The translations under genes were made by a program, and so were the position numbers. 64,000 nt of DNA from Brachionus manjavacas. Taxonomy: Eukaryota > Rotifera > Eurotatoria > Ploima > Brachionidae. Positions 1-64,000 of the stretch are shown piece after piece; the first letter of the stretch is position 1, and each line of letters begins with the position of its first letter. The notes beneath the pieces were generated by a model, which saw only the letters and a list, made by a program, of their open reading frames with translations, made no database searches and was not told the origin of the DNA. Location of the stretch: NCBI GenBank assembly GCA_019054805.1, contig JAHQIY010000023.1:558001-622000 (forward strand). The letters run 5' to 3'.

Positions 1-2224
1 CTCTGAAACATTCCTATACAATACTTGTTTTTGAGTATTCTTGTCCTTTTGTAGAAAACTTAGGTTCAATTAATTAAATATTTATCAAAAACTAACAAGT
101 AAAATTTTAATTTCCTCTTGTAAATCTTTTATTTTGATTTCGAGTTGCTACTTTTCTAAAGCAAACTTCATTTTCATTGCATTCAGCATGTTTTCAACTT
201 TAAATAAATTATCAGTGTTTTTAAAAGATGTATGCTGATTTATTGATATTTGTTCATTTAATTGCACGTAATTTGAATGGAGAATTGACTCGACGTAAGG
301 AAGGTCTTCTATTAGTTCAATTTTTGAAATATCAATGTAATTTATCTTTTCGTCTTCTGTAGATAGACTTGATATATTACTATCCTTTTTCACCGTGGAT
401 GAAATATCGCCGTTGTCTTTCACTAAGCTGGAAACTTCTTCAGCAAACTGTCAGTTAAAAATTTCACCGTCCTGCTCCACAGAATCTGAAATTTCACCAT
501 CTTCTTTCTCCGAGCTGATAACGTCTTCTTCATCTAACTCTGAGCATGAGATTTCACCGTCCTCCTCCACAGAATCTGAAATTTCACCATCTTCTTTCTC
601 CGATCTGATAACTTCTTCATCATCTAACTCTGAGCATGAGATTTCACTATCCTCCATCACGGAATCTGAAATTTAACCATCTTCTTTCTCCGAGCTGATA
701 ACTTCATCATCATCTAACTCTGAGCATGAGATTTCACTATCCTCCATCACGGAATCTGAAATTTCACCATCTTCTTTCTCCGATCTGATAACTTCTTCAT
801 CATCTAACTCTGAGCATGAGATTTCACTATCCTCCATCACGGAATCTGAAATTTAACCATCTTCTTTCTCCGAGCTGATAACGTCTTCTTCATCTAACTG
901 TGAGCATAAAATTTCACCGTCCTCCTCCACATAATCTGAAATTTCACCATCTTCTTTCTCCGATCTGATAACTTCTTCTTCATCTAACTCTGAGCATGAG
1001 ATTTCACCGTCCTCCTCCACAGAATCTGAAATTTAACCATCTTCTTTTTCCGAGCTGATTACGTCTTCTTCATCTAACTGTGAGCATAAAATTTCAACGT
1101 CCTCCTCCACATAATCTGAAATTTTACCATCTTATTTCTCCGAGCTGATAACGTCTTCTTCATCTAACTCTGAGCATGAGATTTCACCGTCCTCCTCCAC
1201 AGAATCTGAAATTTCACCATCTTCTTTCTCCGATCTGATAACTTCTTCATTATCTTACTATGAGCATGAGATTTCACTATCCTCCATCACGGAATCTGAA
1301 ATTTTACCATCTGTTTTCTCAGAGCTAAATTCATCTAAATTTGTGCTTAAATTACCATCATCTATTGTTTCAATCGTTTCGAAAAATTCTTTGCTTTTTC
1401 TAGTATTTTGTTCCGCTTCTTCTTTCATGTCTATATTTATTTCAAGATTTTGCATGTTCATTAAAGATTTTTCTTTAAATCTTTTATTTGAAAACCAATT
1501 CTGGACAAAAAATTTTTACATAATTAATGATATTTTTTTTTATAGTTTAATTAATTTATTAAATAATTAACTTACACGAATTTGTTGTTTTTGATATCGA
1601 CATTCCAAATAAAAAATTATATTATTTATATCTGAATGATTTGGTTTGTTTTTACGCTCATAATAAGTATTCAGATAAATCAAATCATTCTAATCAAAAA
1701 TGCTCTTTCTACCTCTCTTTTTTTTCTGAAAAAATAAAGTTGGTGAAAGAGGTGTTTCTGATTCGGAATTGGATTAAATAACTGTCCCTTTTCTTTTTCG
1801 TCCTGTTGTTGTTTGATGTTCTTTATCAAAAATTATTGAACATTTTAAAAAAAATTTAACAAAGAAAATCGTTACGAGATTGTTGATTTATTTCTGAACT
1901 TCCTTTAAAAGAATTCATTATCTTCTCTTTGATGCTCGCAAAGGCTTCTAAAGGGTTTTTATCAACATATTTCTAAAAAAATAATTAAATTTATAATTAT
2001 AATTTGAATAAAACAACCTTTAAACAATAGATCGAGTTATTAAAAAGATTTTTTGGGTAGTTTGCGAAAAATTTCTTTAAAACTTCTATGTATTGTTCCT
2101 GAATTTTTGAACTCACAATATTAAATTCACTTCTCGATTTCCTTACAAATGAATTTCCAGTAATTTTCTTGGCCAAACTAGCCAAGGTTTCGTTAGACTT
2201 AGACTTCCTGAATTTTCCGTTCAT
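1..2224 (-). pseudogene. Homeodomain / acidic-repeat / coiled-coil gene, left-arm copy (3' end outside window)
   Basis: Mirror of the gene at 38,106-41,071. The first exon starts with ATG at 2,222-2,224 (69 codons, MNGKFRKSK). The homeodomain lies at about 1,490-1,730, with the 46/47 intron at about 1,498-1,573. The acidic repeat follows, then the coiled-coil start at 148-423, and the window cuts the next exon. Shared defects: TAG in the first homeodomain helix (complement of CTA at 1,690-1,692), several TAA codons inside the repeat, TGA just after the repeat, and TAG before QLEIK. This copy has eight A residues before the homeodomain, which keeps the frame that the 38-kb copy loses with nine. 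Substitutions relative to the right arm include MNMQ for MNMH. Probably non-functional as written. Confidence 0.75.
463..1281 (-). repeat. 90-bp coding minisatellite, 9 units
   Basis: Exact 90-bp period, since the equivalent GAYRGTGAA marks at 463 and 1,273 are 810 bp apart. Each unit codes for 30 acidic residues of the type DSEISCSELDDEE + VIRSEKEDGEISDSVME. Several units carry TAA where others have GAA in the GEISD segment. The right-arm copies have 4 and 24 units. The opposite strand is also open and Ser-rich, which is a by-product of the period being divisible by three. Confidence 0.95.
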
Positions 2225-2459
2225 TTTTTCGTTGGTTTAGATATTTTAAAATCTAAATTTCAAGTTTTTAAATCAAAATTGACTATAAATTGAATTATAA
2301 AAAAAGTTGTTTATAAAGACAACAATATGGCAAGCAAAAAAAAAAAGAATTTTTAAATTTATTATTTTTCAAAATTATTATTATTTTTTAGAGTTTATTT
2401 GATCTTTAAAAATACATTTTTAAGAATGGTTTTATTTTATGAGTAAGCAATCAATAATT

Positions 2460-3317
2460 TCACATTGCTAGCATTCGTTTTTTTTTAAGCATTTTGAATG
2501 ATAAGAATGAATGCAATCAAAACCTAATAATTCTTGATCGGAATCTTTCTTACCACAGATACAACATAAATTCACTTTCCCTACATATTTCAAATTTTCT
2601 TTATATAATTCATCAAAAATCACTTTTCTAAATCGAAATGGGCATTTTTCTCGTATTTTTAGCTCTTTTTCTCTTACATCAACATTTAATAAGCTTTCGA
2701 AAAACATAAAAACAAAAACACCACAGCTTACTCCATCATTTTGCAAAGGATGTACAAATTTCCTTAAAATCTATTTTTTATCACATAAATCCTTCAGATA
2801 GGTGCAAAACAATCTAAAAATTTTCAAAGGATTATTATATATTGAAGAAAGCAAGCTATTTTCTATTACTTCCACTTTTCAAAATAGATATTATCATTCT
2901 CGGAACCTAATGAATCTAAGAACGAAAAACTTTGATTCTTCACATCAACAAAGAATAGACACCAATGATGACGGAGTGGATCATAAACCAAGCCAGCGAT
3001 CATTGAATACGAATTCAAATCCTTCAAAAATAATTAAAATTATATTTAAAAATTATGTTATTTATAAAAAATTTAAATTACTTCATCAAAAATATTCTCA
3101 CTCAAGAACATACCATTAAAAATTTTACTTGTCGAAAAATAATCAATAATTCTTATGTTAAATGTTTGGCCTTTAGTTTTGAAGTAATTAAAAATAATCC
3201 TAAAAAATAAAAATTTACAAATCAAATTTTAAAGCTAAAATTTTTTTAAAAAATATTTTTTACTTCGGCACTTAACAGGTCATTATTTAGAAGCTCATAA
3301 AAATTTTTGCAAGTCAT
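2460..3317 (-). pseudogene. Ulp1/C48-type cysteine protease, left-arm copy
   Basis: Mirror of 37,012-37,865. It shows the HHW motif, the LDSLG aspartate and LQNDGVSCGVF with the predicted Gln and Cys, followed by the CCICG...DCIHSYHSKC zinc-binding tail (2,468-2,746 holds the Gln/Cys box and tail in one open frame). The same TAG occurs upstream of the Gln/Cys box. The A run after the last Cys is longer than in the other copies, so the C-terminus shifts frame (ends KKNEC rather than KKRMLAM). FVFMFF here replaces FVCMFF. Confidence 0.7.
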
Positions 3318-5669
3318 TTTCGAAAAATTTGAATAAAAAAAGATGTGGTCCCGTAACAAATCGAAACTTCTGCTCTAAATTCGGAATTCTCAACATCAAT
3401 TAATGGTATTGAAAACAATTCTGATTTTCCACGAAACTGAGTTTTGAGGGAATCTTCCTGCTTTAATTTGTCAATCCCAAAAGTAAACTTGTTAGTAAAA
3501 TATATTCCTTTTTCTTTTGTTATTTTTTTTTCTTTTTTAAACTCCCATTTTTCTTCTTCATCGGAATTGTTGTGTCCATCTTTACTTTTAGAGAAATCTA
3601 TTCAATCATTTTCATAAAACTGTTTAAATTTCATCGAAAGATAGTTGTAATATGGAATTACAATTTCGCTTGGAAAAAGAAGAAGCTTAAATTTCAACCG
3701 TTTATTTATGTCTAGAATATTATTTCTGAATTATCCAAACCATGATTCTACAGGATTATTAGTCAATCGTGTTAGTTGAGATCTTTGAGGGAAATTGTCT
3801 TTATCTAACGAAATTAGAATTCCACTCCATAAAGGTACCAAATGGATCCTTTTTTCTTTTATTTTCATCAAAATTGGTTTGTAAAACTCATTTTTTTTAA
3901 TAATTTGATCCTTAGGCTCTTCTTTTATGCATTTTTTATAAAAACTCAGCCGTTGCTCAAAGAATTTTGTAAATGGTGAATCAAAAATATAATTTTTAGA
4001 CATATCATTTGGGAAATATAAATCTTCTATTCCAGATTCCTTTGAAGTTATCAAAAATTTTCGATCAAATTTTTTAAAAAGTTGATTCAGCCAGTCATAA
4101 TTCCTAATGCTAATCTTTATATTCATTCTAACTAGCGAACGAAGTAATAACTGAGATAAGTTAGGTTGACAAAAGATAGTTACCATATCTTCCAAAATCT
4201 GATTAAATTCATCAATCGATGAAGATTTTTGAAGCATTGTAAAGCAATAAATAAATGCTGCACGCATCTTATCGGTAATTTTTCCTATTGTTATATTAAT
4301 ATCATTAAGATCATCGATTATTATTTTTAAAAAATGAGTTGAACAAATATAGATTTTTGAATTTAAAATTTTCGAAAAGGAATAATCTTTCAAAACGGCA
4401 ATGTTGTAGCTTAATTTCAGATATTGAATAATATCACAGTTTAAAATGATCCTCAACAGTGCGTTTATATTTGCCCAGCTAAAATCTGTAACAATGATTT
4501 TAGGATAATAATCGGGTTTTAATTTCTTAAATGATGACGTAATTTTTAAAATGTTGATCGATATATTTGTTGTGTCGTTTTCAGTTGAAAAAAAATCTGC
4601 TATTGAAATCAATGATTTATTTATAGGATCATAACTTACAATTGAATATAGTAGTGGCTTTTTTTGATTGAAAATAGCAGGAATAAAAAGACCGGAAGCG
4701 TCAAAATCCCAAACTGGATTTCTCTTCTGAATGCTATCCCACATCCTTAATTGAATTTCGGAATAAATGTTCATGGAGAAAGGCGATATGGATATTTCTT
4801 GAATAAATCCTTTTATCCCTTTTTTACAACTGCTTCTAACTAGCAGGTCAAATGAAGATTTCGCTGCATCTGCATCCGATCTCACCTCATTGAATAATTT
4901 AAATCTATGTGTATGCTCGCTTGACATCTTCCTAATAACTGAATAATCGATCAGATTGTCAGTTTTGATATGATTTTGGGCTCTGAAGTTAGTAATCCCC
5001 ATCGATTTAATTTCTTGAGACATTAACTCTCTTTTTTCTCCAATAATTCTTTTGTTTTTAGGGTTTACTACACACACGATTTGTGATTTATTTTATATTT
5101 TTCCAAGTTGATAATTAGTTCGTCCATTTCGAAAGACGGAATATTAAGTTTGAAGGAGTTTTCACATGATATGCAGGAAAATATACCATTCCAACAATGT
5201 TTTTTTTCCTTCCATTTTCTTTCCTAAACCAGTTTGAACCATATTTTAGCCAACACAGAATACCAATAGCCTGAAATTTCAAAGATATAAATTCACAAAA
5301 TTCGGCATTGAATCGTTTTCGACTTTCCGTTTTACTTGTTTGAATAAATTTTTTCAACTTTTTTTTATCCTTTTCAGAAAAACGAATAATTTTCTGTTCC
5401 TATTCGAGTCTAATTTGTTTAAACTTGTTCATTACATTTGTTTTATACTTTTTGGTGTCTCTTTTCCACATTGTATGTAAAAACAGTGAATCTATTAGTA
5501 CATAAGTACCAAATATAAAAAGACAAAGCCTTCCCCATAATGTATTTTCACCACTATATGAGCCAACAAGTTCACATGGCGTATGAGCATTCTCAATCAA
5601 AAATTTAACTGATTTATCAACAATAACGTTTAAATCAATGTTTGATCGTCCTTTTCTATTTTGACTCAT
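3314..5669 (-). pseudogene. MULE (NOF-like) transposase, left-arm copy
   Basis: Best preserved transposase copy. The N-terminal segment is 5,400-5,669, a CxxC-bearing middle part lies at about 5,115-5,400, and the catalytic core is open over 448 codons at 3,731-5,077. Core motifs: FDASGLF (first Asp), IIVTDFSWANINALL (second Asp), YICSTHFLK (the C-x2-H of MULEs) and TNNPVESWFG near the end. Coding resemblance continues past the TAA after WFG and a TGA to a stop at 3,314-3,316. Unlike the right arm, this copy has Lys instead of a stop at NKFK, an in-frame A8 run in KDKKKLKK, and no break at MLQKSSSIDEF. One TAG (RLE*EQK) and a frame change before CVVNP remain. See the right-arm entry for family reasoning. 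Confidence 0.8.
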
Positions 5670-6127
5670 TATTTAGTTTAAATAATAATTTTTCTTAATA
5701 ATTATCTAAAATATCTAAAATTTTTTAAAAATATAAAATATTTTTAGAAATTTTTTTATGTAATGAAATGGAACTGTTTTAGAAAAGCAATCGTCAAAAT
5801 AGAATGGGGAATTGAATTTTAAAAATTGTGTGTATTTTCATTTTTTTAAATATAAAGTATAAAGTGTTATTACTTTATTGCTTTTATCGATTACAGAAAT
5901 TCATAAAATGTAGAGAGTATTTGTTTAAACTAATTTTTAATTTAAATAAAATTTATTTATTCTTTTAAAAATTTTATATTTTTATTTAAAATGATTTTTA
6001 AATTTTAAAAAAATTATTTCTTCCTTGTCGAGTGTCTAACAATTTTTTTCTGATTTTATCAAACTCTGCACTTAAATTGAAAAAAAACAAATTACGGTGT
6101 TTATGGTTTTTGTCTGTTCGTGTCCGG
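5670..6127. other. AT-rich spacer
   Basis: No coding signal on either strand. It has long A/T runs. Its inner end (about 6,090-6,127) begins a diverged sequence module that recurs near 10,755. Confidence 0.6.
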
Positions 6128-6273
6128 ACGTTCTCTCGTTTTCTTTGTTGCTGCCGGACTCTTTTTCTTTCTCTCCATATTTTCGTATCTTTCCAATTGA
6201 CAATAGCATACCAAAGGTGTGCGTTGGTCCGATTCGTCGAACATTTTCTCCAAGTCAAGTTTAACTCCTTCGA
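6128..6273 (-). pseudogene. Possible dynein heavy-chain C-terminal scrap, left-arm copy
   Basis: Mirror of 34,055-34,200. The frame reads LDLEKMFDESDQRTPLVC and then decays. That resembles the segment ahead of the conserved FLSMGSDPT stretch of axonemal dynein heavy chains, although the latter motif is only partly visible after a one-base shift. Tentative. Confidence 0.35.
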
Positions 6274-6329
6274 TAAATTATTCGCCAATCGAATCGCTAA
6301 CTTATTTCAGATCGAAAGATAAAGAATTT

Positions 6330-6735
6330 TATTTAGACGGATTCTTTGCCGATTGGAATTGAGGCTCAATCCTTCTTGACACATGATTAAGTTTTGAGAT
6401 ATTAAAAATCAAAAAAATTTTTTCAAAATATTTTAGATAAATAATGTAATTCATTATCATTTTTTTTAAATTTCTCTAAAAAATGTGAAAGAGGCCGAAA
6501 ATTTTATTAATTTTTTATCTACAGAATTTTTTTCCAATTCACAAAAAAATAAAATTTAAAAAAATCTTAATCTTTTGTCAGTGTAGTCCCGTTTAAAAAG
6601 CGATTTTTATGCTATTTTAGCAACTCATTTAATATGAACAATCAAGTAAAAATCATGATTATATTAAAATTTTTTTTCTTTAATAAAAAGCTTAATAACT
6701 ACATTTAATTTTGGTGTTTTGGTACCTTAAAGTAT
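6330..6735. other. AT-rich spacer
   Basis: Nothing recognisable; low-complexity A/T tracts only. Mirror is 33,590-34,000. Confidence 0.6.
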
Positions 6736-6737
6736 CA

Positions 6738-7656
6738 TTATATTATACTTGCTATGTTTTGTTGACTATACGCATCTGCCATTTGGAAGTTAACATTTAT
6801 CTTGGGTTTTATCTTAATGTTGGTCACTTGACTTGCTGGCTCAAGGTACAGCTCATTTGGAGCACGGCTACCGCAGTCTATCGGTGCATAAACAACACTC
6901 TGGTTTTGATTGTACATTTGCGGCATTTTGGTTTTAGCGTACGACGGGTTGCTATGCGAGTTGTCTGGCTTAAGATTAGGCATAGGTGGATAGGATGGTG
7001 AGTTGTTTTGTGGCGGATAGTGCTTGGTCGTCACAGTCACAGTGGTAGCATATGAATATGGCTCGCGAATGAGTGAATAGTTAAACGCCGTATTTGGTGG
7101 CTGCTGTGGGTTTTTGAATTCGTTGTACATGATTTGACTAGTTGGTGGCTTAGATTCTGGATCTTTTTTGGTCGATTTGGTCGTCTCCAGGTCGGGCTTG
7201 GCAAATTGTTTGCTTGATATGACTGCTGAGACGACTGCGATGTTCACAGACTGGTTCTTGGCAAATGTGCTGGATGTGGCGTAAGCAGAGAACTTTTTGG
7301 GTCCAGTCGTTCTTGAAGCTTTTTCCTGAGCGCTGTCGAGTTGTTCTCTGTGTTGGACATCTGGTTGAATACCTGATTGGACTCTTTGGACTGATCAGAG
7401 TGCAGTGAATGATTGTTTGACTGGTAGAATGCCTTTTGAATGTTGCAGTAGTATTGGCCTTCTGGGCTCGAATAGTGGCTTTGGTAGTTGGTCTCAGGAA
7501 CTTTCGATATTTCGTCGAGAACAAATTTGAGTCTACAACGCTCAAGTCAGGTTCGGTGAATGGAATTTCGAAGGCCGATGCTTGATTGTCGGCTATGAGC
7601 TGATTTGAGGGTTGAGGCGCGATTTTGAAGGACTCGATAAGGCCGGATTTGAGCAA
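6738..7656 (-). pseudogene. Pro/Asn/Gln-rich host-like gene fragment, left-arm copy
   Basis: Mirror of 32,666-33,584. Two overlapping frames (7,150-7,656 and 6,738-7,247) share a compositionally distinct, GC-richer stretch. The C-terminal 169 codons are identical to the right arm. In the N-terminal half a base change after VVDS shifts this arm into another frame (NLFSTKY), while the right arm reads KFVLDEISKVPETNYQ. Family not recognised. Confidence 0.5.
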
Positions 7657-7985
7657 AAGCCTCTATTCTATTTTGTTTTTCGCAAGTCATCATTCAATGT
7701 TTGTTTTTTATTTTGAGAATTTTCTGATTCTTTAAATTTTGAATTTTTGTTAAATTAATTTTTAGAAAAAAATATTCATAAAATTAAATGGTTTGGATTT
7801 TTTTCAATATATAATATATTTGATTGTTAACCAAATTTTCAAGAAAAGTTTTTGATATTATTTTAAAAAATTGAATTCATGTTTCTGATAAAAAATCTGC
7901 TATATTTTAAAATGATTTCTATTGTAAATAAAATATCTCCTTTTAAATGACTTTTTAAAAAAATAAAAATTATTTAAAAAAATGT

Positions 7986-8207
7986 TTACTTTGTCTTTTC
8001 TTGAAGAGATACTAGTTCAAACACTCTTGGTGCTCGAATTTTACGCTGCATTTGTGTAAACTGGATGGTGACCGATGAACTTTTTCCTTTAAATTAAAAA
8101 ATATTTTATATTTAGACCAAAATTACTGGTATTTACTGTTTTTTGTTAGGTATCTTTTTCAAATTAAAGAAAGGGTAATTATCTTCTTCTTCACAGGGTA
8201 ATTTCAT
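7986..8207 (-). CDS. Two-exon small gene candidate, left-arm copy
   Basis: Mirror of 32,130-32,351. ATG at 8,205-8,207 begins MKLPCEEEDNYPFFNLKK, a GTAAAT donor follows, and a second exon ends in RAPRVFELVSLQEKTK before TAA. The exon phases do not join cleanly, so this may be a fragment. Confidence 0.3.
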
Positions 8208-8364
8208 AAATTTTAATTTTTTGTTTGAACAAATTTGAGTGATAAATAAAATAATAAAATTTGATAAAATCTTTAATAATTTTATTTAAATAGGATAAAT
8301 TTAAATATAACTATTTAATAATAATAAGAAAAATAAAAAAATAAATCAAAACAAAAAAAAAAAA

Positions 8365-9612
8365 TCAGTATTTTTTAGATTTCTTTCCTAGTTTATCAAA
8401 AAAACCATCAGAAATTTCTAAGGCTTCATGCGTAGCTTTGGAAATATCAAATTTTTTCCCAAAATAAGCTCTTTTTTTCATCTTATGATATTTTTGATAG
8501 ACTTTCTTGCTATATTGTCTTACAGCTGTTTATATTTCACCCTACGCTTTTTATCTGGAGCCCATTGAATTTTGAGTTCTAGCTTGTTTCTGATACTATC
8601 AAACTTGTGGCCGATAACGTTTTCAACCTAGTAGAAAGTTTATTAATAAGAAATATTGAATGGAGTTAAATTTTAAAATTTTAAAAAAGTAACCTTGAAA
8701 GATGTATCCTCAATATTAGCACCAGTTAGATCCCTATAACTTTGAGCAAGATTTCGAAGAGTACCTTTTTTGTGTATATTTTTTTTTTTTGACAACTTTT
8801 TCTTTTTTGTCAAAGGAATCGAATTTCTTTTGCCATTATTATCACTTGAGTTTCCTTCGTGATTTGTCAATTCTTCTGAATTAATTGGCGTTTTTGATCC
8901 TTCTGAACCAATTGGCGTTTCTGATTCGGAAAGTTGTTCATTTATAATTTCTGACAAATTAATTCCAGCTGGAGCTTTTAATTTACAACTTGTTAATATT
9001 TTTTAAAAAATTTGATTTCAACCACTAATTAAAGGGACATCTCCTTATGGATTTTGAATTGTTTGACTTAATTCTCCAGGAGACTGGACTTGCAAATCAT
9101 TTTCTTTATTTTATAAGTTTATTTTTAGTTTTTAAATTTTTATTTTAAATTTTTTACTTAGAATTAATTTTTCGCTTTTTTTATCCCAGGTAATAAAGCA
9201 CTTATTTTTAAACCATTCCTCGAAAGATGGCTTTTCTATGGAACCTTCTAAGAAAATAGAAAAAAAAAATTATAATTTAAAAGTTAATTAAATTAAATCA
9301 TTACGCTGAAATCTCTGACGGATTTCTCTTGTTGACAATTTGTTTTGAAGATTGTTATTTGCAAATACTGAAGAGCAGACAACCAGGAATTTTTTATAAA
9401 ATTTTTTGATTTGACTTGGTTTCTTAACATAAAAGATTAGAAAATTTTTTTTTTAATTGAATAAATTAAAAATTCTTCCAGATTGAAAAATCTTTGTTTT
9501 ATAGCAGTTGAGTCAATTGATTCTACTTCTGTTGAATTAACTTAAAATGAATTGTTTAGTTAAAAAAAATTTTAAAATCTTTAAATTTACATGAAACTAT
9601 GCTTTCAGCCAT
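8365..9612 (-). pseudogene. Unrecognised six-exon gene, left-arm copy
   Basis: Exact mirror of 30,727-31,974: ATG at 9,610-9,612 and TGA at 8,365-8,367. It carries the same single TAA (NP*GDVPL) and the same out-of-frame A10 run in exon 2 as the right arm. One residue differs (KKRRV here, KKRRM there). The largest exon, 8,673-8,957 and slightly beyond, has Ser/Glu-rich then Lys-rich composition. See the right-arm entry for exon structure. Confidence 0.6.
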
Positions 9613-9619
9613 CTTTGTA

Positions 9620-10132
9620 TCTTAGAATAATTAAATATTTTCTAAAAAAAAAATAATAATATATTAACTTATTTAATTCTATCTTTAAAGAGAAACATAG
9701 ATAATAAACTAAATTAAATCGAAATCAATTATTTTTTCTTAAAGAGACTGAAAAAAGTGAATATATCTTGCTCGGAATTTTAAATTTGAATTAAACAATT
9801 TTCCTGCAATGATTTTGGCTGGTAAATTTTTTAATTTTCTAAATTTTTTTGGGGTTACTCAGTCATTTATTCGCGCTTTATATCAAAAAAATTCATCGAA
9901 TCTATTGAAATTATGTGACAATATTTTAACCATTTTCATGTTTCTGCATTTAAGCAAAAATTAAAACTCGGTCAATGTTAGAAAAAAGGACTCAATTTTT
10001 TCTCATATAAATTGAGTTGGATCAGACAATAAGTAAGTCAAAATCTGCAATTGCCTGTGTCGTTGTACAAATTATCCAAGATGCCAGTTGGAGACAAAAA
10101 CGTTTTACTCACGAAGTCTTTTTTTATTTGTT
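9620..10132. other. Intergenic stretch without a recognised gene
   Basis: Between the ATG of the six-exon gene and the 248-bp repeats. It holds A/T-rich DNA with no convincing frame. It could contain the promoter of the six-exon gene, but no motif is specific enough to call. Mirror is about 30,210-30,720. Confidence 0.5.
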
Positions 10133-10660
10133 TGTTTTGTAAATAAAAAAATTGACATTTATCTAAAAACTAGAAAATTTTTAAACCAGAATAAAATAAA
10201 AAATATTTTTAAATTCTTTTAATTTTAGTGTAAAATATGATCAATTAATATTTATTTATGAAGCAAAAAATCTAAATCATTCGTAAATCAGATCACGAAA
10301 CATGCTTACGCATGGCTCTAGAATCGTTAAGAAAAACGATTCGTCTGGTAGAATTCAGATTGTCAGCAATTTAGATAATTTGTTTTGTAAATAAAAAAAT
10401 TGACATTTATCTAAAAACTAGAAAATTTTTAAACCAGAAAAAAATTAAAAATATTTTTAAATTCTTTTAATTTTAGTGATAAATATGATCAATTAATATT
10501 TATTTATGAAGCAAAAAATCTAAATCATTCGTAAATCAGATCACGAAACATGCTTACGCATGGCTCTAGAATCGTTAAGAAAAACGATTCGTCTGGTAGA
10601 ATTCAGATTGTCAGCAATTTAGATAATTTGTTTTGTAAATAAAAAAATTGTCATTTATTC
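10133..10660. repeat. 248-bp tandem repeat, 2 units plus partial third
   Basis: TGTTTTGTAAATAAA recurs at 10,133, 10,381 and 10,629, exactly 248 bp apart. Each unit contains two adjacent perfect hairpins: CATGC-TTAC-GCATG and GAATCGTT-AAGAAA-AACGATTC. The right arm has three full units. Confidence 0.95.
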
Positions 10661-11087
10661 ATTTATAACCTAACTTTAAACCAAAAAATAAAACATATTT
10701 TTTACTTATTTTAATAATTTTATATTTTTATTAAAAAATAAAAATATAAATTACGTTGATAATGGCATTTTTCTTTTTGTGTCCTGACGTTCTCTAGTTT
10801 TCTTGAGATATTCAGCACTTCACCCAGTCTATTCAAATTTTCTGTCTCATGCGTAATACAGACTGATACTTACATGTCGCAGAAATTTTTGTCTGTAATT
10901 TTTATGAGTTGAAAAAAATATCCAATAATTTATACAATTCAGAAATCTAAGAACAAGCTCCACCTTTTTTATCAAAAAAATCTCTGAATATCTTTGCTCC
11001 TCCTTTTTTTTCAAAAATTCAATTAGTTAAAAGGATAAACAAAAAAACAGATTCCCTGCATATACTGAAAAAGAGAAGTAAGCAAAA
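10661..11087. other. Spacer with a diverged repeated module
   Basis: Near 10,755-10,805 it shares GTGTCCTGACGTTCTCT and flanking bases with about 6,118-6,150 at roughly three quarters identity. The rest is A/T-rich without a coding frame. Mirror is 29,005-29,440. Confidence 0.5.
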
Positions 11088-12148
11088 ATGAGTAAACTTA
11101 AATCTTTTTTAAGTGATGAATCAAATTTGAATTTATATTCAGTAAGAAAAAATAATTTTTTGTACTTATAATTTTGAATCAATATTTTTGAAGCATTTTT
11201 TTTCAATTTATTTTAGATGGTCTATTTTAGAAAATATCGATATTTACGAGAATCTGGAGTTAAAGTGCCTAAAACATCAAGAAGAAGGCTTAAAAAAAGA
11301 AAAAATTGTTTATTAAAAATAAAAGACTCTCCAAAAAGTGAGATTTTCCCAGAGAATTTGTTTGATCAAGCGTTTAGCGATAACGAGTCTTTGATTTCCG
11401 ATTCACCCTTACACACAAATTTGTTTAGATTCGACTTGTGAAAACACAAATGAAACATATGAGATGGATTGTTCAAATCAAAATAGCGAGGACCAAACAT
11501 TTAATTTAGCTCTTTTGATACTCTATTATAATGCAGGATTAACTCAACATTCTTTTAAACTATTATGTGAATTTCTAGAAATTTTCATAATTCTCAAAGT
11601 TTAGCCATTAACATTCCTTACAATTTTGACAACTGTTTTAGGAATACTGGAGTACAATTAAACAATTCAAAGTTTGTTAAGCGATGGGTATGTAAATATT
11701 GTAACAAAATTTTTAATGATGTTAAAAACAGACTAAGAAACCAATGTAACATATGTTGGCTAAAGTATGTATTTTTTTTACTTTATTTTCTTTTGTTACA
11801 AAATTTGAATCATTTTAAATTAAACTTTATTCAAATTGATCTAATTTTAATTTAGAATTTAAAAAAATATATTTTAGATTACAAATGGATTATCAACTAG
11901 ATATTGAAGATCAATTAAGAAACATTTTCAATGCAAATAATTTATTTGACCACAAAAATAACACAACAGAAAATGATTTTATAGAAGATATCATAGATGG
12001 AAACATTTACCAAAATATTTTAAAAAATGAACGTGAAGACTTATTAGTTTATCTGAAAAGTCATCTCTTTGTATCTGGCCAGTTTTTTTAACTCTAAATG
12101 AAGTCCCCTTGAATAAACGATTTTGTCTTGAAAATGTGATTGTTGCAG
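11088..12148 (+). pseudogene. tnp2/CACTA-like transposase N-terminal remnant, left arm
   Basis: Exon 1 (11,088-11,141, MSKLKSFLSDESN) splices in phase to MVYFRKYRYLRESG at 11,217. After a one-base frame change at about 11,420 the frame continues through FNLALLILYYNAGLTQHSF and a four-cysteine motif (WVCKYC...NQCNICW). An intron follows (GTATGT...TTTTAG), then DIIDGNIYQNIL and, after another shift, IWPVFLTLNEVPLNKRFC + LENVIVAG ending at a GTAAAC donor. This order (helical segment, zinc ribbon, D-G-Y motif, WP..LT.NE.P...R...EN.I.AG) is typical of tnp2-type transposases found in animal and fungal CACTA-like elements. The NTDG segment that normally precedes the WP motif is missing. This arm lost one T in FLEIFHN that the right arm keeps. 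Confidence 0.72.
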
Positions 12149-12297
12149 GTAAACTTTATTTTTTTTCTATAAGTTTATCTGTATCGAGCTAATACCCCTT
12201 CAAATTAAAATAATATTGAAAAATTAAGATAAATAAAAGAAGGTTGAAAAATTCACTAGAAATTTAAAGAGAATATCAAGACTTAAAGATTTAAAGA

Positions 12298-13242
12298 AAA
12301 ACAATTAAAAGTTTTACGTTCATACAATTTAGAGGATTTAAAATCTATTAAAAGAAAAAAAAATCATAGTCAAGAACAGCATTCACATAGTTCTAATCAA
12401 TCACAAGATATATTGATTGTGAAACAGAAAAATAAATTTCTAGAATCCAGATTGAAAGAAACAGATGAGGCTCTTAAAAATGAAAAGTCTAAAAATCATG
12501 ATCTAGTAATTGAACTTAAAGAAATGAAAGCAACTATTGAGGCTTTGAGAAACACATTTGGTAATTCTTTTATTTAAATCAATCTATTAAAATTTAATAT
12601 ATTAATAAATAATTTTTATAATAAAGATGATAAAAAATTAATCAAGATTAAAGAATTAAGTATTAATTTTTTAAAATCATTTTCTCCATTCGAAGAAATA
12701 TGTCAAATTGGTTTTTACTCATCTGAACAAAAAAATAACATTCATATTCTTTCTTCCAATTACAAAAATGTTTCAATTTCAAATGAACTAAAGATTCAGC
12801 TTGATAGTCTTATTGAGAATTCAAAGTCAGCATCTGAGTGCTATCGCAAAGTAATCAGCAATTTGATTACAGACCCTGTGATATGGGCTGGTTCAACGGT
12901 GGATAGAATGTTTGAACTAATCAAATGAAATTCATGCTTGTTATGGTAATTTTTATTTAGAATTTTTTAATGAGCTAATAATTTATTTTAAAGAATAAAA
13001 TCAATACTGACTTTAAATTTGATATTATTAGAAAGCTTATTTCTCAACTCGCATGTGAAGCTCGGAGAGAAATGAAAAAGCTTGGCTTTTCGATAGAACC
13101 AATAAAGAGTGAAAATAAAACAATAGGATATAGTGTTAAAGATAAAAATGGGTCAGTACCAAGTTCTCTACAAGGTGTGACAATTATTAAACCGAGTGAC
13201 AGAGAAGAAGAGTTCTGCACTTCTACAGATGAAGAGTCTTGA
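12298..13242 (+). pseudogene. Coiled-coil gene next to tnp2 remnant, left arm
   Basis: Exon A (to 12,560) is Lys/Glu-rich with heptads (KQLKVLRSYNLEDLKSIKRK, later KFLESRLKETDEALKNEKSK). It splices in phase over a 66-bp intron to exon B (12,627-12,945: DDKKLIKIKELS ... ECYRKVISNLITDPVIWAGS). Exon C (12,994-13,242) reads NKINTDFKFDIIRKLISQ to DEES and TGA. A TGA with a frame slip sits just before the last intron (FELIK*NSC). This arm keeps nine A residues after KRK and stays open, whereas the right arm has seven and breaks. Family not recognised. It could be the second gene of the tnp2-like transposon or a C-terminal continuation of it. Confidence 0.55.
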
Positions 13243-13602
13243 ATAATCATGAAAATTAACTAAATTAATATGAATGTTAATACCAAATTATGTTATGGAA
13301 TACGATGATTTGTTGGTTTTTTATTGTTTTCTTTTAAAATTTAAAATAATTGTACCATTTAATAGTTAAATTTTATTAACCATATAATATTACTTCTAAA
13401 TAAATATTTACAGTTGAAAATTTAATTTTTTTATTCAATAAAAAAATGATTGATATTTTGATGAGTTCTGAAAATTTTACAGAAATGTAACAGATTCGGG
13501 TTAGAATTAAAAAATTAAAATCAATGTCTAAAAATGCAAACCAGTGATATTAGTTTGGGTCCAAAAATGGTGATTAATTTTTTATAATTAAATTTTTCTT
13601 AC
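13243..13602. other. Spacer
   Basis: No gene seen; A/T-rich. Mirror is about 26,489-26,850. Confidence 0.5.
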
Positions 13603-13714
13603 CATTTTCATCTAGAACATAGACTCTGAAGCATCGTTGCCATTCAAAATCGTTCAAATCTTATATTTTTTTATTCGCTATATTGTCAAAGAGATCTCTC
13701 AAATAATTTGAATG
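13603..13714 (-). pseudogene. Isolated dynein heavy-chain exon, left arm
   Basis: Mirror of 26,377-26,488, bounded by splice sites on the minus strand. See right-arm entry. Confidence 0.6.
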
Positions 13715-14659
13715 CTAAAAAGAAAATAAAATAAAAATGGAAAACTTAAAAAATTATCAATTTATAAATTAATTTTATTCACAAATTGAAAATCACAAAG
13801 TATACAGTGGATTTCTGCAATTATTTATTTTTTTTTATTTTATTAAATTCATTTTCAGCTCCTTTTTTAAGATCCCTATTTACTTTGGAATTTAAATTTG
13901 GTGAAAAGTTTTGTTTTTGTTTCCGGTAATATTTTTGAATATTTAAGATACCAATGAAATAAGAAAAGCAATTGATTTAAAAGATTTTTTTGCTGGAAAT
14001 TATGATTAAGGTAGAAAAAAAAATTAAATTCAAAGCAAAACAAATAAAAAGAGTTGAAATTTTATTTTATAAAAACGAGATTCAACATTATTCAAATTTT
14101 ATAAAGATTTCTTAATAAGGTTTTTAATTTCTAAACTGGTTTATGTTTAGTTATCTTTTACCATTTTATATTTTTAATTCAACCGGAAATTTAAATTTTT
14201 TGAATCAATTATCAAGATACAAATTCTTATTTACAGTGGTGATTTTATAACAGTATTTTACGAAATATTGTGTAAATTACCTTAAATTAACCAAATTTGA
14301 CCACATTTACGTAAATTAACGTAAAATCCGAAAAGTGAAAAAGAGGTATTTTACGATAATTTTGGTAAAATGTGGTAAAATTCAAAACCACCAAAAATTT
14401 TTGAAAAAATATCTTATTTTTCAAAAATTCGAAAATTAAGTTTTTTTTTATAACTTTTTTAAAAATAAACATTTTTAAAACAACGTTTTAAACTTTCTTA
14501 AATTTTCATTTTTTTGGAAATTTTAGAAAGTTTAGTTTAGTTAAATCAGGAATGATCATTTTCAAGTATTGATAGGTTCTAATAAATAAGAGGAAATGAT
14601 ATCACACGCATTTTTTAATTTAAATTTCGTTTTATAATTTTTACATCAATTTAAAACTG
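13715..14659. other. Non-coding AT-rich stretch
   Basis: No gene. Around 14,290-14,390 there are many GTAAA/TTTAC words, and an imperfect dyad pairs ACCACATTTAC with GTAAAATGTGGT. A 61-codon open frame at 14,287-14,472 is compositionally non-coding. Confidence 0.5.
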
Positions 14660-14925
14660 CCAAAGATAAAAAATGTGAGGCAAAGTAAGTTTTTGATCAA
14701 ATTTCATTTTTCTAATTTGATCAGAAAATTTTTAAATGCGTAATAATGTTTCATCGTAGATTTTTACATTTTTATAACATTTCAAAGCTTTATTTTTATT
14801 TTTAAAAAGGTTTGTAATTTGTAAAAAATGCATTGAAATTTAATTTCATATTTAAAATGTTTTGATTAAATTAGAAAAATAATATAAGATCTAAATTTTA
14901 CTTTGCCAAATGTGGACTCTTGTCT
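14660..14925. mobile_element. Possible MITE with about 75-bp imperfect inverted ends
   Basis: The start (AATGTGAGGCAAAGTAA ... TTTTTCTAATTTGATCA) is matched in reverse complement by the end (TTTACTTTGCCAAATGTGG, preceded by TTAATTTAATCAAAAC-type sequence in complement). No open frame is present. Target duplication not resolved. Confidence 0.4.
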
Positions 14926-15476
14926 TAAATGGCGATTTAGTGTTTTTTACTAAAATTACTGAAACTTTAACTAAACTTACTAAAAAAAATATTTTTACAA
15001 AATTTTACATAACTGATATTATTCTCATTTATTTTTTTAATGTTTGAGAGGAGAAGAATGTTTTGTACAATTAAAATTTTTTTGTTTGAATTAGAACAAT
15101 ATTTGGATGATTTAGAATATTATGGTATGAATTTTGATTAAAAATGTGAGTTCTGAAATCTTGTTTGCTTGTTTTAATTCTATGTTTTTTACAATTCGGT
15201 TCATAAAGTGATAAACAAAAATTTTTTAAAAAGTATATTAAAAATTATTTTTCTAAATTTAATTTAATATTGGAAAAACTAGCATCAAACTTGATTTAAA
15301 AAAATCCACATTTTTAAATTAAATAAGTAATTTTATGAAAAGTAAGTCATTTTTTATTCATCTAGTAAAATTGGTGAAAATCAGTAATTTTACTTAATGA
15401 ATTAGTTAACACACGCCGTCTTAAATTAGTTAAATTTTAATAATTGGAGAATTTTATTTAATATTTGGGGAAAAAA
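14926..15476. other. Non-coding AT-rich stretch
   Basis: Nothing recognised between the two MITE-like elements. Confidence 0.5.
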
Positions 15477-15834
15477 ATTTTGGTTTTGTGAATTTCAAAT
15501 GTAAATCGGACAAAAATTCTTCAATTTTAAAAAAATTAAAATTAAATTTGATAAAAAATATACCGCAACTTGGTTTATTGCACCTTTTTTATCCAAAATA
15601 GAATTTTCCTTTTCTTTTTTAAAATAAATCAAAAATCTTTATAAATCTTATTTATTCTTTATTTTCTGTCTTTTTATACATAAGTAAAATTATTTTTGGT
15701 AAAAAAGGTTCAACAAAGTATGCTGCACTAAGTTGCAGTATTATTTTTATAAATTTTTATCAACTTTAATTTTAATTTTTAAAAAATGAAGATTTTTTGT
15801 TCAATTTGCATTTGAAATTCACAATACCAAAAAA
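15477..15834. mobile_element. MITE-like element, about 360 bp with long inverted ends
   Basis: The first ~125 bp (TTTTGGTTTTGTGAATTTCAAATG ... GCAACTTGGTTTATTGCACC, quoted in part) are matched by the reverse complement of the last ~140 bp, which ends in GAAATTCACAATACCAAAA. The interior is A/T-rich and non-coding. The mirror copy is at about 24,255-24,611. Superfamily not assignable. Confidence 0.6.
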
Positions 15835-16088
15835 ATTGTATTATTTTATTCTAATTTTAATCGTCCTTTAAATTTTATTTTTTATAATACAATTTCGGGT
15901 ACTTACAGTAACCATTGTTTCCAATCTAAGCTTATGATGAATCAACACTGGCTTATCAATATTAGGCCATCTAGATTTAGAAAGCATTGACAAAAATCTA
16001 TTAGTAATAGCCGAAAATTTTTGCTAGCTCATTGCTTTTCTCTCATTCTTTAGCTCTAGAATGCTGGTCTCAACTTCTTTTGACCAAA

Positions 16089-17201
16089 CATAGTTCAGCC
16101 CCCTTCCTCAATGGTTCTCATTTTGCTCTCAAGTTCTTGTTCTTTCTTGGCCGATTTGCATATTTCATTTATTTCATGCGAGTGCTAGTCGAGTCTAATG
16201 TCAATCAGATCGTTTAGCTTGAACACAGCGGCCTCCAGTCTAAAAAGCACTTTTGGTCACTTGCATTACTTGGAGCTAGTGGCGATTTCGGATCTATTTT
16301 TCATTCAGCAAAATAAGTATGGGCAAAACATCTATGTATTTTTTGAGAGCTTTTTTCAGGTCGAAATAAGCCTCCCAATTTTCTTTTAATTTTTCTGGCA
16401 AAGCTAAAAATTCCTCCCAAAAGGTCTTGATATTGCTGAATGCTTTGTTGAGGTCCACATCGCTCCAAAGAGTGCTGCGGAATTGTTTGTCAAAGCTGAG
16501 AAAAACCTGGTACACTTTGTACATTTGATTGAGAAGATTTAGCTCTTCGCCAGTCTTGTCCAGCTCTGGAAACGGCTTGCACTGAAGTCCGAAAAGAATG
16601 CTTATGGAGTCGAGTGTTTTGCGTCTGGCGTCAAATGTGTCGCACTGTTTTTGGAATTCGTGAAGTCTTCTCAGGGCTTCGTAAGTCTCATCAACTGGGA
16701 CCAATTGTCTCTCAGACTTGACACTTGTTCAATTTCTTGTCTGGTCAGAATGAGCTCGTAGCGCTGTAGATCAGCGTAAATATTCTCAATTGGCAAGTAG
16801 ATTTTGTCTATTTTGTTTTCCATGTCGGACAGTTCTTCCAAAAGTCGCAGGGCGTCATTTAGTTGTTCCAGAGTTTGAACATTTACCATGAGACGTTTTT
16901 ACACATTTTCCCTATAAACAATGCATTCTTGTATTGTTTATTGGTGAGAGCCATTTCGTGCAATACGGACGCGTATTTGAACTTCCAGCTGTAAGAAAAT
17001 GTCTTTAAAGACACTCTTATAGATTCCGTGTCGAGACAAGCGGAACAATATTCAGGTATTAGGAATTTCGAAAACTTGCTTTTCAAGCAATCCACTTCTC
17101 GTTTGATCACAAGCTCGTCTGGTTCATTTTTTATAAAGTCATTAAAAAGACCATTTAAATCTTCTTTACATAAAAATTCATAGAGAATTTTAAATTGATT
17201 A
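16089..17201 (-). pseudogene. Axonemal dynein heavy-chain linker fragment, left arm
   Basis: Mirror of 22,888-24,000. This arm retains the uninterrupted segment KREVDCLKSKFSKFLIPEYC (16,883-17,110), which the right arm breaks with one extra C. The frame changes at KNVSW/VNVQTLEQ and at SQLMRL/VPVDETYEAL are shared with the right arm, as are the later TAG codons. Confidence 0.85.
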
Positions 17202-17548
17202 ATTTATAAAAAAAAGAAAGGTAAGATTTTTGAAATGGTTTAAATTGATGGATTTTTTTAGTTATAATTAAATTTTTCAAATAATTTTTACAAAATTGTC
17301 AATTGATAAAGCAAATTTTTTTCAAAAGAGAACAATTTTTACCCTGAATAAAAAAATATAAAATTTTATATCAATTATGGTTTTTATCCAGATTTTTTAA
17401 AAATTTTTCGACAATAGATAATTTTGCATTATTTGAAATAATTTGAAAATGTTCATTTAAATTTTTAAGCAAGAAAAATCTATTTTAAAAAATAATTCGA
17501 ATTTTTTAAATCGTTTCGCTTGGTTTGAAAGATTCCTTTTATAAATAA
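17202..17548. other. Spacer between dynein fragment and core junction
   Basis: A/T-rich, no frame. Mirror is 22,538-22,887. Confidence 0.5.
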
Positions 17549-17613
17549 TAATTATAAAAGGAATACGCGTTAACCAAATCTTGTTTGCTTAACGCGTATT
17601 CCTTTTATAATTA
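17549..17613. repeat. Perfect 25-bp hairpin at body-satellite junction (left)
   Basis: AATTATAAAAGGAATACGCG + TTAA at 17,550-17,573 is followed by a 15-base loop and its exact complement at 17,589-17,612; one further T/A pair extends it. A second overlapping inverted copy of the ATTCCTTTTATAA half lies just outside (17,531-17,544). Confidence 0.9.
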
Positions 17614-17639
17614 AAAACAATTTACGTTAATTTACGTTA

Positions 17640-20600
17640 ATTTATGCAAATTAAAAACTAAAACTTGAGAAGTGAAATTGTTAAACTATATCCTACTCAA
17701 AAGCTTGATTTTTATAAATATAGGAAATGGTTAAATAATTTAATAACTAGAATTAGATAAGTGAAACTGCTTAACTATATTTAATTCTTAAGCCCAGATT
17801 TAATCTTACCCTTGATTTATTAAGTGAACGCAATTTAAAAAATAAAGCTTTTTATTAGGATATGGTTAAACAATTTCACAACCTGTACGAGTGAATTGAA
17901 ATTGTTTAACTATAAATTATTCGAAAGCCCAATTTAAATCTAAAGCTTAATTCATTTACTGAACGCATTTATAAAAATCAGCCATTTGAGTAGGATATGG
18001 TTAAACAATTTTATTTCCTAAACGAGAGCAGTGATATTGTTTAACTAAATTTTATTCAAAAGCCTAGATAAGGCTATCGAAAAAATATAGTTAAACAATT
18101 TCACTTATCTCATAAAAGTTTATGAAATTGTTAAACCATTTCTAACTCGAAAGCATGATTTATATAATTGCCTTTATTTAATCAATATAGCTTAAGATTT
18201 AATCTAGGCTTTTGAATAAATAAAGTTAAACAAATCACTTCTCTAATACAAGTTAAGAAAAAGTTTAACCATTTACAACTCAAAGACTGATTTTTGTAAA
18301 TTCGTTTAGTAAATGAATTAAGCTTAAGATTAAAATTCGGCTTTCGAATAAATTACAGTTAAACAATTTCAATTCTCTCGTACAGGTTGTGAAATTCTTC
18401 AACCATATCCTAATAAAAAGCATTATTTTTTAAATTGCGTTCACTTAATAAATCAAGGGGAAGATAAAATCTGGGCTTTAGAATAAAATATAATTAAACA
18501 ATTTTACTTATCTAATGCCAGTTATTAAATTATTTAATCATTACCTTCTCCTAAGCCTGATTTTTACATACGCGTTAACCAAATATATTATGGGTAAGAT
18601 AAAATCTAGGCTTTTGAATAAAATATAGTTTAACTATATATATTTATTAAGTCAACGCAATTTTAAAAATAAAGCTTTTGAGTAGGAAATGGTTAAACAA
18701 TTTCATAATTTGTATCAAAGAAGTGAAATTGTTTATCTTTATTAAATTCGAAAGCCTCATTTAAATCAAAAGCTTAATACTAAATCCATTTACAAAAATC
18801 AGTCTTTTGAGTTGTAAATGGTTAAGCTTTTCTTAACTTGTTTTAGAGAAGTGATTTGTTTAACTTTATTTATTCAAAAGCCTAGATTAAATCTAAAGCT
18901 TTATTTATTAAATCAAGGCATTTATATAAATCATGCTTTCGACTTAGATATGGTTTAACAATTTCATAACCTTTATGAGATAAGTGAAATTGTTTAATTA
19001 TATTTTTTTTGAAAGCCTCATTTTAATCTAAGACTTAATATTAATAACTTAACGCATTTTTAAAAATAAGGCCTTTCGAGTATTATTAATTTAAATCTTG
19101 AGCTTAATTTATTAAATCAAGCTTTTGAGTAGGATTTGGTTTAACAATTTTATAACTTAAATTAGAGAGGTTAAATTTTTGCCCAGATTTGCAATAAATG
19201 CCCAGATTTTTTCTTAACCTAAATTTATTTTGTTAACGGGTTTGTAAAAATCAGGATTTAGAGTAGGAAGAGGTTAAATAATTTAATAACTTGCATTCGA
19301 TAAGTGAAATTGTTTAACAATATTTTATTCTAAAGCCCAGATTTAATCTTTCCCTTGATTTATTAAGTTATTATTTATTCTAAGGCTTATTTTAATCTAA
19401 GGCTTAATATTAAAAACTTAACGCATTCATAAAAATAAGGCCTTCGAGTAGTTTAAGGTTAAACAATTTCATAATTTGTATCAAAGAAGTGAAATTATTT
19501 ATCTTAATTTAATTCGAATGCCTAATTTAAATCATAAGCCTAAATTCAATTAAATGGGTTAAGTATATGAATTAAACTTAAGATTTAAATTGGGCTTTCG
19601 AATAAATTATAGTAAAACAATTTCAATTCTCTCGTACAGGTTGTGAAATTGTTTAACCAAATCCTACTCAAAACCTGATTTTTAAGAACGCGTTAACAAA
19701 ATAAATTAAGGTTAAGATAAAATCTAGGCTTTTGAATAAAATATCGTTTAACAATTTAACCTCTTTAATTTAAGTTATAAAATTGTTAAACTATATCCTA
19801 CTCAAAAGCATGTTTTTTAAAAATGCTTAAAGTTATTAAATAAAGCTTTATATTTAAATTAGGCTTTTGAATAAGATAAAGTAAAACAATATCACTTCTC
19901 TCTTACAAGTTATGAAACTGTTTAACTTTATTTTACTCAAAAGTCTTATTTTTATAAATGCGTTAAGTTATTAAATAAAGCCTTAGATCTAAATTAGGCT
20001 TTTGAATAAGATAAAGTAAACCAATTTCACTTCTCTTTTACAAGTTAAGAAAAATTTTAACCATATAATACTCGAAGGCCTTATTTAACTTTAATAAATT
20101 TAAGCATTTATAAAAATAAGACTTTTGAGTAAAATAAAGTTAAACAGTTTCATAACTTGTAAGAGAGAAGTGATATTGTTTTACTTTATCTTATTCAAAA
20201 GCCTAATTTAAATATAAAGCTTTATTTAATAACTTTAAGCATTTTTAAAAAACATGCTTTTGAGTAGGATATAGTTTAACAATTTTATAACTTAAATTAA
20301 AGAGGTTAAATTGTTAAACGATATTTTATTCAAAAGCCTAGATTTTATCTTAACCTTAATTTATTTTGTTAACGCGTTCTTAAAAATCAGGTTTTGAGTA
20401 GGATTTGGTTAAACAATTTCACAACCTGTACGAGAGAATTGAAATTGTTTTACTATAATTTATTCGAAAGCCCAATTTAAATCTTAAGTTTAATTCATAT
20501 ACTTAACCCATTTAATTGAATTTAGGCTTATGATTTAAATTAGGCATTCGAATTAAATTAAGATAAATAATTTCACTTCTTTGATACAAATTATGAAATT

Positions 20601-22447
20601 GTTTAACCTTAAACTACTCGAAGGCCTTATTTTTATGAATGCGTTAAGTTTTTAATATTAAGCCTTAGATTAAAATAAGCCTTAGAATAAATAATAACTT
20701 AATAAATCAAGGGAAAGATTAAATCTGGGCTTTAGAATAAAATATTGTTAAACAATTTCACTTATCGAATGCAAGTTATTAAATTATTTAACCTCTTCCT
20801 ACTCTAAATCCTGATTTTTACAAACCCGTTAACAAAATAAATTTAGGTTAAGAAAAAATCTGGGCATTTATTGCAAATCTGGGCAAAAATTTAACCTCTC
20901 TAATTTAAGTTATAAAATTGTTAAACCAAATCCTACTCAAAAGCTTGATAATTGTAAATGAGTTAACTTAATAAATTAAGCTCAAGATTTAAATTAATAA
21001 TACTCGAAAGGCCTTATTTTTAAAAATGCGTTAAGTTATTAATATTAAGTCTTAGATTAAAATGAGGCTTTCAAAAAAAATATAATTAAACAATTTCACT
21101 TATCTCATAAAGGTTATGAAATTGTTAAACCATATCTAAGTCGAAAGCATGATTTATATAAATGCCTTGATTTAATAAATAAAGCTTTAGATTTAATCTA
21201 GGCTTTTGAATAAATAAAGTTAAACAAATCACTTCTCTAAAACAAGTTAAGAAAAAGCTTAACCATTTACAACTCAAAAGACTGATTTTTGTAAATGGAT
21301 TTAGTATTAAGCTTTTGATTTAAATGAGGCTTTCGAATTTAATAAAGATAAACAATTTCACTTCTTTGATACAAATTATGAAATTGTTTAACCATTTCCT
21401 ACTCAAAAGCTTTATTTTTAAAATTGCGTTGACTTAATAAATATATATAGTTAAACTATATTTTATTCAAAAGCCTAGATTTTATCTTACCCATAATATA
21501 TTTGGTTAACGCGTATGTAAAAATCAGGCTTAGGAGAAGGTAATGATTAAATAATTTAATAACTGGCATTAGATAAGTAAAATTGTTTAATTATATTTTA
21601 TTCTAAAGCCCAGATTTTATCTTCCCCTTGATTTATTAAGTGAACGCAATTTAAAAAATAATGCTTTTTATTAGGATATGGTTGAAGAATTTCACAACCT
21701 GTACGAGAGAATTGAAATTGTTTAACTGTAATTTATTCGAAAGCCGAATTTTAATCTTAAGCTTAATTCATTTACTAAACGAATTTACAAAAATCAGTCT
21801 TTGAGTTGTAAATGGTTAAACTTTTTCTTAACTTGTATTAGAGAAGTGATTTGTTTAACTTTATTTATTCAAAAGCCTAGATTAAATCTTAAGCTATATT
21901 GATTAAATAAAGGCAATTATATAAATCATGCTTTCGAGTTAGAAATGGTTTAACAATTTCATAAACTTTTATGAGATAAGTGAAATTGTTTAACTATATT
22001 TTTTTCGATAGCCTTATCTAGGCTTTTGAATAAAATTTAGTTAAACAATATCACTGCTCTCGTTTAGGAAATAAAATTGTTTAACCATATCCTACTCAAA
22101 TGGCTGATTTTTATAAATGCGTTCAGTAAATGAATTAAGCTTTAGATTTAAATTGGGCTTTCGAATAATTTATAGTTAAACAATTTCAATTCACTCGTAC
22201 AGGTTGTGAAATTGTTTAACCATATCCTAATAAAAAGCTTTATTTTTTAAATTGCGTTCACTTAATAAATCAAGGGTAAGATTAAATCTGGGCTTAAGAA
22301 TTAAATATAGTTAAGCAGTTTCACTTATCTAATTCTAGTTATTAAATTATTTAACCATTTCCTATATTTATAAAAATCAAGCTTTTGAGTAGGATATAGT
22401 TTAACAATTTCACTTCTCAAGTTTTAGTTTTTAATTTGCATAAATTA
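17640..22447. repeat. Satellite core of the palindrome
   Basis: Diverged monomers of about 130-140 bp in both orientations. Each has (i) a hairpin module GTTAAACAATTTCA - loop - TGAAATTGTTTAAC (e.g. 17,865-17,878 with 17,897-17,910) and (ii) a core module beginning and ending in inverted AAAGCCT / AGGCTTT with TTAAGTTAACGCATTTATAA inside. No open frame. The exact centre (19,962-20,103) is a non-pairing piece of the same satellite. Confidence 0.95.
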
Positions 22448-22472
22448 ACGTAAATTAACGTAAATTGTTTTT

Positions 22473-22535
22473 AATTATAAAAGGAATACGCGTTAAGCAA
22501 ACAAGATTTGGTTAACGCGTATTCCTTTTATAATT
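22473..22535. repeat. Perfect 24-bp hairpin at body-satellite junction (right)
   Basis: Mirror of 17,550-17,612: stems at 22,473-22,496 and 22,512-22,535 around a 15-base loop. Confidence 0.9.
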
Positions 22536-22887
22536 ATTATTTATAAAAGGAATCTTTCAAACCAAGCGAAACGATTTAAAAAATTCGAATTATTTTTTAA
22601 AATAGATTTTTCTTGCTTAAAAATTTAAATGAACATTTTCAAATTATTTCAAATAATGCAAAATTATCTATTGTCGAAAAATTTTTAAAAAAATCTGGAT
22701 AAAAAAACCATAATTGATATAAAATTTTATATTTTTTTATTCAGGGTAAAAATTGTTCTCTTTTGAAAAAAATTTGCTTTATCAATTGACAATTTTGTAA
22801 AAATTATTTGAAAAATTTAATTATAACTAAAAAAATCCATCAATTTAAACCATTTCAAAAATCTTACCTTTCTTTTTTTTATAAATT

Positions 22888-24010
22888 AATCAATTTAAAA
22901 TTCTCTATGAATTTTTATGTAAAGAAGATTTAAATGGTCTTTTTAATGACTTTATAAAAAATGAACCAGACGAGCTTGTGATCAAACGAGAAGTGGATTG
23001 CTTGAAAAGCAAGTTTTCGAAATTCCCTAATACCTGAATATTGTTCCGCTTGTCTCGACACGGAATCTATAAGAGTGTCTTTAAAGACATTTTCTTACAG
23101 CTGGAAGTTCAAATACGCGTCCGTATTGCACGAAATGGCTCTCACCAATAAACAATACAAGAATGCATTGTTTATAGGGAAAATGTGTAAAAACGTCTCA
23201 TGGTAAATGTTCAAACTCTGGAACAACTAAATGACGCCCTGCGACTTTTGGAAGAACTGTCCGACATGGAAAACAAAATAGACAAAATCTACTTGCCAAT
23301 TGAGAATATTTACGCTGATCTACAGCGCTACGAGCTCATTCTGACCAGACAAGAAATTGAACAAGTGTCAAGTCTGAGAGACAATTGGTCCCAGTTGATG
23401 AGACTTACGAAGCCCTGAGAAGACTTCACGAATTCCAAAAACAGTGCGACACATTTGACGCCAGACGCAAAACACTCGACTCCATAAGCATTCTTTTCGG
23501 ACTTCAGTGCAAGCCGTTTCCAGAGCTGGACAAGACTGGCGAAGAGCTAAATCTTCTCAATCAAATGTACAAAGTGTACCAGGTTTTTCTCAGCTTTGAC
23601 AAACAATTCCGCAGCACTCTTTGGAGCGATGTGGACCTCAACAAAGCATTCAGCAATATCAAGACCTTTTGGGAGGAATTTTTAGCTTTGCCAGAAAAAT
23701 TAAAAGAAAATTGGGAGGCTTATTTCGACCTGAAAAAAGCTCTCAAAAAATACATAGATGTTTTGCCCATACTTATTTTGCTGAATGAAAAATAGATCCG
23801 AAATCGCCACTAGCTCCAAGTAATGCAAGTGACCAAAAGTGCTTTTAGACTGGAGGCCGCTGTGTTCAAGCTAAACGATCTGATTGACATTAGACTCGAC
23901 TAGCACTCGCATGAAATAAATGAAATATGCAAATCGGCCAAGAAAGAACAAGAACTTGAGAGCAAAATGAGAACCATTGAGGAAGGGGGCTGAACTATGT
24001 TTGGTCAAAA
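22888..24010 (+). pseudogene. Axonemal dynein heavy-chain linker fragment, right arm
   Basis: Dynein heavy chains are the ATP-driven motors of cilia. This piece matches the N-terminal linker region. In order it shows LYEFLCKEDLNGLFNDFIK, KREVDCLKSKFSKF, (after a shift) VNVQTLEQLNDALRLLEEL ... YLPIENIYADLQRYEL (23,200-23,418), then ALRRLHEFQKQCDTFDARRK ... LFGLQCKPFPELDKTGEELN (23,385-23,795), then RH*LQVMQVTKSAFRL ... KLNDLIDIRLD*HSHEINE and KKEQELESKMRTIEE. About 45 residues are lost between SQLMRL and the EALRRL block. Stops are TAG at 23,793, 23,811 (at the invariant Trp of RHW) and 23,901. The base composition is visibly GC-richer than the surroundings, as expected of a host coding gene. 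Intron-free as far as seen. Confidence 0.87.
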
Positions 24011-24254
24011 GAAGTTGAGACCAGCATTCTAGAGCTAAAGAATGAGAGAAAAGCAATGAGCTAGCAAAAAATTTTCGGCTATTACTAATAGATTTTTGTC
24101 AATGCTTTCTAAATCTAGATGGCCTAATATTGATAAGCCAGTGTTGATTCATCATAAGCTTAGATTGGAAACAATGGTTACTGTAAGTACCCGAAATTGT
24201 ATTATAAAAAATAAAATTTAAAGGACGATTAAAATTAGAATAAAATAATACAAT
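24011..24254. other. Possible broken exon
   Basis: An open stretch from about 24,061 to 24,183 (ending LRLETMVT before a GTAAGT) looks exon-like but was not assigned to dynein or any other family. Confidence 0.25.
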
Positions 24255-24611
24255 TTTTTTGGTATTGTGAATTTCAAATGCAAATTGAACAAAAAATCTT
24301 CATTTTTTAAAAATTAAAATTAAAGTTGATAAAAATTTATAAAAATAATACTGCAACTTAGTGCAGCATACTTTGTTGAACCTTTTTTACCAAAAATAAT
24401 TTTACTTATGTATAAAAAGACAGAAAATAAAGAATAAATAAGATTTATAAAGATTTTTGATTTATTTTAAAAAAGAAAAGGAAAATTCTATTTTGGATAA
24501 AAAAGGTGCAATAAACCAAGTTGCGGTATATTTTTTATCAAATTTAATTTTAATTTTTTTAAAATTGAAGAATTTTTGTCCGATTTACATTTGAAATTCA
24601 CAAAACCAAAA
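24255..24611. mobile_element. MITE-like element, right arm copy
   Basis: Mirror of 15,477-15,834, with long inverted ends beginning TTTTGGTATTGTGAATTTC. Confidence 0.6.
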
Positions 24612-25165
24612 TTTTTTTCCCCAAATATTAAATAAAATTCTCCAATTATTAAAATTTAACTAATTTAAGACGGCGTGTGTTAACTAATTCATTAAGTAAA
24701 ATTACTGATTTTCACCAATTTTACTAGATGAATAAAAAATGACTTACTTTTCATAAAATTACTTATTTAATTTAAAAATGTGGATTTTTTTAAATCAAGT
24801 TTGATGCTAGTTTTTCCAATATTAAATTAAATTTAGAAAAAAATAATTTTTAATATACTTTTTAAAAAATTTTTGTTTATCACTTTATGAACCGAATTGT
24901 AAAAAACATAGAATTAAAACAAGCAAACAAGATTTCAGAACTCACATTTTTAATCAAAATTCATACCATAATATTCTAAATCATCCAAATATTGTTCTAA
25001 TTCAAACAAAAAAATTTTAATTGTACAAAACATTCTTCTCCTCTCAAACATTAAAAAAATAAATGAGAATAATATCAGTTATGTAAAATTTTGTAAAAAT
25101 ATTTTTTTTAGTAAGTTTAGTTAAAGTTTCAGTAATTTTAGTAAAAAACACTAAATCGCCATTTA
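24612..25165. other. Non-coding stretch
   Basis: Mirror of the 14,926-15,476 spacer; nothing recognised. Confidence 0.5.
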
Positions 25166-25431
25166 AGACAAGAGTCCACATTTGGCAAAGTAAAATTTAG
25201 ATCTTATATTATTTTTCTAATTTAATCAAAACATTTTAAATATGAAATTAAATTTCAATGCATTTTTTACAAATTACAAACCTTTTTAAAAATAAAAATA
25301 AAGCTTTGAAATGTTATAAAAATGTAAAAATCTACGATGAAACATTATTACGCATTTAAAAATTTTCTGATCAAATTAGAAAAATGAAATTTGATCAAAA
25401 ACTTACTTTGCCTCACATTTTTTATCTTTGG
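25166..25431. mobile_element. Possible MITE, right arm copy
   Basis: Mirror of 14,660-14,925, with inverted ends containing GGCAAAGTAA. Confidence 0.4.
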
Positions 25432-26376
25432 CAGTTTTAAATTGATGTAAAAATTATAAAACGAAATTTAAATTAAAAAATGCGTGTGATATCATTTCCT
25501 CTTATTTATTAGAACCTATCAATACTTGAAAATGATCATTCCTGATTTAACTAAACTAAACTTTCTAAAATTTCCAAAAAAATGAAAATTTAAGAAAGTT
25601 TAAAACGTTGTTTTAAAAATGGTTATTTTTAAAAAAGTTATAAAAAAAAACTTAATTTTCGAATTTTTGAAAAATAAGATATTTTTTCAAAAATTTTTGG
25701 TGGTTTTGAATTTTACCACATTTTACCAAAATTATCGTAAAATACCTCTTTTTCACTTTTCGGATTTTACGTTAATTTACGTAAATGTGGTCAAATTTGG
25801 TTAATTTAAGGTAATTTACACAATATTTCGTAAAATACTGTTATAAAATCACCACTGTAAATAAGAATTTGTATCTTGATAATTGATTCAAAAAATTTAA
25901 ATTTCCGGTTGAATTAAAAATATAAAATGGTAAAAGATAACTAAACATAAACCAGTTTAGAAATTAAAAACCTTATTAAGAAATCTTTATAAAATTTGAA
26001 TAATGTTGAATCTCGTTTTTATAAAATAAAATTTCAACTCTTTTTATTTGTTTTGCTTTGAATTTAATTTTTTTTTCTACCTTAATCATAATTTCCAGCA
26101 AAAAAATCTTTTAAATCAATTGCTTTTCTTATTTCATTGGTATCTTAAATATTCAAAAATATTACCGGAAACAAAAACAAAACTTTTCACCAAATTTAAA
26201 TTCCAAAGTAAATAGGGATCTTAAAAAAGGAGCTGAAAATGAATTTAATAAAATAAAAAAAAATAAATAATTGCAGAAATCCACTGTATACTTTGTGATT
26301 TTCAATTTGTGAATAAAATTAATTTATAAATTGATAATTTTTTAAGTTTTCCATTTTTATTTTATTTTCTTTTTAG
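25432..26376. other. Non-coding AT-rich stretch
   Basis: Mirror of 13,715-14,659. No gene. Confidence 0.5.
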
Positions 26377-26488
26377 CATTCAAATTATTTGAGAGATCTC
26401 TTTGACAATATAGCGAATAAAAAAATATAAGATTTGAACGATTTTGAATGGCAACGATGCTTCAGAGTCTATGTTCTAGATGAAAATG
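26377..26488 (+). pseudogene. Isolated dynein heavy-chain exon, right arm
   Basis: A 112-bp exon flanked by TTCTTTTTAG and GTAAGA reads YLRDLFDNIANKKI*DLNDF + EWQRCFRVYVLDENG. This fits the stretch just before the first AAA+ module of axonemal dyneins, where KKVxDxNDFxW is conserved. TAA (26,428-26,430) sits at a small-residue position. It is collinear with and downstream of the linker fragment on the same strand, so it could come from the same ancestral gene copy. Confidence 0.6.
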
Positions 26489-26850
26489 GTAAGAAAAATT
26501 TAATTATAAAAAATTAATCACCATTTTTGGACCCAAACTAATATCACTGGTTTGCATTTTTAGACATTGATTTTAATTTTTTAATTCTAACCCGAATCTG
26601 TTACATTTCTGTAAAATTTTCAGAACTCATCAAAATATCAATCATTTTTTTTATTGAATAAAAAAATTAAATTTTCAACTGTAAATATTTATTTAGAAGT
26701 AATATTATATGGTTAATAAAATTTAACTATTAAATGGTACAATTATTTTAAATTTTAAAAAGAAAACAATAAAAAACCAACAAATCATCGTATTCCATAA
26801 CATAATTTGGTATTAACATTCATATTAATTTAGTTAATTTTCATGATTAT
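26489..26850. other. Spacer
   Basis: Mirror of 13,243-13,602; nothing recognised. Confidence 0.5.
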
Positions 26851-27793
26851 TCAAGACTCTTCATCTGTAGAAGTGCAGAACTCTTCTTCTCTGTCACTCG
26901 GTTTAATAATTGTCACACCTTGTAGAGAACTTGGTACTGACCCATTTTTATCTTTAACACTATATCCTATTGTTTTATTTTCACTCTTTATTGGTTCTAT
27001 CGAAAAGCCAAGCTTTTTCATTTCTCTCCGAGCTTCACATGCGAGTTGAGAAATAAGCTTTCTAATAATATCAAATTTAAAGTCAGTATTGATTTTATTC
27101 TTTAAAATAAATTATTAGCTCATTAAAAAATTCTAAATAAAAATTACCATAACAAGCATGAATTTCATTTGATTAGTTCAAACATTCTATCCACCGTTGA
27201 ACCAGCCCATATCACAGGGTCTGTAATCAAATTGCTGATTACTTTGCGATAGCACTCAGATGCTGACTTTGAATTCTCAATAAGACTATCAAGCTGAATC
27301 TTTAGTTCATTTGAAATTGAAACATTTTTGTAATTGGAAGAAAGAATATGAATGTTATTTTTTTGTTCAGATGAGTAAAAACCAATTTGACATATTTCTT
27401 CGAATGGAGAAAATGATTTTAAAAAATTAATACTTAATTCTTTAATCTTGATTAATTTTCTATCATCTTTATTATAAAAATTATTTATTAATATATTAAA
27501 TTTTAATAGATTGATTTAAATAAAAGAATTACCAAATGTGTTTCTCAAAGCCTCAATAGTTGCTTTCATTTCTTTAAGTTCAATTACTAGATCATGATTT
27601 TTAGACTTTTCATTTTTAAGAGCCTCATCTGTTTCTTTCAATCTGGATTCTAGAAATTTATTTTTCTGTTTCACAATCAATATATCTTGTGATTGATTAG
27701 AACTATGTGAATGCTGTTCTTGACTATGATTTTTTTCTTTTAATAGATTTTAAATCCTCTAAATTGTATGAACGTAAAACTTTTAATTGTTTT
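26851..27793 (-). pseudogene. Coiled-coil gene next to tnp2 remnant, right arm
   Basis: Mirror of 12,298-13,242 with the same three exons. The A run after KRK is two bases shorter than on the left, breaking the first exon. The C-terminal exon (SQLACEARREMKKLGFSIEP to DEES) is intact at 26,851-27,100. Confidence 0.55.
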
Positions 27794-27939
27794 TCTTTAA
27801 ATCTTTAAGTCTTGATATTCTCTTTAAATTTCTAGTGAATTTTTCAACCTTCTTTTATTTATCTTAATTTTTCAATATTATTTTAATTTGAAGGGTATTA
27901 GCTCGATACAGATAAACTTATAGAAAAAATAAAGTTTAC

Positions 27940-29002
27940 CTGCAACAATCACATTTTCAAGACAAAATCGTTTATTCAAGGGGACTTCATTTAGAGTTAA
28001 AAAACTGGCCAGATACAAAGAGATGACTTTTCAGATAAACTAATAAGTCTTCACGTTCATTTTTTAAAATATTTTGGTAAATGTTTCCATCTATGATATC
28101 TTCTATAAAATCATTTTCTGTTGTGTTATTTTTGTGGTCAAATAAATTATTTGCATTGAAAATGTTTCTTAATTGATCTTCAATATCTAGTTGATAATCC
28201 ATTTGTAATCTAAAATATATTTTTTTAAATTCTAAATTAAAATTAGATCAATTTGAATAAAGTTTAATTTAAAATGATTCAAATTTTGTAACAAAAGAAA
28301 ATAAAGTAAAAAAAAAAATACATACTTTAGCCAACATATGTTACATTGGTTTCTTAGTCTGTTTTTAACATCATTAAAAATTTTGTTACAATATTTACAT
28401 ACCCATCGCTTAACAAACTTTGAATTGTTTAATTGTACTCCAGTATTCCTAAAACAGTTGTCAAAATTGTAAGGAATGTTAATGGCTAAACTTTGAGAAT
28501 TATGAAAAATTTCTAGAAATTCACATAATAGTTTAAAAGAATGTTGAGTTAATCCTGCATTATAATAGAGTATCAAAAGAGCTAAATTAAATGTTTGGTC
28601 CTCGCTATTTTGATTTGAACAATCCATCTCATATGTTTCATTTGTGTTTTCACAAGTCGAATCTAAACAAATTTGTGTGTAAGGGTGAATCGGAAATCAA
28701 AGACTCGTTATCGCTAAACGCTTGATCAAACAAATTCTCTGGGAAAATCTCACTTTTTGGAGAGTCTTTTATTTTTAATAAACAATTTTTTCTTTTTTAA
28801 GCCTTCTTCTTGATGTTTTAGGCACTTTAACTCCAGATTCTCGTAAATATCGATATTTTCTAAAATAGACCATCTAAAATAAATTGAAAAAAAATGCTTC
28901 AAAAATATTGATTCAAAATTATAAGTACAAAAAATTATTTTTTCTTACTGAATATAAATTCAAATTTGATTCATCACTTAAAAAAGATTTAAGTTTACTC
29001 AT
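27940..29002 (-). pseudogene. tnp2/CACTA-like transposase N-terminal remnant, right arm
   Basis: Mirror of 11,088-12,148. This arm keeps the frame through CEFLEIFHNSQSLAINIPYN and the zinc ribbon KRWVCKYCNKIF...NQCNICW (28,232-28,627). The other frame changes (before CENTNETYEMDC and in YLKSSLCIWPVF) are shared with the left arm. The remnant lies in opposite orientation to the dynein pieces on either side, consistent with insertion of a separate transposon. Confidence 0.72.
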
Positions 29003-29457
29003 TTTTGCTTACTTCTCTTTTTCAGTATATGCAGGGAATCTGTTTTTTTGTTTATCCTTTTAACTAATTGAATTTTTGAAAAAAAAGGAGGAGCAAAGAT
29101 ATTCAGTGATTTTTTTGATAAAAAAAGGTGGAGCTTGTTCTTAGATTTCTGAATTGTATAAATTATTGGATATTTTTTTCAACTCATAAAAATTACAGAC
29201 AAAAATTTCTGCGACATGTAAGTATCAGTCTGTATTACGCATGAGACAGAAAATTTGAATAGACTGGGTGAAGTGCTGAATATCTCAAGAAAACTAGAGA
29301 ACGTCAGGACACAAAAAGAAAAATGCCATTATCAACGTAATTTATTTTTTTTATTTTTTAATAAAAATATAAAATTATTAAAATAAGTAAAAAATATGTT
29401 TTATTTTTTTTGGTTTAAAGTTAGGTTATAAATGAATAAATGTCAATTTTTTTATTT
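29003..29457. other. Spacer with a diverged repeated module
   Basis: AAGAAAACTAGAGAACGTC (about 29,287-29,305) is shared with the 34.2-kb region. The frame around it reads LNRLGEVLNISRKLENVRTQ versus RKRENVRTR at 34.2 kb. Origin unknown. Confidence 0.4.
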
Positions 29458-30209
29458 ACAAAACAAATTATCTAAATTGCTGACAATCTGAATTCTACCA
29501 GACGAATCGTTTTTCTTAACGATTCTAGAGCCATGCGTAAGCATGTTTCGTGATCTGATTTACGAATGATTTAGATTTTTTGCTTCATAAATAAATATTA
29601 ATTGATCATATTTTACACTAAAATTAAAAGAATTTAAAAATATTTTTTATTTTATTCTGGTTTAAAAATTTTCTAGTTTTTAGATAAATGTCAATTTTTT
29701 TATTTACAAAACAAATTATCTAAATTGCTGACAATCTGAATTCTAACAGACGAATCGTTTTTCTTAACGATTCTAGAGCCATGCGTAAGCATGTTTCGTG
29801 ATCTGATTTACGAATGATTTAGATTTTTTGCTTCATAAATAAATATTAATTGATCATATTTTACACTAAAATTAAAAGAATTTAAAAATATTTTTAATTT
29901 TTTTCTGGTTTAAAAATTTTCTAGTTTTTAGATAAATGTCAATTTTTTTATTTACAAAACAAATTATCTAAATTGCTGACAATCTGAATTCTACCATACG
30001 AATCGTTTTTCTTAACGATTCTAGAGCCATGCGTAAGCATGTTTCGTGATCTGATTTACGAATGATTTAGATTTTTTGCTTCATAAATAAATATTAATTG
30101 ATCATATTTTACACTAAAATTAAAAGAATTTAAAAATATTTTTTATTTTATTCTGGTTTAAAAATTTTCTAGTTTTTAGATAAATGTCAATTTTTTTATT
30201 TACAAAACA
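29458..30209. repeat. 248-bp tandem repeat, 3 units
   Basis: ACAAAACA marks at 29,458, 29,706, 29,954 and 30,202 are each 248 bp apart. Units differ by single bases (for example CCAGACG, ACAGACG, CCATACG beside the larger hairpin), while both hairpins are unchanged in all copies. Confidence 0.95.
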
Positions 30210-30726
30210 AACAAATAAAAAAAGACTTCGTGAGTAAAACGTTTTTGTCTCCAACTGGCATCTTGGATAATTTGTACAACGACACAGGCAATTGCAGATT
30301 TTGACTTACTTATTGTCTGATCCAACTCAATTTATATGAGAAAAAATTGAGTCCTTTTTTCTAACATTGACCGAGTTTTAATTTTTGCTTAAATGCAGAA
30401 ACATGAAAATGGTTAAAATATTGTCACATAATTTCAATAGATTCGATGAATTTTTTTGATATAAAGCGCGAATAAATGACTGAGTAACCCCAAAAAAATT
30501 TAGAAAATTAAAAAATTTACCAGCCAAAATCATTGCAGGAAAATTGTTTAATTCAAATTTAAAATTCCGAGCAAGATATATTCACTTTTTTCGGTCTCTT
30601 TAAGAAAAAATAATTGATTTCGATTTAATTTAGTTTATTATCTATGTTTCTCTTTAAAGATAGAATTAAATAAGTTAATATATTATTATTTTTTTAGAAA
30701 ATATTTAATTATTCTAAGATACAAAG
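30210..30726. other. Intergenic stretch
   Basis: Mirror of 9,620-10,132. No frame or specific promoter motif recognised. Confidence 0.5.
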
Positions 30727-31974
30727 ATGGCTGAAAGCATAGTTTCATGTAAATTTAAAGATTTTAAAATTTTTTTAACTAAACAATTCATTTTAAGTTA
30801 ATTCAACAGAAGTAGAATCAATTGACTCAACTGCTATAAAACAAAGATTTTTCAATCTGGAAGAATTTTTAATTTATTCAATTAAAAAAAAAATTTTCTA
30901 ATCTTTTATGTTAAGAAACCAAGTCAAATCAAAAAATTTTATAAAAAATTCCTGGTTGTCTGCTCTTCAGTATTTGCAAATAACAATCTTCAAAACAAAT
31001 TGTCAACAAGAGAAATCCGTCAGAGATTTCAGCGTAATGATTTAATTTAATTAACTTTTAAATTATAATTTTTTTTTTCTATTTTCTTAGAAGGTTCCAT
31101 AGAAAAGCCATCTTTCGAGGAATGGTTTAAAAATAAGTGCTTTATTACCTGGGATAAAAAAAGCGAAAAATTAATTCTAAGTAAAAAATTTAAAATAAAA
31201 ATTTAAAAACTAAAAATAAACTTATAAAATAAAGAAAATGATTTGCAAGTCCAGTCTCCTGGAGAATTAAGTCAAACAATTCAAAATCCATAAGGAGATG
31301 TCCCTTTAATTAGTGGTTGAAATCAAATTTTTTTAAAAAATATTAACAAGTTGTAAATTAAAAGCTCCAGCTGGAATTAATTTGTCAGAAATTATAAATG
31401 AACAACTTTCCGAATCAGAAACGCCAATTGGTTCAGAAGGATCAAAAACGCCAATTAATTCAGAAGAATTGACAAATCACGAAGGAAACTCAAGTGATAA
31501 TAATGGCAAAAGAAATTCGATTCCTTTGACAAAAAAGAAAAAGTTGTCAAAAAAAAAAAATATACACAAAAAAGGTACTCTTCGAAATCTTGCTCAAAGT
31601 TATAGGGATCTAACTGGTGCTAATATTGAGGATACATCTTTCAAGGTTACTTTTTTAAAATTTTAAAATTTAACTCCATTCAATATTTCTTATTAATAAA
31701 CTTTCTACTAGGTTGAAAACGTTATCGGCCACAAGTTTGATAGTATCAGAAACAAGCTAGAACTCAAAATTCAATGGGCTCCAGATAAAAAGCGTAGGAT
31801 GAAATATAAACAGCTGTAAGACAATATAGCAAGAAAGTCTATCAAAAATATCATAAGATGAAAAAAAGAGCTTATTTTGGGAAAAAATTTGATATTTCCA
31901 AAGCTACGCATGAAGCCTTAGAAATTTCTGATGGTTTTTTTGATAAACTAGGAAAGAAATCTAAAAAATACTGA
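30727..31974 (+). pseudogene. Unrecognised six-exon gene, right arm
   Basis: Exons 30,727-30,748 (MAESIVS), 30,798-31,033, 31,091-31,180 (GSIEKPSFEEWFKNKCFITW), 31,235-31,315 (NDLQVQSPGELSQTIQNP), 31,365-31,645 (APAGINLSEIINEQLSESE, then a Lys-rich patch, then LRNLAQSYRDLTGANIEDT) and 31,712-31,974 (VENVIGHKFDSIRNKLELKI to KKSKKY, TGA). All five junctions have GT-AG ends and match in phase, which strongly supports a genuine ancestral gene. Defects: an A10 run in exon 2 is one base short of keeping the frame, TAA in NP*GDVPL, and a one-base slip (or a 14-bp GTAAG...TATAG micro-intron) at 31,816-31,829. It is a basic, probably nuclear, protein of about 350 residues with no family recognised. 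It could be a transposon accessory gene. Confidence 0.6.
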
Positions 31975-32129
31975 TTTTTTTTTTGTTTTGATTTATTTTT
32001 TTATTTTTCTTATTATTATTAAATAGTTATATTTAAATTTATCCTATTTAAATAAAATAATTAAAGATTTTATCAAATTTTATTATTTTATTTATCACTC
32101 AAATTTGTTCAAACAAAAAATTAAAATTT

Positions 32130-32351
32130 ATGAAATTACCCTGTGAAGAAGAAGATAATTACCCTTTCTTTAATTTGAAAAAGATACCTAACAAAAAACA
32201 GTAAATACCAGTAATTTTGGTCTAAATATAAAATATTTTTTAATTTAAAGGAAAAAGTTCATCGGTCACCATCCAGTTTACACAAATGCAGCGTAAAATT
32301 CGAGCACCAAGAGTGTTTGAACTAGTATCTCTTCAAGAAAAGACAAAGTAA
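32130..32351 (+). CDS. Two-exon small gene candidate, right arm
   Basis: Exon 1 (32,130-32,200) starts with ATG and reads MKLPCEEEDNYPFFNLKK. Exon 2 begins at 32,251 after TTTAAAG. Splicing these sites gives a short end (FIGHHPVYTNAA), whereas a longer open frame in exon 2 (VTIQFTQMQRKIRAPRVF ... QEKTK) would need another junction. Function unknown. Confidence 0.3.
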
Positions 32352-32665
32352 ACATTTTTTTAAATAATTTTTATTTTTTTAAAAAGTCATTTAAAAGGAG
32401 ATATTTTATTTACAATAGAAATCTTTTTAAAATATAGCAGATTTTTTATCAGAAACATGAATTCAATTTTTTAAAATAATATCAAAAACTTTTCTTGAAA
32501 ATTTGGTTAACAATCAAATATATTATATATTGAAAAAAATCCAAACCATTTAATTTTATAAATATTAATTTAACAAAAATTCAAAATTTAAAGAATCAGA
32601 AAATTCTCAAAATAAAAAACAAACATTGAATGATGACTTGCAAAAACAAAATAGAATAGAGGCTT

Positions 32666-33584
32666 TTGCTCAAATCCGGCCTTATCGAGTCCTTCAAAAT
32701 CGCGCCTCAACCCTCAAATCAGCTCATAGCCGACAATCAAGCATCGGCCTTCGAAATTCCATTCACCGAACCTGACTTGAGCGTTGTAGACTCAAAATTT
32801 GTTCTCGACGAAATATCGAAAGTTCCTGAGACCAACTACCAAAGCCACTATTCGAGCCCAGAAGGCCAATACTACTGCAACATTCAAAAGGCATTCTCCA
32901 GTCATACAATCATTCACTGCACTCTGATCAGTCCAAAGAGTCCAATCAGGTATTCAACCAGATGTCCAACACAGAGAACAACTCGACAGCGCTCAGGAAA
33001 AAGCTTCAAGAACGACTGGACCCAAAAAGTTCTCTGCTTACGCCACATCCAGCACATTTGCCAAGAACCAGTCTGTGAACATCGCAGTCGTCTCAGCAGT
33101 CATATCAAGCAAACAATTTGCCAAGCCCGACCTGGAGACGACCAAATCGACCAAAAAAGATCCAGAATCTAAGCCACCAACTAGTCAAATCATGTACAAC
33201 GAATTCAAAAACCCACAGCAGCCACCAAATACGGCGTTTAACTATTCACTCATTCGCGAGCCATATTCATATGCTACCACTGTGACTGTGACGACCAAGC
33301 ACTATCCGCCACAAAACAACTCACCATCCTATCCACCTATGCCTAATCTTAAGCCAGACAACTCGCATAGCAACCCGTCGTACGCTAAAACCAAAATGCC
33401 GCAAATGTACAATCAAAACCAGAGTGTTGTTTATGCACCGATAGACTGCGGTAGCCGTGCTCCAAATGAGCTGTACCTTGAGCCAGCAAGTCAAGTGACC
33501 AACATTAAGATAAAACCCAAGATAAATGTTAACTTCCAAATGGCAGATGCGTATAGTCAACAAAACATAGCAAGTATAATATAA
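32666..33584 (+). pseudogene. Pro/Asn/Gln-rich host-like gene fragment, right arm
   Basis: Reads LKSGLIESFKIAPQPSNQL ... FTEPDLSVVDSKFVLDEIS + KVPETNYQ, then after frame slips LRKKLQERLDPKKFSAYATS and an intact 169-codon tail (33,075-33,584) with MYNEFKNPQQPPNTAF, PSYPPMPNLKPDNS and MYNQNQSVVYAPIDCGS, ending IASII before TAA. Composition suggests a disordered tail of a host protein. Base composition is GC-richer than the adjacent DNA, as in the dynein fragment. Not recognised; likely captured or decayed. Confidence 0.5.
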
Positions 33585-33589
33585 TGATA

Positions 33590-34054
33590 CTTTAAGGTAC
33601 CAAAACACCAAAATTAAATGTAGTTATTAAGCTTTTTATTAAAGAAAAAAAATTTTAATATAATCATGATTTTTACTTGATTGTTCATATTAAATGAGTT
33701 GCTAAAATAGCATAAAAATCGCTTTTTAAACGGGACTACACTGACAAAAGATTAAGATTTTTTTTAAATTTTATTTTTTTTTGTGAATTGGAAAAAAAAT
33801 TCTGTAGATAAAAAATTAATAAAATTTTCGGCCTCTTTCACATTTTTTAGAGAAATTTAAAAAAAAATGATAATGAATTACATTATTTATCTAACATATT
33901 TTGAAAAAATTTTTTTTGATTTTTAATATCTCAAAACTTAATCATGTGTCAAGAAGGATTGAGCCTCAATTCCAATCGGCAAAGAATCCGTCTAAATAAA
34001 ATTCTTTATCTTTCGATCTGAAATAAGTTAGCGATTCGATTGGCGAATAATTTA
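33590..34054. other. AT-rich spacer
   Basis: No gene; mirror of 6,330-6,735 plus flank. Confidence 0.5.
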
Positions 34055-34200
34055 TCGAAGGAGTTAAACTTGACTTGGAGAAAATGTTCGACGAATCGGA
34101 CCAACGCACACCTTTGGTATGCTATTGTCAATTGGAAAGATACGAAAATATGGAGAGAAAGAAAAAAGAGTCCGGCAGCAACAAAGAAAACGAGAGAACG
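34055..34200 (+). pseudogene. Possible dynein heavy-chain C-terminal scrap, right arm
   Basis: The frame LDLEKMFDESDQRTPLVC resembles the sequence before the FLSMGSDPT region near AAA5/AAA6 of axonemal dyneins. One base later the other frame gives LSIG, as if the gene slipped. The downstream sequence merges into a module shared with 29.29 kb, so the match is short and uncertain. It is same-strand and collinear with the other dynein pieces. Confidence 0.35.
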
Positions 34201-34663
34201 TCCGGACACGAACAGACAAAAACCATAAACACCGTAATTTGTTTTTTTTCAATTTAAGTGCAGAGTTTGATAAAATCAGAAAAAAATTGTTAGACACTCG
34301 ACAAGGAAGAAATAATTTTTTTTTAAAATTTAAAAATCATTTTAAATAAAAATATAAAATTTTTAAAAGAATAAATAAATTTTATTTAAATTAAAAATTA
34401 GTTTAAACAAATACTCTCTACATTTTATGAATTTCTGTAATCGATAAAAGCAATAAAGTAATAACACTTTATACTTTATATTTAAAAAAAAATGAAAATA
34501 CACACAATTTTTAAAATTCAATTCCCCATTCTATTTTGACGATTGCTTTTCTAAAACAGTTCCATTTCATTACATAAAAAAATTTCTAAAAATATTTTAT
34601 ATTTTTAAAAAATTTTAGATATTTTAGATAATTATTAAGAAAAATTATTATTTAAACTAAATA
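34201..34663. other. Shared module then AT-rich spacer
   Basis: About 34,183-34,240 carries the AAGAAAACGAGAGAACGTC module. The remainder precedes the transposase ATG and contains no recognised promoter element. Confidence 0.45.
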
Positions 34664-37015
34664 ATGAGTCAAAATAGAAAAGGACGATCAAACATTGATT
34701 TAAACGTTATTGTTGATAAATCAGTTAAATTTTTGATTGAGAATGCTCATACGCCATGTGAACTTGTTGGCTCATATAGTGGTGAAAATACATTATGGGG
34801 AAGGCTTTGTCTTTTTATATTTGGTGCTTATGTACTAATAGATTCACTGTTTTTACATACAATGTGGAAAAGAGACACCAAAAAGTATAAAACAAATGTA
34901 ATGAACAAGTTTTAACAAATTAGACTCGAATAGGAACAGAAAATTATTCGTTTTTCTGAAAAGGATAAAAAAAGTTGAAAAAATTTATTCAAACAAGTAA
35001 AACGGAAAGTCGAAAACGATTCAATGCCGAATTTTGTGAATTTATATCTTTGAAATTTCAGGCTATTGCTATTCTGTGTTGGCTAAAATATGGTTCAAAC
35101 TGGTTTAGGAAAGAAAATGGAAGGAAAAAAACATTGTTGGAATGGTATATTTTCCTGCATATCATGTGAAAACTCCTTCAAACTTAATATTCCGTCTTTC
35201 GAAATGGACGAACTAATTATCAACTTGGAAAAATATAAAATAAATCACAAATCGTGTGTGTAGTAAACCCTAAAAACAAAAGAATTATTGGAGAAAAAGA
35301 GAGTTAATGTCTCAAGAAATTAAATCGATGGGGATTACTAACTTCAGAGCCCAAAATCATATCAAAACTGACAATCTGATCGATTATTCAGTTATTAGGA
35401 AGATGTCAAGCGAGCATACACATAGATTTAAATTATTCAATGAGGTGAGATCGGATGCAGATGCAGCGAAATCTTCATTTGACCTGCTTGTTAGAAGCAG
35501 TTGTAAAAAAGGGATAAAAGGATTTATTCAAGAAATATCCATATCGCCTTTCTCCATGAACATTTATTCGGAAATTCAATTAAGGATGTGGGATAGCATT
35601 CAGAAGAGAAATCCAGTTTGGGATTTTGACGCTTCCGGTCTTTTTATTCCTGCTATTTTCAATCAAAAAAAGCCACTACTATATTCAATTGTAAGTTATG
35701 ATCCTATAAATAAATCATTGATTTCAATAGCAGATTTTTTTTCAACTGAAAACGACACAACAAATATATCGATCAACCTTTTAAAAATTACGTCATCATT
35801 TAAGAAATTAAAACCCGATTATTATCCTAAAATCATTGTTACAGATTTTAGCTGGGCAAATATAAACGCACTGTTGAGGATCATTTTAAACTGTGATATT
35901 ATTCAATATCTGAAATTAAGCTACAACATTGCCGTTTTGAAAGATTATTCCTTTTCGAAAATTTTAAATTCAAAAATCTATATTTGTTCAACTCATTTTT
36001 TAAAAATAATAATCGATGATCTTAATGATATTAATATAACAATAGGAAAAATTACCGATAAGATGCGTGCAGCATTTATTTATTGCTTTACAATGCTTCA
36101 AAATCTTCATCGATTGATGAATTTAATCAGATTTTGGAAGATATGGTAACTATCTTTTGTCAACCTAACTTATCTCAGTTATTACTTCGTTCGCTAGTTA
36201 GAATGAATATAAAGATTAGCATTAGGAATTATGACTGGCTGAATCAACTTTTTAAAAAATTTGATCGAAAATTTTTGATAACTTCAAAGGAATCTGGAAT
36301 AGAAGATTTATATTTCCCAAATGATATGTCTAAAAATTATATTTTTGATTCACCATTTACAAAATTCTTTGAGCAACGGCTGAGTTTTTATAAAAAATGC
36401 ATAAAAGAAGAGCCTAAGGATCAAATTATTAAAAAAAATGAGTTTTACAAACCAATTTTGATGAAAATAAAAGAAAAAAGGATCCATTTGGTACCTTTAT
36501 GGAGTGGAATTCTAATTTCGTTAGATAAAGACAATTTCCCTCAAAGATCTCAACTAACACGATTGACTAATAATCCTGTAGAATCATGGTTTGGATAATT
36601 CAGAAATAATATTCTAGACATAAATAAACGGTTGAAATTTAAGCTTCTTCTTTTTCCAAGCGAAATTGTAATTCCATATTACAACTATCTTTCGATGAAA
36701 TTTAAACAGTTTTATGAAAATGATTGAATAGATTTCTCTAAAAGTAAAGATGGACACAACAATTCCGATGAAGAAGAAAAATGGGAGTTTAAAAAAGAAA
36801 AAAAAATAACAAAAGAAAAAGGAATATATTTTACTAACAAGTTTACTTTTGGGATTGACAAATTAAAGCAGGAAGATTCCCTCAAAACTCAGTTTCGTGG
36901 AAAATCAGAATTGTTTTCAATACCATTAATTGATGTTGAGAATTCCGAATTTAGAGCAGAAGTTTCGATTTGTTACGGGACCACATCTTTTTTTATTCAA
37001 ATTATTCGAAAATGA
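34664..37015 (+). pseudogene. MULE (NOF-like) transposase, right arm
   Basis: Mutator-like transposases cut and paste DNA with a DDE nuclease fold. Order: N-terminal segment MSQNRKGRSNIDLNVIVDKS (34,664-34,915); a zinc-finger-like part with CWNGIFSCISCENSF and a later Cys at about 35,128-35,257 in a shifted frame; the catalytic core from 35,307 with FDASGLFIPAIF, IIVTDFSWANINALL, YICSTHFLK (MULE C-x2-H) and TNNPVESWFG; then a C-terminal segment readable past TAA (36,596) and TGA (36,725) to 37,015. The core motifs match the animal NOF-type MULE group (the FB-NOF transposase family). Breaks: TAA at 34,913 (right arm only), TAG at 34,931 (both arms), a shortened A run at about 34,970 and one lost A at about 36,100. 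The final TGA overlaps the ATG of the protease gene. Confidence 0.8.
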
Positions 37016-37865
37016 CTTGCAAACATGTTTATGAGCTTCTAAATAATGACCTGTTAAGTGCCGAAGTAAAAAATATTTTTTAAAAAAATTTTAGCTTTAA
37101 AATTTGATTTGTAAATTTTTATTTTTTAGGATTATTTTTAATTACTTCAAAACTAAAGGCCAAACATTTAACATAAGAATTATTGATTATTTTTCGACAA
37201 GTAAAATTTTTAATGGTATGTTCTTGAGTGAGAATATTTTTGATGAAGTAATTTAAATTTTTTATAAATAACATAATTTTTAAATATAATTTTAATTATT
37301 TTTGAAGGATTTGAATTCGTATTCAATGATCGCTGGCTTGGTTTATGATCCACTCCGTCATCATTGGTGTCTATTCTTTGTTGATGTGAAGAATCAAAGT
37401 TTTTCGTTCTTAGATTCATTAGGTTCCGAGAATGATAATATCTATTTTGAAAAGTGGAAGTAATAGAAAATAGCTTGCTTTCTTCAATATATAATAATCC
37501 TTTGAAAATTTTTAGATTGTTTTGCACCTATCTGAAGGATTTATGTGATAAAAAATAGATTTTAAGGAAATTTGTACATCCTTTGCAAAATGATGGAGTA
37601 AGCTGTGGTGTTTTTGTTTGTATGTTTTTCGAAAGCTTATTAAATGTTGATGTAAGAGAAAAAGAGCTAAAAATACGAGAAAAATGCCCATTTCGATTTA
37701 GAAAAGTGATTTTTGATGAATTATATAAAAAAATTTGAAATATGTAGGGAAAGTGAATTTATGTTGTATCTGTGGTAAGAAAGATTCCGATCAAGAATTA
37801 TTAGGTTTTGATTGCATTCATTCTTATCATTCAAAATGCTTAAAAAAACGAATGCTAGCAATGTG
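37012..37865 (+). pseudogene. Ulp1/C48-type cysteine protease with zinc-binding tail, right arm
   Basis: Ulp1-family peptidases cleave SUMO-like tails and are recurrent partners of large MULE-like transposons. Exons are 37,012-37,065, 37,130-37,247, 37,308-37,459 and 37,516-37,865. Motifs: RHHWCLFFVDVKNQSFSFLD gives the catalytic His and Asp, and FVHPLQNDGVSCGVFVCMFF gives the oxyanion Gln and catalytic Cys. The last intron joins in phase. The C-terminus CCICGKKDSDQELL then DCIHSYHSKC resembles the first half of a RING-H2 finger and stops at LAM. Defects: the first intron joins out of phase by one base; TAG at 37,556-37,558 between DKK and ILRKF; and a lost base at about 37,728 disrupting YKENLKY in this copy. 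Confidence 0.75.
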
Positions 37866-38105
37866 AAATTATTGATTGCTTACTCATAAAATAAAACCAT
37901 TCTTAAAAATGTATTTTTAAAGATCAAATAAACTCTAAAAAATAATAATAATTTTGAAAAATAATAAATTTAAAAATTCTTTTTTTTTTTTTGCTTGCCA
38001 TATTGTTGTCTTTATAAACAACTTTTTTTTTATAATTCAATTTATAGTCAATTTTGATTTAAAAACTTGAAATTTAGATTTTAAAATATCTAAACCAACG
38101 AAAAA

Positions 38106-41071
38106 ATGAACGGAAAATTCAGGAAGTCTAAGTCTAACGAAACCTTGGCTAGTTTGGCCAAGAAAATTACTGGAAATTCATTTGTAAGGAAATCGAGAAG
38201 TGAATTTAATATTGTGAGTTCAAAAATTCAGGAACAATACATAGAAGTTTTAAAGAAATTTTTCGCAAACTACCCAAAAAATCTTTTTAATAACTCGATC
38301 TATTGTTTAAAGGTTGTTTTATTCAAATTATAATTATAAATTTAATTATTTTTTTTAGAAATATGTTGATAAAAACCCTTTAGAAGCCTTTGCGAGCATC
38401 AAAGAGAAGATAATGAATTCTTTTAAAGGAAGTTCAGAAATAAATCAACAATCTCGTAACGATTTTCTTTGTTAAATTTTTTTTTAAAATGTTCAATAAT
38501 TTTTGATAAAGAACATCAAACAACAACAGGACGAAAAAGAAAAGGGACAGTTATTTAATCCAATTCCGAATCAGAAACACCTCTTTCACCAACTTTATTT
38601 TTTCAGAAAAAAAAAGAGAGGTAGAAAGAGCATTTTTGATTAGAATGATTTGATTTATCTGAATACTTATTATGAGCGTAAAAACAAACCAAATCATTCA
38701 GATATAAATAATATAATTTTTTATTTGGAATGTCGATATCAAAAACAACAAATTCGTGTAAGTTAATTATTTAATAAATTAATTAAACTGTAAAAAAAAA
38801 TATCATTAATTATGTAAAAATTTTTTGTCCAGAATTGGTTTTCAAATAAAAGATTTAAAGAAAAATCTTTAATGAACATGCACAATCTTGAAATAAATAT
38901 AGACATGAAAGAAGAAGCGGAACAAAATACTAGAAAAAGCAAAGAATTTTTCGAAACGATTGAAACAATAGATGATGGTAATTTAAGCACAAATTTAGAT
39001 GAATTTAGCTCTGAGAAAACAGATGGTAAAATTTCAGATTCCGTGATGGAGGATAGTGAAATCTAATGCTCATAGTTAGATGAAGAAGACGTTATCAGCT
39101 CGGAGAAAGAAGATGGCGAAATTTCAGATTCTGTGGAGGAGGACGGTGAAATTTTATGCTCACAGTTAGATGAAGAAGACGTTATCAGCTCGGAAAAAGA
39201 AGATGGTTAAATTTCAGATTCTGTGGAGGAGGACGGTGAAATCTCATGCTCACAGTTAGATGAAGAAGACGTTATCAGCTCGGAGAAAGAAGATGGTTAA
39301 ATTTCAGATTCCGTGATGGAGGATAGTGAAATCTCATGCTCAGAGTTAGATGATGAAGAAGTTATCAGATCGGAGAAAGAAGATGGTGAAATTTCAGATT
39401 CTGTGGAGCAGGACGGTGAAATTTTTAACTGACAGTTTGCTGAAGAAGTTTCCAGCTTAGTGAAAGACAACGGCGATATTTCATCCATGGTGAAAAAGGA
39501 TAGTAATATATCAAGTCTATCTACAGAAGACGAAAAGATAAATTACATTGATATTTCAAAAATTGAACTAATAGAAGACCTTCCTTACGTCGAGTCAATT
39601 CTCCATTCAAATTACGTGCAATTAAATGAACAAATATCAATAAATCAGCATACATCTTTTAAAAACACTGATAATTTATTTAAAGTTGAAAACATGCTGA
39701 ATGCAATGAAAATGAAGTTTGCTTTAGAAAAGTAGCAACTCGAAATCAAAATAAAAGATTTACAAGAGGAAATTAAAATTTTACTTGTTAGTTTTTGATA
39801 AATATTTAATTAATTGAACCTAAGTTTTCTACAAAAGGACAAGAATACTCAAAAACAAGTATTGTATAGGAATGTTTCAGAGGATTATGAAAAAGTTGTA
39901 ATAGAACAGGAGTTATCAGAGCAAGAAACCTCAAATATTAAAAGACAACCTGAGATAAGCATAATTAGATTCAAAAATTTAGAAGATGATCATGAGGACC
40001 TAAAGAAGACAAATGCAGATATTCAAAAGAAAATTCACTATTGCAGTCCACAATAAAGTATAATTCTTCGTTAATTGCTGAATTAAAAGATTCGTTATCA
40101 AAAGGTAAAATTAAAGTTTGTGAAAACTAATTTTTTAAATTAAATTTCTAGAATCAGAACAATTTACAGAAATTCATATCAAAAAAGAAAATTTATCTAT
40201 AAACAATAAAAATGAACAAGGTATATTTTTAGAAAAATATTTTTATTCACTTTTGTTTGTTCATTTAATTTTTTCAAAGAAAAATCCGATTTGAGGGAAC
40301 GACTAAATGAAGCAATAAAAAAATAATGAAAAACTAAAAAATTCAAATGAAACTGAGCTTAAGAAGACAGTTGAAGAATTCGAATCAAGTAATTAAGACA
40401 AAGCATCTTTACTTAGCATTTCAAAAATTTTAATGATAATTTTAAAAGTAATTTCTTGCAATCAGGAAAATTTTTCAAAAAATGTAGAAAAATTAAAAAG
40501 CGAATTTGAGGAAAATATGGTTATCCTAAATTCTGAATTTGAAATTAAAAATGACAACCATAACAAAATGCAGTCATCAAGCGATTCAGAAATACTGAAA
40601 CTAAGAAAGCAGATTTCTGATCTCAAATCAGTGAATAAAACTCTAAAACAAAATTTTTCGTCATATAAATCAACAAGTAAAACAATTTAACTTCATTCTT
40701 TAATTCAATTTTAAATAAATCTTTAAATATAAATTAAGTTGTGAAAGAAAACAATGAAAAACTAAAAGCAAAAGATAAGCGTCTAAAAGAATTAGAGCAA
40801 AAAATGCAAGAAAATAAAAGTATGACGTCGAATTTCGAATCGGACCAGAAAGCCAGTTTTGAAAAATTACGAACGTCAAAAGATCAGGGTATAATCACAT
40901 TTCGATGAATAATTGTTGAAATATTTATTTATTTTTTAAAATTTTTATTTTTAAGAGATCAAGCATAAAGATGATTTGCAACAGGTTCATAACTTGTGTC
41001 AAAGAAGTCAAATTGATTACCTATATTTTATTCGAAAGCCTATTAATCTTGAGCTTAATTTATTAAGTTAA
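38106..41071 (+). pseudogene. Homeodomain / acidic-repeat / coiled-coil gene, right-arm copy 1
   Basis: Ten exons, junctions in phase: 38,106-38,312; 38,359-38,455; 38,512-38,757; 38,833-39,786; 39,838-40,104; 40,152-40,220; 40,280-40,388; 40,450-40,676; 40,739-40,888; 40,956-41,071. The homeodomain runs from KKKRGRKSIFD (with TAG, 38,641-38,643) through NDLIYLNTYYERKNKPNHSD and CRYQKQQIR, then over an intron at the classic 46/47 site to NWFSNKRFKEKS (Trp48, Phe49, Asn51, Arg53). Then come four 30-residue acidic repeats, VKKDSNISSLSTEDEK, and long heptad coiled coils. A sequence-specific DNA-binding role with self-association is inferred. Breaks: nine rather than eight A before the homeodomain, TAA after GTVI, repeat TAAs, TGA after the repeat, TAG before QLEIK, and a one-base slip at about 40,325. 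The last exon runs into satellite and stops at 41,069-41,071. Confidence 0.78.
39052..39420 (+). repeat. 90-bp coding minisatellite, 4 units
   Basis: Marks at 39,052 and 39,412 are 360 bp apart. The first unit has TCA to TAA and GAG to TAG changes (ATC TAA TGC TCA TAG) seen also in the first unit of the 43.7-kb array, so they share an origin. Confidence 0.95.
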
Positions 41072-42176
41072 CGCATTTTTAAAAATCAAGCTTTTGAGAA
41101 GGAGATAGTTAAACAGTTTCACAACTAGTAAGAGAGAAGTGAAATTGTTTTACTTTATCTTATTCAAAAGCCTAATTAAAATCTAAAGCTTTATTTAATA
41201 ACTTAACGCATTTATAAAAATCAAGCTTTTGAGTAGGATATAGTTTAACAATTTTAAAACTAAAACTAGAGAAATGAAATTGTTAAACTATATTTTATTC
41301 TTAAGCCTGGATTTTATCTTACCCTTGATTTTTTAAGTGAAAGCAATTTAAAAAATAAAGCTTTTTATTAGGATATGGTTAAACAATTTCACAACCTGTA
41401 CGAGTGAATTGAAGTGTTTAACTATAAATTATTCGAAAGCCCAATTTAAATCTAAAGCTTAATTCATTTACTTAACGCATTTATAAAAAACAGGCATTTG
41501 AGTAGGATATGGTTAAACAATTTTATTGTCTAAACGAGAGAAGTGAAATTGATTTAAAATATTTTATTCGAAAACCTAAATTTAATTTTGAGCTTAATTT
41601 TTTAAGTAAACGCATTTATAAAAATCAAGCTTTGGAGAAGGATATTGTTTAACAATTTTATAACTTAAACTAGAGAAGTGAAATTGTTAAACTATATTTT
41701 ATTTAAAAGCCTAGATTTTATCTTACCTTTAATTTATTTTTTTAACGCGTTTGTAAAAATCAGGCTTTAGAGAAGGAAATGGTAAAATAATTTCATAACT
41801 GGCATTAGAAAAGTGAAATTATTAAACTTTATTTTATTCAAAAGCCTTGGTTTAATCTTAAGCTTAATTTATTAACTAAACGCATTTAAAAATAAGGCTT
41901 TCGAGTAGACTATGGTTTAACAATTTCATAATTTGTATCAAAGAAGTGAAATTGTTTATCTTTATTTAATTCGAAAGCCTGATTTAAATCCTAAGCTTTA
42001 TTTATTAAATTAAGGCATTTATATAAATCATGCTTTCGAGTTAGATATGGTTTAAACATTTCATAACCTTTATGAGATAAGTGAAATTGTTTAACTATAG
42101 TTTTTTCGAAAGCCTTATTTTAATCGTAGGCTACAAATAACTTAACGCATTTATAAAAATAAGGCCTTTGAGTTGT
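40985..42176. repeat. Satellite block within duplication unit 1
   Basis: Same 130-140 bp monomer family as the core, starting in the hairpin loop (TTCATAACTTGTGTCAAAG). Confidence 0.95.
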
Positions 42177-42203
42177 TCAATATATAACAATCCTTTGAAA
42201 ATT

Positions 42204-42563
42204 TTTAGATTGTTTTGCACCTATCTGAAGGATTTATGTGATAAAAAATAGATTTTAAGGAAATTTGTACATCCTTTGCAAAATGATGGAGTAAGCTGTG
42301 GTGTTTTTGTTTGTATGTTTTTCGAAAGCTTATTAAATGTTGATGTAAGAGAAAAAGAGCTAAAAATACGAGAAAAATGCCCATTTCGATTTAGAAAAGT
42401 GATTTTTGATGAATTATATAAAGAAAATTTGAAATATGTAGGGAAAGTGAATTTATGTTGTATCTGTGGTAAGAAAGATTCCGATCAAGAATTATTAGGT
42501 ATTGATTGCATTCATTCTTATCATTCAAAATGCTTAAAAAAAAAACGAATGCTAGCAATGTGA
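42204..42563 (+). pseudogene. Ulp1 protease 3' fragment (duplication unit 2)
   Basis: Last exon only: the duplication breakpoint lies in the preceding intron, so the His/Asp exons are absent. The frame is otherwise cleaner than unit 1 from LQNDGVSCGVFVCMFF to the zinc tail (YKENLKYVGKVNLCCICG intact), with one extra Lys before RMLAM. The TAG at 42,249-42,251 is retained. It cannot be catalytic alone. Confidence 0.75.
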
Positions 42564-42803
42564 AATTATTGATTGCTTACTCATAAAATAAAACCATTCT
42601 TAAAAATGTATTTTTAAAGATCAAATAAACTCTAAAAAATAATAATAATTTTGAAAAATAATAAAATTAAAAAATTTTTTTTTTTTTTTTTGCTTGCCAT
42701 ATTGTTGTCTTTATAAACAACTTTTTTTTATAATTCAATTTATAGTCAATTTTGATTTAAAAACTTGAAATTTAGATTTTAAAATATCTAAACCAACGAA
42801 AAA

Positions 42804-45800
42804 ATGAACGGAAAATTCAGGAAGTCTAAGTCTAACGAAACCTTGGCTAGTTTGGCCAAGAAAATTACTGGAAATTCATTTGTAAGGAAATCGAGAAGTG
42901 AATTTAATATTGTGAGTTCAAAAATTCAGGAACAATACATAGAAGTTTTAAAGAAATTTTTCGCAAACTACCCAAAAAATCTTTTTAATAACTCGATCTA
43001 TTGTTTAAAGGTTGTTTTATTTAAATTATAATTATAAATTTAATTATTTTTTTTAGAAATATGTTGATAAAAACCCTTTAGAAGCCTTTGCGAGCATCAA
43101 AGAGAAGATAATGAATTCTTTAAAAGGAAGTTCAGAAATAAATCAACAATCTCGTAACGATTTTCTTTGTTAAATTTTTTTTTAAAATGTTCAATAATTT
43201 TTGATAAAGAACATCAAACAACAACAGGACGAAAAAGAAAAGGGACAGTTATTTAATCCAATTCCGAAACACCTCTTTCACCAACTTTATTTTTTCAGAA
43301 AAAAAAGAGAGGTAGAAAGAGCATTTTTGATTAGAATGATTTGATTTATCTGAATACTTATTATGAGCGTAAAAACAAACCAAATCATTCAGATATAAAT
43401 AATATAATTTTTTATTTGGAATGTCGATATCAAAAACAACAAATTCGTGTAAGTTAATTATTTAATAAATTAATTAAACTATAAAAAAATATCATTAATT
43501 ATGTAAAAATTTTTTGTCCAGAATTGGTTTTCAAATAAAAGATTTAAAGAAAAATCTTTAATGAACATGCACAATCTTGAAATAAATATAGACATGAAAG
43601 AAGAAGCGGAACAAAATACTAGAAAAAGCAAAGAATTTTTCGAAACGATTGAAACAATAGATGATGGTAATTTAAGCACAAATTTAGATGAATTTAGCTC
43701 TGAGAAAACAGATGGTAAAATTTCAGATTCCGTGATGGAGGATAGTGAAATCTAATGCTCATAGTTAGATGAAGAAGACGTTATCAGCTCGGAGAAAGAA
43801 GATGGTGAAATTTCAGATTATGTGGAGGAGGACGGTGAAATTTTATGCTCACAGTTAGATGAAGAAGACGTTATCAGCTCGGAAAAAGAAGATGGTTAAA
43901 TTTCAGATTCTGTGGAGGAGGACGGTGAAATCTCATGCTCACAGTTAGATGAAGAAGAAGTTATCAGATCGGAGAAAGAAGATGGTGAAATTTCAGATTA
44001 TGTGGAGGAGGACGGTGAAATTTTATGCTCACAGTTAGATGAAGAAGACGTTATCAGCTCGGAAAAAGAAGATGGTTAAATTTCAGGTTCTGTGGAGGAG
44101 GACGGTGAAATCTCATGCTCAGAGATAGATGAAGAAGAAGTTATCAGATCGGAGAAAGAAGATGGTGAAATTTCAGATTATGTGGAGGAGGACGGTGAAA
44201 TTTTATGCTCACAGTTAGATGAAGAAGACGTTATCAGCTCGGAGAAAGAAGATGGTTAAATTTCAGATTCCGTGATGGAGGATAGTGAAATCTCATGCTC
44301 AGAGTTAGATGATGAAGAAGTTATCAGATCGGAGAAAGAAGATGGTGAAATTTCAGATTCCGTGATGGAGGATAGTGAAATCTCATGCCCAGAGTTAGAT
44401 GATGAAGAAGTTATCAGCTCGGAGAAAGAAGATGGTTAAATTTCAGATTCCGTGATGGAGGATAGTGAAATCTCATGCTCAGAAGTAGATGATGAAGAAG
44501 TTATCAGATCGGAGAAAGAAGATGGTTAAATTTCAGATTCCGTGATGGAGGATAGTGAAATCTCATGCTCAGAGTTAGATGATGAAGAAGTTATCAGATC
44601 GGAGAAAGAAGATGGTGAAATTTCAGATTCCGTGATGGAGGATAGTGAAATCTCATGCTCAGAGTTAGATGATGAAGAAGTTATCAGATCGGAGAAAGAA
44701 GATGGTGAAATTTCAGATTCTGTGGAGGAGGACGGTGAAATCTCATGCTCAGAGTTAGATGAAGAAGAAGTTATCAGATCGTTGAAAGAAGATGGTGAAA
44801 TTTCAGATTATGTGGAGGAGGACGGTGAAATTTTATGCTCACAGTTAGATGAAGAAGACGTTATCAGCTCGGAGAAAGAAGATGGTTAAATTTCAGATTC
44901 CGTGATGGAGGATAGTGAAATCTCATGCTCAGAGTTAGATGATGAAGAAGTTATCAGATCGGAGAAAGAAGATGGTGAAATTTCAGATTCCGTGATGGAG
45001 GATAGTGAAATCTCATGCTCAGAGTTAGATGATGAAGAAGTTATCAGCTCGGAGAAAGAAGATGGTTAAATTTCAGATTCCGTGATGGAGGATAGTGAAA
45101 TCTCATGCTCAGAAGTAGATGATGAAGAAGTTATCAGATCGGAGAAAGAAGATGGTGAAATTTCAGATTCCGTGATGGAGGATAGTGAAATCTCATGCTC
45201 AGAGTTAGATGATGAAGAAGTTATCAGATCGGAGAAAGAAGATGGTGAAATTTCAGATTCCGTGATGGAGGATAGTGAAATCTCATGCTCAGAGTTAGAT
45301 GATGAAGAAGTTATCAGATCGGAGAAAGAAGATGGTGAAATTTCAGATTCTGTGGAGGAGGACGGTGAAATCTCATGCTCAGAGTTAGATGAAGAAGAAG
45401 TTATCAGATCGGAGAAAGAAGATGGTGAAATTTCAGATTATGTGGAGGAGGACGGTGAAATTTTATGCTCACAGTTAGATGAAGAAGACGTTATCAGCTC
45501 GGAGAAAGAAGATGGTTAAATTTCAGATTCCGTGATGGAGGATAGTGAAATCTCATGCTCAGAGTTAGATGATGAAGAAGTTATCAGATCGGAGAAAGAA
45601 GATGGTGAAATTTCAGATTCCGTGATGGAGGATAGTGAAATCTCATGCTCAGAGTTAGATGATGAAGAAGTTATCAGCTCGGAGAAAGAAGATGGTTAAA
45701 TTTCAGATTCCGTGATGGAGGATAGTGAAATCTCATGCTCAGAAGTAGATGATGAAGAAGTTATCAGATCGGAGAAAGAAGATGGTTAAATTTCAGATTC

Positions 45801-47561
45801 CGTGATGGAGGATAGTGAAATCTCATGCTCAGAGTTAGATGATGAAGAAGTTATCAGATCGGAGAAAGAAGATGGTGAAATTTCAGATTCTGTGGAGGAG
45901 GACGGTGAAATTTTTAACTGACAGTTTGCTGAAGAAGTTTCCAGCTTAGTGAAAGACAACGGCGATATTTCATCCACGGTGAAAAAGGATAGTAATATAT
46001 CAAGTCTATCTACAGAAGACGAAAAGATAAATTACATTGATATTTCAAAAATTGAACTAATAGAAGACCTTCCTTACGTCGAGTCAATTCTCCATTCAAA
46101 TTACGTGCAATTAAATGAACAAATATCAATAAATCAGCATACATCTTTTAAAAACACTGATAATTTATTTAAAGTTGAAAACATGCTGAATGCAATGAAA
46201 ATGAAGTTTGCTTTAGAAAAGTAGCAACTCGAAATCAAAATAAAAGATTTACAAGAGGAAATTAAAATTTTACTTGTTAGTTTTTGATAAATATTTAATT
46301 AATTGAACCTAAGTTTTCTACAAAAGGACAAGAATACTCAAAAACAAGTATTGTATAGGAATGTTTCAGAGGATTATGAAAAAGTTGTAATAGAACAGGA
46401 GTTATCAGAGCAAGAAACCTCAAATATTAAAAGACAACCTGAGATAAGCATAATTAGATTCAAAAATTTAGAAGATGATCATGAGGACCTAAAGAAGACA
46501 AATGCAGATATTCAAAAAGAAAATTCACTATTGCAGTCCACAATAAAGTATAATTCTTCGTTAATTGCTGAATTAAAAGATTCGTTATCAAAAGGTAAAA
46601 TTAAAGTTTGTGAAAACTAATTTTTTAAATTAAATTTCTAGAATCAGAACAATTTACAGAAATTCATATCAAAAAAGAAAATTTATCTATAAACAATAAA
46701 AATGAACAAGGTATATTTTTAGAAAAATATTTTTATTCACTTTTGTTTGTTCATTTAATTTTTTCAAAGAAAAATCCGATTTGAGGGAACGACTAAATGA
46801 AGCAATAAAAAAATAATGAAAAACTAAAAAATTCAAATGAAACTGAGCTTAAGAAGACAGTTGAAGAATTCGAATCAAGTAATTAAGACAAAGCATCTTT
46901 ACTTAGCATTTCAAAAATTTTAATGATAATTTTAAAAGTAATTTCTTGCAATCAGGAAAATTTTTCAAAAAATGTAGAAAAATTAAAAAGCGAATTTGAG
47001 GAAAATATGGTTATCCTAAATTCTGAATTTGAAATTAAAAATGACAACCATAACAAAATGCAGTCATCAAGCGATTCAGAAATACTGAAACTAAGAAAGC
47101 AGATTTCTGATCTCAAATCAGTGAATAAAACTCTAAAACAAAATTTTTCGTCATATAAATCAACAAGTAAAACAATTTAACTTCATTCTTTAATTCAATT
47201 TTAAATAAATCTTTAAATATAAATTAAGTTGTGAAAGAAAACAATGAAAAACTAAAAGCAAAAGATAAGCGTCTAAAAGAATTAGAGCAAAAAATGCAAG
47301 AAAATAAAAGTATGACGTCGAATTTCGAATCGGACCAGAAAGCCAGTTTTGAAAAATTACGAACGTCAAAAGATCAGGGTATAATCACATTTCGATGAAT
47401 AATTGTTGAAATATTTATTTATTTTTTAAAATTTTTATTTTTAAGAGATCAAGCATAAAGATGATTTGCAACAGGTTCATAACTTGTGTCAAAGAAGTCA
47501 AATTGATTACCTATATTTTATTCGAAAGCCTATTAATCTTGAGCTTAATTTATTAAGTTAA
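42804..47561 (+). pseudogene. Homeodomain / acidic-repeat / coiled-coil gene, copy 2
   Basis: Same exon plan as copy 1 with a 24-unit acidic array, so the encoded repeat would be about 720 residues. Eight A residues precede the homeodomain, keeping its frame. A 6-bp in-frame deletion removes two residues of SESET. The coiled-coil exon is better preserved here (IQKENSLLQSTIKYNSSL open at 46,303-46,620), where copy 1 loses a base. Shared breaks: TAG in homeodomain helix 1 (43,332-43,334), repeat TAAs, TGA after the array, TAG before QLEIK, and the slip in exon 7. The last exon again ends in satellite. Confidence 0.78.
43741..45909 (+). repeat. 90-bp coding minisatellite, 24 units
   Basis: Marks at 43,741 and 45,901 are exactly 24 x 90 bp apart. 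Units are mosaics of two-state positions (MEDS/EEDG, SCSEL/LCSQL, IRSEK/ISSEK, GGTGAA/GGTTAA). Long open stretches of 115 and 145 codons lie at 44,542-44,889 and 45,082-45,519 between TAA-bearing units. The stop-bearing units recur in blocks, showing the array grew by copying multi-unit segments. Confidence 0.95.
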
Positions 47562-49240
47562 CGCATTTTTAAAAATCAAGCTTTTGAGAAGGAGATAGTT
47601 AAACAGTTTCACAACTAGTAAGAGAGAAGTGAAATTGTTTTACTTTATCTTATTCAAAAGCCTAATTAAAATCTAAAGCTTTATTTAATAACTTAACGCA
47701 TTTATAAAAATCAAGCTTTTGAGTAGGATATAGTTTAACAATTTTAAAACTAAAACTAGAGAAATGAAATTGTTAAACTATATTTTATTCTTAAGCCTGG
47801 ATTTTATCTTACCCTTGATTTATTAAGTGAAAGCAATTTAAAAAATAAAGCTTTTTATTAGGATATGGTTAAACAATTTCACAACCTGTACGAGTGAATT
47901 GAAGTGTTTAACTATAAATTATTCGAAAGCCCAATTTAAATCTAAAGCTTAATTCATTTACTTAACGCATTTATAAAAAACAGGCATTTGAGTAGGATAT
48001 GGTTAAACAATTTTATTGTCTAAACGAGAGAAGTGAAATTGATTTAAAATATTTTATTCGAAAACCTAAATTTAATTTTGAGCTTAATTTTTTAAGTAAA
48101 CGCATTTATAAAAATCAAGCTTTGGAGAAGGATATTGTTTAACAATTTTATAACTTAAACTAGAGAAGTGAAATTGTTAAACTATATTTTATTTAAAAAG
48201 CCTAGATTTTATCTTACCTTTAATTTATTTTTTAACGCGTTTGTAAAAATCAGGCTTTAGAGAAGGAAATGGTAAAATAATTTCATAACTGGCATTAGAA
48301 AAGTGAAATTATTAAACTTTATTTTATTCAAAAGCCTTGGTTTAATCTTAAGCTTAATTTATTAACTAAACGCATTTAAAAAAATAAGGCTTTCGAGTAG
48401 ACTATGGTTTAACAATTTCATAATTTGTATCAAAGAAGTGAAATTGTTTATCTTTATTTAATTCGAAAGCCTGATTTAAATCCTAAGCTTTATTTATTAA
48501 ATTAAGGCATTTATATAAATCATGCTTTCGAGTTAGATATGGTTTAAACATTTCATAACCTTTATGAGATAAGTGAAATTGTTTAACTATAGTTTTTTCG
48601 AAAGCCTTATTTTAATCGTAGGCTACAAATAACTTAACGCATTTATAAAAATAAGGCCTTCGAGTTGTATATGGTTATACTTTTTCTTAACTTGTAAGAG
48701 AGAAGTGAAATTGTTTTACTTTATCTTATTCAAAAGCCTAATTTAAATCTTAAGCTTAATTTATTAAATTTAGGCATTTATATAAATCATGCTTTCGAGT
48801 AAGATATGGTTTAACAATTTTATAACCTTTATGAGATAAGTGAAATTGTTTAACTATATTTTAATCTAAAGCCCAGACTTAATCTAACCCTTGATTTATT
48901 AAGTTAACGCAATTATAAAAATATAGCTTTTGAGTAGGAAATGGTTAAACAATTTCATAATTTGTATCAAGGAAGTGAAATTGTTTATCTTTATTTAATT
49001 CGAAAGCCTCATTTGAATCATTAGCTTTATTCAATCACTTAACGCATTTACAAAAATCAGACTTTTGAGTAGTAAATGTTTAAACTTTTTCTTAACTTGT
49101 ATGAGAGAAGTGATTTGTTTAACTTAATTAATGTAAAAGCTTAGATTAAATCTTAAACTTTATCTATTAAATTTAGGCATTAATATAAATTATGCTTTCG
49201 AGTTAGATATTGTCTAACAATTTGATAACCTTTATTAGAT

Positions 49241-49326
49241 AATTCTCTTTTTTATTATCTATCATTTACTAATAAATGGGTTCACTTGGCTCTTTTGAGT
49301 ATGGCACTAAGCCTTTCAAGAGAATT
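49241..49326. mobile_element. 86-bp non-satellite insert with 9-bp inverted ends
   Basis: The only clearly foreign piece seen in the terminal satellite. It begins AATTCTCTT and ends AAGAGAATT, exact complements, with unrelated sequence (TGGGTTCACTTGGCTC) inside. It might be a minimal mobile element or filler DNA. Confidence 0.4.
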
Positions 49327-52300
49327 GAAATAAAGCTTTTGAGTAGGATATGGTTTAACTATTTTATAACTTAAATTAGAGAGCTTTAATTGTAAAACTA
49401 TATTTTATTCAAAAGCCTAGATTTTATCTTACCCTTAATATATTTTGTTAACGTGTTTTTAAAAATCAGGCTTTAGAGAAGGAAATGGTTAAATAATTTA
49501 ATAACTGTCATTAGATAAGTGAAATTGTTTAATTATATTTTATTCTAAAGGCCAGATTTAATCTTGCCCTTGATTTATTAAGTTAACGTAATTTTAAAAA
49601 TAAAGTTTTTAGTAGGATTTGGTTAAACAATTTCACAACCTTTACGAGAGAATTGAAATTGTTTAACTATTATTTAATTCGAAAGCCTAATTTAAATCAT
49701 AAGCCTAAATTCATTTACTAAACGCATTAACAAAAATCAGGCTTTTGAGTAGGTTATGGTTAAATTATTTCATAATTTGTATCAAAGAAGTGATTTGTTT
49801 AACTTTATTTATTCAAAAGTTTAGATTAAATCTTAAGCTTTATTAATTAAATTAAGGCATTTATTTAAATCATTCTTTCGAGTAAGATATGGTTTAACAA
49901 TTTCATAACCTTTATGAGATAAGTGAAATTGTTTAACTATATTTTTTTCGAAAGCCTTATTTTAAATCTTAGGCTTAATAGTTAAACAATTTCACTTATC
50001 TCTTTCAAGTTATGAAATTGATTGACCATATCCTACTCAAAAGCCTGTTCTCTTTTAATGCGTTTAGTTTTTAAATTAAGCTTGAGATTTGAATTAGGCT
50101 TTCGAATAAAGTAAAGTAAACAATTTCACTTAACTCATTCAAGATATGAAACTGTTTACCTATATCCAACTCGAAAGCTTGATTTTTATAAATGCGTAAA
50201 CTTAACTAAGCTCAAGATTTAAATTAGGCTTTCAAATAATATATTGTTGGGTCAGATAAGTGAAATTTTTTGACTATATTTTTTTCGAAAGCCTTGATTT
50301 TACTTTCCCCTTAATTTATTTAGTTAACGCGTTTATAAAAATCAGGCTTTATAGAAGGAAATGGTTAAATAATTTCATAACTTAGATAAGTAAAATTGTT
50401 TGACTAAATTTTTTTCGTAAGCCTAATTTTTAATTAATGCGTTAGTAAGGTTTCTATTAATGCGTTAACTTAATAAATTAAGATCAAGATTTAAATTAGG
50501 CTTTCGAATAAAATATAGTTAAACAATTTAACTTATCTCTTTCAAGTTATGAAATTGTTTAACCATATACTTCTCAAAAGCCTGTTATCTATTAATGCGT
50601 TTAGTTTTTAAATTAAGCTAAAGATTTGATTAAGGCTTTCGAATAAAATATAGTTAAACAATTTCTTTTCTCTCTTACAATTTAAGAAAAAGTTTAACCC
50701 TTTTTCGACTCGAAACCCTGATTTTAATTATTGCGTTTACTTAATAAATTAATCTCAAGATTTAAATAAGGCTTTCGAAAAAAATTTAGTCATACAATTT
50801 CACTTATCTGACCCAAGTAAAGAAAAAGTTTAACCATATCCAACTCGAAAGCTTGATTTTTATAAATGCGTCAACTTAATAAATTAAGCTCAAGATTTAA
50901 ATAAGGCTTTCGGATAAAATATAGTTTATCAATTTCACTTATCTGACACAAGTTATGAAACTGTTAAACCATATCCTACTCAAAAGCCTGTTCTCTTTTA
51001 ATGCGTTAAGTTATTAAATTAAGCTTAAGATTTGATTTAGGCTTTCGAATAAAATAAAGTTAAACAATTTCTTTTCTCTCTTACAATTTAAGAAAAAGTT
51101 TGACCCTTTTCAACTCGAAAGCCTGATTTTATTTAATGCGATTACTTAATAAATTAAGCTCAAGTTTTAAATTAGGCTTTCGAATAAAAGATAGTTAAAC
51201 AATTTTACTTCTTTCATTCAAGTTCTGAAATTGTTAAACCATATCCTACTCGAAACCTTGATTTTTATGAATGCGATAGTTTGATAAATTAAGCTTTAGA
51301 TTTGAATTAGGCTTTCGAATATAGTTAAGTAAACAATTTTACTTCTCTCCTACAAGTTAAGAAAAAGTTTAACCATATCCTTCTCGAAAGCTTTATTTTT
51401 TTTAAAGCGTTAAGTTATTCATACTTAGCCTAAGATTAAAATTAGGCTTTTGAATAAGATAAAGAAAAACAATTTTTACTTCTTTCATACAGGTTATAAA
51501 ATTGTTAAACCATTTCCTTCTCGAAAGCCTAATTTTTTTAAATGAGTTTACTTAATAAATTAAATGAGATAAGTGAAATTGTTTACTTTACTATATTCGA
51601 AAGCCTGATTCAAATCTCAAGCTTAATTTAAAAACTAAACGCATTAAAAGAGAACAGGCTTTTGAGTAGGATATGGTTAAACAAGTTCATTACTTGAAAG
51701 AGATAAAGGAAATTGTTTAACTTTAATTTATTCGAAAGCCTAATGAAAATCTTGATCTTAATTTATTAAATTAACGCATTCATAAAAATATGGTTTAACA
51801 GTTTCATATCATGAATGAGATAAGTGAAATAATTTCTTTACTATATTCGAAAGCCTGATTTCAAATCTTGAGCTAAGTTAATTAAGTTAACGCATTCATA
51901 AAAATCAAGGTATCGATTTGGATATAGGTTAACAGTTTCATATCTTGAATGAGATAAGTGAAATTGTTACTTTACTTTATTCGAAAGCCTAATTCAAATC
52001 TTAAGCTTGATAACAATTTCAGAAATTGTATGAGATAAGTGAAATATTTTCTGTACTATATTCGAAAGCCTAATTCAAATCTTAAGCTTAATTTAAAATT
52101 TTAACGCATTAATAGAAAAAACAGGCTTTTAAATAGGATATGGTTAAAAAATTTCATAATTTGAGAGGGATAAGTGAAATTGTTTAACGAAATTTTATTC
52201 GAAAGCCTAATTCAAATCTTAAGCTTAATAACAATTTCAGAAATTGTATGAGATAAGTAAAATTGTTTACCTTACTAAATTCGTAAGCCTAATTCAAATG

Positions 52301-54899
52301 TTAAGCTTAATTTAAAAACTTAACGCATTAATAGAAAACACGCTTTTGAGTAGTATATGGTTAAACAATTTCAGAACTTGAGAGAGAAAAGAAATTGTTT
52401 AACTTTATTTTATTCCAAAGCTTAATTTCAAATCTTGAGCTTAATTTATTAAGTTAACGCATTCATAAAAATCAAGGTTTCGAGGAGGAAATGGTTTAAT
52501 AGTTTCATATCTTGAATGAGATAAGTGAAATATTTTCTTTACTATATTCCAAAGCCTAATTCAAATCTTAAGCTTAATTTAAAATTTCAACGCATTAATA
52601 GAAAAAACTGGCCTTTAAATAGGATATGGGTAAAAAATTTCATAATTCGAGAGGGATAAGTGAAATTGTTTACATATATTTTATTCGAAAGCCTTATTCA
52701 AATCTAAAGCTAAATAACAATTTCAGAAATTGTATGAGATTAGTGAAATTATTTGCTTTACTATATTCGAAAGCCAAATTAATATCTTTAGCTTAATTTA
52801 ATAACTTAAAGCATTAATAGAAAACAGGCTTTTGAGTAGTATATGGTTACATTTTTTCTTAACTTGTAAGAAAGAAAAGAAATTGTTTAACTTTATTTTA
52901 TTCGAAAGCCTAATTTAAATCTTGAGCTTAATTTTTTAAGTTAACGCATTCATAAAAATCAAGGTTTCGAGTAGGATATGGTTTAACAGTATCATGTCTT
53001 GATTGAGATAAGTGAAATTGTTTACTTTACTGAATTCGAAAGCCTAATTCAAATGTTAAGCTTAATTCAAAAACTTAACGCATTAATAGAAAACACGCTT
53101 TTGAGTAGGATATGGTTAAACAATTTCAGAACTTGAGAGAGAAAAGAAATTGTTTAACTATAATTTATTCGAAAGCCTAATTTCAAATCTTGAGCTTAAT
53201 TTATTAATTTAACGCATTTATTTAAATTTAGCTTTCGAGTTGGATATGGTTTAACAGTTTCATGTCTTGATTGAGATAAGTGAAATTGTTTACTTTATTT
53301 TATTCGAGAGCCTAATTTAAATCTTGAGCTTAATTTATTAAGTTAACGCATTCATAAAAATCAAGGTTTCGAGTTTGATATGGTTTAACCTTTTCTTAAC
53401 TTGTAAGAAAGAAAAGAAATTGTTTAACTATATATTATTCGAAAGCCTGATTTCAAATCTTGAGCTTAATTTATTAAGTTAACGCATTCATAAAAATCAA
53501 GGTATCGAGTTGTATATAGGTTAACAGTTTCATATTTTGAATGATAAACGTGAAATTGTTTACTTTACTTTATTCGAAAGCCAAATTCAAATCTTAGGCT
53601 AAATAACAATTTCAGAAATTGTATGAGATAAGTGAAATTATTTGCTTTACTATATTCGTAAGCCAAATTAATAACTTAAGCTTAGTTTAATAACTTAACG
53701 CATTAACAGAAAACAGGCTTTTGTGTAGGAGATGGTTAAACAATTTCATTACTTGTATGAAAGAAGTGAAATTGTTTAACTATATTTTATTTGAAAGCCT
53801 TTTTTAAATCTTGAGCTTAGTTTATTAAGTAAACGCATTTATTTAAATTTAGCTTTCGAGTTGGATATGGTTTAACTGTTTCATGTCTTGATTGAGATAA
53901 GTGAAATTGTTTACTTTACTAAATTCGAAAGCCTAATTCAAATCTTTAGCTTAATTTAATAACTTAACGCATTAAAAGAAAACAAGCTTTTGAGTAGTAT
54001 ATGGTTACACTTTTTCTTAACTTGTAAGAAAGAAAAGAAATTGTTTAACTTTATTTAATTCGAGAGCCTAATTTAAATCTTGAGCTAAATTTATTAAGTT
54101 AACGCATTCATAAAAATCAAGGTTTCGAGTTTGATATGGTTTAACCTTTTCTTAACTTGTAAGAAAGAAAAGAAATTGTTTAACTATATCTTATTTGAAA
54201 GCCTAATTTAAATCTTGAGCTTATTTTATTAATTTAATTCATTCATAAAAATCAAGGTTTCGAGTTTGACATGGTTTAACCTTTACTTAACTTGTAAGAA
54301 AGAAAAGAAATTGTTTTAACTATATTTTATTCGAAAGCCTAATTTAAAATCTTGAGCTTAATTTATTAAGTTCACGCATTCATAAAAATCAAGGTTTCGA
54401 GTTTGATATGGTTTAACCTTTTCTTAACTTGTAAGAAAGAAAAGAAATTGTTTAAATATATCTTATTCGAAAGCCTAATTTAAATCTTGAGCTTATTTAA
54501 TTAAGTTAATTCATTCATAAAAATCAAGGTTTCGAGTAGGATATAGTTTAACAGTTTCATATCATGAATGAGATAAGTGAAATATTTTCTTTACTATATT
54601 CGAAAGCCTAATTCAAATCTTGATTTAAGTTATTAAGTTAACGCATTCATAAAAATCAAGGTTTCGAGTTTGATATGGTTTAACCTTTTCTTAACTTGTA
54701 AGAAAGAAAAGAAATTGTTTAACTTTATTTGATTCGAGAGCCTAATTTAAATCTTGAGCTTATTTAATTAAGTTAATTCATTCATAAAAATCAAGGTTTC
54801 GAGTAGGATATAGTTTAACAGTTTCATATCATGAATGAGATAAGTGAAATATTTTCTTTACTATATTCGAAAGCCTAATTCAAATCTTGATTTAAGTTA

Positions 54900-57800
54900 T
54901 TAAGTTAACGCATTCATAAAAATCAAGGTTTCGAGTTTGATATGGTTTAACCTTTCCTTAACTTGTAAGAAAGAAAAGAAATTGTTTAACTATATCTTAT
55001 TTGAAAGCCTAATTTAAATCTTGAGCTTATTTTATTAATTTAATTCATTCATAAAAATCAAGGTTTCGAGTAGGATATGGTTTAACAGTCTCATATCATG
55101 AATGAGATAAGTGAAATATTTTCTTTACTATATTCGAAAGCCTAATTCAAATCTTGATTTAATTTATTAAGTTAACGCATTCATAAAAATCAAGGTTTCG
55201 AGTTTGATATGGTTTAACCTTTTCTTAACTTGTAAGAAAGAAAAGAAATTGTTTTAACTATATTTTATTCGAAAGCCTAATTTAAAATCTTGAGCTTAAT
55301 TTATTAAGTTCACGCATTCATAAAAATCAAGGTTTCGAGTTTGATATGGTTTAACCTTTTCTTAACTTGTAAGAAAGAAAAGAAATTGTTAAAATATATC
55401 TTATTCGAAAGCCTAATTTAAATCTTGAGCTTATTTAATTAAGTTAATTCATTCATAAAAATCAAGGTTTCGAGTAGGATATAGTTTAACAGTTTCATAT
55501 CATGAATGAGATAAGTGAAATATTTTCTTTACTATATTCGAAAGCCTAATTCAAATCTTGATTTAAGTTATTAAGTTAACGCATTCATAAAAATCAAGGT
55601 TTCGAGTTTGATATGGTTTAACCTTTTCTTAACTTGTAAGAAAGAAAAGAAATTGTTTAACTTTATTTGATTCGAGAGCCTAATTTAAATCTTGAGCTAA
55701 ATTTATTAAGTTAACGCATTCATAAAAATCAAGGTTTCGAGTTTGATATGGTTTAACCTTTCCTTAACTTGTAAGAAAGAAAAGAAATTGTTTAACTATA
55801 TCTTATTTGAAAGCCTAATTTAAATCTTGAGCTTATTTTATTAATTTAATTCATTCATAAAAATCAAGGTTTCGAGTAGGATATGGTTTAACAGTCTCAT
55901 ATCATGAATGAGATAAGTGAAATATTTTCTTTACTATATTCGAAAGCCTAATTCAAATCTTGATTTAATTTATTAAGTTAACGCATTCATAAAAATCAAG
56001 GTTTCGAGTTTGATATGGTTTAACCTTTTCTTAACTTGTAAGAAAGAAAAGAAATTGTTTAACTATATTTTATTCGAAAGCCTAATTTAAATCTTGAGCT
56101 TATTTTATCAAGTTAATTCATTCATAAAAATCAAGGTTTCGAGTAGGATATGGTTTAAAAGTTTCATATCTTGAATGAGATTAGTGAAATATTTTCTTTA
56201 CTATATTCGAAAGCCTAATTCAAATCTTGATTTAAGTTATTAAGTTAACGCATTCATAAAAATCAAGGTTTCGAGTTTGATATGGTTTAACCTTTTCTTA
56301 ACTTGTAAGAAAGAAAAGAAATTGTTTAACTTTATTTGATTCGAGAGCCTAATTTAAATCTTGAGCTAAATTTATTAAGTTAACGCATTCATAAAAATCA
56401 AGGTTTCGAGTTTGATATGGTTTAACCTTTCCTTAACTTGTAAGAAAGAAAAGAAATTGTTTAACTATATCTTATTTGAAAGCCTAATTTAAATCTTGAG
56501 CTTATTTTATTAATTTAATTCATTCATAAAAATCAAGGTTTCGAGTAGGATATGGTTTAACAGTCTCATATCATGAATGAGATAAGTGAAATATTTTCTT
56601 TACTATATTCGAAAGCCTAATTCAAATCTTGATTTAATTTATTAAGTTAACGCATTCATAAAAATCAAGGTTTCGAGTTTGATATGGTTTAACCTTTTCT
56701 TAACTTGTAAGAAAGAAAAGAAATTGTTTAACTTTATTTGATTCGAGAGCCTAATTTAAATCTTGAGCTAAATTTATTAAGTTAACGCATTCATAAAAAT
56801 CAAGGTTTCGAGTTTGATATGGTTTAACCTTTCCTTAACTTGTAAGAAAGAAAAGAAATTGTTTAACTATATCTTATTTGAAAGCCTAATTTAAATCTTG
56901 AGCTTATTTTATTAATTTAATTCATTCATAAAAATCAAGGTTTCGAGTAGGATATGGTTTAACAGTCTCATATCATGAATGAGATAAGTGAAATATTTTC
57001 TTTACTATATTCGAAAGCCTAATTCAAATCTTGATTTAATTTATTAAGTTAACGCATTCATAAAAATCAAGGTTTCGAGTTTGATATGGTTTAACCTTTT
57101 CTTAACTTGTAAGAAAGAAAAGAAATTGTTTAACTATATTTTATTCGAAAGCCTAATTTAAATCTTGAGCTTATTTTATCAAGTTAATTCATTCATAAAA
57201 ATCAAGGTTTCGAGTAGGATATGGTTTAAAAGTTTCATATCTTGAATGAGATTAGTGAAATATTTTCTTTACTATATTCCAAAGCCTAATTCAAATCTTA
57301 AGCTTAATTTAAAATTTCAACGCATTAATAGAAAAAACAGGCTTTTAAATAGGAAATGGTAAAAAAATTTCAGAACTTGAGAGAGAAAAGAAATTGTTTA
57401 ACTATAATTTATTCGAAAGCCTAATTTCAAATCTTGAGCTTAATTTATTAATTTAACGCATTTATTTAAATTTAGCTTTCGAGTTGGATATGGTTTAACA
57501 GTTTCATGTCTTGATTGAGATAAGTGAAATTGTTTAACTATATATTAATCGAAAGCCTAATTTAAATCTTGAGCTTAGTATATTAAGTTAACGCATTTAT
57601 AAAAATCAAGGTTTCGAGTTTGATATGGTTTAACCTTTTCTTAACTTGTAAGAAAGAAAAGAAATTGTTTAACTATATATTATTCCAAAGCCTAATTCAA
57701 ATCTTGATTTAATTTATTAAGTTAATGCATTCATAAAAATCAAGGTTTCGAGTTTGATATGGTTTAACCTTTTCTTAACTTGTAAGAAAGAAAAGAAATT

Positions 57801-58980
57801 GTTTAACTATATTTTATTCGAAAGCCTAATTTAAATCTTGAGCTTATTTTATCAAGTTAATTCATTCATAAAAATCAAGGTTTCGAGTTTGACATGGTTT
57901 AACCTTTACTTAACTTGTAAGAAAGAAAAGAAATTGTTTTAACTATATTTTATTCGAAAGCCTAATTTAAAATCTTGAGCTTAATTTATTAAGTTCACGC
58001 ATTCATAAAAATCAAGGTTTCGAGTTTGATATGGTTTAACCTTTTCTTAACTTGTAAGAAAGAAAAGAAATTGTTAAAATATATCTTATTCGAAAGCCTA
58101 ATTTAAATCTTGAGCTTATTTAATTAAGTTAATTCATTCATAAAAATCAAGGTTTCGAGTAGGATATGGTTTAACAGTCTCATATCATGAATGAGATAAG
58201 TGAAATATTTTCTTTACTATATTCGAAAGCCTAATTCAAATCTTGATTTAATTTATTAAGTTAACGCATTCATAAAAATCAAGGTTTCGAGTTTGATATG
58301 GTTTAACCTTTTCTTAACTTGTAAGAAAGAAAAGAAATTGTTTAACTTTATTTGATTCGAGAGCCTAATTTAAATCTTGAGCTAAATTTATTAAGTTAAC
58401 GCATTCATAAAAATCAAGGTTTCGAGTTTGATATGGTTTAACCTTTCCTTAACTTGTAAGAAAGAAAAGAAATTGTTTAACTATATCTTATTTGAAAGCC
58501 TAATTTAAATCTTGAGCTTATTTTATTAATTTAATTCATTCATAAAAATCAAGGTTTCGAGTAGGATATGGTTTAACAGTCTCATATCATGAATGAGATA
58601 AGTGAAATATTTTCTTTACTATATTCGAAAGCCTAATTCAAATCTTGATTTAATTTATTAAGTTAACGCATTCATAAAAATCAAGGTTTCGAGTTTGATA
58701 TGGTTTAACCTTTTCTTAACTTGTAAGAAAGAAAAGAAATTGTTTAACTATATTTTATTCGAAAGCCTAATTTAAATCTTGAGCTTATTTTATCAAGTTA
58801 ATTCATTCATAAAAATCAAGGTTTCGAGTAGGATATGGTTTAAAAGTTTCATATCTTGAATGAGATTAGTGAAATATTTTCTTTACTATATTCCAAAGCC
58901 TAATTCAAATCTTAAGCTTAATTTAAAATTTCAACGCATTAATAGAAAAAACAGGCTTTTAAATAGGAAATGGTAAAAAA
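54900..58980. repeat. 402-bp higher-order satellite repeat
   Basis: CAGTCTCATATCATG recurs at 55,086, 55,892, 56,561, 56,963, 58,175 and 58,577. The spacings 806, 669, 402, 1,212 and 402 are close to multiples of a 134-bp monomer, and mostly of a three-monomer 402-bp block. Confidence 0.85.
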
Positions 58981-61900
58981 ATTTCATAATTTGAGAGGGA
59001 TAAGTGAAATTGTTTAACTATATATTATTCGAAAGCCTTATTTCAAATCTTGAGCTTAATTTATTAAGTTAACGCATTCATAAAAATCAAGGTATCGAGT
59101 TGGATATAGGTTAACAGTTTCATATTTTGAATGAGATAAGTGAAATTGTTTACTTTACTTTATTCGAAAGCCAAATTCAAATCTTAAGCTTAATAACAAT
59201 TTCAGAAATTGTATGAGATAAGTGAAATTATTTGCTTTACTATATTCGTAAGCCAAATTAATAACTTAAGCTAAGTTTAATAACTTAACGCATTAATAGA
59301 AAACAGGCTTTTGTGTAGGAGATGGTTAAACAATTTCATTACTTGTATTAAAAAAAGAAGTGAAATTGTTTTACTTTATATTATTTGAAAGCCTAATTTA
59401 AATCTTGAGCTTATTTTATCAAGTTAATTCATTCATAAAAATCAAGGTTTCGAGTAGGATATGGTTTAATAGTTTCATATCTTAAATGAGATAAGTGAAA
59501 TATTTTCTTTACTATATTCCAAAGCCTAATTCAAATCTTAAGCTTAATTTAAAATTTTAACGCATTAATAGAAAAAACAGGCTTTTAAATAGGATATGGT
59601 TAAAAAATTTCATAATTTGAGAGGGATAAGTGAAATTGTTTAACTATATTTTATTCGAAAGCCTGATTTCAAATCTTGAGCTTAATTTTTTAAGTTAACG
59701 CATTCATAAAAATCAAGGTATCGAGTTGGATATAGGTAAACAGTTTCTTATCTTGAATGATATACGTGAAATTGTTTACTTTACTTTATTCGAAAGCCAA
59801 ATTCAAATCTTAAGCTTAATAACAATTTCAGAAATTGTATGAGATAAGTGAAATTATTTGCTTTACTATATTCGTAAGCCAAATTAATAACTAATATCTT
59901 AAGCTTAATTTAATAACTTAACGCATCAATAGAAAACAGGCTTTTGTGTCGGAGATGGTTAAACAATTTCATTACTTGTATGAAAGAAGTGAAATTATTT
60001 AACTATAAATTATTTGAAAGCCTTTTTTTAAATCTTGAGCTTTGTTTATTAAGTTAGCGCATTTATAAAAACCGAGCTTTCGAGTATTAAATGGTTAAAC
60101 TTTTTCTTTACTTATGAAAGAGAAAAGAAATTGTTTAACTATATATTATACGAAAGCCTAATTTAAATCTTGAGCTTATTTTATTAAGTTAATTCATTCA
60201 TTAAAATCAAGGTTTCGAGGAGTAAATTGTTAAAAAATATCATAATTTGAGAGATTAAGTGAAATTGTTTAACTATATTTTATTCGAAACCCTAATTTAA
60301 ACCTTTAGCTTAGTTTATTAAGTTAATGCATTCATAAAAATCAAGGTTTCTAGTTTGATATGGTTTAACCTTTTCATAACTTGTAAGAAAGAAAAGAAAT
60401 TGTTTAACTATATTTTATTCGAAAGCCTAATTTAAATCTTGAGCTTAGTTTTATTAAGTTAATTAATTCATAAAAATCAAGGTTTCGAGTAGGATATGGT
60501 TTAATAGTTTCATATCTTGAATGAGATAAGTGAAATATTTTCTGTACTATATTCGAAGGCCAAATTAATATCTTAAGCTTAATTTAAAAGTTCAACGCAT
60601 TAATAGAAAAAACAGGCTTTTGAATAGGATATGGTTAAAAAATTTCATAATTTGAGAGGGATAAGTGAAATTGTTAAACTATATTTTATTCGAAAGCCTG
60701 ATTTCAAATCTTGAGCTTTATTTATTAAGTTAACGCATTCATAAAAATCAAGGTTTCGAGTTCGATATGGTTTAACAATTTCAGAACTTGAATGAAAGAA
60801 GCGAAATTGTTTAATTATATATTATTTGAAACCCTAATTTAAATCTTGAGCTTAGTTTATTAAGTAAATGTATTCATAAAAATCAAGGTATCGAGTTGGA
60901 TATAGGTTAACAGTTTCTTATCTTGAATGAAACAAGTGAAATTGTTTACTTTACTTTATTCGAAAGCCTAATTCAAATCTTAAGCTTAATAACAATTTCA
61001 GAAATTGTATGAGATAAGTGAAATTTTTTGCCTTACTATATTCGGAAGCCAAATTAATATCTTAAGCTTATTTTAATAACTTAACGCATTAATAGAAAAC
61101 AGGCTTTTGTGTAGGTAATGGTTAAACAATTTCATTACTTGTATTAAAGAAGTGAAATTTTTTTTCCTTTATATTATTTGAAAGCCTTTTTAAATCTTGA
61201 GCTTAGTTTATTAAGTTAGCGCATTTATAAAAATCGAGCTTTCGAGTAGTAAATGGTTAAACATTTTCAGAACTTGAAAGAGAAAAGAAATTGTTTAACT
61301 ATATATTATTCGAAAGCCTAATTTTAATCTTGAGCTTAATTTATTAAGTTAAGGCATTCATAAAAATCAAGGTTTCGAGTAGGATATGATTTTACAATTT
61401 CAGAAATTGTATGAGATAAGTGTAATTATTTGCTTAACTATATTCGTAAGCCAAATTAATAACTTAAGCTAAGTTTAATAACTTAACGCATTAATAGAAA
61501 ACAGGCTTTTGAGTAGGAGATGGTTAAACAATTTCATTACTTGTATGAAAGAAGTGAAATTTTTTAAATAAAAATTATTTGAAAGCCTTTTTTAAAACTT
61601 GAGCTTAGTTTATTAAGTTAGCGCATTTATAAAAATCGAGCTTTCGAGTAGTAAATGGTTAAACTTTTTCTTTATTATGAAAGAGAAAAGAAATTGTTTA
61701 ACTATATATTATTCGAAAGCCAAATTTTAATCTTGAGCTTGATTTATTAAGTTAAAGCATTCATAAAAATCAAGGTTTCGAGGAGGATATGATTTTACAA
61801 TTTCAGAAATTGTATGAGATAAATGAAATTGTTTGCTTTACTAAATTCGAAAACCTAATTAATATCTTAAGATTAATTTAATAACTTAAGCATTAATAGA

Positions 61901-64000
61901 AAACAGGCTTTTGAGTAGGAGATGGTTAAACAATTTCATTACTTGTATGAAAGAAGTGAAATTGTTTGACTATATATTATACGAAAGCCTAATTTAAATC
62001 TTGAGCTTATTTCATTAAGTTAATTCATTCATAATAATCAAGGTTTCGAGGAGTAAATTGTTTAAAAGTTTCATAACTTGTGTGAGATAAGTGAAATTGT
62101 ATAACGAAATTTTATTCGAAAGCCTAATTCAAATCTTAAGCTTGATAACAATTTCAGAAATTGTATGAGATAAGTGAAATATTTTCTGTACTATATTCGA
62201 AAGCCTAATTCAAATCTTAAGCTTAATTTAAAATTTCAACGCATTAATAGAAAAAACAGGCCTTTAAATAGGATATGGTTAAAAAATTTCATAATTTGAG
62301 AGGGATAAGTGAAATTGTTAAACTATATTTTATTCGAAAGCCTGATTTAAAATCTTGAGCTTAATAACAAATTCAGAAGTTGTATGAGATAAGTGAAATT
62401 ATTTGCTTTACTATATTCGAAAGCCAAATTAATAACTAATATCTTAAGCTTAATTTAATAACTTAACGCATTAATAGAAAACAGGCTTTTGTGTAGGAGA
62501 TGGTTAAACAATTTCATTACTTGTATGAAAGAACTGAAATTTTTTAAATATAAATTATTTGAAAGCCTTTTTTAAAACTTGAGCTTAGTTTATTAAGTTA
62601 GCGCATTTATAAAATCGAGCTTTCGAGTAGTAAATGGTTAAACTTTTTCTTTATTATGAAAGAGAAAAGAAATTGTTTGACTATATATTATTCAAAAGCC
62701 TAATTTTAATCTTGAGCTTAATTTATTAAGTTAACGCATTCATAAAAATCAAGGCTTCGAGTAGGATATGGTTTAACAATTTCAGAAATTGTATGAGATA
62801 AATGAAATTGATTGCTTTCCTAAATTCGAAAACCTAATTAATATCTTAAGATTAATTTAAAATTTCAACGCATTAATAGAAAAAACAGGCTTTTGAATAG
62901 GATATAGTTAAAAAATTTCATAATTTGAGAGGGATAAGTGAAATTGTTTAACTATATTTTATTCGAAACCCTAATTTAAACCTTGAGCTTAGTTTATTAA
63001 GTTAATGCATTCATAAAAATCAAGGTTTCTAGTTTGATATGGTTTAACCTTTTCATAACTTGTAAGAAAGAAAAGAAATTGTTTAACTATATTTTATTCG
63101 AAAGCCTAATTTAAATCTTGAGCTTAGTTTTATTAAGTTAATTCATTCATAAAAATCAAGGTTTCGAGTAGGATATGGTTTAATAGTTTCATATCTTGAA
63201 TGAGTTAAGTGAAATATTTTCTGTACTATATTCGAAGGCCAAATTAATATCTTAAGCTTAATTTAAAAGTTCAACGCATTAATAGAAAAAACAGGCTTTT
63301 GAATAGGATATGGTTAAAAAATTTCATAATTTGAGAGGGATAAGTGAAATTGTTAAACTATATTTTATTCGAAAGCCTGATTTCAAATCTTGAGCTTTAT
63401 TTATTAAGTTAACGCATTCATAAAAATCAAGGTTTCGAGTTCGATATGGTTTAACAATTTCAGAACTTGAATGAAAGAAGTGAAATTGTTTAATTATATA
63501 TTATTTGAAACCCTAATTTAAATCTTGAGCTTAGTTTATTAAGTTAATGTATTCATAATAATCAAGGTATCGAGTTGGATATAGGTTAACAGTTTCTTAT
63601 CTTGAATGAAACAAGTGAAATTGTTTACTTTACTTTATTCGAAAGCCTAATTCAAATCTTAAGCTTAATAACAATTTCAGAAATTGTATGAGATAAGTGA
63701 AATTTTTTGCCTTACTATATTCGGAAGCCAAATTAATATCTTAAGCTTATTTTAATAACTTAACGCATTAATAGAAAACAGGCTTTTGTGTCGGAGATGG
63801 TTAAACAATTTCATTACTTGTATTAAAGAAGTGAAATTTTTTTTCCTTTATATTATTTGAAAGCCCTTTTAAATCTTGAGCTTAGTTTATTAAGTTAATT
63901 CATTCATAATAATCAAGGTTTCGAGGAGTAAATTGTTTAAAAGTTTCATAACTTGTGTGAGATAAGTGAAATTGTATAACGAAATTTTATTCGAAAGCCT

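Follow-up and report, generated by a model that had tools for sequence, protein, structure and literature searches.

Long palindromes in genome assemblies have been suspected both as assembly errors and as self-repairing structures, and a stretch of the Brachionus manjavacas assembly (114 Mb in 61 contigs) raised the question of which of the two it represents. The window analysed was the whole 64,000-nucleotide stretch of contig C23, with a GC content of 26%; coordinates are window positions and negative numbers lie to the left of the window. In this AT-rich region, about 58 kb were near-identical on both strands around a block of short repeats. Judging from its sequence, this palindrome is probably a real segmental duplication in inverted orientation that arose recently in a region rich in satellite.

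BLAST comparison of the window with itself gave an identity of 99.1% between 10131-29963 and its reverse complement and one of 98.7% between 885-10715 and 39448-29623. Together with a MAFFT alignment of the left arm (1327-19961) and the reverse complement of the right arm (20104-39006), this confirmed the palindrome with a satellite centre described in the original prediction. The innermost base pair of the arms was 19961 with 20104, which left an unpaired satellite spacer of exactly the 142 bp predicted (19962-20103) with an orientation switch at 20085/20086. The limits of 1 and 39,883 were wrong, as the mirror similarity ran from -6617, to the left of the window, to 51157 (58 kb) and a weaker similarity within satellite faded out at about -13.6 and 64.7 kb. 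The earlier end at 39,883 arose because the right arm holds an extra tandem copy, its distal part being tandemly doubled so that 42173-48668 is similar to 37480-42176 (both on the - strand). The left arm (+ strand) occupied 1-19961 of the window and reached about -6.6 kb, with weak similarity out to -13.6 kb, and the right arm (- strand) covered 20104-51157, with weak satellite mirror similarity just beyond the window to about 64.7 kb. Each arm was at least 18.6 kb long, or about 27 and 31 kb once the flanks were counted.

The palindrome centre and both flanks were built from a satellite with a monomer of 134-135 bp. The left flank was mostly in - orientation and the right flank mostly in +, while the centre (17720-22364) consisted of alternating blocks (+ - + -, then again + - + -). 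The right flanking satellite (47476-64000, mostly +) contained - blocks at 49978-50246 and 50449-51563, with + satellite starting at 51564 and reaching 84 kb or further. Sub-arrays facing opposite ways across several to tens of kb, a feature used to recognise macro-dyads of the Tribolium type, were therefore present. The monomer itself was weakly dyad-symmetric, with a self-complementarity of 61%, while 1000 mononucleotide shuffles gave no more than 57%. Switching of orientation at the dyad axis of the monomer was considered and rejected, as switches were not seen there and the central switch was off axis too. No conserved sequence was found at the inversion sites of this region, where switch phases were 55/60, 26/71, 75/103, 101/72, 35/40 and others (the sites of this region alone, apart from those on C2). 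Since the central switch was off axis and the phases varied, a single sequence hotspot for switching was unsupported.

The two arms differed by 27 substitutions and 49 indels in the MAFFT alignment. The indels comprised 42 homopolymer length changes, four other changes of 1 bp and one change each of 14 bp, 18 bp and 248 bp; residual assembly errors are present, given that 42 of the 49 were homopolymer changes. The 18-bp difference (19115/20968) was the arm-specific marker closest to the centre, followed by one at 14469/25622. Arm-to-arm divergence was 0.14% (26/18,017 with BLAST, 23/17,991 with MAFFT). Transversions outnumbered transitions (21 to 6) among the substitutions, and differences between the arm and its paralogues were likewise transversion-rich (transitions to transversions 59:165 for C34 and 63:164 for C29), so the substitutions look like mutation and not base-calling. 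All 25 substitutions with an outgroup polarised cleanly, 14 as derived in the left arm and 11 in the right, and the other two of the 27 had no outgroup. The predicted amino-acid substitutions NIL/NLL, FGTY/FGAY and QAIG/QAIA were all recovered when the two arms were translated (at 4552, 5507 and 5263, respectively).

Larger differences were also found. The 248-bp tandem repeat had 2.1 units in the left arm (10131-10658, +) and 3.1 in the right (29436-30211, -), and the 90-bp repeat had 9.6 units in the left arm (461-1326, +) and 4.6 in the right (39007-39422, -), in agreement with the differences of one 248-bp unit and five 90-bp units reported before. A further 24.6 units of the 90-bp repeat (43702-45911, -) lay in the additional tandem copy within the right arm. 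A FLYWCH-MULE insertion of 1,821 bp with a 9-bp target duplication was located at -2385 to -565, in the part of the left arm outside the window, and was confined to that arm, its empty site being intact in both right-arm copies; four further copies of the element elsewhere matched at 99% over 85-100% of the length of the query. In addition, the only C23 matches of a 1.46-kb segment of the left flank were the two members of the tandem pair to which it belongs, on the + strand in both cases, and it was not found on the right, so that mirrored flanks beyond the arms were not found among the candidates scored (40 of 51). The notion that the arms are identical save for read errors failed on the polarised substitutions, the unit-size indels and the one-arm MULE insertion. 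The proposal of two real sequences was in turn supported by the 25 substitutions (of 27) that polarised cleanly, the one-arm transposon with its target duplication and the unequal flanks.

The arms were a mosaic of transposons and satellite, and most of the arm sequence recurred elsewhere in the genome. A repeat-family open frame of 453 aa (3731-5092, -) had a right-arm counterpart (35274-36598, +) divided into two frames by a 1-bp homopolymer difference, and the C34 copy held a longer overlapping frame of 560 aa, cut at the end of the fetched piece. Neither the 453-aa frame nor the overlapping C34 frame had a Pfam match. A MULE origin of the 453-aa frame was considered and rejected; besides the missing Pfam match, the PDB match was weak (E 0.15) and the single-sequence structure model (pLDDT 33.5) was unusable. 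The stretch 2468-2770 (-) is the terminal part of an Ulp1-like (Peptidase_C48) frame that carries a RING-like tail; its match (E 0.055) fell short of the curated cut-off, and so did that of the Ulp1-like frame in the C34 copy (E 0.00076, 19.8 bits vs cut-off 20.7). A dynein heavy chain fragment (16294-17203, -) contained a DHC_N2 match in 16294-16728 (E 2.8e-8, 33.5 bits vs cut-off 31.9), resembled C2:1109-1113k at 88-91% and had a right-arm copy of the frame 16294-16728 at 23361-23795 (+). No Rfam match at gathering scores was found within the window, and no intact multicopy gene family was recognised among the arm frames examined.

An assembly artefact, either a fold-back read (missed-adapter, amplification or chimeric) or an inverted join of two haplotypes or two repeat copies at the satellite, is unlikely. 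The centre does fall in satellite, where assemblers fail, homopolymer differences predominate between the arms, and C19 has another long palindrome which starts at contig base 1. In the available text of the reports concerned, palindromes in rotifer assemblies are doubted and none was found in the A. ricciae assembly (PMC5916493), artificial palindromes can stem from erroneous scaffolding (PMC7953838) and false palindromic fragments are numerous in amplified DNA (PMC6218980). However, read fold-back would leave errors alone between the arms, whereas 25 private, polarised substitutions were observed along with arrays that differ by whole units and a mobile element that sits, flanked by its target duplication, in a single arm. 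Had two alleles been joined, the flanks should mirror each other, but on C23 the 1.46-kb left-flank segment (with 40 of 51 candidates scored) recurs solely in its + strand tandem pair, and satellite makes up the right flank between 51.6 kb and at least 84 kb. The contig also extends hundreds of kb past the palindrome on either side. FB/NOF elements and long-TIR MULEs are fold-back element families with long terminal inverted repeats, and the arms could likewise be the very long terminal inverted repeats of one giant mobile element. This origin is highly improbable, although transposon-like frames and tandem subrepeats occur in the arms and the C19 palindrome is flanked, in matching relative orientation, by a related outer segment. 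Only this outer part is common to the C19 palindrome and the present one. The copies other than C19 had a single orientation where aligned (short self-inverted repeats aside), among them C34, C29 and C23:692k, and these three together with the C19 copy run past the outer limit of the arm. The 850 bases of C34 after its last match differed from the central satellite, which was not found there. An inverted pair on C2 (98.4% over 4.5 kb) was dissimilar between the inner stretches tested, so that C2 was rejected as the site of another large palindrome of this kind, and the same inverted structure with target duplications was not found at C34, C29, C23:692k, C2 or C19. The 453-aa frame, with no Pfam match and its model of pLDDT 33.5, also spoke against such an element. 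A fold-back transposon was disfavoured by the copies that are one-oriented where aligned and continue past the outer end of the arm.

A third reading is that the locus is a (peri)centromere of macro-dyad design, in which satellite arrays of opposite orientation surround an inverted core and serve chromosome segregation. This reading concerns function and is compatible with an inverted duplication. Among the 200 matches listed out of 712, satellite loci were confined to C2 (at 9.12-9.36 Mb) and C23 (at 0.47-0.63 Mb), each with arrays in both orientations, and precedents exist in Tribolium (PMC13081366) and Candida tropicalis (PMC4741521), as far as the available text of both reports goes. Against this, the matches listed place the satellite on only 2 of the 61 contigs, the inverted arms are mosaics of transposons and the core does not consist of unique sequence, which leaves a centromeric role with a small chance.

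For the inverted duplication that we prefer, recent duplication or arm-to-arm conversion, as originally proposed, was supported by the divergence of 0.14% between the arms compared to 1.6-3.4% between the arm and six other family copies (C34, C29, C12, C23:692k, C19 and C28). A broken or stalled end may have folded back via inverted satellite stretches, as the weakly dyad-symmetric monomer and the frequent orientation switches suggest. The folded-back end would then have copied the arm and been joined up again on the far side by way of the same satellite. Afterwards, each arm would have gained substitutions of its own, arrays would have changed and one transposon would have inserted, and, more tentatively, the inner half may have been refreshed by conversion, perhaps with a bias to the centre. 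In the cell, the palindrome would at most shape the chromatin of this satellite region.

Gene conversion as such is only suggested. The inner half was short of substitutions (2/21 vs 38% expected; allowing for paralogue divergence weakened the raw P of 6e-6 to P = 0.004), and the innermost 9 kb had only two. Heterogeneity of the mutation rate was partly true as the cause, since paralogue divergence had an inner/outer ratio of 0.60. Fisher's test of arm substitutions against paralogue differences, inner versus outer, was not significant (P = 0.39), and a two-sample test of substitution against indel positions was marginal (P = 0.08). The 109 changes common to both arms, whose direction was set partly using young copies, included 21 weak-to-strong and 41 strong-to-weak changes; with no GC bias, an independent mark of conversion is missing. 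The quiet innermost 9 kb could also come from consensus polishing of ambiguous reads.

Several known systems resemble the locus in part, as judged from the available text of the reports cited. Satellite macro-dyads are described as documented in Tribolium only, and features that mark the type there also include a position in the putative (peri)centromeres of all chromosomes and presence in raw long reads (PMC13081366, 2026). The present locus is similar in its opposite satellite arrays, tens-of-kb mirrors and dyad symmetry in repeat and sub-array, but the near-identical arms are mostly transposon-derived DNA, the switch sites are not of one type and the satellite was on two contigs among the matches listed. 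As with the ampliconic palindromes of ape sex chromosomes, the arms were longer than 8 kb, at least 98% identical (by BLAST and MAFFT) and separated by a spacer, and were closer to each other than to paralogues (PMC11168930). The ape criterion also includes a repetitive content under 80%. Unlike in the ape palindromes, most of the arm recurs elsewhere, no intact multicopy gene family was found in the frames examined and GC did not rise in the arm-common changes. In yeast, inverted repeats, even when spaced and diverged, can fold back as single strands to give inverted duplications that are stabilised later by secondary rearrangement (PMC7467729, PMC10164571), while the product here is interstitial and known from an assembly, the event itself not having been observed. 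Centromeres of C. tropicalis also have a core between inverted arms that are closest to each other, but that core is 2-5 kb of non-repetitive DNA, in contrast to satellite with a 142-bp spacer here (PMC4741521). The satellite-rich elements of Brachionus asplanchnoidis share long satellite tracts, in a genome whose main peak is near 25% GC (26% in the present window), but have main monomers of 154 and 143 bp and of raised GC, compared to 134-135 bp here, and the word 'inverted' does not occur in the available part of that account (PMC8447722).

A more far-reaching proposal is that dyad-symmetric satellite, at the level of the monomer, of alternating sub-arrays and of tens-of-kb arrays, organises a pericentromere-like region outside Tribolium and drives inverted duplication of a captured transposon mosaic, with hairpin-nucleated conversion keeping the arms alike from the centre outward; this is speculative and rather doubtful. 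The arm-specific markers found here let ordinary long reads separate an error from a self-repairing structure. If real, the palindrome would extend satellite macro-dyads beyond Tribolium, the sole genus in which they are documented according to the available text of PMC13081366, and would tie the switching of satellite orientation to a large inverted duplication of non-satellite DNA. The locus is a place to study how mirror structures originate and how their likeness is maintained.

Self-comparison of the window showed that 10131-29963 paired with its own reverse complement at 99.1% identity and that 885-10715 paired in inverted orientation with 39448-29623 at 98.7%, which confirmed the palindrome of the original prediction together with its unpaired spacer of 142 bp, the innermost paired bases being 19961 and 20104. 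The predicted limits of 1-39883 were too small. With the mirror search widened by 30 kb of left flank (zero and negative positions) and 20 kb of right flank, mirror pairs were found at -568 to 1326 with 46940 to 45046 (97.4%) and at -6617 to -2386 with 51157 to 46928 (96.1%), mirror order was kept in the satellite by common 40-mers (e.g. -7646 to -8296 with 52303 to 52953), and a gapped colinear chain extended to -13581/64650, its outermost three pieces showing 90.6-91.4% identity. In addition, the right arm carried an extra tandem copy (37480-39422 against 42173-44111, 97.7%; 39007-42176 against 45496-48668, 98.7%). In the left flank, a 229-aa open frame without a Pfam match (4262-4948 of the fetched piece L010) belonged to a 3.3-kb segment present twice in tandem at approximately -20.3 to -13.7 kb (94% identity); these segments contained dispersed repeats.

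When the 134-135-bp satellite monomer was compared with its reverse complement, identity in the best circular register was 61%; none of 1000 mononucleotide shuffles exceeded 57%. A two-strand profile path showed that the central satellite consisted of blocks of alternating orientation with switches at 18066, 18638, 19544, 20086, 20522, 21443 and 22018, and the phase of the switches varied between sites. The satellite was mostly minus in the left flank and mostly plus in the right flank, where one plus segment ran from 51564 to 84000. A 28-base satellite pattern with ≤2 mismatches gave 334 forward and 378 reverse matches across the assembly (114,169,980 bases, 61 contigs); among the matches listed (200 of 712), all were on contigs C2 or C23, the latter carrying the window at 558001-622000, with both orientations in arrays on each.

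The arms were a mosaic, one part of which was a repeat-family stretch with a Ulp1-like end; no Pfam match was found for the 453-aa frame of this family. A 2.7-kb repeat of the arms was also present on C2 and C10 (97%). A dynein heavy chain fragment was identified (DHC_N2, E 2.8e-8), for which 11 of 14 PDB sequences matched were named dynein and the top match was labelled CFAP57. C2:1109-1113k matched the dynein-bearing part at 88-91% and could be the gene from which the fragment derives. At C28:772911-783886, sequence matching the arm at about 17.36-17.55 kb was present as three tandem copies at 5.4-kb intervals, and a hairpin-forming inverted repeat at 17500-17615, seen by eye, adjoined the junction of the dynein-bearing stretch and the central satellite. 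The 90-bp array (461-1326, 43702-45911) ranged from 4.6 to 24.6 units across three copies here, with long stretches open on both strands, one of which could be read as an acidic 30-residue repeat.

Once 20121-39006 had been reverse-complemented and aligned to 1327-19970, 27 substitutions were counted, of which 6 were transitions and 21 transversions. There were also 49 indels, and 42 of these were in homopolymers by our own criterion. The three predicted amino-acid differences were among the substitution sites, at 4552, 5263 and 5507. With other genomic copies of the arm sequence as outgroup, 25 of the 27 substitutions were polarised, the left state being ancestral in 11 and the right in 14; no site was split among copies and two had no outgroup. 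Transitions to transversions were 59:165 and 63:164 between the arm and its paralogues on C34 and C29, therefore the arm substitutions share the spectrum of the longer-term changes of the lineage. The transversion excess was less marked between some other copies (49:59 for C34/C29, 27:25 for a C2 pair), but C54/C58 had 5:13. Over 1327-17600 against the fetched paralogues, transitions made up 26-28% for the arm lineage against C34 and against C29, 45-52% for C34/C29, C30/C58 and the C2 pair and 28% for C54/C58, and the spectra of private changes showed no significant difference (P = 0.20). Elsewhere, C2:9141591-9226453 held two tandem copies 7.2 kb apart, and also an inverted copy (98.4%). The tandem copies had no substitutions but 14 gap bases over 4.5 kb, gaps that point to length errors left in this assembly or to lengths that changed very recently.

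The left arm alone contained a 1,821-bp insert at -2385 to -565 (lengths counted by hand) with the 9-bp direct repeat TTTAAAATT on both sides, while the insertion site was intact in both right-arm copies. The insert encoded a MULE transposase domain (E 3.4e-13, over the cut-off) and a FLYWCH domain (E 4.4e-4, below the cut-off), and its termini were imperfect inverted repeats approximately 140 bp long. A 1,791-bp query, nearly the whole insert, found four other copies on C28, C1, C4 and C10 with 99% identity over 85-100% of its length. The element was therefore inserted once the arms were already separate sequences. A fold-back read cannot account for this one-arm transposon, the arm-specific substitutions or the whole-unit array differences. 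Two haplotypes joined in inverted orientation would predict mirrored flanks, but the only C23 matches of a 1.46-kb left-flank segment were two on the plus strand, 538982-540444 and 542300-543760 (40 of 51 candidates scored). An assembly error at the satellite may have joined two real copies that are nearly identical.

Arm divergence was 26/18,017 sites (0.14%) by BLAST and 23/17,991 by MAFFT, both omitting the 248-bp array. Either arm differed by 1.6-3.4% from the copies on C34, C29, C12, C23:692k, C19 and C28, and all of these except C28 differed from one another by 0.2-0.8% over shared stretches. Judged by sequence divergence, the other arm is therefore by far the closest relative of each arm within the fetched set. 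When older copies served as outgroup, private changes were in excess in the arm lineage against C34 (67:38, P = 0.006), C29 (64:42, P = 0.04), C12 (36:18, P = 0.02) and C19 (21:7, P = 0.013), these being non-independent tests with a branch in common; no significant excess was found against C23:692k (14:9, P = 0.40), and C28 had no usable sites. The C34 and C29 copies skipped from arm 10.5-10.7 to 15.4 kb, and the family copy continued past the outer end of the arm in C34, C29, C23:692k and C19.

By position, 25 substitutions were at or before 10983 and two after it, compared to a 29:17 division of the 46 short indels (Fisher P = 0.006; two-sample Kolmogorov-Smirnov P = 0.08). The cut point of the inner/outer comparisons was picked with the data already in view. 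Without 10131-10983, 19 substitutions were outer and two inner. Paralogue divergence was also lower inside (50/3,436 against 206/8,430), therefore the expected inner share was 38%, and two or fewer of 21 had P = 0.004. The longest tract without substitution was 5,502 bp (P = 0.002, uncorrected for paralogue divergence). However, a plain Fisher test of arm substitutions against paralogue differences was not significant (P = 0.39), and no GC bias was found in 109 changes common to both arms (21 weak-to-strong, 41 strong-to-weak), whose direction was set partly with young copies. The data thus suggest gene conversion in the inner half but fall short of showing it.

One satellite, whose orientation switched often, occupied the middle of the palindrome as well as its outer limit on either side. 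According to excerpts of two yeast studies, single-stranded fold-back through inverted repeats, even spaced or diverged, leads to rearrangements and inverted duplications (PMC10164571, PMC7467729). The orientation-switching satellite would supply annealing partners at each junction, from which single-strand fold-back could produce an inverted duplication.

A second long palindrome was found at the very start of C19 (1-21692 with 51707-30001, 99.8%), with 25001-30000 being N. It had repeated 5.4-5.5-kb units with Helitron frames (Helitron_like_N, E 3.1e-27), was bounded by a 429-bp tandem array, and its outer part belonged to the repeat family of the outer arm of the window.

The closest known parallel is found in Tribolium satellites, in a macro-dyad arrangement which in excerpts of its description spans tens of kb, was checked on raw reads and is stated as documented in Tribolium only (PMC13081366). 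Judged from these excerpts, both systems have opposite satellite arrays and nested dyads, whereas here the arms are built of transposons and the switch type is not single. Titles and abstract openings on rotifer or Brachionus palindromes and inverted satellite arrays did not describe the present structure. Within the literature searched, at that level, this transposon-armed variant of the known macro-dyad arrangement is new.
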